DNA of 64,000 bases, taken from contig NW_026570326.1 of the NCBI RefSeq assembly GCF_019649055.1, forward strand, positions 248,001 through 312,000. Direction: 5' to 3'. A program made the position numbers and the translations under genes. A model generated the notes under the pieces. That model was not told the DNA's origin, ran no database searches, and saw only the letters and a program-made list of their open reading frames with translations. Every line of letters starts with the position of its first letter. The first letter of the stretch is position 1. This document shows, one piece after another, positions 1 through 64,000 of this stretch. Source of the DNA: Paramacrobiotus metropolitanus. Its lineage: Eukaryota > Tardigrada > Eutardigrada > Parachela > Macrobiotidae.

Positions 1-1822
1 GACGGGAAAATAGCCATTTATTGGTGCGTAATTAGCAACTGAGACAGCACTGAATAAACCAATAAGGCCAGGAATTTTTCATAATTACCGTGCCCCACAA
101 TCTCGTAGAAAGTGCATACTGTACGTAGTTGGATCGATCTAGTGGTGTTAGATCAACATCGCATCGCAACTAGATTGCTCTCTAATTTAACAATACATGG
201 TTCGTTTATCGATTCTACTGTTGAAACTCTTCATAACAATTTTTCACATTGTAACATTCCATATAGTCTTGTCATCGGCTTTCTGTTGATCAGCATACCC
301 TTCGTCACGTCTTTGCAGCGTTTCTCTACTGGAATACTAACCATTACTCAAACTTATTTTAGCTGATTGTCTTGATTAAGGCTTGTGGCGCTGGCGCCGT
401 TGATTGTCAGTGTCGTACCCTTATTGGAAGATCGTGTTGGCTTCGCTTTTTTATGAAAACTGAAAGCGGCACGATGTTATGATAATAAATTTCAAGCATA
501 AGGTTTGTGGTGGAACAGCGCCTGATTGAGTGTCTGCTACCGGAGGACTGTCTCCGCGCGGCGATGCCTTAATACACATCCAGACAACGATGATGCAAGT
601 TGTGGCAGATTAGTAATCTCAGACCCCAACCCTATCCCGTTTCTTGCATTGCCCTTGTCATTAAACATTCCTTGGGTTACAGTACGTTGTTGCGTTTGAC
701 CGCTTGGGAACCTGTGTCATCCCAATCAGAGCCATCTGACTGATCTGAGTAATTGTGTTAAGACAGTAAGGGCATCCACGACTGCACTGTTGCCAGTCGT
801 GCCAATCTTTCATCCCAACAGCCGCATAATCGTGGTAAAGGCTTATTGTCACCCACTAAAACAGCGGCTAGATAGACTGGTGTTACAGTATGTACTGTCT
901 GTTAGAATAAGCCAAGTCAAAATGACTTGCTCGAAGGAAAGGCGTGAAACAATTTACGACTTGCTAAAGAATTCTTTTGACGGCCAAAGATACATTAAAA
1001 AGAAAACAATGTTACGTTATTGGCTGCACTAACTTAACTTGCTGCCCCAAGCAATATACGTAGCCAAGCCTAACGTAGAAATCCCGAAGTGGATTTTGAG
1101 ACTTTATTTACGAAACACAATTCAAGTGACTGCTAGATGACTTCCTGTGGACCAAACCAGAGTGGACCATCTAGCATTAGCAAACTTGGCGCTTATATAG
1201 TCATATTCGGATAAAAATCCCCATTAAGAAACTTCTGGAAACGTTCAAAGCCTTAGATCACTCAATAAGAACATTAAAACGACATAACAAGAGATGCAGA
1301 GAAGACTGGAAATCTTCCAATTCAGAATTACATTTTTAATTTCAACTTTGTACAAGCAAATGCCATTTACAATTTAAACTCAAATACCGAATAGCTAGAA
1401 CAAATTCAAAAGCTCTTCCAGATCTTTTGAAATCTCGTCAATTCAGGTCTTAATTCTTATCAACTTATGATCAAAAATAGAAGTAACTGATATTCTCTCA
1501 GTTCTCTTTGTGGCTAATGATCTTGTTTACGCCATGCTGTATCTTAGCCATGCTCACATTTGGCTGTGTGGCTGAACGCAATACTAAGCAACCACACTAA
1601 AGAAACACAAAAACCGGGCAAGGAAGATGAAATGGCAGGATTTCCGATTTCGGCCAAACTGGATCCATGAGTCAGCCGGAAACCGGTTTGTCGATTTTTA
1701 ATGTGTCGTCACTGTCGTGTTCGAAAGTTGTGAATCGTAATACTGTAATATGATGATCAGACAACTGTCAGGATGCGAAACGCAGACCCGGGAATTAATG
1801 TTCCTACGGATATGATCATTTT
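1..1822. other. No supported gene
   Basis: I see no coding region with recognisable similarity here. The open frames are short (84 codons or fewer), carry no domain I know and lack coding-like composition. Because a decayed last exon of the local F-box family follows at 1823, the rest of that dead copy may have lain here, but I could not align its Tudor or F-box exons to this stretch. Confidence 0.5.
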
Positions 1823-1947
1823 GCCGATCCGCGTGCGGCTGCGCAGAAGCAGTGGTGTATCGACCGCCTATGAGACTTGCGTCCCAAGAAACTCTCGCGT
1901 ATTGCGTTGCGTTTTTTCTCGTCAACATGGTGGATATGGTCTTCTAG
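1823..1947 (+). pseudogene. Relict last exon of the Tudor/F-box family
   Basis: The stretch closely matches the last exon of copy A (5745-5915): both encode ADPRAAA, then a QWCID core, then PKKLSR. Here the frame is broken twice. A TGA follows QWCIDRL where copy A reads QWCIDGLGD, and a further indel lies in the T-run near 1915. No Tudor or F-box exon is recognisable upstream, so this is an isolated exon of a dead copy, showing that the array was once larger on its left side. Confidence 0.75.
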
Positions 1948-2360
1948 AGCGCTGAAGGCGTTAATGGAACATACGTGCTATACCGGCACAATTTCGCCGC
2001 AGCCTTTTGGGCGCCTGATATCATCGGTGCATTCTTAGCGCTAGTTCACATATGGTTACCGCTTGTTGTCAACAAATCCCTCTCATCTTTTACGCCATTT
2101 TCTTCTACTCGTTCACTTTGCAAAGGGCATCGTGAATTTGACGTCTTGGAATGTTCCATGTTTCAATTACGAACGTTCCCTTCGGTAATTTGTTTCTCGA
2201 AACTTGACCGCTTTTATTAACGTTCTACCAGTTCTTTCTGCTGTTTTCAGTATTCAGAGAAAAAGCTACATCTTCAGATTGTTGTGAACGGATAATGACA
2301 GCTCAAAAGAGGTAGTCTTAGCAGGGCGCAATCCGAAGGAAACCGAGAAACGGCTGAAAA

Positions 2361-2426
2361 AGGCGCCGATGGGGGAATCGAACCCCGGCTACGTCGTTAG
2401 ATCTGTGTAGGCAGTACCACGGCGCA
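2361..2426 (-). repeat. tRNA-like sequence, probably a SINE head or tRNA pseudogene
   Basis: On the minus strand a good T-arm/B-box is visible (GGGGTTCGATTCCCC), followed by an acceptor-like 3' end ATCGGCG. The 5' part CGCCGTGGTA pairs only partly with that end (five of seven positions), the outer T-stem pair is a mismatch, and I could not fold a convincing anticodon arm. That fits a degenerate tRNA or the tRNA-derived head of a SINE better than a working tRNA gene. Confidence 0.4.
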
Positions 2427-2701
2427 ATACGTTGGAATCCTTTGAAAGATTTTGTCGCTGTACGTGAGCCGCTTCACAGTGGAATTAGAACACTGATGCT
2501 CATTTATCACAGAGATGAGAAATTTATCTACGTAAGCGTGGCAAACAATGCCGGCGTTAGGTACATTACTCTAATTACTGGAATTAAATAAATTCAGTTA
2601 TAAGCTCCATCCAAAGGAGAGGCATTGTCACTACCAGCTCTGGTTAATTCCGATATACTGTCACGAGCAAGATCAATGGAAACTGATTGCTTTATCAGCA
2701 G

Positions 2702-2728
2702 TCAAGGTGTTTGACCTTTTGACCTTGA
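2702..2728 (+). promoter_or_regulatory. Cluster of nuclear-receptor-like half-sites upstream of copy A
   Basis: About 210 bp before the copy A start there are two direct TGACCT half-sites spaced by 2 bp (a DR2 of AGGTCA on the other strand), the second extended to TGACCTTGA. An inverted TCAAGGT lies just before them. The DR2 block is conserved in the relict promoter at 6532-6548 (TGACCC-tt-TGACCTTGA), in the middle of otherwise diverged sequence. TCAAGGTCA-type sites are bound by ERR and FTZ-F1/NR5A receptors in animals; binding here is inference. Confidence 0.4.
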
Positions 2729-2937
2729 CGCATCCGTATGCGAGGAATGCATTGCGTATCACGCATTCAAGCATCCGTAACGCTTTGTAACTCAAAAGCC
2801 ATTCTAACGCTGTCTGCAATTTTAAGCATTATGAATAATTAGCTCGCTGCAAAACCCTTTTGAATATCAGTATCCAGATCCGATCGACCGTCGCAAGATA
2901 CTTATATGTCGATCCTTAGAGTTCTGTGCTTCACGTC

Positions 2938-5915
2938 ATGCCGAGCGATATCTACGCGACAAACGGTGTGGACGTCCTGGGCGATGACGGTCAGCTGTGT
3001 TATGGACACGTGGTGGACGTGGCCACCGGCGGACTCTTCATCGACTTCCTCTGTCCCGGACGCCATCGCGAGTTTACTCCATTCCACCGGGTCTCCACAG
3101 TAACAGCCATCACCTACTTACAAGCGCATGAGCGCGAAGACGATGCGGTATTCTACAACCGCTCACACTGGTCGCCCTCGGCAATGCAGATCCTGGTGCG
3201 ACCGACACCATCCAGTCCATGGACCTGGGTGCCGGCGGAGAATATCCATAAGGCGTACAACGGCCTGGGAAAACTTTGGCAGAGTGTGGCTGTAGTTCGA
3301 CCGTACCAAGAGGGCATTAGCATGAATATGCTTCACGGCCAACGCTTTCGCTACCGGATCGACAGCCTCGCTTCACTGAAACCTTTTCTCGATGCCGGCT
3401 CGATCCGGAATGAGTGGGCCGTGGTCGAGCCGGCGAAATCCGTCACCTTTGTCAAGCTACGCTTTCCGCTACCGAAAGAGTACGCCTCTCTTCCGACTGT
3501 CCAGCTACTACAACAGCTCAACAGTGCTAAACTACCTCTGCGGAACGATCTAGCCGTGCGCTTTGTTGACGTCGCGGATGGTTGGGTGTTGCTCATTGAA
3601 CGTCGTCTGCCGGAGAACAATGCCCGAGATGAAGACGATAAAGAAGAACCGGAGTTGAAAGTAAGGCTACCTTCTTTATGCTTATGGGTAAACGTTTCAC
3701 ATTGGCCCGATCACAAGAACGTGAAGCGGGTCCTTGGAAACTCCGTAAGCCGATGTTTTACAACCTGATATAATAAACTCGTCTCTGAGCTTCTGACCCA
3801 CCAACAATAAAAACAGGGTCCCGGCGCTTTAAAGGAAGTACCGGTAACTCGCGACACTGGCTGGCTGGCCGTGTTTGACCATTACCGGTACATGAAAAAG
3901 CTTTGTTTTTGATCGGCCTTCTGTAAACCGTACATAATCACACTGTTACACACATAATACATACAGTATGAGGATCGCTGTAACAACGTAACATCGAACA
4001 TTAGTTATTACAAATTTAAAAAATTTCAAATGACTTTTTTGAAATGGGAAAAATTTTAAGATCTTGTACGGCGCAAAAACCCTTTGTTAATTTGCGCGCA
4101 ATATTCTTGGAGAAGATCGGTCCAGAATGAGATTTTGGTGCACCGTACACCTGCCTGCGTGTGAGTTTTCTTGAAACCGATTACGTCCAGAACTCCTCAA
4201 CCGAATCTTGCGCGTTCATACTGTTTCTACGTATACGTGTTATTCATTTAATTGCTTAATGTTATAGTAAAACAGTAAAACAATACAAAAACTGTGTTTA
4301 AAGTGCGCGACTCAGCGTGCATGTGCATGAATTTGGTACCATACTTCCCGTAATTAAACATGCTCCGATAAATTCTAAAGATTGTAGACCCTGGACCCAA
4401 CGGTCTCGAATTGTGTTTGTATTGTAGACTATTCTCACATTTGCCTTTTTAGGAGGAGAAATACGGCTCGCTCCAGGCGTTGGCCTTGTACTTCGCGAGT
4501 ACAACTGTTATTTCACATAGACCCAACAATAATATAGACTTTGCGGACAGCGTTAATGACCTGTCGGGGGAAGTCTGGCTGGCCGTGTTTGACCATTTAG
4601 ACACCTGGACGCAGACCCAACTCCGCGCCGTCTGCTCAACCTGGGACTCCTTACTAACCTCCCCGATACTGACCGTCTCTCTTCTCCTGACATCACATGG
4701 CATGGCTACCGGTGATCCTCAACGGTTCATCCCGGAGACACTGCACTATCCGCTGGTGGCGCCCATCTTTAAGTGCCTGCGCGGATCCACAAAGCACATC
4801 ATCATTGTGACCAGTTCTTGGGAGAAGATCGCGGAGTATGACATAAAAGCTATGTGGGAGATGATGGCATACATGGCGCAGACAAATCCCCGTGCCAATC
4901 TGATCTGTATCTATTTGTGCGGATTTCAACTGCCGCTGCAGTGCGCCAGTGGTTGTGGCTTTGCGCACCACGATGGTTTTACGCCGGATCCCATAAAGCA
5001 TCCATACTTGATGCCCAGTCTCAACCGCATCTTGGGGGATCGGGTGCGGATCTCGTGCGACGCTCTTTGGTTGGTCCGGTGCAGCGTGGTGTTGGACGGA
5101 CGGACACTTAACTACGGAGGGCGTTTCACCCGAGTAGAGCAGGAGATCAGTATTGGCGCCGCTCGCATCGGTTTGGCAGGCGATGTCGCGAGCGGGTTGT
5201 GGGGGATCATGGAGGCGGCGACGCCGGAGCTGTGCAGCGACGAGTGGCAGAAGATTGACACGTGGTTGACGACGCTGTCCAAGGATACCGAATTGTACCC
5301 GGGATCTATGGATACCAGCAGGGTGGGCGAATGTCGGAACTGTAGGGCTCACTGGCGATCTTGCTGACGACTCTTTGCTGACTGACAGAACGTTTTCTTA
5401 ACAATTTGTTGAAACGACCAATCAGTCCTCTGCTGAACACAAATGATTCGCTAACGAAAACACATTAAGATAAAAAACTCTGAAAAACACCAGAAAAGGT
5501 TCTCAGAAATCTAAGCACCGTATAATTAAGCTACCGGCTATTGAAAAAGTCTTCGGCCCACGAATTCACCGGAAAGCGATTGTCGGTCATTACATTTTTG
5601 GTCGACGAATAGGGTGAATCAGCAATATGTCGGTCAGCAAATTGTCAAGAAGTTGAACACATCTCAAGGAATCGGCGTGCTATAAATGCGATTTCTGAAT
5701 TTTTACTGGCAGCTTTTCTCCAGGTTTTTTTGTTGTTGTTGTAGGCCTTCTGTGGGCTGCAGCTGGCCGATCCGCGTGCGGCGGCTCCGTATCGTGGAAA
5801 GCAGTGGTGTATCGATGGCCTCGGAGATGTATGCCCCAAGAAACTCTCGCGTGTAGCGCTGCGTTTCATCGTCAACATGGTGGATATGGTGTTCTATAGA
5901 CGCTATAGACGCTAA
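2938..5915 (+). CDS. Copy A: FMRP-like tandem Tudor + KH0 + F-box protein
   Basis: Three exons, 2938-3660, 4453-5322 and 5745-5915, all GT-AG and phase 0, give about 587 residues. The ATG at 2938 corresponds to the start of copy B (MxSxIYATNGVDVLGDDGQ). Residues 6-50 look like FMRP Tudor 1 (VDVLGDDGQ, then FIDF). Residues 83-140 look like Tudor 2 (PSSPWTWVPAE, later RFRYR). Residues 175-225 look like the FMRP KH0 domain (FVKLRFPLP, then LLQQL). The F-box lies at about 277-315 (LSGEVWLAVFDHL, QLRAVCSTWDSLL). The last exon carries QWCIDGL. Known: F-boxes bind Skp1 in SCF ubiquitin ligases, and FMRP Tudor domains bind methylated residues. Inferred: a substrate adaptor for ubiquitination. The FMRP resemblance is from memory of the human protein. 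Confidence 0.8.
4040..4215 (-). repeat. Dispersed repeat, copy 1, in intron 1 of copy A
   Basis: On the minus strand this resembles 19690-19830. Shared blocks are a GAGATCGGTCCATAATGAGA-like core, the TTTTGGTACACCTG-like edge, and a GGTTCGGGAGTT-like block downstream. A third, more diverged copy lies near 29040-29215. No coding capacity and no clear termini, so the repeat class is unknown. Confidence 0.5.
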
Positions 5916-6519
5916 TGGGATATATGTGTTATTACTGTTATACCCGCATCTATAATTTCGTCGCAGCTTTGTGGACACCTGATTTCTTTTGTGTATTTGC
6001 AGCATTTGTTCGGATTTGACCACCGCTTGTTTACCGAATTCCTCTGTTTTCTACGCTATTCTGCGCTTACCATTGACTTCGCGAGTGGCACTGTAAATTT
6101 GATTTCTCTCAGTGTTTCGGTTTCTAGAGCTGACTGCGATAACTTTATGTCTGGAAAGTTGTCCGTTTTTGCTAACCTTCTAGCAGTTATTTATTACCAA
6201 CTAATTGTTTGTTTTATTCGCTATTTCCAGAAAAAAATTACTTATCTTTAGGTTGGTATGGTAACATTAAGAAAGGACGGGGTGCAGTGGCGCGTCTAAA
6301 CATTTAGAAAAGGACGGCGGAGGTCGCCGAAGAAGCGAGAGAATACTCCAACCTTTGGTGTGAATTCTCTGGCCCCCCCTTCGAAACCGGCCAGATTCGC
6401 CATTGGACGGGTGAAACTGAAATCCCAGAGATCAGAAACCTATTTACGTGAGCAAGCGTGGCACACGTTGTCGAAATTGCGGCTTACTGCTACGAAGAAG
6501 ATTGCACTCAGTTGATTAT
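5916..6519. other. Intergenic, nothing recognised
   Basis: Downstream of copy A. I find no open frame with family similarity and no repeat shared with the rest of the window. The interval ends where similarity to the copy A promoter begins. Confidence 0.4.
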
Positions 6520-6753
6520 CTCACCGTTAACTGACCCTTTGACCTTGACGCATCCGTAACGAATGCGTTCACGCGACTTTCGTTCATACCTACACGCGAT
6601 AGACTTTCGTTCATATGAATATCTATCGCGCAAGGGGCGCTCCGTATCCGGAAGTTAGGAAAAATTTTCAGTTGTTCCTAGAGCATCCGTAATACTTCGT
6701 AACACAACCAGCTTTTAAACTTTTTCGGTAATTTTAAACGCTATAAATACATA

Positions 6754-7057
6754 TGAGAGGAGGAGTGGCTTCCCCGCACACCCGCACTGGTGCGGGTGCT
6801 AAGTTGTTTTGCTCCATCTACCAGCTCTTCGATCTGGTAGATTCTTCAGTTGCTAGCCATCGTCGTCTGAGTAACCTGCTGTCTTTAGCCCCGCAGCACT
6901 TGCTGCGGAGCTTGTAGTGTCATGTGAATGGGATAAAGTGCAGTTGATTGTCGGGTGTCTTGCGTTTCCGCATAACTCGTAGTATAACACTGCTCACTCT
7001 GCAGGATAGATTCCGTTTCTGTTCTCTGTCCGTGGATTCTTCCTAGATCCACCATCA
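6754..7057 (+). repeat. 5' LTR with three stable hairpins
   Basis: About 304 bp. It contains CCCGCACTGGTGCGGG, CTACCAGCTCTTCGATCTGGTAG and CCGCAGCACTTGCTGCGG as near-perfect hairpins, and a terminal GTGGAT/ATCCAC stem. All four are kept in the 3' LTR, the third with its loop changed. The unit is not a hammerhead: no CTGATGA core is present. Confidence 0.85.
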
Positions 7058-7068
7058 TGGTAGCAGAG
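7058..7068 (+). promoter_or_regulatory. Primer-binding site for initiator-Met tRNA
   Basis: TGGTAGCAGAG lies immediately 3' of the left LTR and is the exact complement of the conserved CTCTGCTACCA 3' end of animal initiator methionine tRNA, the primer used by many LTR retrotransposons. Confidence 0.85.
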
Positions 7069-8102
7069 CGTGTCGTTTATCCATTGGGACCATTTTAATC
7101 GTTTAAGCGGTTATAAGGATACCGCAGTAGCAGCAGCAAAGGGAACGGCTATACGGATGCCGTCATCGCGAAAAGAAGATGGATCGCGAAAAGAAGATGA
7201 ACAAGGGAACGCTATACGGATGCCGTCATCGCGAAAAGAAGATGGAACGGTTATAAGGATACCGTCACAGCGATTTCCACCAGTAACGGACTGGTGTACC
7301 GTGGATATCGCACAACAAGAATGTCAGCAGCCAGCCAGCGATGACTACGCCAACTCCAGTCCACAGCAGCTCAAGGACTGCCATCCACTGAAGCCCACGA
7401 ACCCTGCCACAAAGACGATGCAGTGAGTGTCTTGCAGGTCACCAGTGTCATTTTTTGCCCCAACCCCCTGCCCGATTTTGCTGGGGAAGACGACCTTTCC
7501 TGGACGGATGCAGCGGAATTTCCCCACCGAGGAAGCGTATTTTGGTGTTTGGGGGCTCAGTGTTCAAATGCCCCAAACCCCTGCCCGATTTTACTCAGAG
7601 TGACCTTTCCTGACTGAAGAAAAATGGAATGATGTCCCTAGTTCCGGGTTCGACCGTAGATTTCGTCGCAGCCAGTGCGTTGACCCAGACAAGGTTAAAA
7701 GAGGTCGAGCGGACTGGATCCAAACCGAAGCGAACCGAGCCGGGGATGAAGCGAACCGTGAACCGAGCCGAACCGGAAGTGTACCGTAAACCGATGTGAA
7801 GTAAGCCGTATGTGACGTCTTTCCAGTACCGCAGGCACTGGTGACGTCAGCGGATACAGAAATGAAACGAATCCGAAGCGAAGGTGCGAAAACAGAAACG
7901 AAAGTGTATGTCAGTTTTTTCCAGTACCGCAGGCACGGGGCCATGTCTGCAGTGTGAAGGATGCGCATCGGCTATGTGGACTGGTGAGCGGAGGTTTACA
8001 GCCCCAGCGGCCACCCAGGACTTCAACCCGGGAAGACGTGGAGGGAGTTCGCGACGCCGCGCGATACGCTCGGAGGACCTCACGTGTTCCCACCCGCAGG
8101 CA

Positions 8103-8401
8103 TGAGGAGGAGGAGTGGCCGCACACCCGCACTGGTGCGGGTGCTAAGGCTTGTTCCATCTACCAGCTCTTCGATCTGGTAGATTCTTCAGTTGCTAGCC
8201 ATCGTCTGAGTAACCTACAGCCTTGTGCCGCAGCAATTCTGCTGCGGGAGCTTCGTAGTGTCATGTGAATGGGATAAAGTGTGCAGTTGATTGTCGGGTG
8301 TCTTGCGTTTCCGCATAACTCGTAGTATACAACACTGCTCACTCTGCAGGATAGATTCCGTTTCTGTCTCTGTCCGTGGATTCTTCCTAGATCCACCATC
8401 A
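8103..8401 (+). repeat. 3' LTR
   Basis: About 299 bp, a close copy of the 5' LTR with the same hairpins and the same CCACCATCA end, followed by the TACATA target duplication. The two LTRs differ by several short indels, so the insertion is not brand new. Confidence 0.85.
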
Positions 8402-8877
8402 TACATAGCCCGGGTGCAAAAAAAGTTTTGTATTTCAATATACAGATCCGTTCACCTAACGCCAGATATTCATATGTAGACCTTTGGAGTTACGAAGATT
8501 TGCTGAAAAATTCGTAACTTTTCTGAAATAATATCCCAATATTACCGTCATCTTTGCGCATTTGCTAGTCGAGCCGGAAGCAAAGTAACCACTACTGACA
8601 GAGCCGCCTTGGTAAGTTCATGACGCATGTATGGAAACGCTGACAATGGCTTATAGCCATAACCGTAACATATTATGTACTAAATATGTAGTAGTACCAA
8701 AAACAATCCGTGTTTTACGCTTCCTTTATGCACTAATCCTGTATGTTATCACAGTATTTTTGAATATTTTCGCCTCAACACTTTTAAATAAACGATCAAA
8801 TTTTTTTAAATCTTTATTGGTCAAATCGAACACAAGACGTAATGTATCAAAACATAATAGAGTAATACAAGAAAGAG

Positions 8878-9420
8878 TTACAACAGATAAATCTCATTTA
8901 ATTTATCTGCATCACCAACGGTCCCGAGTACAGATGCCGCGTTCCCTCTTTGAATTTCAAGCGACAATCGTTGTCGCAGAAATTCGTGTGAGCGAGACTC
9001 CCCGGTATGTAGCAGCAGTCTTTTGCCTAATTCTTTGACAATGGCAATAGCAGAGGGTCCCCATGGCCCCATCGTTTCAAAGGCAATGGGTGCAAAAATG
9101 TAACGGCCGACCAGATAGGAATACAATCTCGATTTCTTCTCTTCGGCTTGTACCGCTGCCGCTCCCGCACATGTGGAGGTGGCTTTGAGATGGAAACCGC
9201 GACCGTGTCTACATGTCACGTCCCAAGCAAGACAGCGCTTCCAGGCAGCCGTCGGGACGGCGAGCCGACGTGTGGGATGTTCCCCGAGGTTCCAGTTTGG
9301 CAGGCACACCAGCTGACACCAGCCCACGGCAAACGATATTGTTCAAGCCACCGTGGCGTGGATGTCTACCCGCAGAGAAGGTGCATGACAGCCCGTGATG
9401 TCCGTAGCAAATAAATTAGT
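8878..9420 (-). mobile_element. Non-LTR retrotransposon pol, C-terminal remnant
   Basis: The minus strand has a 149-codon open frame with LAWDVTCRH, then an Ala/Glu-rich AAVQAEEKKSRLYSYL, then YIFAPIAFETMGPWGPSA and LQ-like RQRLSLEIQRGNAASVLGT. These blocks are typical of the C-terminal part of reverse-transcriptase polyproteins of non-LTR elements in invertebrates. Further upstream (about 9270-9400) a second frame encodes HGLSC, SAGRHPRH and RRPDG, normally just before the WDVT block, so a frameshift separates them. There is no RT domain and no element end: a dead fragment. Confidence 0.7.
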
Positions 9421-9974
9421 AAACCGTACGATCAAATTAGTAAACCGTTCGATTTGAGGATACCTGCAAACGTGCATAGTCAGTTGTTAGTGTACAGTAT
9501 ACGGGCGACAACCGAGAAGGAAAAAATCCGGTAGGACTACCGACAGAAACAGAACTACGTCATCGTCCGTATTACGAAAACTGAAAAATAAGATATACAA
9601 AAGTCGTTATTTAAAGTGTTTGTTGAACCCGTTCCTTATTTAAAGTGTTCGTTCCATTTATGTTAAAAGATTGCGCGTCCTAGTTGACCTTTATGACAGC
9701 TAATTCCTGTGAGACACAACGCGCGCTTGCACCGTCTATGATAGATTGTAACCATAAAAAGCATGTCGCGAATGCCGACTGAGTTTTCTCCAAATTTTCC
9801 CTCTTTCGTTTTTTAATTTACCCTTAAAATTGGCGACTAGATCTGTTACCTACCTTTATTAATATTTTATGTTTTTCCTGTTGTACCCTGCCTTTAGGGT
9901 TTTTCTAGAGCTTTTTTAACTTCTACCACTCAGTCTTTCATTTCGTGTTGGTCGTTCTTTGCAGCATTCTTACC

Positions 9975-12318
9975 ATGACGAGCAACATTTATGCGACAAA
10001 CGGCGTGGACGTTCTCGGCGATGACGGTCAACTGCGCTACGGACGCGTGGTGGATGTGGCCACCGACGGACTGTTCATCGACTTTCTCTGCGGCAGCCAT
10101 CACCGCGAATTTTCCCCTTTTCACAAGGTCTTCACGGTGACGCCCCTCCAGCACTTGCCGGTGAAGAAGCGCACAATCCACACAGCGCTGTACACGCACT
10201 CACACCGCTGCGAGACTGCGCTCCAGGTACTGGTACGGCCGTCACCATCCAGTCCGTGGACCTGGAGGCTGGCGGAGAGTATCCGCATGACGTGCGGCGG
10301 ATCGGGGAAAAACTGGGATGGTGCGGCCCTCGTCCCGGCAGGTCCTGAAGGACTCAGCGCGGAGATCATGCACAGCGCACGCTTCCGCTACCGGTTCCAC
10401 TCTGCAAATGCCATGTTTTCGTCTGCCAGGCATTGGACCGAGCCGGTGGAGGCCGGGACCTTTGTCAAGTTGGGGCTTCCTTTGCCGATCGAGCACCGGT
10501 CTGTGCCGGCTATCGAATTGTTGCAACAGCTTAAAAACGTCAGGCTCGCTTTGCGGGATGATCTGGCCATTCGTTGTGTGGATGTTGTGGATGGATGGTT
10601 ATGGTTTATCGAACGTCGATTTCCGAAGGATCATTTCAGAGAAGAGAGTTCGAAGGTAAGAACGGCGCGCTGAGTCGACAAAAACGCTGGAGCGGCAGTT
10701 GCGACTGTTGTAATTATCCAGCTACAGTAACTAACTCGTTTTATTGGAGATGTCTTTCCAGGCTATTGGAAAATGTTTTTGGTTGATGTAGACATTTTTA
10801 TGCTTTTTGTTGGTGTGGTTTTAAGAGGTAAAATTTTACGCAACCGGGAAATCGAAACTACGATAGACAATCTTAAAAGTTAAAACCGTTAAAAGAACTA
10901 GAACGTCGGCAAACCAGAAAATCGGCAGACATAAAACCTGAGGTTCCTTAGAAGGAGGAATAGGAAATAAAAAGACATTGGTGACCGGTTGTTCAAAATA
11001 TATAATAAAATTGACCGGCTCTTGACAAAATTAATATCGAAGTCGAAGTACAGTTATTACTTCAAAATTCGAACCAAGGTTTCAGATATTTGTTAGGTCA
11101 TTATTAACGCACACGTTTTTACAAGGACCGAAGTGAACTCGTGCGTGAGTTTGCTGTGAGTGTGTGTAATGACAATTCCTGCACTTGTCGGTGTAGGAGG
11201 AAAAATACGGGTCCTTGCAGGCGTTGGCTCTGTACTTCGCGTGTACCGCTCTTCCACGTGGACTCACCACAGACTGCGAGGTAAAGGACAGCGCTGATGG
11301 GCTCCCGCGGGATGGTTGGTTGGCCGTGTTCTCGCATTTGGAAACGTGGAAGCAAACTCAACTGCGCACCGTCTGCTCAACATGGGACTCCATGCTGACA
11401 TCACCGATCCTGACTGTCACGATTCTCATTACGCCGCGTAGCACGCGAGCCAAGGAGACCAAACTCTTCAACGATACTGAACGCCAGTATACGCTGTTGG
11501 CGCCGGTCTTTAAATGCCTGCGCCCCTCCACAAAACACCTCCTGGTGGCCAATTCAAATATCCAGTTTTGGGATACCGATTTGGGGGAACTATGGGTGTT
11601 GATGGCTTACATGGCGCAGACGAATCCCCGCGTTCATCTGGCCGCCATCTATTTCTGCGGATTCCAGTTACCGCTGGCAACAGGCACCGGTTGTGGCCGA
11701 GAGCATTCCCGCAGAGGGAAGTGGTGGTGCACGCCGGGGCTGAACCGTATCCTTCGGGCCAAGCAGCGGGTACCGTGTGATGCCGTCTGGTTGGTCCGCT
11801 GCAGCGTCCAACTGAAATGCTGGGCATTCGACCGAACATTAAATCGATTCGAGGACTGCGAACACGGTTTGGAGCAAACAATTAGCATTCCTCCAACCCG
11901 ATTACAGTGGACCGGCAATGCCGAGGGCGCGTTGTGGGATACCATAGAGAAGGCCATCCCGGAGTTGTGCAGTGATGAATGGCAGGCGATTAACGCGTGG
12001 TTGACAAAGTTTTCGGACGATCCCGAAGTGTATCCGAATAATACAGATGCATGCAAGGTGAGATTGAGCGGGAGGCTTCCGACTGGTTCCTCGCAGATGC
12101 TGTTAATGTTTTCGTGATTGTTGCAGGCGTTCTGTGGACTACAGATAGATGATCCGCGCGTGCCATCGCCGTATCACGGGAAGCAGTGGTGTATCGACGG
12201 TCTTAAGGGTTTGCGACCGGAGGAATTGTCTCGTATCACCCAGCGTTTCTTTGTCATCATGGTGGATAAAGTCTTTTCTCTGCGCTGCAGACGCTCCATG
12301 TACTGGGTGGGGCCATAA
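9975..12318 (+). CDS. Copy B: FMRP-like tandem Tudor + KH0 + F-box protein
   Basis: Exons 9975-10655, 11197-12057 and 12127-12318, all phase 0 with GT-AG ends, give about 577 residues. Start ATG at 9975 (TTACCATGA). Tudor 1 is at residues 6-50 (NGVDVLGDDGQLRYGRVVDV), Tudor 2 at about 85-145 (PSSPWTWRLAE), KH0-like at about 165-215 (TFVKLGLPLP, ELLQQLKN), and the F-box at about 262-300 (LPRDGWLAVFSHLETW, QLRTVCSTWDSML). The last exon has QWCIDGLKGL. It is the nearest relative of copy A: the second exons align nearly throughout (KCLRxSTKH, YMAQTNPR, FCGFQLPL, ALWLVRCS-like, ELCSDEW). The frame is unbroken. The role as an SCF substrate adaptor is inferred from the domains. Confidence 0.8.
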
Positions 12319-13170
12319 ATTCCGAGTATTGTTTCGCAGCAGCTTTGTTAGTGCGGGAAGTGATGTGCTTTCCTTGCACTTTATTTTCTTTAAAACGAAT
12401 TTGTTGTTGCTCGGGGAATTTTTTGGTAGTTTGCTATTCTGTTAGGACACTACGCGCTTGCCGCTGACTGCGGAACTGATGTTTTTATGTTACTAACGCT
12501 ATTTTCGTCATTGAAGTGCGCTATCGTACTATCGCGTTGTCTCCAAGTTTCACCAACGTAGTATGCTTCTCAGCTTTCCACAATTAACGTGTACCAGTTC
12601 TGCGCTTGTTTTGTTCAGCATTCCCAAAATGCAAAAACCGAAGACCGATGTACGTGAGCGTGACCACGCTGACACGCTCAAGAACTAGATATTCTATGCA
12701 TCTGCGGAATATGGCGAGTTGCACTCCATAAGGCTGAGGTTGGAAGTGAAATGAAAAGATGGTACAAAGAGGTGGTTCAAAATGACCACGAAGTATTCAC
12801 GCCCGGATAGCCGGATGCAGCTTATTGCGCCCCAGTTAGAATTAACGATTTTAATCACGGGCTCGCAACAGGCAACCCAGTACTGGTAGTGTGCGAGTGT
12901 AATTGTCTACAAGTTTCGCATTGGTCGCTAGTTTCCAGTTTCATCTAGCTGGTGTACAATTGATATTATTTTGTTAACAAGTACGTACATAATTTGGTCA
13001 TGTACCGCGACAATGCACTAGTTTCCGTCTATTAAATTCAGCGGTGAGCTTTAATTACTGGATGCACATCTTGGTTCCTGCATTACGCCTCAAACGCTTC
13101 TTTGGATAGGTTCAACATAAAAGTTTATTAGGTTATCTCGGCATTAACACACCCTCAGCAACCGTCGACC
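12319..13170. other. Intergenic region upstream of copy C
   Basis: No gene seen. The last 150 bp resemble the region before copy D: a GATGCACATCnnGGTTCC-like block, a TTTGGATAGG/TTTGGAATA block and the CAACCG(T/C)CGACC leader just before the ATG. So C and D share a duplicated promoter that differs from the A-type promoter. Confidence 0.5.
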
Positions 13171-15229
13171 ATGTCCAATCCCATTCACCAACCCAACAGC
13201 GTCGATATCCTGGGTTACGACGGACTGTTTCGGCACGGCCGTGTGGTGGACTTCGGGTCCCACGGGCTCTTCATTGACTTTCTCAATCCCGAGTGGCAAC
13301 CCCAGTTGGTGGCCTTCGACCTAATCTCAAATCGCCTTTACCGTCAGCTATGCCTGATATGCGGCTGACCATTGCAGGTCGTTTATCGACTGCATCCGTT
13401 CCAGTGGAGGTGCTGATGCGTGAAACCCCGTCCGATCCCTGGATCTGGTTCCCTGGTGAACTGATCCACGTGTCCTGTGGCACGAAAGGATTTGCAGTCG
13501 TCGTCCAGTGGGGAAACACGCTGAATACAACAGCTGTCGTGCCCAGCTACCGTATGCGCTGGAGAGTCCCGAGTTCCTGGTACATAATGCACAATGTATC
13601 CTTTCCGGCACATCTAATGAAATCGTGCCGACACTGCCAGGATATCTGTGCTTGTATGATGTGTTTCTACGACTTGCAACATCAGCCCGAGCGCGTTACG
13701 CCGATTATGTTTGCGAAAATTGGTGTGCCGTTGCCTGAGAACTGGCGCCCGGCACCGGCTGACCAACTGGTGAAGGAGCTGAGCAACTATACTCAGAAGC
13801 TGTCGTTTATCGGTGTCGGATATGGATGTTTCTGGTACATCGGAGATGGATTTGACGTCCGTTCCACAGAGATGGTAAGAATGATCGCGAACCCAGTATT
13901 ACGCAAATTTGGGCAATACTCCTTCTTCGCAGCATATGTACTGTAGCAGTTTCATCAGCAACCCAGCATTTCCGAGTGAGGCGAGGCCATACATACCTTT
14001 TTAGCGATTGCGGGTTGCAGAAAAACCGGGTGCATCGCAAATGCTACAATGAATGTGACTGAAATTTTGTAGATCCGCCAACTTAGTGCGCTGGTTAAAG
14101 TTCTTCCGAATATCGTTCGTCAGCTCGCAATATCGATCTGTGAAGAGCGGCCCGCGGAAGAAGGCAGCTGCTTCCCGGTGGAGCTGTGGCTGGAAGTGTT
14201 CTCCCATCTGGAAACAATGGAGCAGAACAAACTGCGCGGGGTGTGCGCAGCAGGGAACGCTATTCTGGCTTCCCCTTTACTGACAGCTAACCTCCTTATC
14301 ATTATGGTTGAATCGGGATCCGCTGATGATCAATCGGCTTACCGTCTGGCAGCGACCCTTTTGAACTGTCTTACTGCATCAACGAGGAACGTTGTTGTGA
14401 GGGGATGCTTTGAGATGCTGCGTGTGCTGGACATGGTAGAGTACGCTGCGCGGACTAAGGGAATCCGGCTTCCGGTTCTGCATTTGATGGGCATGTGGGA
14501 GGCCCTTTTCCTTGACGTGAACGAGTGGCGTTCTTGTGCGGTGCACACAGGAAACCGGGTGCCCTTGCAGTACCCTTTGCAACGCGCGATAGACGATGAA
14601 TTTTCGCTGTTTGACTTTCTGGCATTCTGCCGTCGGGTTCCTTGTGATGTCATCCATTTGGTGCGTTGTGAGCTGAGCCTTTGGTGGGGGGATGTGGATG
14701 ACTACGCGCCAATGAAATATGCTGACAGCCGGCGAGTTTATACTGAAGCGGTTCGTTTAAATAACAACGACGCCTTGGAAGCGGCAGTGTGGGATGTTTT
14801 TCATGCTAAGTTCTCGGTCCTGAGCGCTGACTGTTACCCGATTCTGATGGACTGGTTAGCGAAATGCGGAGAAGAGGAGGACCAATTTATTTGCAAGGTT
14901 AGGCAAAATTGACTGCTGCTGTGTGCTGTCATTTGCGGTTTTCTGTAGCGCACACTTCTCCTCTCATCGTAATCTAACGTTCCCTGAAATGTCGCATAAA
15001 TACCAAATAAAACTGTCAAAGATTTATTAAGAAAAGAAGATTTCTCTTGCAGATGTTGTGCGCTACCCAGACCGCGGATCCGTGTCCTACTTCGCATTAC
15101 CGCGGCAAGAAATGGTGCGTGGACGGCCTGAAAAACCTGCAACTGGACAAGTTGAATCGCATAGCGCTGCAGTTCCTATGGAGTGTGCGGTCGCAGGACG
15201 TACCATTTAGGACGAACGAACGGTCTTAA
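13171..15229 (+). pseudogene. Copy C: Tudor/F-box family member with a frame break in exon 1
   Basis: Exons 13171-13874, 14073-14897 and 15053-15229 match copy D exon for exon (I checked the phases of exons 2 and 3). Tudor 1 (NSVDILGYDGLFRHGRVVDF) is in one frame and Tudor 2 (VEVLMRETPSDPWIWFPGE) in another. The break lies between about 13320 and 13385, where C is also some 24 bp shorter than D. A GT-AG pair here would give an intron of only 35 bp, which I consider unlikely. After the break the KH0-like segment, F-box (FPVELWLEVFSHLETM, KLRGVCAAGNAIL; the usual Trp of the VCxxW motif is Gly here) and last exon (KKWCVDGLKNL) are open. It is either a damaged gene or a sequence error. Confidence 0.7.
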
Positions 15230-15588
15230 TACGTCGTGCATTCAGTCCAGTGTGCATACTTCATACTTGGTTGGTCGTATGCATTAATTAAGCTGCGTCG
15301 GCGGCTTAGCCGACGAGCAGAGTAGATTTTCCCCCTTTTTCAAAATGTCGCTTTTAGCTCATGACTGTTAGCTCTGTTGATAGTTCTGCTGCAGTAATAT
15401 TTGTTTTGCCCAGGTCGGGGCATTCTGTTTATATGGTTAACCACTTAGCTTTTATTTTTTGTCGGGGTAAAGATATAATGGGAAAACTGTTGTTCCTAAA
15501 TTGTTTCCAACCAATTGCGTTCCCGCTTGTCGTATCTGTAACTTTTAGTGTAATATAATTATTATAAACACGAGATACGGATACAATG

Positions 15589-15730
15589 TAGGACGAAATG
15601 GTCGCATAGCCCCATACCCAGCATTCTGTACGCATGCGGTGAAGTGCACTTGTACGAACCGGATATTTTGAACTTAGCCGTACAGTGGTACTGAATGTGG
15701 AGATGTTGGGTATGCGACCATTTTGTCCTA
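15589..15730. mobile_element. 142-bp MITE-like element with 20-bp inverted ends
   Basis: The left end TAGGACGAAATGGTCGCATA and the right end TATGCGACCATTTTGTCCTA are inverted repeats with one mismatch. They enclose about 100 bp without coding capacity. Both outer dinucleotides are TA, which could be the target duplication of a Tc1/mariner-type element. Confidence 0.65.
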
Positions 15731-15883
15731 AGCTGTACGTGCTGAAGCAGGGCAAAAGATATAGGTAGCCCGCACCGGCGAACACAATCCCGCAAGGCAG
15801 ACCTCGTTTTCACGCTACGCTACGTTCTTCGCAGTTTATCGCAAATCGCAATTTACTTATTTTGTACATCAATTACTTACTGC

Positions 15884-16262
15884 TACACAGCAATTTCGAG
15901 ATTGAAATATTTTTTTGCGGATGATAGCATTGCTCACTGCGGTGTGAAGACAAAAGCAGCAGCTGCTAAGAAGCTCAACGATGCGCTGGTGACGGCAGCA
16001 AAGTGGCTTGAAGAAAACAGACTGGCAGTAAATGTGAAAATGTGCGCGGTCATGTTTATTTGTACCGAACAGAAAATCAAGGGAAGAAATCGACCCGCTG
16101 ATCACGTTGAACGGTTAGACATTGACTGTAGCGCAGCACACACAACGGACCACAACGGGTCGTGGGCGCGTCGATATTTTCAAGTGGCGCCAGTGGCAGC
16201 GGCCGTGGTCCTAACAAGACCGATGCAATATGGCCACCGATGCAATATGGCCACCCAGTTCT
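15884..16262 (+). mobile_element. Non-LTR reverse transcriptase fragment
   Basis: An open frame encodes KYFFADDSIAHC, the FADD form of the YADD catalytic box of LINE reverse transcriptases. Next comes the usual following helix, AKKLNDALVTAAKWLEENRL and then AVNVKMCAVMF, in the normal order and spacing for the RT palm-thumb region. Palm motifs upstream of FADD and everything after about residue 55 are missing or unrecognisable. It is a truncated relic, lying 3' of copy C and 5' of copy D. Confidence 0.75.
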
Positions 16263-16530
16263 GACGTACGGCGCTTTTAATTAGCAGCTAGTCGCCAGGT
16301 TTAACTCACTGGTGTAAGTAATTTTTTCATGTTGATGTTTAGCGCCTTTTAATTTCCTTTGCTGCCCATTTGCCGAATCAGTCTTGAACTGTAATTACTG
16401 GATGCATATCGCGGTTCCCGACGTTCTGCATTGTGTTTCAACCGTTTGTTTGGAATAAAGCCGTGGAAAGTTTTCTAGATTATTCCTCGGTATTATCAGC
16501 TTGACGGAAACTCCTCATCAACCGCCGACC

Positions 16531-18840
16531 ATGTCTGAACCCATTCGCCAAGCCAACAGCGTCGATATCCTGCGTTACGACGGGCTGTTTCGGCACGGCC
16601 GTGTGGCGGACCTAGATTCCAGCGGGCTCTATATCGACTTCCTCAATCCCAAAAGGCAGACCAAGTTGGTCGCTTACGACCGCATCTACCAGCCGTGTTC
16701 GTGTTTAAGTTTAACGTATCCTCTGCGTACGACGTATTTCAGCGTTAAATTTTCTCTGCCTACTGCAACCGTTCCTGTGGAGGTGCTGATGCGTGAAACC
16801 CCGTCCGATCCCTGGATCTGGTTCCCGGGTGAAGTGGTTCACATGTCCTGTAGCACGGAAGGATTTGCCGTCGTCGTCCAGTGGGGGAACACGCTCAGTA
16901 CAACGGCTGTCGTGCCCGGCTACCGTGTTCGCTATAGCGTGCCAGTTTCGTGGTACGCCAGTCATAATGAATCTCTTCCGGCACATCTCGAACCCCGAGA
17001 TGGCTCCTCTGGTCGCTCCTACTGGACACATGAACCGGAGCGCGTTGCACCGGGGATGTTTGTGAAGCTTGGTGTGCCGTTGCCGGTGAACGGGCGCCCG
17101 ATACCGCCTGATCAACTGCTGAAAGAGTTGAGCAACCACACTCGGATGCTGTCGTTTATCGGCGTGGATCATGGATGTCTGTGGTACATTGGCGAGGGGT
17201 CGTGCATCCGCTCCGCAGAGATGGTAAGAGTAATCACGATTCCGGTACTGAACGTTTTATGACAGTGTTCCCTTTCCGCCAGTATTCTTACTGATTTAAT
17301 CGCAACCTACGTAGTGATTCTTCCCATACGCATGTGGCAGGCAGTCATGCGGCACGGGTGCACCGTGCACAAATCGTTTTTCTGGATGCACACTGAAATA
17401 TTCGGGTGCCTAATTGAGTAGTTGTGCACATTTAGACATATTGCATTCCTATGAATACTTGGAGTAGTCTGATTTTTCGTTTTGGCGGTTACCAAAAACA
17501 GCGTCATACTGTAATACTTTGGCGTTTTTTGCATTCGGGACACTTTCACGGTATGGAATAACATACCGGACAAGGTATTCTCAGCGAGCTCATACTGTGA
17601 AAATGTCTGATAGGCTGAAACTCCGAAGTACCAAAACTGCGTTTTCTTGTTCCACTTCTTTAGAACTGATTTTATTAGCATTGCCGTCTCAGTGGACTGG
17701 TCAAAGATCTTCCCCGTATCATCCACGAGCTCGCAAAGTCGAGCTACAAAGAGTGGCCCGTGGAAGACTGCAGTTGGCTCCCGGTGGAGTTGTGGTTGGA
17801 GGTATTCTCCCACATGGAAACGCTGGAGCAGATCAAACTGCGCGGTGTCTGCGCAGCATGGAACGCTTTTCTGGATTCACCTTTGCTGACGAAGAACATC
17901 CTTATCCTTATGGTCGATTCGGAATCCGTTGATGATCAGTCCGATTACCGGCTGGCAGCGACCCTCTCTAACTGTCTGAGCACCTCGACGCGGACAGTTG
18001 TTATAGCGGTTCGCCCTAGCGCAGAACCGTCGTGTTGGACCATGATGCTGCGCGTGCTGGACCTCGTGGAGTATGTGGCGCGACCGAAAGGACTCCGGCT
18101 GCCGGTTCTCTGTTTGGTAGGCATACGTCAAACTCTAGATTTCGACCTGGAGAACTGGCACAATTGTGCGCTGCACAACCAAACCAGGAAGCCCATTCAG
18201 AGCGCGCTGCAGTACGTATTGGGCAAATTTTTGCTGTTGGACTTCCCTGGATTCTGTCGCCGTGTTCCCTGTGATGCCATCCGGTTGGCTGGCTGCACAC
18301 TGCGCCTGTGCTATGGCTCAACGTATGAGTGGGATTATTTTTATGATGCCTGTGATTCTTGGGACGTCGGTGTTGACGCGGTTCGCTTTGGGAACACGGG
18401 CGGCCTGGAGGATGCCGTGTGGAATGTGTTGGACGGTAACTTCCCTGTACTGAACGCTGACTGCCTCCGGATTTTGGCGGACTGGTTGACAAAGAGCGGA
18501 GCAAGCCAAGACAAATTCATCCGCGAGGTCTGACACAGTCGGTGACCGTCTTCTGTTGTTCTAAATTCTTCTTTCCTCGTAATGTTTCGCATTTCTGTCG
18601 CAGGATAACGATTAACAGTGCCGAAGATTCGCTAGAAACATAATGATAAAGTTTCTTTTGCAGTTGTTGTGTGCCACGCAGACCGCGGATCCGCGTTCAG
18701 CATCGCATTACCGCGATAAGAAGTGGTGCGTGGACGGTCTTCAAAACGTGCGACTGGACAAGTTGACTCGCATTGCGCTGCATTTCCTATGGAGTTTGCG
18801 GGCGTCGAAATGGCCATGCTTTCGAAATGGCTTTGATTAG
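16531..18840 (+). CDS. Copy D: intact Tudor/KH0/F-box protein
   Basis: Exons 16531-17223, 17679-18527 and 18664-18840, phase 0 throughout, give about 572 residues. Start ATG at 16531, in the same context as copy C. Tudor 1 is NSVDILRYDGLFRHGRV with YIDFLNP. Tudor 2 is VEVLMRETPSDPWIWFPGE. The KH0-like part is FVKLGVPLPVNGRP with LLKELSNHTR. The F-box, at about 263, has LPVELWLEVFSHMETL and KLRGVCAAWNAFL. The last exon has KKWCVDGLQNV and LTRIALHFLW. C and D form a subfamily distinct from A and B, sharing near-identical Tudor 2 sequence, and look like a recent tandem duplication. The function is inferred only from the domains. Confidence 0.8.
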
Positions 18841-19224
18841 TGCATATGCAGCATTCTGCTATGAGTGCATACTTGCCCCAGCTTGCATACCGCTATGGCT
18901 TGTGATTTTATTAGCCATTTTAGTAATTCTGCTACAATAAATACTTTTCCCAGCGTAATATATTGCGGTCCGGTTGTGTTAGTTGCTCTTTTCTTCGTCT
19001 GGATGAAGCGATGTACTTGCCTTCTTCCCAGCTACACTGTATTTCTGTCTTTTTTTTACGCTTGCTGTTATTTCTAGTAAAGATTAAGAAAGCATTATCA
19101 GTCTGTCTCATGTGGAACAACGCGCGGTGTCCGAATCCAAATTGTGAGAATGTCCGGGATGCGAACAACGCCTACCCGGACAACTGCCGCACGCTGAGAG
19201 CGTGACAGCTCGCCCCATTTCGGG

Positions 19225-19560
19225 TTGGACGGTAAAAGCTTGAAGACTTTTTCACTTTGCGACATTTTGCCGCAGTACGTCTGGCTGCGGGGCAACTCGT
19301 CTTGGGCTTCTCGATTCATGCGATCAGTCGCCGGAAAACAATTCCGAATAAACATACAAACAACTGGGCCCGCTAGGTTTTCAAAGTGTTTTAGATTTGT
19401 GCAAAATTTTTTTTTAGTTCTGCAAAAATCTAAGGAATCTATACTTCCTTAGATTTCTTGAGCTTCTTAGATTTCAAAGGTTGTAAGGTTTTCTAATGCT
19501 TTTTTCATGTTGTCTTATTTTTTGCACGTTTTCATATGTTTTCTAATGCTTTCTGAACTA
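19225..19560 (+). mobile_element. Fragment of the foldback-type element found in CFAP251
   Basis: The blocks CTTTGCGACATTTTGCCGCA, ACGTCTGG, AACTCGTCTTGGG and GCGATCAGTCGCCG follow in the same order as in 49780-49880, and are again followed by a TTAGATTTCTTnAG-type pyrimidine-rich tract. Only the left-arm side is present; the inverted right arm is missing. Confidence 0.6.
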
Positions 19561-19689
19561 ATCTATTAAGGGAAGTGACCCGGTACATGGTACCAAATTC
19601 GTGTACATGTACGAAAGCTTTCAATTTCGCGCACCCATACACGTTTTTGTTTCGCTATTATGCCATTCTGTAGTCAGATGATTTGTATA

Positions 19690-19900
19690 CACCGGCGTGA
19701 AAACCGTTTGTGCGCGCAACATCCGGTTCGGGAGTTATGGCAGTAAGAAACTTCCAAAAGTTTAAATGCATTCAGGTGTACCAAAAGTCTCATTATGGAC
19801 CGATCTCCTTCAAATTTTGCACGTAAATGCACCTGGCCATGAAGATCGTTTTTACACCGATACAGACTTCCACGATTTTTTTGAAATTTTAAAATGAATT
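19690..19900 (+). repeat. Dispersed repeat, copy 2
   Basis: Inverted relative to 4040-4215, with the shared GTGAAAACCGTTTGTGCGCG and GACCGATCTCCTTCAA-like bloc. Related sequence (GTGAAAACCGTTCGTACGCG, CAGTAAGAAAC) occurs at 29145-29215. Non-coding, ends undefined. Confidence 0.5.
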
Positions 19901-20272
19901 TTAAAATTTTTAAAATTCATTTTACATTTAAAAATCAAAAGACGAAATCTCGTTGACATCCATGCAACTGCATGCTGAGCACAAAAATAACAGGCAAAAA
20001 AAGCATAAAAGAAACAAGATTACAAACTTACAACTGCCGGCGATGCAACGCAAAGGGGAAACATGCATTCATCCCAGGGAAAACCTTTCTTCAACAAATA
20101 ACTGCACCACACAAACGTGCCACAATAATCTAAACGTAAAAGTCGCATTCAGCATGCAATAACTTATAACAGTATAAAGATTTTATAATAACGATATTTA
20201 CAGTTTACAAACAAACAAACTAGCTGGAGATCCAAGCAGGCAGAAAAATGTCAGCGTGCTGTGATCCAGCGA

Positions 20273-23200
20273 TCATCCACCGGTCCACTGTAAAAAAATT
20301 GAAAATAAATATAAATAGTGAAATTAATAAATTAATTAAATAAAAATTATTTTAATGCTGCTAAACTGACAATAATGGATGGATAGCAGATTGATAATTA
20401 CGATAACATCATGTATTTATTTTATTAATTTAATTTATTTATTTATGATAATATTATTTTATTAATTTATTTTATAATAGTATATTTTCCAGATTTATTT
20501 ATTGATAAGTATTTATTTCGTTGATTTATGTATAATTTCATTTAGATTTTACCGGTGTTAATATACATTAAATTTTAAAATTAATTAATTTTATCAGCTA
20601 ACTATTCGACATGCGGAAATTAGGCCGTTATTTACCTGCAGCGTGTTGAGTTTGGGATTGCGCTGCACCAGCGCCAACTCCTGCGCTTCCCGCTCGCCGA
20701 AACGCGCAGCCTGCTGCACGGCCGTGGAACGGCTGGCGTGGTCGCCCACATGGCCGGCGACGTCTGCAATTTATCAACATCCAAAAGTATACACAAATCA
20801 ATATGCCTGGATTGTTCGAGCAATGCTCTACCGGCATAAAATCATAAAACGAACGAAAGTGCTATGCGCCCGGAATTTTTCCGGGCGCATAGAAACTAAA
20901 ATAAAATTTAAAAAAAAAATTTAAAATTAAAATAAAATTTAAAAAACAAAAAAATTAAATTTAAATTTAAAATTAAATTAAATTAAATTTAATTTAATTA
21001 AATTAAATTTAATTAAATTAAATTTAATTAAATTAAATTTAAAACTAAAATAAAATTTAAAAAACAGCAAAATAAAAACAAAGAACATAATAAACAAAAA
21101 AAATATTAAAAACAACAGATTTCTATTCTATATTTTCTATAAATGCTGCTGCTTTCAACGCCAGTAAATAATTTCACAAAAGCGAAACAGCTCAAAAAAA
21201 CAGTTATTGTAAAGGGGTATAAATTTTGTCCAATTTGGAAAGCTACATCTGTTTCTACTCATTTGCAGCAGTAAACAACCGCAGTGCGAAAAAATCTTTT
21301 TTTACATTTTTCCTCAAAATTGTGTCACTATTTTTTTCCAGCAGAAAATAATTTCACAAAATCCACAAATCAGAAATTTTTTCCCACACGTGTGGAAGTT
21401 GCCTTCTTAATGCTAAATAATTCTAATTTGCAGTCGTTTATATTTTTAGAGTTTTCCCCGAGCGAAAGAATCTTATATTAACATTTTTCTACACGTTCTG
21501 TGGCTATTTTATTCGGGGGTTTTTTCCACTAGAAACATGCAGTGCGAGATACACGCGTCAACTGACCGGAAATGAGTTTGAGGGCGTTGATGCTGAGCTG
21601 CGGCGCGGGGATTTTGTCGGCCAGATCGGCGGCGGCCTTAGCCGCTTTGAAGGCGTTATCCCACTGCGCCAGGGCGGCGCAGTTGCGGGCCAGCAGCATG
21701 AGACTGTTGGCCATCATCTGGTTGAGATCCTCCGCGTTGCTCAGCTGCAGAGCGCGCTGCAACAGCACCTGTCCGTCCGCGAAACGGCTCTGCAAGACGG
21801 CCGTCCACTTTAACATTTATGCACAATTTACACCACCTTTATTCGGGATTTTCAAACGTTTAAATTACCAGCATTTACGGCGTCATTGTTAATTTTCTAC
21901 TCATTTAGAAAGCGTCTGCTCTAGTTAAAAATAATAAATGGATAATTAAATACCGGTAAGTGCCAATATAAATAATGATTGTTTAAAGTGATCATTGTTT
22001 AAAAAAACCTTGAATATCATTCGTGATGAATTTATTTTAAAACCGATTTGTTTACTCTAATGGTTTTTTCATAAAAGGTCTAGCACAACACAGTTTATTA
22101 TTTTCATTTCTTAACGATTAAATTGCCAGTTATTCCGCAAGTGAAATATAACTGTCCCAATTAAACACTGGTATTATTATGTGAAAATAAATTCTCAAAT
22201 ATTCCGAATACAGATAGTCATTAAAAAATTAATTATGACTGAATCATAATGAATTAACTGCTTGTATAATAATTGATAAATATTTCAGAAATAAAAAAAA
22301 ATTATGGGGAAGGCTCCGCACACCACGTTTCACCACTAAAATCTCCGCACACCACGAAACACCACCGCCAGGCTCCGCACACCACTTTTTATCATTTTTG
22401 AATTTTTTAGAAAAAGCCACCGAAATCTCCGGACACCACCAAGGGCAGAGTGCACACCACCAGAGTCTCTGCACACCACTATTTTGAAAGAAAATTAAGC
22501 AATTGTTATTACCGGCGGAAAAAAAAACAGCTCTTTCGTCTCGCGGTCTGGCTCCTCTTTTTTGGTACCACTCGTCAGCCTCCGCTTCCGTTATAGTAAG
22601 CGATTTTTTCGGTTTTATTCGCTTGGCTACCCTGCCAGGACGGTGTTTAAGTTTTTGCACACGCTTAGCTACGAATGATGTTATTACCCACTCCCTCACG
22701 GTTTTTCCAGAAAAGGTACTCTCCTGTCGGTCAATTCCATTGAGCAGCTCGTGCGCAAACGGTAAAGCGTAAAGGGCACAATCGATTCCGTTTCCTTGGT
22801 TTTGGACAGCCTTATGGCTAACGGTAATCTGCTTTTCCGGCGGTGACTTCCCATAAAGCAGCCATATTTGTCCTTTAGTACGCCGATATTAGGCGTATAT
22901 ACGACCGACTACTGCATATCTTCGAAACTAAGAGCAAAATGTGGTGTCCCGAGACTATCGACGTTTCAAATATATATAGTGGTGGCGTAAAAATGGTGAC
23001 CCGAGTCCCCCGAGACAAAACGTGGTGCGAATAGTGGTGTGCGCCGCCTGGTGGTGGTGAAAGGTGGTGTGCGGAGACTTTGGTGGTAAAACGTGGTGCG
23101 CGCAGCTTTCTCCAAAAATTATTTGGGCATTTGGCTTACCTCGGCGAGGGCCTTGAGCGCCTGGACGATGAAGGCCGAACAGCGCAGTCCCACATGATCC

Positions 23201-26200
23201 GGCGCCTGGTCGGGCAGGGAGCGTTGCGCGGCGTTGAGGAGGTCCAGCCAGCGCTGCTGCTTGTAATACAGCAGCGCCTGGTTGGCCGTCAGCAGTGCCA
23301 ACATTTCCGGACTCTGGCACCACCTGACCCAGAGCAACACACCGATTAATTGATCAATTTATATTCAATTAAACATAATAATAAATTTCAAATAGTTTAA
23401 AATTTATAATAATAATTATAAGTTATAAAAATAATTTAATTTATGTATATTAAATATAAATATTTATTTTATTTATTTATTTAACTTTTTTAATTTATTT
23501 TAATGTATAATTTATATTTATAATTTTATAATTTAATTATTAATTTTATAATTTTTTAATAATTTCATAATAACCAATTAAAATGGCTCATTAAATTGCT
23601 GCGCTACATATAATTCATTTTTTAAAAAAATCACAAATTTATCGGAAATAATTTCTGTAGTTCCACTAGTCATTTACGATGCGGATCTAACCAGACACCA
23701 CACAACGGAGATTAATTACCGAATTTACTCATCTATAAATTTATTATCCATCATTTACTTTTTCTTAACCGGCTATTAATACAGTTACCACAATTATTAA
23801 TTCATCAACCATAATTTGGCTGTTTTTAATGTTTAGAATTTAATTATTTTTCACCAAAGTCCACCCGTAATTTACAAATGATGCATTTCTTTTTATTTAT
23901 ATTTTTACTTATTTATGATGCATTTATTTTTATACAATTTCTTCCTAATCGCAATTTTATTATTTTTAAAAACAATGTTATCGGTTTAGTTGTATTATGA
24001 TCCGCGATGCACGTACCGATAAGCGTAGCCGAACTGCGATTCGGCCACCTCGTTGTAGCCGAACTGCAGTGCACATAAGCCCAGCAGCGTGTGCAGCTGG
24101 CAGCGCCGCGGACGCATCAACGTGGAATCTTTGCAGCTGCAAAAACAAGCCAAAAATATCAACAAAATTTATTAAAAAATTAAAACCGATTTTTGCAAAT
24201 AACTGATTTTCCAAAACATAAAAATATTAAATAAATGACATACCGTTTTTCCTCAAAATATAATCCAAAGCAAAAAAATCGTAAAACATATTTTCAATAC
24301 GAAAACCGTTTTTCTTCAAATAAGCAATCCAAATCAATAAAAAAACGATTCCAAAATAATACGAAAAAAGTGAAAATTTAAAAACATAAAAAAACAATTC
24401 GAGAAAATAATAATAATAAAAAAATCATTTTTTCTAGGAAGTCCCAAACAAACAGATTCCAGGAAAAAATTATAAAACGTAAACGTTTTCTCGAATAATT
24501 TTAAACAGCCAACAACGCAGCCAGTTTGCAACTTTGCAGTCATCACCATAAGAAAATCAAATTTTTACTACATACGGTACATAAAAATTAAGCAAACATG
24601 AAAATTGATAAAATCGAAAATAAGAAACGGAAAAATAAAAAGAATATAAATAAAAATAAATTACACATGCGAATAATCGCGCAAAAATCAGTCCTAACCA
24701 GAGCGTGATGTAGTCGCTGATCTGTTCCAGGGCCTGGTTGAAGCGGCCGGTGCTGAGACTGGTGGGGATGGCGTGCTGGTACATGACGCAGCGCAGTTCA
24801 TCGCGCAGTGCACCGTGCTCCGTTCCCACGAGGCCGTCGAAGAAGGATTTGCAGCGGTGCACCAACCGGTCCAGTTTGTCATGGTAGCCCACCAGCGCGA
24901 AGAACTGCGCGGAAACTGTAAGCATCACAGACGGGCAATTAACCACTAGGCATTCCGTAAAAAAATAATTTTATTTTCAGTTATTTATTTATTTCCGTTT
25001 AATTCTACATACATTTATCAATTTTATTTTCAATTTCCTATCAAAATTTTATTTTCAATTTATAACTTTATTTATCGATTATTACTACAAACAACAGCGG
25101 CATTACTAAAACGGTATTCCAGAAAAACCTATTTAGGAAAACATAATTGGATTATTTAACTAAAAAATTTAATAAAAAACTTAAATACTTGTGCCGTTGT
25201 ACATAAATATCAGCATTTACCGAACAGATTTATTGCAAATATTTTCATATTCTGCCAGATCTGCCTTGTTGTTAAAAAACTTGCTAAGAAAATTGTTTCT
25301 TTCAATTCTACGATAAATTATTACAAGTCACTGTAAACGTTTTCTACAATCACGTGGTGGCTTATTAATGTTTGATTTTAATTATGAAAAAACGAGAGAA
25401 AATAGTTTCTAGCGCAATAATAAAATTAACGGATTTTTTCTGCTGAAAATTGTTTAATAAATTAGATTAATGTTTAAATTAATTAGATTGATTACGGCAT
25501 CAGTTATTATGAATAAATTACTATGGATTAAATAGACTGATAATTTAAATGAATAAATAAGAAAATATAATAAATAAAAATAATAATAAATGAGAATAAG
25601 CGGTAATATATGACCAGCTATTATTATGCAATATATGTGCCGGTATTTACTGGCAAAATGCAGCGCCGGAAACATGGAGCGGGGCGCCAGTGCGAACATC
25701 TGCAGGGGATGGTCGGCGGGCGGGGCCTGGGCGGCGTTCTGCGTCAGCTGGTCGAGGGCGGCCTGCAGCGGCGCCACGTAGGGCCGCACGGATTTGGCCT
25801 GGCCCATGTTGAGGCGACACAGCGCCTCCAGGGCGATCAGATAGAAGCGCAGTTCATCGCGCAGCCCCACCGACACCTGGGCGGTGGCGGCGTCCAACCG
25901 GCTGCCAATATCCGCCAGCGACGTCACCGCGGACTGGTACTGTTTGCCGCGGATGAACACCTACAAATTATTTTATTATAACAGTTTATTATTATTGATC
26001 CTATATTTCTTATTAATTATATATTATTTATTATTATGAATATTTGATATTCCGTCCTATTCTATTTAATTATTTTTCCTGTTTCTTACTACTAAAAGTA
26101 ATAAAAATATTATTTAAAATTTAAAGTAGGAATAATAACTTGTTTTAGATAATTATTATATTTGGTATTCTAGGTATTTAATTTATTTTTCACTATTATT

Positions 26201-28407
26201 TCCTGTTTCATATTATCAAAATATTCTAGCCTCTAGGTATAATCATAAATTTATTCTTGGTATATTTAATTTGGTATTCTAATAATTTATTTATTTTTCA
26301 TTATTATTTCCTATTTCAAATTATCAAAATTATTATAAAAATATTTTTAAAATAATAATAAGAATTTGTTTTTGTGTTATAAATATTTGGTATTAAATTT
26401 TGGTATTTAATCTGAATCTAGTTAATTATTTTTCGTTATTATTATTTCCTATTTCAAATTAATAAAATTGATATAAATATTTTTAAAATAATGATAATAA
26501 TTTGTTTTTGATATTATAAGCGTACATGCGCGCGGGCCAGCTGGAAGAGCGTGGTCAGGTAGTCGGCCTGATGGCGGGCGGAGAACGACTCGCCCAGTGT
26601 CAAGATCTGAGTGGCCACTGCGAAACAGAATACACAAACAAATTGAACAAAATTCAACAGGGAGTGGCCCGTAAATTAAATTGCCCTCGTCCAACCTGTG
26701 TGGTCCTGGCCTTGCACGAAGACGTTCTACAAAACAAGCCAAAATCCTGCTTTAAATCACTGTGGCACCAGACAGATATGCACATGCGAAATTTCGTCTT
26801 TTTCAAGAATTGTGGCATTAAGTAAACCTGCAAGTATGTATATGCTACGCAAAAATGCACTCATCAGCAAAATACGAGAAATAACAAAAAGTAAAAACAC
26901 AAGAAAATACAAATAAATTAACTGACGAAATTTGAATAAAAACTGATATCAATAATAAATTAAAATTAACAAAGCAATACAAATAAATAAAAAGATCAAT
27001 AAAAACGCGAATAAAATGAAAACAAATAACACAGAAGTACTCGTATAACAGAAAGTGAAAATAAATAAAAACATCAACAAAAATCGCGAACATTAACAAT
27101 TTATCTAAACAAGCGCGCAAAATTGTCACTGAAATCCAACTAAAAAGTAATTGTGAAAACAACTGATGCGCGATGAATAAATAAAAACGCAAAATATTCA
27201 AGAGAAAAATTCGGATAACAAAACCAGCGCGTAATGTACAAAAATAAAAAAAATAAATATTTCAAAGAAAATTACTCCCCTGACAAATATTTCGCAAATG
27301 AGAAGATAAGCAGAATCAAAACTCTAAAAATAGCAAAAGCAAATTACACACGTTGCAAAGGAAAATTGCCAGAAATTTCGTGTTTGTTTCTTCACTGACC
27401 GCCAGCTGGAAAATAAAATGGCACTGCCAATACGGCGAATGCTGCGACTGCTCGATGGCTGTGTGGAGGATGTCGCGGGCCTGCGCCACATCATCATGCG
27501 CCACGTAGTAATCAGCCAGGGCGGAGGACGCGTCCAGACGCGCCTCCTCCAGGGCGCTGCCGTTCTGCGCCTGCACAAATTCATATTAAATTCATTTGTG
27601 TAATTTTCCCTTTAAAAAACTGCGTCCTCTTACGTGGAGTCCCATATTCACCTGCAACAAGCCAAAACAATCCCGTTAATAAAAACATGTTAAAGTTCCT
27701 TGATTACTGCAATAAAAACGATTAAAAAATCCTAATTAAACACTAATTAAAATTGATCAAAAATGCGAAAAAGATGCAAACAATAGTGAAAGAAATAAAT
27801 ACAAAAAGCATTCAAAATTTCAAATGGTCGATAAAACTGTTGTAAGAAAAAGATCGGATTAAATACTCAATACTTAATATAAGAGTTAAAAACCAATAAA
27901 ATTAAAGCAGATTAAACGTTTAAAACAATTTTTTCTGGGATTTGCCTAAAACACCCCCGAGGGCGTGCGCCAGGGCGATAACGGTAAGATCTCAGGGGAC
28001 TCAAAACTCCCGCCTCCCTGAAGCCTTCCCCCACGGGGGCGACCAAACAACAACACGAAAACGATGTCAACGGTCGCCCCAACCCTTGACTAAGCCGCCC
28101 ACGGAGGGCGGGGGTCAGCAGATTAACCCAGACTCACCGCGCTGTCCAGGTAGTACTTGGCGACGTCCTGGCTGTCGCTGTGGCGCAGCAGCAGCTTCCC
28201 GATCTCGCAGTGGATGCGCGCCGACACCACGTGGGGCACGTTGAGCGCCAGGATGGCTACCAGGCAGTGGTAGGCCCCCGCGGGCTCCCCCTGGGAGCGC
28301 AGGGACTCGGCCAGCCCCAGCAGCGCCACGTACATCTCGTACTGCTCGGCGCTGCTCCAGGCGGAGGTGGGGTCGGGGGTGGGGGTGGGGTAGTGGGAGG
28401 TGGACAT
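20273..28407 (-). CDS. MAU2: MAU2 (SCC4), cohesin loader TPR subunit
   Basis: Twelve exons: 28407-28138, 27651-27634, 27570-27400, 26726-26696, 26617-26526, 25960-25651, 24915-24699, 24136-24017, 23323-23140, 21789-21567, 20763-20636 and 20287-20273. All splice sites are GT-AG, all phases agree, and they give 592 residues against about 613 in human. Landmarks shared with human MAU2: SPYWQCHFIFQLA (human TPYWHCRLLFQLA), GQAKSVRPY, QLHTLLGL, LSNAEDLN, ADKIPAP, and the end LQWTGG (human ITWTDG). The protein is a TPR-type superhelix that wraps the N-terminus of NIPBL/SCC2 to load cohesin on chromatin. An 18-bp microexon encoding VNMGLH is needed to match the human spacing. Introns are extremely AT-rich; the one at 21790-23139 hosts a foldback element. 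Confidence 0.92.
20862..20892. repeat. Perfect 14-bp stem hairpin in a MAU2 intron
   Basis: CTATGCGCCCGGAA, a TTT loop, and the exact complement follow one another. It is GC-rich and sits in an otherwise AT-only intron, directly before the simple AT repeat. Confidence 0.8.
20893..21060. repeat. AT-rich simple repeat
   Basis: About 170 bp of TTAAATTAAATTTAATT-type sequence in a MAU2 intron. No coding capacity. Confidence 0.8.
22300..23125. mobile_element. Foldback-type element with long inverted arms and a Ulp1-like fragment
   Basis: The left arm (22300-22485) and right arm (22935-23125) are imperfect inverted repeats of about 180 bp. They are built from repeated TCCGCACACCAC units (GTGGTGTGCGGA on the other side). 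The 450-bp centre carries a protease-like coding fragment on the minus strand. Long TIRs made of short repeats are the hallmark of foldback elements, some of which are MULE derivatives. The element sits in the MAU2 intron with its right end within about 20 bp of the 5' splice site at 23139. Confidence 0.65.
22470..22886 (-). pseudogene. Ulp1/C48-type cysteine protease fragment inside the foldback element
   Basis: The minus-strand frame reads AVQNQGNGIDCALYALPFA and then HELLNG, followed by a basic, Glu-rich tail. Q-x-x-x-N-G-x-D-C-x-x-Y/F-A is the C-terminal active-site signature of C48 (Ulp1/SENP-like) peptidases: oxyanion Gln, then catalytic Asp-Cys neighbourhood. The catalytic His region upstream is absent because a stop codon lies close before (near 22887). 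Ulp1-like domains are known passengers or components of MULE-type transposons. Recognised from the motif alone. Confidence 0.6.
27930..28115. other. GC-rich, structured insert in MAU2 intron 1
   Basis: In contrast to the other AT-rich MAU2 introns, this stretch is GC-rich. It contains inverted repeats: GGGGCGACC (28040s) against GGTCGCCCC (28070s), CCCCCACGGGGG, and CCGCCCACGGAGGGCGGGG. It may be a fragment of a structured mobile-element RNA; I do not recognise the family. Confidence 0.4.
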
Positions 28408-29454
28408 TTTCCGGAGGGAACGTGGAGGATACAAAATGAAGATGACAGGATCTGGGAGTTAAAAGTTTTAACTTAAAACTTAAAAGAAGCAGCGATGGTA
28501 CAAACCGTCAAACAGACTCAAACTCCACATAAAAATAATTAAGCAGCGAGGTCTCACATCGTTGGCCGCAAAATTCACGCTGCTATCGGCGCTGGCATGA
28601 AAAGGAACGTTAACATAATTTTAAACACAAAACTGTAACAAACTTTTATTATTTATATTAAATTATCAACGAGACAACGACCAACGTTGACAATGTCAAA
28701 ATTTTAAATAACATGAAAAATATCATCGAAAAATAATGGAAATGCTGTTCGAGACAGTTTCGAGTGTTGTTACATACAACTTACAACTTGCAAGTGTTCT
28801 AAGTAGATGCGCGCCATGGGCGGTCGCCGTGCAATTTATTTTACCGCGAAAACAAGGTTACAAGGGGTATTTCTTTGTCCTTTCGGATGTCTTTTATAAG
28901 TTTTATTTAATCCATAATTACATTTACTTCCGCTGGACAAGTAACATCTTTTGTTTTGAGCTTTTTGAGTGACGTCGCTAATTTCTTGCAGATGCCAGCC
29001 AAATTGTCGAAATGCGCAAAGCGAAGCCATCGAAAAGTTTCATGCATGAAAACGCGCAAACTTTCATTTTCGCGCTCTTACAAAGCTTTTTTTCATTTTT
29101 TTGTGACAATCTGTAACTTATTATTTTGTAATCGGTGTAGACAGACGTGAAAACCGTTCGTACGCGCTGACAGCGCGCGACATTCCGTTCAGCAGTAAGA
29201 AACGTACAAAAATTATTGATTTGTTATGAAACAATTATCAAAAGACATACAAAAATAAATAATAAAATCAACCGTTACTGCATTTCCATTGCTCTTTTAG
29301 CCCTCAAGTCAGCCAAAATCAAAAAGCGTCTCAACAGGTTCGCCCGGTTCAAACATCAAACAATTAATGAACAAGTAAGAAAACGGGAAATGAGCAAGAA
29401 CGCGTTGTCCATAGTTAGTCGACCAGCTTGTGCCCTGTTGGCAATTCTATCGCA
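28408..29454. other. Intergenic between MAU2 start and copy E end
   Basis: It includes the MAU2 upstream region. 29040-29215 is a diverged copy of the dispersed repeat (GTGAAAACCGTTCGTACGCG, CAGTAAGAAAC). No gene seen. Confidence 0.5.
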
Positions 29455-31661
29455 TTAAATGGGAGAGAACTTGGAAGCGGGACAGGCCACTTCAAAGATC
29501 AGTTCCGCTTCGGCTAATACGCAGTACATGAGGTACTGAACCATGCGGGACAGCCGGTTAACATCATCCAGCGGCTTCCAAAAAGTGGACTTCCGAGGAT
29601 CCTTAGCATGCCGGCTGCTGACGACCTGTAAAACGTTACGTTCATTCACTTAACTGTCAACAATAACAGTGCCTGGGAGCAGATACAACCGCGCTACTGG
29701 CAATAAGAATTCGCTCCATCAGTAAAAGACAGATTCAGTGCCTTCTTTTTATCTGTCATCTAATAATCTATCTAAGGTATTACAAAAAAGGTTGTGTTCA
29801 CCGAGTCTAACGACGACCAGAACGTATTTCGTTCACCCTCCACAAGTGCAGTGGATACGAGGTTCTTCTGTTGGTCATCCAGCAGCGGACAGGCTTGTTC
29901 GATCATGTCCCACCAGTCAGCGACAGTCAGACGCCGGTCGCTGTTCATCCGGGCAAACGGGATGCGGATAGTAATCAGCAGGCATCCGTCCATAGCAGAC
30001 AAGAAAATCTTTACGGTTCTTTACGGTTCTTTACGGTTAGCGTACGACAGATCCTCGCCAGGGAGTCAAAGACTGTGTGAATCGTGGTAATGTAATCTTC
30101 GAAGGTATCCAGATAATGGACGCAGCTAATATCCTTTACAATCAGATGGCTGGGAAATTTCTCCGCTCCTCCTTGCATGATCTGACGGAGAAACAGTCCA
30201 TCACACCAGGGCAAGCACTTCAGCCGGGTTGCCTGTCTGATATCCGCAACAGGTGAGCCCACAATGGCGACACTGCGGTTACTCCAACAATGATGCAGGC
30301 CGGCCACAGGAATATAAACGTTGTCCGGGGAAGATGAACGTGGGCGATTGGAGTTGCTCTCTGATGGGAACCGAATGTGCAGCAGACTTTTGACGGCCGC
30401 CGATGTGAGGAGGTCGTTCCAGGCAGCGCACACGGCCCGCAGCCGGCCCTGAGCAACGGTGCACAGATACTGGAACGTTTCTGTTAGGATTTTCGCGGGC
30501 AGACACTGAAGTGCGTCATATACGTCAAGGGCCGACGGTTTTTTCTGCACCGGTGACGCTGAGGAGCCGCTGCAGCACAGCTCTCCCTTCCAGCGTTTTG
30601 GCCTGGTCAGGAATTCGTGCCCGCGTCGACGCTTCCTACTGTTGATAGGAGTAGTGCTGGAATTCTCGTCCTCCAAAAGGCGGAGCACGGATTTACTCTG
30701 CAAAAGTTATTTGTCCCATTAATTTTGCTCCAAGTAACGCACGGCACAGTCTCGAGGATTTCTTACATAAAACTGCAACATTTCCTCCAACTGCCCGCGT
30801 TCCAGTTTCTCTTGTGCACCGTCGGCCAACGACACCCTCGGCGCATGAAGTCGGATGCGGTCGTATGGAACCACGGTGTTGACGTCCCCGCTAAGATAAT
30901 GGATGGTGACCCAGCCGAACTGACGATAGCACCAGTCATAGACGAGGGCTGTGGCGGGGTACCACTTCCAAGGCTCCGTTGGGCTGTGTTGCATCGGCAC
31001 CTCCACCGGATCGTTGCACCCTGCAACAAGTAGTTCTCTCTTTCACAAACATTTTTCCAGCTGGCGAGGCACTTTTATTTCAAGTTTACTCAGGTGCTAT
31101 GTGATGCCTGTATAGAACCTATTCAATTTTACGGTATTTCGCTTGACTGCTAGGCACACTACGCCTAATTGAAATTACCGTGTTCAACAGACTTACATGT
31201 AGGCTGGAGCAGCCAGGTGAAAACCGTTTGAAAACAGCGTCTCCATCAAACGTGGTCATTCATCATAAAAACGTTCATTTCTACATAGTACGAGTACAGT
31301 AGTCTTTGAGCCGATGTGCGTATGATTGGACGACACGAATGACCACTCCCTTGAGTTAGTACTGCTTGTCTTATACCAGAATTAGGCGCATTATGGTTTT
31401 TAAATTACCTTGATTGCCGTAGAACGTGGTAAGTGGCGCTTTTGAAGTATAGAAATCAACTCGGGATAAGAAGACCTGGTCCAAAGGAACCCATTCGAGC
31501 CGTCTGCCCGCACATCGAAAATCCACGAGTACTCGGCTTGTGGAACGGGCTACTGCTTTGCCACACTGAAACGCCCCATCATCTCCAAGAACCTCCACAA
31601 CGACAAAATCCTCCGCATCCTTCACCAACAATTGTTTCAGAAAGGCACACGACTTCGGCAT
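29455..31661 (-). CDS. Copy E: divergent Tudor/F-box member with a repeat-caused frame break
   Basis: Exons 31661-31409, 31020-30743, 30697-29802 and 29625-29455, GT-AG, phases consistent. Tudor 1 has VVEVLGDDGAFQCGKAV and VDFRC, Tudor 2 has PTEPWKWYPATALVYDW and VVPYDRIRLH. The KH0 segment is only a short helix-rich remnant. A basic patch RKRRRG follows. The F-box has LPAKILTETFQYL and RLRAVCAAWNDLL. The C-terminal exon is collinear with the others but lacks the WC[IV]DGL motif. At 30011-30038 a 10-bp unit (GTAAAGAACC) is present in tandem; removing two units restores the frame exactly (896-20 = 876 nt). As given, the protein stops after the repeat. The ATG at 31661 is chosen because the frame upstream has no ATG. 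The 45-bp intron 30742-30698 is short. Confidence 0.7.
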
Positions 31662-33196
31662 CTTGTCGTCCAGACGGAGGTAATCACATGGAGATGTGTA
31701 ACGCAGTAAATAAACGGGTAGCAGTGCTACAATTGTGACGAGATTAAAACCGGATGACAGTCTCACACTATTGAAAACGTGTATAAAAAATGCGGAGTAA
31801 GCATAAAGTTAAGCATGCTAACTGCTAACAAATAAGTACACCTGTTCTGTACCTTTCTTTTTGTAATAAAAAGTATACACAAGTCACAAGCAGTCTATTC
31901 GTCAAAGTGTGAAAGCAGCTGTAGTCTACTAGTACTGGTCGTCTTTGCACGACGTAAAATGGTGGGAAAGGTTCAACCAAAGTGAACAAGAGAAATCCCG
32001 GATGTCGATTGCCGAAGAGAAGCTACCCTTTCGCAGTTCACGTATATGCGAATAATGCAAGTGCAGAGTTCGTAGCTCGAAAGATCCTCAATTGTTTCGT
32101 TGGTTAGATCCGTAATTGGTTAGACAACCAGCCTGGTAGAAATTCCAAACATTGCATCCGTGGTTGTACTCAGTATTGGCGTACTGCGGTGAGCACCGTG
32201 CAGGTGTCGTTTGTACGACGGTTTATAATAATATTATTATAATTACACAGTCGGATGTGTACTACACAATACACACATCAACACCAGAACTTACCCAATA
32301 AGCAACACAGTACAAGTACTACAAGCAACGAGAAGTGTCGCTGCAGGACCTGCCGCGGGTGGTAAGAATGGGACATAGTGAATGTTGTTTCTTGACGCTT
32401 CCGAGTGGTCCCCGTACCCCTCGTACCACAATGCCCAAAATTACTCCACAAAACACTTATTGTTTAGTTTCTTTTTATTTACGAATATCAATAATCTAGC
32501 ATCTGAACAATCGCACCGGCATGTTGCTGGTCATGGCAGAGCAGGAAAGATCACCCGGCAAACGGACCGAGGATGGTGACCCTTCCCGAGCAAGATGAGC
32601 ATGTCGGCACATTACATGCCGCCATCAGCATTTGAGCGCCATATCTCATGCGTTCGCACTTGGGAGCGCAAATTACAGTGTGACCTTTCCGCAAAGCAAC
32701 GTTGAAGAGTATACGAAACAAACGCTCAGGACGTTAGGAAAGACAAGAACTTATGAGCATAAAACACTGCGGTTAATTTATGTTACGAGACGAGTATCTT
32801 TTTTATCTAACTGTAATCTCATTTGTGTTTGGTGTATTGTATTTGAGTTTTATTTTTCCATTTTGTTTTCTTATTGGTATTTTTTCCTTTATTTGTTTTA
32901 ATCTGCTTTGTTTTTTATTTAGTTGTATTTGATTCAACTTCTTTCGTTTAGCTTTATCAGTTTTAGTTAAGTTTTATTTGGGTTTTTGCTTCTTCTGTTT
33001 GATAGGGCTCCAGACCAGGGGCCCGTTGTGTAAAAGCGTGTTGTGTAAAAGGTGTATGGCAGAAGATGTATTAGTTTTATAAGTTGCCAGCAGAAAGCAC
33101 TGTACTTCTATGTCCAATACAAGGTGATAATCACCATAGCAACCGGCTAATCTTCACTCCGGTCCAAAACATGTGCGAATTGAATTTCGTGGTAAA
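31662..33196. other. Divergent intergenic region
   Basis: Lies between copy E (-) and CK1-like gene 1 (+). No gene or clear repeat found; 33025-33055 holds a short duplicated GTTGTGTAAAAG. Confidence 0.4.
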
Positions 33197-36100
33197 ATGC
33201 AGAATGATCCGAATGACGAAGCCCGCAGTAAATCACCCGTGAAACCAGCGGTACCTGATTCTGTTGAGCCTCCGAGAAAAGGCAAGAAATCCCGTACCAA
33301 ACCAGAATCCCACGTTATCGCTGATAATCCCCTGAATGGTAATGATCCCGTTAATCAGTCCCTTGAACCGCCCAAGAATGCGTCCAAACGGAGCTCCAGC
33401 AAAACATCCAAACGCCGCACCGAGTCCCGCGTCCAGATGGCAGCCGAGAATACGCCCACGGTCCGCGAGTCGAAGGTGGCGCCTCCTGGTTAGTTGTGCC
33501 TTTGAGTACGTAAGTGTATACTGCACGAAGCCTCGCCTATTCCTTTCACTGTTTCTTTATTTCTGTCATGATTATTCGTTTTCGCTTTTAGTAGTTATTT
33601 CCAACGGAAGATTAAGTATCCAGCCTGTCGGGTCCGAGACGGCCCCCGGGCGCCACCGTGAACTGACGGAATTGGCGGCGTCCCAGCTGGTGTCGCAGCT
33701 GTTGGGGAAACTGCAGCCGACGGAATCGCTGCCCGCCGCCAAGCGCTCCCGCGAACCCACTGTCATCCAAGCGGAGGATCTCGTCGATGACCTCGCTACA
33801 GATGTCTCCATTCCGGACGTGCCCATACAGGAAGCTTTGCGCGGAACAGCGCCGGAGCAGATCAATCCAGTTGGCGAAGAACCAAATGCGAGCGTAGCGG
33901 ACGACAACCGCCCGCGGGAGCCGACGATAGTCGAGGCCGCTGATTTTATTGCCAACGTGGCTGAGATTTCCCCAAGTGCAGACCAGAGCGTTTCACGGAA
34001 GATTCACCCGCAAAGGAGCCCGTTGCGGAGAACTTCGGAGCCATCAGTTTCTAAGTCGCGGGATACACGCCCACGGGAGCCGACTATAGTTCAAGCCGAC
34101 GAACTCATTACCGATATTGTTCAGAACGTAAAACCCGCGCGGACCAACTCGAATACTGCGGACGCAAATCCTGACGATAAAATGAAAGACAATCGAATTG
34201 AGGAGAGAAAAAAGTCCGTGACCTTTGACACGCGGCCGCGCGAGCTGACTGCCATGCAAGCCGAATCGCTCCTGGACAGTCTTATCTCCGATGTTGACTC
34301 GCAAGCGACGAAAGCCAAGGAGGCTGTCATCGCGGAACTGCGCGTCCGCATCAAATCCATCAATTCCGCCAGCACACCGCGGCGCAGCGAACGCACTCCT
34401 TCCGCCCAACGCTCTCGCGAACCAACTACAGTTCTAGCGGAAAATCTGGTCAGGAGCGTGGTATCCAGTGCAGACAAAACGGACAGCGAGAAATTACCAG
34501 TCAAAGCAAACAGCAACAACCCGAATGTCGATAGAAGCAGCGTCACAACGCCAGTTTCACCGAGCGAAGCTAGCGAAACGCAAACCAGAGAGCTCGCTGC
34601 GTTGAACTTCGATTCGCCGGTGGCCCCGCCTTCGTCACCGCAAAACGTCATGTCGCCTGCATCAAGTGCACCGGGACCGTTAGTTCCTGACAAGAAGAAG
34701 CGATCGGAAAGTGGGAAAGTGAAGAAGAAGCGAAAAGAATCGCGGACCGAGAAAACGAGCGTTACCGAGAAAAACTCTGAAATTCCTGCGACGACAACCG
34801 AAGTTGCCCCTGTGCCTGCCGTTATGGAAATCGGGGTTGAACAAACTACGCCGATTGAGAAACGATTTGTTCCAACGGAAGCACTGAATACTTTGGAATC
34901 TGATCAACCGCAATCCGAACCGATCGTTTCCAGTGTTTCCGGCAAAAGCCTCCACCGAAAAGTGCAGAGCTTGCGCTCGAAGTCTCGTCTAAACCTGAAA
35001 AGCGTCGGTCGACCAAAACCAGGAAGAAATCAACGGATGTCGAACGTCAGCAAGCCGAAACGGTGAAAGCTGAAAATGTCTCCCTGCCGCAACCGGTTGA
35101 GAACCGCACTGATATTGTGCCAACCGAAACAGTAGCGCCGCAGCCGCAGAATGTCACAGAAGACCGAACATCTTTGGTGGAGAACACGGTGATGGCCAAA
35201 GAGCTCGTGGAAGCGATGGAGGACACCGTCGCCAAGAAGATGTCACTGGTCCCTCAAATCCAGGAAACCAGGACCCCGGAATTTTTTCGTGGGGGGAACA
35301 AGCCGGTTTCATCGACGCCGGTTATTGCACTCGCTGATACACAGCCGAAACATCGTCGGAGAACTACTGAACACGCCCGTCCACGAAGCAGGCAAGCTAC
35401 AGACGAGAAGATACCGGTAGAAGTTTTAGAAAAGACCGAAGTAAATAAAGAAACCGAAAGCAATCTTCCACTAGAAACGGTTAAGACAGAAAAGCGTAAA
35501 CCGAAACGCAAATCGACGACCGACCAAGGTAAACTCATTGAGCAACCGCAAAGAAAAAGCGTACAGAAGAACCCAGAAACTCCATTAAATGAGCTCCTCG
35601 AAAAGCCTGCGTTAGACACTGGTCAACTGATTCCCGAGAAAAACGAAAGATAGTACGCCACTGAGCGAACTGATTGCCAAGAGCCTGTGGAAAATGCTCC
35701 ACCGGTTGCGGAGAAAAAGGTCAAAGATACCACGCCGTTAAGCGAGCTGATTCGGCAGAGTATCGTCGAACCGGTTTTTGTGGATGAGGTCATTAAAGAA
35801 AAACCGGAGACACTGCCGGATGCAAAGAAACCGAGCGAACCGAAAAAACTGTCGATACCCACGGTCAAACCAAAGACCGATCTGCCGCTGAGCGAGCTAA
35901 TTCGTAACAGCATCGTCCAACGCGCGAACGAGACCGAAGCACAACAGCAACAGTTGCCCGAAAAGCCCGAATTAGTGGTTGAGCCTGAAGAAGCGCTGAT
36001 CGAGAAGAAGCGCCGGAAATCCAAAACCAGACGAAAAGAGCGAGATACGCCGGACCAGGAAACACCAGCTGAAATTATTCCAGTGACGCCGCAACTGGTA

Positions 36101-38507
36101 CCACCCGAAAAGGACGAAGGCACCTTGGTCAAAGATCTATCCATGGAGCAGATGACAATTCAGTTAGAAAAATCCTGAATGAGAAACCGCCGACCCCGAA
36201 AATGGTGCGCCGCCGACCGACCAAGACGGAGGCAGTGCAGATCGCCGAGGTCGTAGCACAGGAGTTGGGAGTACCCTCACTTATTGTGACCCCGGAAGCT
36301 CGGACAGAAACACCGCCCCCGATCCGAAGACCGCGACCACAGCCGCCGCGAGGTCCCATGCCTCGGCGACCTCCGACGCCGGTGCACGATAACCAGAACG
36401 ACAGCACCCAGACGCCGGGAGGTCTTCGCCAGCGACCTCGGCCACCGGATGCTCGTAAGCTTGTCCCCGAACCGGAAGCCGTTCCGCCTCCGATCGAAGT
36501 AGTTAAGGCACCGGAAGTGAAGGCGGAAGTTGTCGTTGCTCCGGTGGAGTCCGTTGAAGCTTCCGGCGATAAGAAAAAGAAGCACCGGAAGCACAAATCT
36601 CCGACGGACGATCAGGACGGGGAACACCACCACAAAAAGCGGAAGAAAAAAGAAAGGTAAACGCCAGAAACCCGAGACCGAAGAGGACGACAGCGTCCGG
36701 CAGGAGATCAGCACCCGGAAAGGCGACACGTTATACGGGCAGTCCGTGGGCAATTTCTTCGTACTGGAGGACGTCCTGGGGAAAGGCGGTTTCGGGGAGG
36801 CACGCCGCGGCCGCCACGTCACCTCCAGCAAAAAGTTCGCCATCAAACTGGAGCGGGTGGCCGACGCCAACGACTCCCTGGCGGAGGAGTACAAGATCTA
36901 CCAAATCCTGGGCCAGCACACCGGGTTCCCGCGGTGCTACTATTTCGGCGTCGGACCGATGGAGCATAACGCTTTGGTCATGGATTTGTTGGGTCCGTCG
37001 CTGGAGGACTACTTCCGGGCCATGGACCGCAAGTGGTCGCTAAAGACTGTGTGCCTCGTGGCCATACAGGTCCTTGAGAGGATTGAGTACGTGCATTCCA
37101 AAGGGTACGTGTACAGTGATATTAAACCGGAGAATTTTCTGACCGGTTTGGCGGAGGAGCATCTCGATAATACGGTGTATTTGATTGATTTTGGACTGGC
37201 GCAGCAGTTCAAGGACAAGGATACCGGAAAGTATTGCTATGATGAGAATCTCAAGACGCATCCCATCGGCACAATGCGGTAAGGTACGCTCGACAAAATT
37301 AGTCAACTTTGGCTATATAAATCACATTTCAAAAAATCACCTACAATTATGAGATTCCATTAAATCATAAATCATTAATCATAAATAATGAGATTCCATT
37401 AAATTTACGGAATCTTATTATTAAAAACTAAATAAATTAAATCTTATTATCTTGTTTTAAAATACTAAATAAATTTTAAATTTTCTATTTGTTCATTTGA
37501 TAAACAAATAGATGATTTAAAATTTAATTATTATTACAACAATTATTAAAATAATATTTAATAAATGGGCAAGTCACATTTACTTTATCAATCAACCAAA
37601 GTTAAATTAAATTACGGCATCCATATTTTTGGGCGATCCTGCAAGCACAACTGCAAACCAGAATAATATTGCTAATCATAATGATCTTATTAGTTAAATA
37701 AATTTAGAACAAACTACTCTAGTAAACAATCGAGTGGCTTAAAATGTTTGATTACTTTATTTTATTCAATTTAATAATTTTTTAATTTCTAAAAACATTC
37801 CATATTTTTATTAGCTAAAATAATCAAGTAAGAACATAAATAAACAAATAAATATAAATGTAAGTAAAAGCTCGGTATATAATTATTTCGGTGTGACCTA
37901 TAGGTACATGAGCGTGCGCTCCCACGAAGGCCGCTCCCAGTCCTACCGCGACGACCTTGAGTCCATCGGCTACCTGATCATCTACTTCCTCCGCGGACGG
38001 TTGCCCTGGCAGGGCATGGGCATCAAAGACCGTCAGAAGAAAGTTAAAGCCGTCGGTCTGCGCAAGAAGACCATCCCACTGGACGAGCTGTGCGCGAACT
38101 GTCCGCCCCAACTGCAGGACTATATCAAGTACGTCCGCAGTATCCAGTTCTACGCGGAGCCCAAGTATGAGCGGCTGCGCGGATTCTTCGCCGCCGTCAT
38201 GCAGGCCAACGGCTGGGTGGACGACGGCCAGCTGGACTGGATGGGGAAGAACTTCGATTTCAGTAAGAATAAGAAGTCGGACAGTGGGTTCGGGCGGCCG
38301 GGATCCGGGGAGGAGGGCGAAGCGGAAGGTACGGAAGGGGAAACAGCGGAGAAGCGGAAGAGTGTGGCGGTTAAACCCAGGCGGCCGCCCACGCCGGCGG
38401 TCACGGAGGAGGGCGAGGAACGGCCGGTGGTGCGGAAGCAGGGGATCGTTGCCGGCAAGGGTGGGCATGGATCCCACAGTGGATCCCTTGTTGGCGTTTT
38501 CTGGTAA
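33197..38507 (+). CDS. CK1-like kinase 1 with a long repetitive disordered N-terminus
   Basis: Exons 33197-33488, 33592-37278 and 37904-38507. The kinase domain (about 36730-38250) is CK1-like: GKGGFG loop, FAIKLE lysine, YSDIKPENF (Arg of HRD replaced, catalytic Asp and Asn kept), DFGLA, then IGTMRYMSVRSH and SYRDDLESIGYLIIYF, LPWQG. The roughly 1,100-residue N-terminus is charged and disordered. It has six repeats of the type RxREPTxxxAxxLxxxLxxxV and four PLSELI-type repeats. The frame changes near 34943, 35645, 35690, 36172 and 36640, most of them in A-runs, so the protein as given is interrupted. Single-base homopolymer errors are the simplest reading. Substrates unknown. Confidence 0.75.
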
Positions 38508-39135
38508 ATACGTACATTAAAACTGGGATTAAACAAACTTAAATTTTACTTAATTAAACCAAGATCAAGTGTATTACCTAACTGCATAATATAGAAACTA
38601 GGAAAGTGCACCGCTGTTGGCTTGCATTAAAAGACCGAAGCGAAACAGGAAACCAACTGTTTGCTGAATTTGTTTGCAAATTAAAACTGTTTTGAAAATG
38701 CATTTTTCATATTTATATAATGTCTTTTCTTTTTTTATTTAATATTTCTGGATGTGCTCCACCATACGTTATCTGAAATTATTAATGCGTGACCGACATG
38801 ACCGACGTAACCGACAAAATTCCTGTTTTCTCGAACATAAAGGACCTTCGCTCCGCTTTGGGTCGATTAAATAAATTACTCCGCTAAAATAAGAAAACAG
38901 CAGCTCTGCAGCTCTGGTAAAATATCTGTAGCTCTGCTAAAATACGTTTTTGCTTTTCTCGCTAGAATGTTATTCGCTTTCGACGCAAAGTTTACTTGAT
39001 TGCGCTTTAGGCGATAATATGTGAAGGAAAGAAATAATGTCGTAAACTACATGTTCGCTGCGCATTTAATTTAAGAGAACTTTATATTAAACCAGAACTA
39101 GCAGTGACTTCACGGATGTGTTACAACGTGGATCG

Positions 39136-39315
39136 ATGTCTAAAGCCGTGTTTATGTGTATAGAACAGGAAAATAAAAGGAAGCTGGCGGCCGCGGCGAT
39201 TAAGAAACCGGAAGCGTCGACGCACGATGATGACTATTTCGGTGGACGGGGGGAACGGGAGAGGATAGCGCCTCGGCGGCAGCGGGAAGAGCATAGTAGC
39301 TGTTATTGTTGCTGA
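39136..39315 (+). CDS. Hypothetical small protein ending in CYCC
   Basis: A 59-codon frame starting at ATG 39136, Lys/Glu/Arg-rich, with DDDYFGG in the middle and SSCYCC at the end. A terminal CC is the type of end geranylgeranylated in Rab proteins, but no GTPase motif is present. It might be the last exon of a longer gene or not coding at all. GC content is higher than the surrounding DNA. Confidence 0.3.
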   Translation: MSKAVFMCIEQENKRKLAAAAIKKPEASTHDDDYFGGRGERERIAPRRQREEHSSCYCC

Positions 39316-40062
39316 CGATGCATGGATGACTGGGCGAAATGAAGCTATTGTTGGAAACAGCAAGTAGGCACTTCGAAATGTGGATGATGTTTGCCCGTGG
39401 AGAGTACGCTGGAGGGGATTTATGCCAGACTGTCGGCGATTGCAACGGATGATTTCGATTGCGCAGTTTTCTCTTAGCGCGGCATTATAAACTGCCAGTT
39501 TCTATTGCTCGTGCTGCTTCAATTTACGCAAACCATCGCCATTCCGTTGCATGTGTTGTGCCGGCTGGACTATATTCAGTTTTCTTTTTGTGTCGGGTGA
39601 ATTTTTGTTTAACGTTTCTTTATTTTGAGTGATCTGCACATTTCATTAAGAAAACGTAAGTGTTCAAACCGGTATCTGACAATACTACCGTATTTGGTAC
39701 AGCGTTAAAAATGTGGGACTGGTACGGTGGTACCTATTTATTGTTCCTGCGAACAGAGTATGCGGTTTGTATAAGACGTTAATAAACTTCTATCTGAAGA
39801 AATATTAAAAGTAATACAGAAGTACCACAAGATCATTCGTCATCAGTGCCGGGATACGATCGAAGAAACACTCTTTTGTAGCACTTAAACGCACACTTGC
39901 TGTCCAAAGCATGACTGCACAGAAATCATGCAAGCTAGCAACCGCATTATGTAAAAAAGTACACGTTTTACTTTAAGCCAAACCAAATATCATGCTGATT
40001 ACTGTGCTTAACAAAGTACTATGCTGAATAATTAAAGTGTTGCCCATATAAGTGCTAAAACC

Positions 40063-41799
40063 ATGACGGATCCCTCAAATACCTCCGTGCTACGCAAAGA
40101 AATCGAGCGCCGCTCTCATCAACAAGCCAAACAAAACGAACTGGGCGTATTTCTCCCCGCGCAGCAGATTAATCGTTCAGAGGACTGGGAAGGCCTCTAC
40201 CAGGTCTCCCGCGGCGAACTGCTGATAGCCGATACATGGCGGTGTGTGCGCAAGATCGCTGTGGGATCCTGCAGCGCGATCTACCTGGCCTACAGCCTCG
40301 ATTACGAGAAGGTATGCGAGAACCCGCTAATTTATCGGGGTTCTCTCAACCGCTGTATAATTCAATAGGATGCGGCGGTGAAGATGTGCAGTTTCTCCCA
40401 TGGAAATGATGCACTGGCTCGGGAAGCCCAGGGCATGCTAAATCTGAAGGATGGACCGGGAATACCGAGACTCTAGCTAGGCAGCTGCTTAATGATTAGC
40501 GCGAAGGTCTAGTGAATGATTTGACTGAAGGACCGTTCGATTTTGTAGCTGGTTTGGCAAAGGAGCGCAGAGGAATTTCTTGGTGATGGAATTACTGGGA
40601 CCCAGTTTGCTGGATTTGTTCCACTACTGTCATGGACGATTTACTCTTAAGACCGTGTGCATGCTCGCCGTACAAGTACGTTCTGATTGCGATAGCACAA
40701 TCAAAGATACAAAATTATCAAAAAATTTCAAATTAACACGAATTATCTAATAACTGGGCTTGACATTTTTTCAGATATTTGAAATCCTCGATTGGATCCA
40801 TCGCACTGGCTACGTACACCGTGAAATCAACCCGCAAAATTTCTGCATCGGCAGCGGATCCGCGAGTCGTCAGGTACCCATTTCATATCCATTACATTTT
40901 TGATTTACAAAGGTAGTATATAATATTTCTAGATTTTTCTGATTGATTATGCGACACTCATCAAACACCGTGGAAAAGTGGACGTCAACGGAGCCGACTG
41001 CATTCCCAGCGTGGTGGGAACGCAGCTGAAAGGTCACGCTTTATATGACACTATTTCAAGCCATAAAGGTCTAGAACGCAGGTTGGTAGGTTGATCTCTG
41101 CTTCACGGCAACGTTTTGAGGATTTTTTTTTGCCGAAAAATAGTTATCGCGATGACGCCGAATCGAGCATGTACATGTTAATCTACTTTCTCCTGGGGGA
41201 TCTTCCCTGGCGCAAAACCCCAGCTAGCAAAGAACCGAATGCTCAGCAGAGCCGCTTTGATGGAGTGCTGAGAATTAAAGAAAGTTCAGTGTTTACCGCG
41301 GTGGGTGGTAGCTGCCTGCATTAAAAAAAGTTTTGCCATGTTTTAGTTTAATTTCTATTTTTGTTTACTTATTTATTAAAAAAATATTAAACTAAAAATT
41401 GAGTTTAAAATATTAAAATCGCTCATGTCTTCGTTTTAGTTTTTTATAAAATCTTGTCTTTTACAGATTATCCCCGGCGAGATGCAAGCGGCGCTCGATC
41501 ACGTTCGCGCGTTACCTTACGAAGAGCGACCAGACTATGAACTACTGATCCACCTTTTTCTCTCCATGATCAAGAATTCCGGCGCCAGTTTTGACTATAA
41601 TTACGACTGGCTAAACCACACTACACCCGACGAACTTCAAGAACGTGTTCGCGAGAAACGCAAAGTTCTGTCACGCTTGATCGCACCGGACGTCGGGGCT
41701 TTCCTGGCGCTACAGACACATCGCCGGCTGCACCAGCACGACAGCATGGATGATCTCCTGCATGATGTCGAGCACCACCAAGCGCCAGCGAAGCATTAA
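40063..41799 (+). CDS. CK1-like pseudokinase (gene 2)
   Basis: Seven exons: 40063-40311, 40369-40475, 40549-40675, 40775-40873, 40933-41081, 41144-41300 and 41467-41799, with phases all consistent, about 406 residues. The N-lobe has [11 protein letters not shown] in place of the Gly loop and AAVKM for the lysine. The catalytic loop is HREINPQNF: Asp to Glu and Lys to Asn compared with HRDxKPxN. The DFG motif is replaced by DYA. CK1 scaffolding is otherwise clear: [15 protein letters not shown], then [15 protein letters not shown] and LPWRK. Loss of both catalytic and Mg-binding Asp predicts no phosphotransfer. Intron 2 (40476-40548) must be GC-AG to keep frame and the PRLYWFGKG join. Confidence 0.75.
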
Positions 41800-42562
41800 A
41801 CTGTTCGCTCATAAACAGTTTTTTTTTATTTGTAAAAAAACTTCTCAACATCCTGCAACGATAATTAGTAAAAATAACAGAACCGGCGAATCTCCCTAAA
41901 AATAGATAATCTCTGTCAAACTAACTTGTAAGAAAATTCAGAAATAAAAAAAGCCTTGGATCCGCTTTACACACACGACAGCGGGAAGCGGCCGTATTTT
42001 GCCGGCACAGTAAAAAGCGTATCACAGTGAAAATACTGTCCACAACGCGGAAATCCCGGTATCGAGGTCGTAAACCCTGCTGGCTCGTATTCAAAAAGAG
42101 CCGACAGGTGTCCTCATTCAGTTTTGTATCCCGGTGTAACAGGTGACCTATTGGATACCGACCAGTTTCGCGTGGCGCCGGCTTCTCGTAGGCAGACCGT
42201 GCTCGCCCGCATCGGCAGAATTACTCAGTTTGCGGTGGCTCTCGGTCGGATATCAGCAAATTTCGGAAGAACGCCAAGCAGCCCCACGGCGAAATCTCTG
42301 CAGCACCAATAACACATTGTTCTTAATAAAATAAAATTCTGAAGTAGTTCTGCTTCACCTCATTTTAGTTTCGCATATCTGCTTTACTGCGGATTTTTTT
42401 CGTTTAATAAGTTCGCCGAATTGTTGTTGTTTTACAAAAAGTTTTTTTAATTATTCAATGTTATGTCAATGTTTTTCAATTTTTCAATGTTCAATGTTTT
42501 TATTGTAAATTTGATAACAACTTTAGCTGATTTACTTACTTTTAGTTGGTTCAACCGGCGCT
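41800..42562. other. Intergenic between convergent kinase genes
   Basis: 3' ends of gene 2 (+) and gene 3 (-). No coding signal I can support; the 62-codon frames at 42124-42334 have no recognisable domain. Confidence 0.4.
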
Positions 42563-44302
42563 TTACACGGCTGGTCCTTGGTCACCACCGTCGTCGTGGA
42601 AAAATTGTTTCCTGGCCGCGCTAATATGACCGGCGGCAACCGGCACCGAATCCTTCCGCTGATCATCCCCGGCATCCGCCCCACCCAACATCCGCCTCGG
42701 CACCACCCCCACTTGCTGTCCATCCCCCTGCTGCACATCCACCTTCTTTTCTTTACACTTAACAAACCCGAACTCCAGGTTGACATTCTGTTCCAGCCAA
42801 TCGAATGTCTTAATCGGTCCCAACCCGCCCCGCTCCGCTCCTTCAAAATACTCCGGAAGATGGCGCGATAGGCGTTACAATCCCCCGGGGACTCGAACGG
42901 GAGGGCCCGTGCTGCTTTGAGGAACTTGCAGAACCCGGGCGGCAGTCCCTCGCAGAGAACCTCGGGAGCCACACTGCCTTTCTTCGTCCCGATGCGTTTG
43001 ATCCGTTTGACGGTACTCCCGTCCTGGATGCCCTGCCAGGGAGTTTTCCCTTGGCGAAGTAGATGAAGAGGAAGCTTAGGGACTCGAAATCATCGCGGTA
43101 CGAGGGCTGCTTGCCCATGTGGGTGCGCAGGGACATGTAGCGTGGGGTCCCGGCAGGGGTGCGGCGTTCGTAGGGGTTCTTGGACCAGTCGCGGGCCAGC
43201 CCGAAGTCCACGACGTGGATGGTGTTCTGGCCGCGGGAACCCGGGAACCCGATGAGGAAGTTCTCGCCTTTGACGTCGCGGTACAGGATGCGCTCTTTGT
43301 GAAGGTACTCGAAGCGGTCCAGGAGCTGCAGGGCGATAAGAGACACGCAGTGGATGGTGAACATTTTGCCGCAGCGCTCGAAGAGCTCCTGAAGATTCGG
43401 GCCTATAAGGGACAATTTTCATAACTAACGGCATTTTTTCTTCAGTCGAAAGATATATCGAGCCTCGCGTATTTTTACGTAGTTTAGAGTTTATTCGGAA
43501 AATCTTTTGTTTAAAGGTCGCTAGTTGTTGCTACGCCGGACGGCAGTTAGGTACATGAAGAAATCTCAGCACTACAGGTATTTTCATAAAACAAAATGAT
43601 TTAATAAATTTAAGAATTAAGTTTAAGTTTATTACGTTTTAAAAGTATGTTTTTCTGTCTACAAAATTTTCTTTAACTTAAAACTGAAATCAAAGCGTCA
43701 CTATCTGAAGCTCTACCGGGAGGCGGATACTAGACAAAATGTTGTACTTTTGATATTATTAACTATTAAGTACTACAAAAAAGTCAGTTTAAAAATTATC
43801 CGTCTAAATCGCTTCCATCTAATATTTCGTTGGAATTATCCTCAAGAAGCAAGAAAAATGGAAGAATCGCTGTATTTGTTATTGTGGGCGCCGTTCGACT
43901 GGGCTCACCTAACAGTTGCATTACCAATGCTCGGAAGGGTCCGAACGTCGTCAGCGCCAGGATCACCGGGATTCCGCTGGACGCCCGCTGCAGTCTCCTC
44001 AAGAACTTAAACTCCTTATCCAGACACGGACTATTCCCAAATTTATCCAATTTCTCCAGTTTGATGGCCACATGCTGCACCTTCTCGCCTTGAGCCTGCC
44101 CGATACGGATGGTGCCGAAACTGCCGCGTCCGATCACCGCGCCGCAGATGTAGTTGCCGGCGATAGTGGCGCCCGCTAGCGACGTCTTATCCCAGTCGCG
44201 GATCTCCTTACTGATGGTCGACTGGGTGAGATCCAGGTGTTTGGGATGATTGGGCCGTTCCAGGAACCATTTGGGCGGGGTCTGCGATTCGTTGGCGGCC
44301 AC
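42563..44302 (-). CDS. CK1-like kinase 3
   Basis: Exons 44302-43909 and 43402-42563 (phase 1, GT-AG). The start MAANESQTPP is followed by GRGSFG, VAIKLE, LVMQLLGPNLQELF, YRDVKGENFL (His of HRD is Tyr and the Pro is Gly, but catalytic Asp and Asn are kept), DFGLARDW, then GTPRYMSLRTHMG and YRDDFESLSFLFIYF. After GKLP the frame shifts (near 43035): restoring one base gives the conserved LPWQGI. A second shift near 42835, in a G-rich run, leads into IKTFDWLEQNVNLEF. Both look like single-base losses. Likely an active kinase of the CK1 group. Its 5' end faces DYNLRB head to head. Confidence 0.75.
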
Positions 44303-44989
44303 GCTGGGCGTGGCTATGGTTGGAACCGAGGGGGCGCTGTGGGAGTGGTTGTGGCGGAGAGGGTCGCACCGGCGCGGTGCATCGCCGTTTCTGGTTTGAC
44401 CAAGGTGGTTATTCCGCTTAAAATCCTAGTATTGGCTCATTGTTGTTCTCTCATTATGATTTTAGAATTCTTTGTTACAAACAAGGCAAAATGAAGGTTT
44501 CCTGAATTTTCTAAAGACTCGGCAGACCGATTAAAGCGCCGAAGGTAATAAAATATTTTTTTATTGAGGCAGATATAATGCATTTACGCTAAATGAAGGA
44601 TTATTTCGTTTGTATTAGACGAGGTGCAGATGTCCTTGAATTTGCTGGTATCTGCTGAAGGTCAAAGAAGCGGAATTCTTTGTTTGTCTTGGCATTCTTC
44701 TGTTGGTGCAGTACTTTGTACTGCCGCAACGGAATTAAGCGCCGTAAGTTAGGTAAGTATACTGTACGGTGTGGACGGATGCATATTATAATTTCCTGCT
44801 CACGCAGCAACTAAAGGTCACCTTTGGCTGTACCTACATGTACGGTACAGCGTAAAGTGCAAACTGCATTAAGTACAGTATTCGATTTGATTGTTGACGT
44901 TTCTGAATTGGATCCTTATTCATTTCTTTGCAGAAAAATCATTAATTTGTCTACAGCATTAACGAAAAACCAAAAAATCTACAAGGAAA
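44303..44989. other. Shared upstream region of CK1-like 3 and DYNLRB
   Basis: 687 bp between divergent genes, so it probably holds both promoters. Exon 1 of DYNLRB ends directly after its ATG (ATG|GTAAGT), so most of this right-hand part is 5' UTR plus promoter. No motif stands out. Confidence 0.4.
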
Positions 44990-45660
44990 ATGGTAAGTGC
45001 TGCAGAAACGCTCCGATAAAAAAATGGCAGCAATTTCTTAACGGGTGGCGTTCGTGGCAGGGTGAAGTGGATGAGATGTTCAAACGGATTATGACGATTA
45101 AGGGCGTGCAAGCAGCCGTGGCCATGACTGCCGATGGTACTACACAACGCATTAACGTACAAATAAATTCCATTTATTAAATTTTCCAAGATTGGTTCAC
45201 GACCTCAAATAAATTAAATCAGTGAGCCGTTAACGTGATCGTTCAAATCTCTGTTTTGAACAGCTACTGGCTGGGTGTTAATTGTTGCAAAACACATGCT
45301 TTTGCAGTCTATGTGGATAATATGACCGTTATTATCAAAGCCAGGTTGTTTATACAAATGCATGAATTCTTTCTGTTAGGTATCGTTATTCGCAGCACGA
45401 TGGAACAGTCGAATGCCGTACACTACGCCGCCATGTACGCCCCGCTAGTGCAGGAGAGCCGAATGGCCGTCAGCGAACTGGGCGGTAACAACGTCAAAAC
45501 CATTCGTCTGCGGACCGGCAAACACGAGGTCATCATTATACCAGGTAAATGAGAAAACGTTTAGTTATCGTAACAATGTCTTATTCTTCACAATTTTTTA
45601 GGAAAGCTTTATCACTTCCTAGTAATACAGCAGCCAGATGCCTCGTTTGACGGCCCATAG
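44990..45660 (+). CDS. DYNLRB: Dynein light chain roadblock-type
   Basis: Exons 44990-44992 (only the ATG), 45061-45136, 45380-45544 and 45602-45660; GT-AG, about 100 residues, the family's usual length. Matches to human DYNLRB1: KRIMTIKGVQ (human KRIQSQKGVQ), IVIRSTM, TIRLRTGKHEVIIIPG (human FLRIRSKKNEIMVAPD) and the end LVIQQP. It forms a homodimer bound to the dynein intermediate chains in cytoplasmic and intraflagellar-transport dynein. The start codon standing alone on its exon is unusual but gives the correct N-terminus (MGEVDEMFKRI). Confidence 0.92.
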
Positions 45661-45947
45661 ATACAGCGTGACTTTTTTATCAGCAGACTGATAATAGTTT
45701 TATGCCGTGCGTAGACGTTGTTGTAACTTGTGACAGTATTAACAAGAAATAACGCAGTTTTGTGCCATTTTAAGTGGATCTATGGTTTATCTGCTTCGGC
45801 GTGCTTTTCACTGCTGAGCAGTGTGGTGTTCGGCTCCGTTTTGATGTCAACAGCGGGTGCTCCCGCCATGAAATCCGCGCCACGGCTGTGATTCATGACA
45901 GCATCCAGAATTTGCTGTTTATAAAAGAACAAATTGATCAAAATATA

Positions 45948-47545
45948 TTATCGAACGGACAAGTGGCGAGCCGCGGTCACCTTTAGCCAAATTCCCGGGC
46001 GTTTTTCACACTTAAGCAGTTCATGGTGTTTCCGGTCATCCAGCTCCAACAGTTCGGCGTTCTTGCGTTCCAGGAATTCGCACTTCAATTTCCACTCGTT
46101 GATTTGCCGCTCCAGTTCGATATCGGATTCTTCTAGATCTTTCACCTAAAATAAACAAAAAAATCAGTGGAAATACCTTAGAACAAAACATCACAGTACT
46201 AATACCAACTTTCATTTTACGATACCGCTCTGCGATATTCATTTGGGAATTCAAATGCAATCAAGGATTTGGGTGCGCAAGAAGTTTCGATTGGTTGGCT
46301 GATTTGTAAACACCTAATACTCGACTAATCGTAAACTACCTTTCTTATTTTAACATTTTTCTTTGGACTTTCGCCGTAATAGTTCACCGAGTTATTCAGG
46401 CTGAACAAAATGCCCGTACCTGTTCTTCAGTGTCGCCTTTGCCTTCCTCAAACATCAGAGCATTGCGCACGCCGTAGGCCACGCCCCGCTCGAACAGCGT
46501 CTCATATGCCGCCATGGTCATGCGGATCTCATCGCGGATGCGCAGGAACATGAGACCGCGCTCAGGACTCTCCAGAGTAATCTCCCGAATCAACTCGTCT
46601 ACAACGAAAGCCACCGTTCATTTCTTTATACTGATCGGATGACCTTAATAAAGCCATAACGAGCGCCGATTACCTGCGTCATCGACGCACCGAAGGTCTG
46701 TGAATACAAATCCCGACGGATCGGGCAGATCCCGCTATCGCGCGCTTGCAGATGTTCCAGGCGGGCATCCAATTTCTCCTGAAGATTGATGACGTCCATG
46801 CGACTGGCCGGGACGCGGGAGATTTTTTGCGTGTACTGATATCCGTTGTCGACCCATTCCCTGTTAAAAAGACAAGATTAAACAAACTGATAAAATAAAG
46901 ATACTGAATTAAACGGCAAAAAATAAAGCAAGCTAAAAAATGGTAAAGACACTTTCAGCAGTTGTCAAACCTAAGAAACCAATCGAAATATTTATAAGAA
47001 GTCATTTTTAGTTAAACAAAATTTTAAAAATTAAGTACGTTTAAAAAAATGCTCCACGCAGTTCAGACAAGATTCGTTGCAATTCGATTAAAGCAGTTCG
47101 TTGCATTTGGTTTTTGTACGCTCGCAAACGCTGCTTTTTAGGAATAAATTTGACTTATTAAAAATTTCTTGTACGAACAGCGCCTCCTTATCGAGGTGAA
47201 AAAAAAGCTCAAAATGAAGAATTACCTTGGTGGCAATATTAAGTCAAGAATCGGTTCCACCGCCGCGATGTTGGTCTTGTAATTATCGCGCCGCTCTAAC
47301 TTAGGCAGCACGGGCAGAAAGTAACCGAGCTCGTCGACAGGTTCGTCGGGTGCTGGTGCTGTCTTCCCGTGCTTCAGCTAGCGTGGCATCAAAGGTTACC
47401 ATTAACACACGCAAGCAGCCGATGCACAAGCTAGACCTACCCCAGCGCGGGCAACATTCGGCTTCTCGATCAACACTTCGGGCGCGTCATGTTTGACCAA
47501 GTGTTCCGGAGGAACCGGTGATTTAAGCAGGCTATTAGAGTCCAT
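45948..47545 (-). CDS. DNALI1: Axonemal dynein light intermediate chain p28
   Basis: Exons 47545-47441, 47377-47226, 46860-46691, 46598-46420 and 46145-45948, GT-AG with all phases consistent, about 267 residues (human 258-280). Matches to human DNALI1: SLLK near the start, ILPPREWV, SRMDVINLQEKLD, ARDSGICPIRRDLYSQTF, DELIREITLE, RGLMFLRIRDEIRMTMAAY, and the coiled-coil ELERQINEWKLKCE. It is a light chain of single-headed inner-arm axonemal dyneins, so sperm or cilia of this animal are motile. Tail-to-tail with DYNLRB. No frame defects. Confidence 0.93.
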
Positions 47546-47970
47546 TTGAGATACGGTAGATTACTGGATGTACACAAATCAATAGAGAACCAACGATTGT
47601 TTTTAATGCAAATAAGTACTGGTGCAAGGGTTTTCGTACATGTTGAATCCATAAAGTAAATTATAAGTACTTTGGCGTATATGGCTTGTTGTTGTTGTTG
47701 CATAAACATACAGCGCAGAATATAGCTTGACAGCTTCTTTTCCTGTTGCTTGGATACTAATTTACTAAAGCATACATTAGCAAAATAATAACGCTTTTGT
47801 AAGATTGTTAATGCCATTGTATCACAACGTACAGTAGTATTGATATTCACTGGAACTAGGACCCAACGTACGCTGTTGTTCTTATTGTAAAAACCTCTGC
47901 AAGCAGCAACAGCATACAGGCCAGCAAATCTTTACGGCTTAGCACACCAATAAATACTGGATCTTTAATT

Positions 47971-50900
47971 TTATCTGTTGTCTGGCCCGATAAAGCAATT
48001 TTGCTTCGTAAATACAAAAACCTCGTCTATGATCTGCTGTACAGTAAGCTCGCGCGGCATATGCGCCCGCGGCCGATAATAATCCCGCTCGGCGCCCACC
48101 GTCTCCCAGTCCCCGAGTGGCGGCCGCAGGTTCAGGAGAATTCCCAGGGCCTTAATGGCGTCATCCTCGGCCATCCGCTCCCCGCCGCCCTTCAGGATCT
48201 GCAACAGCTGTGCTGGTCGCACCGTGGTCCGTAGTTCTTCGAAGCCGAAACGTGCGAAGGCCTTGATTACGTCCGGGCACTGGACGCCCCACAACGGGCG
48301 ATGGTTTACAAACGCTGCGTAACAAAACCGAACACAGTTTATCGTACAACGTAAAAAATCGAACACGACCAGTCAGATTCAAAATAACTACAGCAAGGAA
48401 CAAGTGGATATGGAACATTCCCAATGCGCATAAACTGTCAGCACTCGCTTTCATCTGAGAGGACTCATTTGCGCCTTATGTTTAAAAACGAGGCATCAGC
48501 TTTTCTAGTTCTATATTAAAAAACCTTACTTTTTAGTACAGTTCCAACGTCCACTTCGTCCACCAGCGACCCGGTTGCCGCGAACTGGCTGTATTTGATC
48601 TCGTTGATGATGTTCTTCTGCTCCAGTTCGGATGGGTAGTAGCTCAGATAGCAAAAGAGATTGGAGAGTTCGACCAACGGTAAACGGTCGGTTACGCGAC
48701 GGGTTTCGCGCGTCTCCATACCTTGACTATCAAACAACGCACTTGTTAGTCCCAGCACAAAATATGGTGAAGGATGTTTCTTACGCTTTTAGCTGGAGAT
48801 AGCAAAAACACTCCTCCATATCCCGATACAATTTCCCATCTAATCCGCCTTCCAGAAGATCAAAGAATGGCATTAAACTGGTCTTCTTGCCCTCCAGACT
48901 GGCTTCGAGAACTCTGGAAATAATCAAAGGTTTTTTAGCAGAGGTACTGCAGAATGCGGGTATGCACTATGCAGCAGCTGAAGGAAACAGAAGCGTACTC
49001 TGGATGAATGGACCACATATGGACGCCAGCCTCCAGTCCACCGGCAGTGAAGACAAAGCACCCGTTGGATGTCACTTTCATACAGGTAACCTGCAAAATA
49101 CAGACATTCTACACATAATTCAGGACATAAAGGTCTGTTTCCGCCGGATGTTGCTGCGGCGGCGGTGGCAGGGGATAAAAGGTGGCAGTGGCACCTGCCA
49201 CTGGCAACTGCCACCGGCAGTGGCAGTTGCCACTACGCGTTCTGGCAAGCGATAAAACGTGGAAACTGGCAACTGCCTAGTGCCTACATATGGCTATACA
49301 TTAATCGCTGCCACTACCTTTCCAATTCCATTGATGGCTGCAGTTTGAGTGTGGCGACATGTCACACTTCCAGTTGTCCGGGTGCGATTTCATCATAATT
49401 CTGCCGGTCGACGAAATCATTTCAATACTCCTGCACGTTTGAACTTAAGAACCCCCAGAAAATTACTAAGAGCAGTTTCTAACAGCGCTCGGAAAATCAG
49501 TGCCTGCAGATTGTTCATTCATCATATCTCCGAATACGATGAAAATGCTTTAAAGAACGAAACAGAGAAATGTATATGCCGTCGGCTACGATATCCACAG
49601 GCACGACAAGGTGCTACCGAACATTGACGGTTCTGAGCATAAGGTGCCTGTTGCGCACCCGGACGATTGGGAGTGTGACATTTTGCCGCACTCAAATTCG
49701 ACGCGCGACTTTTCGCCGCGAAGACATTTCGTCGCCGGATATTCGGACGCTAGGACACTTCGGTTTGGGACTTTATACTTTGAGACATTTTACCTTTGCG
49801 ACATTTTGACGCAAGACGTCTGGTCGCGGACAATTCGTCTTGGGACTTTTCGAACGATGCGACTGATTACCGCAAAATAATTAACCGCGTTTAATTCTCA
49901 CTAGTTTTCTAATTTTTTTAATGTTTGTTCTTATTTTTCTTAAGTTTCTTAATATTTCTCAGATTTTCTTAGGTTGCCTTATTCCTTCTTAGGTTTTCTT
50001 TAGTTTCTTTGATTTCTTTGATTTCTTTGATTTCTTAGATTTCTAAGGTTTCTTAGGTTTCTTAGGTTTCTTAGGTTTTTCAGGTTTCTTGGGTTTCCTA
50101 GGTTTCTTTGGTTTCTCAGGTTTCTTTGGTTTCTTAGGTTCCTTAGGTTTCTTTGGTTTCCTAGGTTCCTTAGGTTTTAGGTTTTCTTAGGTTGTTCATT
50201 TGGTTTTGATTTCCAGTTTTCTCTCTGCTGACTTTTTAGTCAGCTTAGTAAATCGTTTATCTGATGGGCGAAATGTCGCTTCGTCGAGATGCCCTTGCGA
50301 CGAAATTTTTTTGCGTCGAAACGGCTATGCGACGGAAAGTCTCGCGGCGTAAAGTCCTACCGACGAAATGTCCTTCGACGAAACGTCGCAAAACGAGATG
50401 GCCTTGCGGTGATATGTCTGGGACCAAAAGGCCTGCGACTTGTTGTCCGCTGCGAAATGTCAGTGCGACCGCCGTTGTTTCTAAATCGGTTGACGCCGCC
50501 GTCATGTCCCGTCCCATTCATAATTGAACAATAAGTGCTTGATTTTCTGTACAACAGCGTTCGACACAACAGTGGCTCTGGTTGAGCCTTTGATTATTTG
50601 ATTTTAAATTACAAAATCTTAGATTTAGACAATTTTTCGATAATTATAAAAGCTTTTTTGAGATGTTGCTTGCACCAACAACTTCATGTGCTTGAAGCAA
50701 TCCGCATCCGAGGCATTGTCATGTGGCTTAACGAAGCACACTACAAGTTCGCTGGTTTTCGTAAAGTTTATTAAACATATTTGATGTAAGCCGTGTTTAT
50801 TTGGAACTGGAAGCGATACAGTTGATCATTCATTTATCCATTAGGTCCTCCCAAATTATTCGATTCGTGTAGATCGCCGTTGTTCACTGCGTGAGTACTG

Positions 50901-53900
50901 AACGGCCAGTTTTTGTGATTCCCTGCTTCTACCATGAGGCCCCGATAGCAGGCGCCGTTTAAAGATGATTATGACGTCGAAGATTAACGCGGTGTTTTCT
51001 GGGACACTTGGTATTTAAAAGCGTTCCTGCGCTCACGGCATTAGGAGGCGTACAGTAGGAACTGCTTTTACGATGTCACGCTTAAGTGGCAAGAGGTTAA
51101 TCGTATAGAAGCGACCTACTTCATTCTGAATTTTTTAGGTACTTTACAAAAGATTATCGTTGGATGGCAGAACCATCACGTTTCGAAATTCCGGCAGTTG
51201 CCACGTTTTATCGCTTGCCAGAACGCGTAGTGGCAACTGCCACTGCCGGTGGCAGTTGCCAGTGGCAGGTGCCACTGCCACCTTTTATCCCCTGCCGGCG
51301 GCGGTACGCAAATGGCACTTAATGCGTCACATGCGGAACAAGAAAAAACGGTTTTGCCAGAGCACAAAAAGCCGGTTCGTCGTGTATCCAAACCGGATTT
51401 TAACAGTATTATAAGGAACTGAGGATTGTGGTTAGCATTTTGGTTTGGATTATTAGGATTTAGGTTCCCCGGTTCGACAAACCGAAATAAAATAATGTGC
51501 TAAATCTATTATTGCAACTTGTGCTAGCACATGCCAATTTAAACTAAAACTCAAATATCTAATAACTAGAACAAGTACATCTATGGCTAAATTATTAATA
51601 ATGTACGAAACTGTAATAGCTTGTGGAATTGTGGAACACTTACACCGAGTGGATGCACGCGCCGCGAACAGTACCGATACGGATTGCCGTCCAACGGCAG
51701 CGCCATCAATCCCAGCGAATCCGCATTCCGCCAGAGAACGTACGGTGGCTGGTCGTCGCTTCGTGCCGGAAGTACCGTCATCCTGCAACAAAACCAGTGA
51801 AACACGATCAGTTTTTTTTTGTGTCATTTGATGCCCAAGGTGCTGCATGGTACCCCATAATCGGCGAACCGAATAGTGGACCGTTAACCGTCTTCCGGCA
51901 CATCTTGGTAGCGATGTTCCACAGCTTCAGTTTATACTGAAAACAGTGAAATATGAATCCAGCGTTTTAAATACCAATTTTTCAGTGATTATTGGACGTT
52001 TTACTGCAGTGTTGATCATGATTTTTTTTTTATAAATATTGAACCTTATTATTGGACGTGACCAAGAAGCTCTCGTTAGGCGCCGGCGGATAGTAGGAAA
52101 ACGCAAACGTCTCCGCTTCGGGATCGGTGTGTTCGCGGTACAGAATCAGGAGGTCTACGCCGTGCGACGCATCCAGGTCGTACTCTACCTAATAGACTTC
52201 AGTTTTTCCAACGATTTTTCAGGTATTGATGCGACTGTCTCTTTACCGTACAAGGCAGCTATCCACGCCCAAGCTGAACAGGCGCTCCTTATCGCAGCCG
52301 TGCTCCCGGACGAAGCTCAGCGCCAGCACCGCGCCGATATGCGCCCGCTGGCAGCCGCTGTACCGCCATGCCGGCGACCATTCTCCGGTGTTGTTGCGAT
52401 ACAGGCATACCACGCCCGTGTCATCCTGGAAACAAATCAGCGGGCTAATGATATTAAATTGGTCCGTTGAAGCGAGTGTAACGTACGCCAGTGGCCAGAA
52501 ATAATCCGTCGTAGGAGAAGCTGATGAACATGACCTTGCCAATCGAATTACAGAAGGAACCACCTTCTTCATCGACCATATCCAGGGATTTCACGATGCG
52601 CATTTCGCCAGTAGAAAAGCCGCACGCTGTTGAAACAAATTTTGTATATCAGCAACAACAAGAAACGAAAGAAGTCCTCGTTATAACGAATCGCGAAAAT
52701 ATGCCCAAGGTTAGGAAAACATACTGGTATATAAGGGAAACTACAATATATGCAGAAATTCGAAAAATTGCTAACTTATTACAGTAAAGAAAATGTCTAC
52801 AACAACGTCCAGCTTTCTGCTAAGAAAAACCGAATGAATGATAAAAGGAAAACCGTCGAGGCAGAAAACATAATATAAAAATATCGGAAAAATCAACGAG
52901 AATAATTACTAAGAAAATCTTACAAGCATTCAAGCTAACTAAAATGCGCAAATTATGAGAAAAAATCATCTAAATAAATAGTGCAGACCGAGACCAAATA
53001 TTCTGGTACAACAGAAATATTAAGAGAGAAAATGTTATCATAAAAGCGAAAAAAACAATTTGATAAAAAATTTGAAATTTTAGGAAAAATATTAAAACAA
53101 AATAAATAAAATTCGAACGCAAATTGTAGATGCACGTATACGCGTACGAGGCAAGCGGCAACTCTTTCCCGTCGCTTTAGTAAATTTTATCACTTTCCCC
53201 GCTGCATCTTACCCGTGTGCAGGCGCTCACGTGATACTTGATTTCAGCCGTTTCACGTCTAAACTCTAAACCGGTTTGCAGCTATAGTTGATTACGCAGA
53301 CTGATAAAGAATATAGCGAAGGATGGCAGGTGAGATTTTATCGCCGGCTAAGTAAGCGCTGATTACAATGGTGAATAGATACGATATCACGTGAGCGCCC
53401 GCACACGGGTAAGATGCAGCGGTGAAAGTGATAAAATTTACTAAAGCGATGGGAAAGAGTTGCCGCTTGCCTCGTACCCAAATAAACCCCGGTTGGATCG
53501 TGTTCCAAAGCCGTTATATCGTGATACATCACGCCGCTGCAGCCCGTTCGCTGGATCCGTCGGCGCACCACCACCTTCTTGTGTTTATAATCCCAGCACG
53601 TCAGGTATCCTTCCGAACAGCCAATGGTCAGCCGCGCCGCATTGGGATGCACAGCACAGCTCAGTACCGCGTTTGCCGGTTCTTCGCGGATAATGCGGGA
53701 CGTGAACTGGTCGTTGCCGGTGGTAGTAATATTGGCCACACAGTTCGTGCTGGTGCCGATGAGAAAATCGGTGATGAACGTTGGTTTGTTATCGAATTTC
53801 GTTGATCTGCGGGGCGAATGCTGTCATGGATTGATTCGTACAGATTTTTGTTGGTTAGGAGAAAACTTACACTTCTTTGTGGATAGGGATCATCGGAAAG

Positions 53901-55740
53901 GAAATCGTGTCGATCTGTCCCAGACCAATCGCCTCACAACTACAACACATGTAAAAAACTAAATACAACAAATTAAACAAAGTACAACCAAATCCGAGTT
54001 TACAACAGGGAATTTATTTTCTACTACAAAAAACTTTTGAAAAATGAAGCTTGTTTGCATCTGCTCACGTGTAGAGTATCAGAAGATTGGAATCGTAGAA
54101 TCTGATGGTACCGTTGGAATCACCAACCGCCACAATACTGTAACATAAAGCCATAACCTTATCAGCTTTTCTCTCGAGCTGCACATGTTCTGCTTACGTT
54201 TCGGAGCACGCTAGCGAGGTGACGGCGCCCCGCTCCACGGCAGCATAGGCTTTGACCACTTCGACATATTGCTCAAACGGGAGGATCTTTCGGTGCGTGA
54301 CGCGCTGGCGGAACAGGACGAGCAGTCCTTTCACCGTGCCGATGATAATGTGCGTGGTGTGCGGCACGAATACCGCGCGCGTGATATCGCCAATAGGATG
54401 ATAACCCGGAATCTGTGAGGATTTTTAACACATATCTCACTATAATATATTATATTCTTTTTAAATATTTTAGTTTACAGTTTACACTGTACAGTATCGG
54501 TACGAGCCAGTTAAAAAAATAGAATTCTTCCAATTGAATCACATCAAACGGTAATTCGAAAAAGGCATATTCTACAGAAATTTTTTCAATTCTAATTAGC
54601 TTTTTAACCAAAAACTTAACTTAAAACTAAACTTAAAACTAAACTTAACTAAAAACTTAACTTTTAACTTTTTTTTAGCTGTAGATTGAGTGTACAGTTA
54701 GCTGCTTACTCGAACCGAGTTTCTGTAAAACTGACCTTTCCCAAGTCGGGCATGCAGACACGCACGGCGGATTTGGATTTCGTTGGATGCTACTATCAAA
54801 AGCAAAGGCACGGGAAATTACACGCATTATAATGAGGCTGCACTGAAGAAAAACAGCCGGTCTTTTTACCCAGTGATAGAGTATCAGCCGATCCTTACTG
54901 CAGGTCATCAGCATTTCCTGATCGGACGGATTAAAGGACAGGTGCGTTTGCAAGGTTTCCCCGTTGGGCAGTTCGTAGAACACTAGTGGCTCATCGGGGA
55001 CCATCGCGCTTTGCGACGGGACTAACCATTCGTAGATGGCCAGAACCTTTCAGAAAAATTATCGTGAAAGAAACAACCGAAAGGTTACAAAAGTTTCTAA
55101 AAATTATAATACTTTGATTAACATGTTTTTGGCAAAAATAAAAAAATCTTCAATTTTTTTACAAATTTTCACTGGTTTAAATTTAATTTTTTTGTATTTT
55201 GTTTTTTGTATTTTGCGATTTTAGCTAAATACGTACTTGCCGCGAACCGGTTGATAGCATTGCCAAATACCGCATCGACGGAGCGAAACACATGGACGCG
55301 ATGCCGTAGGCATCTTTCCCGCATGGCGTCGAAAAGATCTTAATAGGCGAACTGCAAACTTTTTTCGTTAACGGTGGCCCAATAAATTACTGCGGTAAAC
55401 GAAACTTACGCGTTCTGTTGCAGATCCCAGACGATAGCGGCATAATCCGGCCCGGTATCCCCGGCGGCCAGCCATCGCCCGTTCTTTGTCGTGGCAATAC
55501 AGGTGATATGTTGATTCTGCAGGAACATTGGTTAATGCAACTAACCACAGATTTTCCGTAGCGGCAAAACCTTACCAGTCCTTCTAACAAGATTTCTGTC
55601 GGATCCACGGCTTCCCCGTTCTGCTCGTACGTGTACACGACGCCGGTGTGTCCATTGGAATAAAAGATGGAGCGCTGAGAAGGTGTGGTTAAGTTGATGA
55701 ACGGTACGTGACGGTTGATGCCGAACGTCCATTGAAGTTT
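47971..55740 (-). CDS. CFAP251: CFAP251 (WDR66), calmodulin/spoke-associated complex protein
   Basis: Eighteen exons fit without a single frame error and give 913 residues: 55740-55576, 55516-55410, 55351-55237, 55046-54870, 54789-54736, 54412-54198, 54137-54069, 53939-53871, 53806-53478, 52626-52487, 52425-52252, 52188-52045, 51936-51854, 51782-51644, 49090-48999, 48913-48785, 48726-48530 and 48314-47971. WD-repeat segments run from [14 protein letters not shown] (human CWVFGWNSSLPVY) to CFVFTAGG. The C-terminal EF-hand-like region matches human CFAP251: [46 protein letters not shown]. Known role: base of radial spoke 3 in motile cilia. The start lies upstream, perhaps in the exon at 56945. 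Confidence 0.93.
49590..50520. mobile_element. Foldback-type element with inverted GACATTTCGTCG arrays
   Basis: The left part (about 49650-49880) is an array of 15-25-bp units such as GCGACATTTTG and GAAGACATTTCGTCGCC. The right part (50262-50470) holds the same units in inverse orientation (CGACGAAATGTCC). Between them is a TTTCTTAGG minisatellite. No transposase seen. A left-side fragment of the same element lies at 19225-19560. Confidence 0.65.
49905..50215. repeat. TTTCTTAGG minisatellite
   Basis: About 300 bp of pyrimidine-rich 8-10-bp units (TTTCTTAGG, TTTCTTTGG and variants) forming the centre of the foldback element. Confidence 0.75.
53144..53477. mobile_element. 334-bp element with 93-bp inverted ends at a CFAP251 splice site
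   Basis: 53144-53236 and 53385-53477 are inverted repeats with only 3 mismatches in 93 bp, separated by 148 bp. The right end (53477) coincides exactly with the GT of the CFAP251 donor after exon 53806-53478. The transcript can therefore fold the 5' splice site into a long stem. No target duplication is obvious. Confidence 0.75.
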
Positions 55741-56162
55741 CTAGAAGATCACGAAAAGTGGTAAAAATTCGAGAAATAAGAATGAGCATAGTAAAACTAA
55801 TATTATCAGTAAATAAAATCGAATTACTGCTAAAAAAAAGAGTTATGATAACTTGAAGGTCAACAAGGTATTGAATCTAAAAAAGTATTGTTGAAAAAGG
55901 AATTATGATAACAGTTAAAAGGTAATGGGATTATGCCATATTTAATAAGTACCAATATGCAGCAAAAATAATAGAATTATGCGAACATTAAACAAATAAA
56001 TATCGAATAAATATGAACAAATTCTACACTATGTTACAAATTGCCAGTGAAAACATTGAGTATATAAATTATTATTAGAATAAATTAAAATAAAAGCGAA
56101 TTAAATAAATAAATATTAAATATGTAATAATTAATAAATTTAAATCATGTAAAATAAAATTA

Positions 56163-56945
56163 CTAAAAACTGAGTGTATCTGCAGTTATCGCTATAATTT
56201 CCCATGTATGAGTTAGCGTGGGAAAGTTGTACCGCACCAAGAACAGCAGCATGGATTTGCTAGCGTTAAACTCCTTTAGGATCTCCTCCGCCTTCCCATC
56301 CATCTGGTGGTCCCGCTCGTACTCGCCCAGCATCTCCCGGAGGGTCTCCGGAGTCACGGGATGCAGCGGATCAAAACACGGAAAATCCTCCAACAACTGC
56401 TTAGCAATCAACGCCGGATCTTCATGCAACGCAGCATACCGCGGCACCTCCGGCGACGGCGTCTTCGTCTCCTCTTTCACCACGCGCCCCGGTCTTCCTT
56501 CCTCATTAACCCGCGGCGACCCCGGGACCGTCGTCGACACCCGGTGCGCAATCTGCAGCGAGCCACGATGCAGTTTCTCCACAAAATCCGCGCCGGCTTC
56601 TAAAATCGGCGCGATATCGAAGCCGCGCGCCAGGAGATGCTGCAGCGCCTGCTCGTCAGTGTGGCTAGTGTCGATCATGGCGACGAACTCTTTGAGCAGG
56701 TGCGGATGATGACCGCCATCGGGAGGCGGTTGGCCCTGGCGTGCCGCGTCGATATGCGGCGCCATGACGCTGCTGAGCCGGTGGACTTCTTTGCGGAGAT
56801 GCTGGAGTTTGGCGGTGTGGTGGGTTAGGTCCGGTTGTTTGAGGGAGGTCTTGGCGGCGTGCGGGATGTGCAGGTTGGAGCCGCGACCGCTGCGGCGCGA
56901 CGGTGTTTGTCGCATTGCGGACATGGGTTGGGCCGCTGGAATCAT
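56163..56945 (-). CDS. Unrecognised 260-residue protein, possibly first exon of CFAP251
   Basis: A single open frame from ATG 56945: a basic Ser/Arg/Gln-rich N-terminus, then a helical middle (LQHLRKEVHRLSSVM) and a compact end (ETLREMLGEYERDHQ, KAEEILKEFNASKSMLLFLV, ITADTLS). I do not recognise a domain. It lies just upstream of the CFAP251 WD exons on the same strand, separated by AT-rich intron-like DNA. Adding it would bring CFAP251 to about human length, and the ADTLS end resembles what precedes the first WD repeat in human as I remember it. However, no phase-0 donor joins it to the exon at 55740, so the link is unproven. Confidence 0.55.
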   Translation of the reverse strand: MIPAAQPMSAMRQTPSRRSGRGSNLHIPHAAKTSLKQPDLTHHTAKLQHLRKEVHRLSSVMAPHIDAARQGQPPPDGGHHPHLLKEFVAMIDTSHTDEQALQHLLARGFDIAPILEAGADFVEKLHRGSLQIAHRVSTTVPGSPRVNEEGRPGRVVKEETKTPSPEVPRYAALHEDPALIAKQLLEDFPCFDPLHPVTPETLREMLGEYERDHQMDGKAEEILKEFNASKSMLLFLVRYNFPTLTHTWEIIAITADTLSF

Positions 56946-56950
56946 GCGTC

Positions 56951-57010
56951 GTACCTACGATAATCCATCGTACGGTGTACCTACGATAATCCGTTGTACC
57001 TACGATAATC
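56951..57010 (-). promoter_or_regulatory. Three tandem TACCTACGATAATCC units directly upstream of an ATG
   Basis: TACCTACGATAATCC occurs three times within 60 bp, ending 6 bp before the ATG at 56945. Each unit contains TAATCC, the core bound by K50 homeodomain proteins such as Otx, and an overlapping GATAA. Spacing is 25 and 19 bp. Regulatory role inferred. Confidence 0.4.
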
Positions 57011-57021
57011 CTTTTCGCATT

Positions 57022-57638
57022 GACACACTTGATTATGTTATTTGTATGCACCCTATCATATTGTTGGATCAGCTAAGATGTCTAAAGAATGTTATGACCA
57101 AAAATGCACTATAATCGGATGAGATGTAATCCGCAGATACGAGAACAATTACAAAAATGCCAGAAACTAGAAAGTACGAAGGAACACTGGCTTCCGTATT
57201 GGCATAAGTTGTTTGCATGATTTTCCTTGATATTAAGGGCATTAAACTGCGCTTCTGTAAGAAGTTGCTAAGCAATTTTGTTTAGCTGGAAATCGGGATG
57301 CGTGCGAGCTGCGATCAAACTGCTAATATCAACGCCGAAATTACTCGTAATATCAACGCCGAAATTATGCTGAGTAATTTCTGCTGCTAAATGCGTACGA
57401 GTACACCAGAAACTGTAAACAGCATTTAATATCGCGACCAGTTATAACAATTTATTTAATATTATAATGTAGGAAAAGAACAACTGCCCCTCCCAGACTG
57501 CATAGCCATCATCTTCATGAGCAGAAATCCAGGAACGTGGTCGTAGAAAGACCAAGAATATTAGCCCATGCGGATCGCACGATAGCGAATGGTGACGACA
57601 GAACAAAGCCCAACGTGGGCTGTTTTCTGTTAAACCCC
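57022..57638. other. Intergenic, nothing recognised
   Basis: Apart from a tandem pair of TAATATCAACGCCGAAATTA-like units at 57326-57367, I see no feature between the 56945 gene and the 3' end of PDIA6. Confidence 0.4.
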
Positions 57639-59659
57639 TCACAACTCCTCGTGCTGGTGCAACTCTTCATCTCCCGTTTCCTCCTCAGTCGGCATCAGCC
57701 CATCCTTCCCATCCCACTCCTCCCCGACCTTCACTGCCGGCAGTTGGCCTTTCAGTGGCGCCGTGGTCTCCCCGCCCATGTACAGCGCCTCCAGGAACCG
57801 GTCGATCCCGTTAAACGAGAAAGCCCCGCGGAGCGTCGCCACCCGGCTCTTCTTCGTACTGACCGCCGCCAACGCCGGATACCCCGCACCGCCCACCCCC
57901 AGCGCCGCCTCCAACTCCGGTTGGGCGCCAGCCTCCGCCCACAACCAACCCCATTGCGTCTTCTTATATTTATCCCCCAATTTCTTCAGTATCTTCAGAT
58001 AATCGTTCCGGCAGGCGGCGTTGCAGTCGAGAATATGCGGCAGGAATCCGATGACGCACAGCGGGACGTTGGTGCACGCCTCATCAAACCCGGCCTGATC
58101 GGTTAACTGAGAAACGCGGGGGCGGGGATCAGCTGCGATAACTGCAGATTAACCCATTTCTGGACGTCCTCCGCTGTCATGTCGGAGAGGTCGTAGGTGA
58201 TGACGTCGCTAAGGTCCTTGGATCCGGGTGGGAAGAGCTTTAAGGTCGGGAAGTTGCCGATGGAGTAAACGTTGGCGATGACTTCTTCTGCGTCACAGTC
58301 GTACGCACCCACGTTGACTTGTCCTTGAAGGTTCTTGGCGATGGTCTCGTAAACGGGAGCGAATTTGCGGCAGTATTGACACCAGGGTGCGTAAAACTCT
58401 ACCAACCAGGGTTCCTCGCTGGACACCACGGTGCTGTTGAAGTTTTCGTCGGTAAGAGTAATGACGGATAAATCTCCGGATGGCGATTCCGCGTATGGTT
58501 CACCGGAAGCGTCCTCCTCGGTGTCCGATGAGGGTGTCTCGGTGGTTTTTTGCTTTTTCGCAGATTCGGCGGTACCTTCAGTCTCCTGTGTGGCTTCGTT
58601 TAGTGAATCGTCAGCTTCCGTGTCGTCTGTAGTGTCAGCGGGTTTATCTTCGTTTTCTGCTTTCGTGACCTTTTTCTTCTCTCTTCCTTCTTCCGGATCG
58701 GAATCCTCCTGAGATCGCTTCTTCGGCTTGGTTTCAGAAGGCTTCGGATCTTCTCCTTCTTTGTCGCCTGCTTCGGTTTCTGGTTTGTCAATGCTGGGCT
58801 CTTCCTGCTTGCGTTCCTTACCTCGAGGCATTTCTCGATCGTCTACTTCAGCTTTTCGTTTCTCCGTATTCTCTTTACTCACGCTTGCTTTTTTTGTCGG
58901 CTGATTGGCCCTTTTGATCGACCTTTTCGTCTTCATGTTCGACATATTCCAAAATACTAGGAACATTTTCGGTATCTGCTGATTTCTTCGCAGCTTTTGA
59001 AGGCTTGATCTTATTGGCTTTATCGCTTTCCGTAGGCTTGGCAGGCTTCGCGTTCTCACTACCGCCTTGTTTATCGGATTCGCCTGGTTTTGTTTCACTG
59101 TCCTTCCCTTGTTGTACCGCTCCCGTTTCTTCCCCAGAAGTTCTCCCCTTCGGTTCCTGGTCACTGACCTGTTTTCCCGTTTCTTCCTCGGGCGTGTCCA
59201 TAATCACTCGTGGCTCCCGCTTCTTAGCGACCTTACTGCCCTCCATCAGCTCATTCAGGGCCGTCAGCGCCGCTTTCCGCAACGCCTCCATCGTCCGCAT
59301 ACTCTGGTACTCGGTGGGCGCCTTCTTATCCCTCCCGAAGATCTTAATCGTCGGGTAGCCACTGATACTAAACTGCTCGGCTAACGTCTTCTGATCATCA
59401 CAGTTTACCACCCCGAAGTGTACCGCGCCTTTCATCTCCGTGGCGGCTTTCTTGTACTCCGGCGCCAGTTTCTGGCAATGACTACACCACGGAGCGTAGA
59501 ACTCCACGAACCACACATCGCTGCTATCCAGCACCTTCTCACTAAAATTCTCATGGGTTAAAATCACCACGTCACCTGGATCGTCGTATAAAGCGAATAC
59601 GGAGTTATAAGAAAAATTGCAAAAATCAAATTCCACCACGAACGTAACACCGACGCCAT
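57639..59659 (-). CDS. PDIA6: Protein disulfide isomerase PDIA6/P5-like with a long charged linker
   Basis: Starts at ATG 59659 with a hydrophobic signal peptide (WWNLIFAIFLI). First thioredoxin domain: VEFYAPWCSHCQKLAPEYKKA. Second: VEFYAPWCQYCRKFAPVYET. The P5-type b domain follows: QLTDQAGFDEAC, CVIGFLPHILDCNAACRN and WGWLWAEAGAQPELEAALG, as in human PDIA6. The protein ends in HEEL, an ER-retention-type signal. Two features are unusual: both active sites deviate from CGHC (CSHC, CQYC), and a roughly 240-residue Lys/Glu/Ser-rich linker separates the two thioredoxin domains, where human has about 20 residues. Three frame changes (near 59600, 58893 and 58118), two of them in A7 and C5 runs and one beside T5 runs, interrupt the frame as given; sequence error is likely. 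Confidence 0.85.
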
Positions 59660-59774
59660 TTTTAATTCAACCCGTAAAATGGTAAACTCTTACGCCCACT
59701 AAAAAAAACGTCATGACAAGTACAGTAAATCAGGCGATCGAGAAAAAAATAAAAATCGATTTTCTATGTTTAAC

Positions 59775-60761
59775 TCAGTTCTTAGCAACTACGTCGTTTC
59801 CGTCAGCTTCTGCAGCGTCTGGATCGACGCTCGTTAAGCTAATATAGCGTTCCTGCATAAACGCCACATCATTCTTCAGCAACTCCAATTTCCCTTCGAA
59901 CCTTTCCATATCGGACTGCATCAGCTCTTTTTCCCGACTGACCGATTCATACCGCAAATTCCGAATCTGCCAGATTAATTTTCGAACAAACTTTCTCCTA
60001 TCTTTAGCGTCCCTTCTTCCCAGATCCGCTTTCATTATCCGCATCTGCTTGATAATCTCCTCTTTCTCAAACCCGTAAAGTTCCTCAAAATTGTCTTCAT
60101 TTAATCGCTGATGCTCCAATAACATCTGACAGTTTTTCTGATCGACGAAGAACTGGTTCTTCGCATAGCTTTTCAGCCGCTCGATTTCCGTATCGATGTC
60201 GTGGATGTAAAGGTCACATTTGTGTAGTACGTCATTCTGCTGATGCACGATGTTATCCAATTCTGCGTCGCATTGCTCAGCGGTGCTTTCCGCTTCCCGT
60301 AGCGCACTGCGCAGTGCCACACGCTGTTTGGCGCACTGCCCGACAATCTCCTCCGTGGTGCGCAACCTCTCCATCAACTGCCCGGTGACCTTGGCCCGCT
60401 GTTCCACCAGATCTTCGGCCACCTGCGTCTGCTGCCACAGCAAGGATTTCTCCCATTTATCGTGGCTTTTTAGATGGAGTTTGCTCATAAAAATCTGTAG
60501 TTCCTCATTGATTTGGCTGTGGTCTTCTTTGGTGTATGTGATGGGCCGGATACTAGCAATCGGGAGGTTGTGTTCGCGCGCTACCACCGCAAGGTCCCCG
60601 TCCAGCGGAGGCGTGGCGGTGGGAGGGGAGGGTATACTGCAGTGTGAGCATTTCCAGGCTTTGACCACGGCGTGCAGGCGTTCCAGACGCTCGAGGGATT
60701 CTTTGTGGAGCTGCTCGAGACGTTGGGCAGAGATGGCCGGCAGGGGCTGCAAGGTGGTCAT
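59775..60761 (-). CDS. Coiled-coil protein, 328 residues, family not recognised
   Basis: One uninterrupted exon from ATG 60761. After a Leu/Glu-rich N-terminal helix comes a short CSHC segment and a proline-rich gap. The rest (about residue 75 to 315) is almost continuous coiled coil: KWEKSLLWQQTQVAEDLVEQ, DIDTEIERLKSYAKNQFFVD, LYGFEKEEIIKQMRIMKADL. The length and arrangement resemble ciliary coiled-coil proteins such as dynein-regulatory-complex or CFAP families, and the neighbours are axonemal, but I cannot name it. The end DAAEADGNDVVAKN is acidic. Confidence 0.7.
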   Translation of the reverse strand: MTTLQPLPAISAQRLEQLHKESLERLERLHAVVKAWKCSHCSIPSPPTATPPLDGDLAVVAREHNLPIASIRPITYTKEDHSQINEELQIFMSKLHLKSHDKWEKSLLWQQTQVAEDLVEQRAKVTGQLMERLRTTEEIVGQCAKQRVALRSALREAESTAEQCDAELDNIVHQQNDVLHKCDLYIHDIDTEIERLKSYAKNQFFVDQKNCQMLLEHQRLNEDNFEELYGFEKEEIIKQMRIMKADLGRRDAKDRRKFVRKLIWQIRNLRYESVSREKELMQSDMERFEGKLELLKNDVAFMQERYISLTSVDPDAAEADGNDVVAKN

Positions 60762-61144
60762 TATTTATGGGATGGACTGTGTACTTCGCTTCATTGTAAT
60801 TGCCGTACTTCTGTATGAATATACCGGAAAAGGATCCCCAAAGCGAAAACTGGTTTGCTGTTCGTCAAGACCTGCTTGGCTTTCATACAAAATTTATCGG
60901 ACTGGTTTTTTAGTGACCTTGTTGGATTAAGTTAGGATAAGTTTAACATTTTTCGTATGTACGAAAGAAAAACATAGCCGGAAAAGAGGACACCACAACT
61001 GGCAGTTTATTACGGAAAATAAATATACAGAACGTTCAGTTTTTTACTGACTTATTATTATTTATTTGAATAATGAAATAATCCTATAATATATCGTGCA
61101 CAACCTCGACAAATGAGACACAATAAACGCAAAAAAATGGATTA
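60762..61144. other. Intergenic between same-strand genes
   Basis: AT-rich spacer; 3' end of the acyltransferase and 5' end of the coiled-coil gene, both on the minus strand. A polyadenylation-type AATAAA on the minus strand is not clear to me. No other feature. Confidence 0.4.
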
Positions 61145-63441
61145 TTACTGCCTCCTCGGCTGACCCGGACCCATCACTCCCACCTTCCCGGCCGACATCC
61201 GCCGGGGCCCTCCTCCCATCCCGGCCCCTCCCGCCCGCGGCAACGACGACTGCCGGATCTGCCCAGGCGCCGTTACCGCGCCCCCGGCGCCCGGTCGTGG
61301 GGGCGGTGCGTTTAGCAACGGTCCCACACTGCGGCGGCGCTGCTGCTGCCCATCCACCGGCTCCTCACCCAGCTCCGTGTTCGGTTGGGACAACCGCTGC
61401 CCACTGAAGATCATCGGTTTGTTAGACATCCTCCGCTCCACCGGTCGCCGGGGCCCCCGCGGAGGTTCGGGGTCCTCCGCCGCCGGCGATGGTGCGGCTG
61501 GAGGTTCTTTCTTCTTCTTGGGCTTCTTCTCGGTGGTCCTCCCGGCGGATGAATAATCCCCGGACGAGTAACTCCCACTGGATGACTCATCATCACTCTC
61601 ACTCCCGGAATCGCTCGCATCGTCATCATCATCCCCCAGACGACTTGACGACCCGGAAACGGTCAGCTCGAAGGTTTTCCACAGCGCCGGGACCTCCCCG
61701 ATCTCCCGCTTCTTCCGCATCTGGCGCAGCTGCCCGTAAATCTTAACCAGGCGTTCCTCCAGGGCGTGCAGCGACTGTTGGACAGCGTGCTCACTGCTCT
61801 CGTCCGTCTCATCCACGGGCCCTTTACTGGTTTCCGGAACCCGGCGGGTCTTGAGCAGATTCCCCAGCGCCATGACCTCGAACGGGAAATCCATGGCTAT
61901 CCAGTAGGCGTCCTTCAGCGCACCCGTATCCGCCACGACGACCAACTGCACCTGATCGATGCAGGTGATGACGTTGATGGCCAACGGGATGCGCATCCCG
62001 TGCGGCGGGGGGATCCACATCAGGAGGTCCTCCAGGGTGTACCGCTGGAGGGTCAACTGCCCCTCGGGGGCGGCCAGAGTGTTGACTAGGAGCGTACACC
62101 CGCTGTACTGCCGGTGCCACATGGCCTGGAGCGTCCGGTGGGAAAGCGCCTTCTTCAGAATTTTAAACAGGAAGTCCAAAGCGACGTGGCGGTACGACGA
62201 GCGCAGTGCCTGCATCTGGTCCCGGACCCGCCACAACCGCGGCATCCCGGCTTCCTGGCTGACGGGGAGCCGGATCTTCTCCAGGACAAAGCGGTTCCCG
62301 AGGGATACGTCGTTCAGTGTCTCGCCCTTGGTGCTGCGGAGGTCCACCGGGAAACACGCCGTAATATCCGCCGGGGTGCTGATACCGTGCAGCTTACAGT
62401 ACGTCCGCAGTGTGGCCGCCAACGCCGTGAATAAAAGGTCATTAAACCGGGTCCGGGTGATGGCTTTCAAGCGGTGCATCACAGAGAGATTAACTGGCTC
62501 CGACCAGAACACTTCATAGCGGCCGCTCAAATGCATCTCCGGGTATTTAATACAGTTTAAATCCGGCGTGGATTTCGACACCAGATCCGTGAAGAACATG
62601 TACCCCGCCATGAAGACCGCTTGGCAGAAATGCGACGCGTACGTCATCCCACCGAACCGCGGTTTAATGTGCTGGTACGCCTGGTCCCCGGCGTCCAACA
62701 GATCCCGGCATAAAATCTGCACCATTGACTGCCCGTCCGTAATCGCTTGGTGGTAGCGGAAAAACAGGATCCCGGATTGCTCCGGACCGAAATCCGTCCG
62801 CACGTGCATCTCCCACAGCGGTTTATCCGCTTCGAACGGCGCGGCGGTCATATTACTGACGAACTCCATCAGTTTCTCGGTGGTGTCGATCTCCGACGGG
62901 ATCTGGTGGAGGTGGTTGGCGATGTCGAAGCGCGGGGAGAAGGCGAAGAGATGCCGGGATGTATTGGGGACCGAGTACAATCTCTGCCGGAACCGCATAT
63001 ATAAAAACGGCGGGAACCCGCGCGGGTTCTTCACATTCAGCAGGCGGTTCGTTAGGATATCCACGAAATCCTTCATGACGATCCCGTCGCCCAGTTTCAT
63101 GAGGATATGGGCGACGGGCGGCGGGATCTTGGTGTCCTTTTTAACCGGTTGCCCGATCCACAGGGCATCCAGCGCGGATAGGAGGTCGCTGGTCTCCGGC
63201 TGCGGGATCTTGGCGGCGAAGAAGGCCATAACACAGCCGACGGTGTGTCCCACCAGCAGGCACAGGATGAAGCCCAGCCAGAAGGGGATGAAGAGGAGGG
63301 CGCCGATGGCGCTGCGGGCGATGGTCCCGGCATTCTCCTTGAAGAGGGAACGGAGCGGGAGACTCTGGACCGGCGGGAGGGGGTGGTTCTGGAGATGGCG
63401 GGGTTTTGCTGCTGCGGATGGAAGGCCGCGACTTTGGTCAT
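61145..63441 (-). CDS. WS/DGAT-like O-acyltransferase with atypical catalytic motif
   Basis: A membrane anchor (IGALLFIPFWLGFILCLLVG) is followed by an acyltransferase of the wax ester synthase/DGAT (WSD) family: KPLWEMHV, the active-site region FFRYHQAITDGQSM, FNDLLFTALAATLR, and late landmarks VNTLAAPEG and INVITCIDQVQLVV with DAYWIAMDF. The family's HHxxxDG is HQxxxDG here. The last 200 residues are disordered: an Asp/Ser-rich stretch, a Lys/Pro-rich stretch and a Pro/Gly/Arg tail. Start: an ATG at 63441 is in a different frame from the domain. The frames join if one C is added to the CCCC run at 63400-63403, giving about 765 residues; otherwise no ATG precedes the anchor in frame. Known role of the family: acyl transfer from acyl-CoA to fatty alcohols or diacylglycerol. 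Confidence 0.75.
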
Positions 63442-64000
63442 TGTACGGCCGGAGCCATGGCCGGGATCAGCGCGATGACCTTTGTGGAGGGAGCGTTAAC
63501 AGCGATCCATGGTGCTGCTGCACAATTTGAGATAATCTACCACATGCGGGAGTTTAGACGATTTTTAAACGGATTGCGGCTCACGTTACGCAGTTTTCTG
63601 TGCATGTTTTCTGGTTATATAAGTGAAGTACAGCAGTTTACTTTTTTTACCGTCACTGTTTACTGTTAATAATGCCAATGTTTACGTTATTTGTTGCTAA
63701 TCTACAGTACACGGTAATAGCATTCGAACTCGTATGTGCGGACGTTGAATTCGAAAGCAAGATGCACATACAAAATATACTGTAAAATTGTACAGTGTAC
63801 ATTTTCAAATTGCGCCTCGATTCTTTGGGGTTTGACGGCCATAAGCTGTTGAAATAATCTCCTCGTACGCTACTTGAAAAATACAGTATAATTATAGTAC
63901 CGCCAAGCAAATAATAAGAAACTTGTAAATTTAAACTTTATGGTAAGTAGGCTAATTTTTTCATAATGTTGTAGTAATTATTGCGTAAGTGGTGCGTAAT
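63442..64000. other. Upstream region of the acyltransferase, nothing else seen
   Basis: Promoter side of the minus-strand acyltransferase gene. Open frames are short and without similarity. Confidence 0.4.

Follow-up and report, generated by a model that had tools for sequence, protein, structure and literature searches.

A lineage-expanded tardigrade gene family of putative SCF substrate receptors with an FMRP/FXR-type N-terminal module

Results

Five gene copies in the window

The window analyzed here is a 64,000-nucleotide stretch of the Paramacrobiotus metropolitanus genome (NCBI RefSeq assembly GCF_019649055.1, contig NW_026570326.1, positions 248,001 to 312,000, forward strand). A preliminary description, made from these letters without database searches, placed five related genes between positions 2938 and 31661, and these limits are correct: the ATG of copy A lies at 2938 on the forward strand and that of copy E at 31661 on the reverse strand. 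The features are as follows (window positions).

Copy A exon 1, 2938–3660, + strand: 241 aa; Tudor 1, Tudor 2 and KH0-like tail; donor GTAAGG at 3661
Copy A exon 2, 4453–5367, + strand: 304 aa; F-box and C-terminal region; acceptor TAG at 4450–4452, phase 0; A spliced, 545 aa
Copy B exon 1, 9975–10655, + strand: 227 aa; N-terminal module (N-module); donor GTAAGA at 10656
Copy B exon 2, 11197–12117, + strand: 306 aa; F-box and C-terminal region; B spliced, 533 aa
Copy C exon 1, 13171–13874, + strand: frame broken in the Tudor 1–Tudor 2 linker; the class I profile matches it as two pieces, each in its own frame, at 74.3 and 113.0 bits
Copy C exon 2, 14073–14912, + strand: F-box and C-terminal region
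Copy D exon 1, 16531–17223, + strand: 231 aa; Tudor 1 ∼16555–16686, Tudor 2 ∼16774–16941, KH0-like tail ∼17038–17196
Copy D exon 2, 17679–18533, + strand: 284 aa; F-box 17772–17894 (Pfam residues 32–72); D spliced, 515 aa
Copy E exon 1, 31409–31661, − strand: Tudor 1; 37.5 bits with the class I profile, 28.1 with class II
Copy E exon 2, 30767–31020, − strand: Tudor 2, with no KH0-like tail after it; 25.5 bits with class I, 38.1 with class II
Copy E exon 3, 30011–30697, − strand: basic linker, F-box 30398–30511 and truncated C-terminal region; E spliced, 397 aa
Copy E C-terminal remnant in another frame, 29775–30020, − strand: follows the GTAAAGAACC tandem repeat; C profile positions 202–251, iE 0.0021

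Three copies, A, B and D, are intact and consist of two exons each, with the N-module ahead of an F-box and a region without a Pfam family, and a phase-0 GT-AG intron separates the N-module and F-box exons in A, B, C and D. All five copies are real, but the preliminary account needs correction on two of them: the N-module exon of C is frame-broken, and E, which lacks the KH0-like tail, is frame-broken near its 3′ end, its final ∼80 codons being out of frame past a 10-bp tandem repeat near 30011–30020. The family, moreover, comprises hundreds of loci.

The motifs reported for the five copies are present with small deviations. Tudor 1 carries VDVLGDDGQ in A and B, VDILGYDG in C, VDILRYDG in D and VEVLGDDG in E; Tudor 2 carries PWxWxPxE in A, C and D, with the variants PWTWRLAE in B and PWKWYPAT in E. 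The KH0-tail motif reads TFVKLxxPLP in A and B, MFVKLGVPLP in D and MFAKIGVPLP in C, and E has none. A class II N-module profile to which none of the five copies contributed, all its rows coming from elsewhere in the genome, gives matches beyond chance to each of them (A, 78.2; B, 85.4; D, 79.5 bits), the broken copies in two pieces each (C, 42.0 and 25.7; E, 28.1 and 38.1 bits).

Relationship of the N-module to FMRP and FXR proteins

The class II profile (A5) contains 11 rows from other loci of the genome and no FMRP row. Searched against 177,635 PDB sequences, its top six matches are all FMRP/FXR structures (FXR1 3kuf, 1.7e-10; FMRP 4qw2, 3.3e-10; 4ova, 6.7e-10; 4qvz, 7.1e-10; FXR2 3h8z, 2e-8; 2bkd, 5e-8), with the next match at 0.74, and the alignment passes through both Tudors in order and on into KH0, reaching FMRP residue 160. 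The same six structures lead with a mixed profile (A7) that includes A, B and D (4.7e-10 to 1.5e-7). The class I profile in turn matches ten class II loci at 41.3–91.5 bits. Aligned by hhalign with the genome's own FMRP, class I scores 70.3 (E = 2e-10; shuffle maximum 21.3, n = 200) and class II scores 76.0 (E = 3.8e-11; shuffle maximum 23.6, n = 150), the latter alignment reaching residue 175.

The preliminary description had proposed an FMRP N-terminal module of two Tudors and a KH0. From these profile searches, tandem Tudors of the FMRP type are securely predicted in the N-module. KH0 stands in part, as a predicted collinear extension of the Tudor alignment only: taken alone, it is not significant with either the class I or the class II profile, and a combined profile is only suggestive, its score of 19.7 comparing with 17.5 for the highest of 100 shuffles. 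Pfam gave no KH match to any of the ten translated window exons, even with E values up to 10 allowed. AlphaFold2 models of the window exons, made from window-only alignments of 3 and 4 rows, have mean pLDDT values of 35.0 and 38.6, and at this low confidence they show no fold. The Foldseek comparison with FMRP suggested earlier, run on this poor N-module model, ranks 8 FMRP/FXR chains ahead of all others among 350,542, though none of them falls below E = 0.07, and lends weak support.

The genome's own FMR1 is a separate gene, with KH_9 and KH_1 (the latter in two stretches). In a tree with a single FMRP row, FMRP falls beside class II on a long branch, with weak support (84/94), an unsettled bootstrap and an uninformative root.

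The N-module had also been proposed to read methyl marks. At the column of FXR1 Y95, part of the Tudor 2 aromatic pocket, W or Y occurs in 13 of 21 class I rows and in none of 11 class II rows; the column of E104 is acidic in 19/21 and 10/11 rows, respectively. FXR1/2 themselves bind H4K20me3 weakly, at 0.4–0.7 mM, according to the excerpt of PMC2970552 consulted. Because the pocket aromatic is missing in many copies, methyl-mark reading appears doubtful as a general rule for the family.

F-box and C-terminal region

Against a Pfam F-box cut-off of 20.5 bits, D (30.8) and E (23.3) score above and C (19.4), A (18.4) and B (15.5) below. A class II F-box profile finds 20 PDB sequences at E values up to 10, of which 19 are F-box proteins by name (Skp2, Cdc4 and Dia2 being counted among them), the best being FBXL2 (3e-5) and FBXL3 (0.002), with the others at 0.025 or weaker. 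A further family F-box profile finds F-box structures weakly (best, 0.06). Across the genome, all 150 F-box matches scored, out of 1080 candidates, pass the Pfam cut-off, and Skp1 is present at 4 loci. The C-terminal region of ∼200 residues matched no Pfam family in the window copies, as the earlier placement of this region outside known families had it.

N-module and F-box in one gene

That an FMRP-type tandem Tudor and a following F-box belong to one gene is borne out by their adjacency and by the agreeing profile searches. An F-box region follows on the same strand in 20/20 chosen N-module copies, 10 of which have a single open frame (several were picked for long frames). In an even-step sample it lies downstream in 17/17, with a single open frame in 1/17; copies that have no single frame carry the two parts in adjacent or overlapping frames. 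Conversely, 15 of 18 F-box loci sampled at even steps have an N-module upstream, counting one (L042) with weak N-module matches (14.7 and 18.6 bits).

Distances between copies in the N-module and in the F-box/C half correlate (r = 0.716, 0/2000 permutations) over 45 loci, 44 of them class I and 1 class II, so the two halves share one history in class I. A genome search with Tudor_FRX1 gave three non-FMR1 loci above the cut-off (one of which, L023, fell below it on a second scan), with no F-box within the 3 kb taken, and 9 of 13 loci fetched through this search have no F-box within 2–3.5 kb. The argument for a single fusion is weaker because of these loci and because the distance test is nearly all class I.

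Family size, decay and selection

Profile searches find at least 473 N-module loci on at least 108 contigs, a count that may include alleles and in which a gene split by more than 600 bases is counted twice. Part of C35 may be represented a second time, as another haplotype, by contig C195: the N-modules of L003 and L061 are identical, and their C parts have dS 0.007. The published gene set holds 24,903 genes, in comparison with which at least 473 module loci amount to about 2%. For P. metropolitanus, the transcriptomes of males and females have also been compared (PMC11191345). Broken copies are common: besides C and E, loci L058, L065, L066 and L069 are fragmented, and further rows have in-frame stops. 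The tandem expansion with dead copies described for the window is supported. No relative was found among viral contigs scanned with the class II profile.

Pairwise dN/dS is 0.19–0.68 for the N-module and 0.22–0.57 for the F-box plus C part. The upper bound from a codon bootstrap lies below 1 in 11/12 and 12/12 pairs, respectively (pairs share some loci); the L002/L006 comparison, with dS 0.05, carries no information on the N-module. Both halves are therefore under purifying selection in the sampled pairs, which shows constraint and not overall positive selection.

Discussion

We consider it probable that these genes belong together in a single, very large family of putative SCF substrate receptors, expanded in this lineage, whose N-module descends from FMRP/FXR. 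The predicted protein opens with this module, which comprises a pair of Tudor barrels, joined in classes I and II by a KH0-like fold or at least its first part; the F-box follows, and then a region of ∼200 residues without a Pfam family. The F-box would dock on Skp1-Cul1, and the module and C-terminal region would jointly hold a target protein or RNP for ubiquitination. The C-terminal region evolves somewhat faster than the N-module and is therefore taken as the more variable specificity surface, the FMRP module being the steadier one. The family may have arisen when an FMR1-derived N-module was fused to an F-box gene while FMR1 itself was kept, a joint descent tested essentially in class I; later growth would have come by tandem duplication with frequent decay.

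Other readings would each change a part of this model. The Tudor–F-box fusion could be right and the FMRP ancestry wrong, the N-module being a generic pair of Tudor/SH3-like barrels convergent with FMRP. The class I profile alone (A1) does rank four kinetoplastid uL24m sequences (0.0037–0.024) above FXR1 (0.21); uL24m is also next behind FMRP/FXR with the mixed profile (0.015), and Pfam matches single members weakly to Tudor/Agenet models (best 0.031 and 0.018), S1 and PilZ. With the mixed profile, however, the six FMRP/FXR structures are ahead by five orders of magnitude, with class II they alone fall below E = 0.7, with both Tudors and then KH0 in order, and even the poor structural model ranks FMRP/FXR chains first, at the E values given above. 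Convergence is, on these comparisons, very improbable.

A fading F-box has somewhat more in its favor. If the F-box were a relic that does no SCF work, the proteins would bind RNPs or chromatin in the manner of FMRP, or serve as decoys for its partners; A, B and C do score below the Pfam cut-off, Skp1 is little expanded, and some F-box proteins work outside SCF. Against this, dN/dS over the opening 50 residues of the F-box match, computable for 10 of the 12 pairs, is 0.13–0.83 and below 0.55 in 9/10, and every scored F-box match in the genome passes the cut-off, which leaves a relic improbable. A greater share, albeit a minor one, goes to the reading that the expansion is mostly neutral drift of a tandem family with few functional copies. 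Broken copies are common, and plant F-box families have reportedly been interpreted in terms of genomic drift (PMC3030570), but the constraint on both halves in the sampled pairs weighs toward the other side, and we regard drift as a serious though unlikely account.

The likely assignment as SCF receptors invites comparison with several known systems. UHRF1 is a RING ligase with other domains, encoded by a single gene, and differs in this from the tardigrade family; it is alike in coupling a tandem Tudor to ubiquitination, and the excerpt of PMC2970552 compares it with FXR. The N-terminal domain of FMRP, FXR1 and FXR2 (4qvz, 4ova, 3kuf, 3h8z) shares Tudor 1, Tudor 2 and the start of KH0 in the same order, whereas the family has an F-box in place of what follows, with no KH matched in the window exons scanned and with the pocket aromatic missing in many copies. 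The Caenorhabditis FBA2 and FTH families, as presented in the excerpt of PMC8665587 (377 F-box genes in C. elegans, 1426 in C. remanei), are likewise species-specific tandem expansions that combine an F-box with a long, divergent, faster-changing C-terminal region; there the F-box is N-terminal, whereas the tardigrade family has an FMRP-type module ahead of it and a C-terminal region without a Pfam family. The KSS/KSL F-box antidotes of C. tropicalis also form large, rapidly evolving clusters, which can supply SCF receptors against harmful proteins (excerpt of PMC12680543). In contrast to the tardigrade family, they have a C-terminal solenoid, and that excerpt does not mention a Tudor module.

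To our knowledge, the FMRP N-terminal module has been seen only in conserved, low-copy RNA-binding proteins. The preliminary description held its combination with an F-box to be undescribed, and we found no earlier account in the literature searched, which was covered largely by title and excluded preprints and most subscription journals; the main text of a comparison of H. dujardini and R. varieornatus (PMC5531438) contains neither "F-box" nor "Tudor".

Copy number and analogy are what would suggest a role in defence or conflict. We put forward only tentatively, as a doubtful extension, that hundreds of SCF receptors share the FMRP N-terminus as their leading part and together make up an inherited set of intracellular surveillance proteins. 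Through the module and the variable C-terminal region, these would recognize RNPs or proteins from viruses, transposons or selfish genes and mark them for destruction.

The FMRP module appears to have become part of a family of ubiquitin-ligase receptors. If so, animals would have one more large F-box expansion, put together differently from those of nematodes. The family would also offer a natural library of module variants for learning the binding partners of the module, and a candidate for a new protein-surveillance system in tardigrades. The combination may indicate that P. metropolitanus has a large system of protein disposal that changes quickly.

Domain architecture of the window copies

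Copies A, B and D have intact gene models of 545, 533 and 515 amino acids, respectively, with splice sites predicted from the sequence. The predicted layout in all three is of two exons, the first encoding the N-module (Tudor 1, Tudor 2 and a KH0-like tail) and ending in a phase-0 GT donor, and the second encoding the F-box and the C-terminal region. Copy C has a frame shift inside the Tudor 1-Tudor 2 linker of exon 1. Copy E, on the minus strand, appears to have separate exons for Tudor 1 and Tudor 2, followed by a basic linker and the F-box; it has no KH0-like tail, and a 10-bp tandem repeat precedes its final part, which sits in a different frame. Predicted introns are as follows:

Copy A, 792 bases
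Copy B, 541 bases
Copy D, 455 bases
Copy C, 198 bases

Copy D (30.8 bits, 2.4e-7) and copy E (23.3 bits, 5.6e-5) pass the Pfam F-box cut-off of 20.5 bits, with C, A and B falling under it at 19.4, 18.4 and 15.5 bits. The class I F-box profile matched four PDB sequences at E ≤10, the best being the KDM2B F-box (0.06). The class II F-box profile returned 20, led by FBXL2 (3e-5) and FBXL3 (0.002), with all others at 0.025 or above; 19 of the 20 are F-box proteins by name, with Skp2, Cdc4 and Dia2 counted as such, and the sole exception is labeled CDK2-associated p19. By these profile matches the F-box is genuine, as the preliminary description had it, and its assignment of the C-terminal region to no known family agrees with Pfam, where this region of the window copies has no match above any cut-off.

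Other features of the window are listed here:

21529-28458, minus strand: exons coding for a TPR protein similar to the cohesin loader MAU2/Scc4
28123-28458: Pfam Cohesin_load match, E 0.00053, 18.9 bits, under the cut-off of 25.8
21529-21816 and 27316-27585: weak TPR matches
22244-22888, minus strand: no convincing match in Pfam
23035-23349, plus strand: partner of the preceding feature

The last two lie between the MAU2/Scc4-like exons, have similar tails (VVKRGVRSLPHNFF and VVKRGARSFLQKLF), and are possibly a repeated mobile element.

The N-module and FMRP

Pfam did not reach the N-module Tudors in individual window copies; it found Agenet in three (best 0.065) and Tudor_FRX1 in one (0.031) of 21 class I rows, and Agenet in two of 11 class II rows (best 0.018). 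The profile built from the 21 class I rows matched FXR1 (E 0.21) and FXR2 (1.3) in the PDB, below four uL24m sequences (0.0037-0.024). The class II profile, comprising 11 sequences from ten other loci of the genome with FMRP left out, placed FMRP/FXR proteins in all of the best six positions among 177,635 PDB sequences (E 1.7e-10 to 5e-8; seventh, 0.74); the alignments begin where Tudor 1 does and extend as far as FMRP residue 160. A mixed profile holding A, B and D found the identical six at 4.7e-10 to 1.5e-7, with uL24m next at 0.015. The classes are linked by profile matches: the ten class II loci score 41.3-91.5 bits with the class I profile, and A, B and D score 78-85 bits with that of class II.

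The animal's own FMR1 is a separate gene (C5:3433812-3433952) that matches Tudor_FRX1, KH_9 (KH0) and KH_1, and a single 630-aa open frame spans Tudor 1 to the RGG-rich part. Against the N terminus of this FMRP, hhalign scored class I at 70.3, with 200 shuffles reaching at most 21.3 and the reversed sequence 9.3; class II scored 76.0, with 150 shuffles reaching at most 23.6, and both combined scored 90.0. KH0 alone gave 16.5 (E 0.061) for class I, 15.4 for class II, within the shuffle range (maximum 19.3), and 19.7 for the combined classes versus at most 17.5 in 100 shuffles. Of the Tudor-Tudor-KH0 module proposed earlier, the FMRP-type Tudor pair is therefore secure at the level of sequence comparison, and KH0, non-significant alone in either class, is likely but unproven. 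In a Foldseek search of 350,542 chains with a poor AlphaFold model from the window rows alone, the eight top-ranked were all FMRP/FXR (E 0.071-0.23).

The methyl-lysine pocket of FXR1 is described as Y95, W97, V66 and E104, and the Kd for H4K20me3 as 692 μM for FXR1 and 448 μM for FXR2 (PMC2970552). In the columns placed through the profile-FXR1 alignment, 13 of the 21 class I rows have W or Y at the Y95 position, and the 11 class II rows all have V, I, S or T there; the E104 position is D or E in 19/21 and 10/11, respectively. Among the window copies, the aromatic residue is missing from A and B, and copy D has it and lacks the acid. Given these patchy residues and the weak FXR1 and FXR2 affinities, the proposed reading of methyl marks may at best be a property of some copies, with the aromatic present in part of class I and in no class II row.

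Linkage of the N-module and F-box

In loci sampled from the genome (169.8 Mb, 533 contigs) the proposed union largely holds. In an even-step sample of N-module matches an F-box region lies downstream in 17/17, with both parts in a single frame in 1/17 and several copies in broken pieces. Among 20 picked copies, several of them selected for a long frame, all have a same-strand F-box region and 10 a single open frame. Conversely, an N-module lies upstream of 15 of 18 evenly sampled generic Pfam F-box loci: 14, plus L039 by the class II profile, its match being cut off at the end of the fetched stretch. The 15 include L042, with weak N matches (14.7 and 18.6 bits). The other three (L035, L036, L048) have no upstream N-module. 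L035 (G000:C54:285401), the top Pfam F-box match among those listed, is outside the family by every profile used and is probably an ordinary F-box gene. For 150 F-box matches listed, at least 68 have a listed same-strand N-module within 3 kb upstream, a figure that is too low since the N-module lists hold the best 150 matches per query; the other arrangements number at least nine (opposite strand) and at least five (same strand, downstream).

Thirteen loci fetched via Tudor_FRX1 (L022-L034; 2-3.5 kb taken) include an F-box region in only four (L026, L028, L032, L034), so N-modules without a nearby F-box may exist; the three non-FMR1 loci above the Tudor_FRX1 cut-off in the genome search are among those with none in the stretch taken. 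Five loci (L022, L023, L024, L025, L029) are 94-102-aa open frames with Tudor 1, with neither Tudor 2 nor a clear F-box in the following 3 kb; four of them are among the top Tudor_FRX1 matches after FMR1.

Family size, descent and constraint

Four N-module queries, each giving the best 150 of 821-1031 candidates, yielded at least 473 loci on 108 contigs among the matches listed (same-strand matches <600 bases apart merged), a number in which alleles, and genes that are split or broken, may be counted. Since the counts rest on the best 150 matches per query, more loci exist. C82 (42), C1 (36), C19 (33) and C35 (29) hold the most among these matches. The class I list holds at least 194 loci and two class II lists at least 149 and 147; they are nearly disjoint, with 2, 0 and 15 loci in common among the matches listed. 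Identical or near-identical copies on C195 and C35 (L003/L061, L006/L002) point to C195 being an alternative haplotype of a C35 segment.

Across 45 loci, the distance matrices of the N and C halves show a correlation of r 0.716 (0/2000 permutations), and the nearest neighbor is the same for both in 27. As 44 of the 45 are class I, the two halves descended jointly in that class; for the whole family we infer a single fusion. Of 12 pairs, some with a locus in common, 11 have an N-module dN/dS of 0.19-0.45 and an upper codon-bootstrap bound <1; the remaining pair, whose divergence is too small, has 0.68. The F-box and C-terminal region give 0.22-0.57 (upper bound <1 in 12/12), exceeding the N-module in nine pairs with overlapping intervals. 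The genes are mostly under coding constraint, and the 12 pairwise values carry no sign of positive selection.

Proposed function

Large F-box expansions are already known; an FMRP N-module as the front end of an F-box family had no earlier description in the literature searched. The F-box would dock on Skp1-Cul1, and the FMRP-type module and C-terminal region would hold a target, which would then be ubiquitinated. In nematode F-box families, tandem duplication is reported to drive expansion, with faster C-terminal change (PMC8665587); some F-box proteins are described as antidotes that deliver a toxin to SCF, and one F-box protein degrades an essential enzyme in an interspecies nematode hybrid (PMC12680543). 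By analogy with these systems, the tardigrade family might serve in surveillance or conflict, a suggestion we regard as tentative and rather doubtful.
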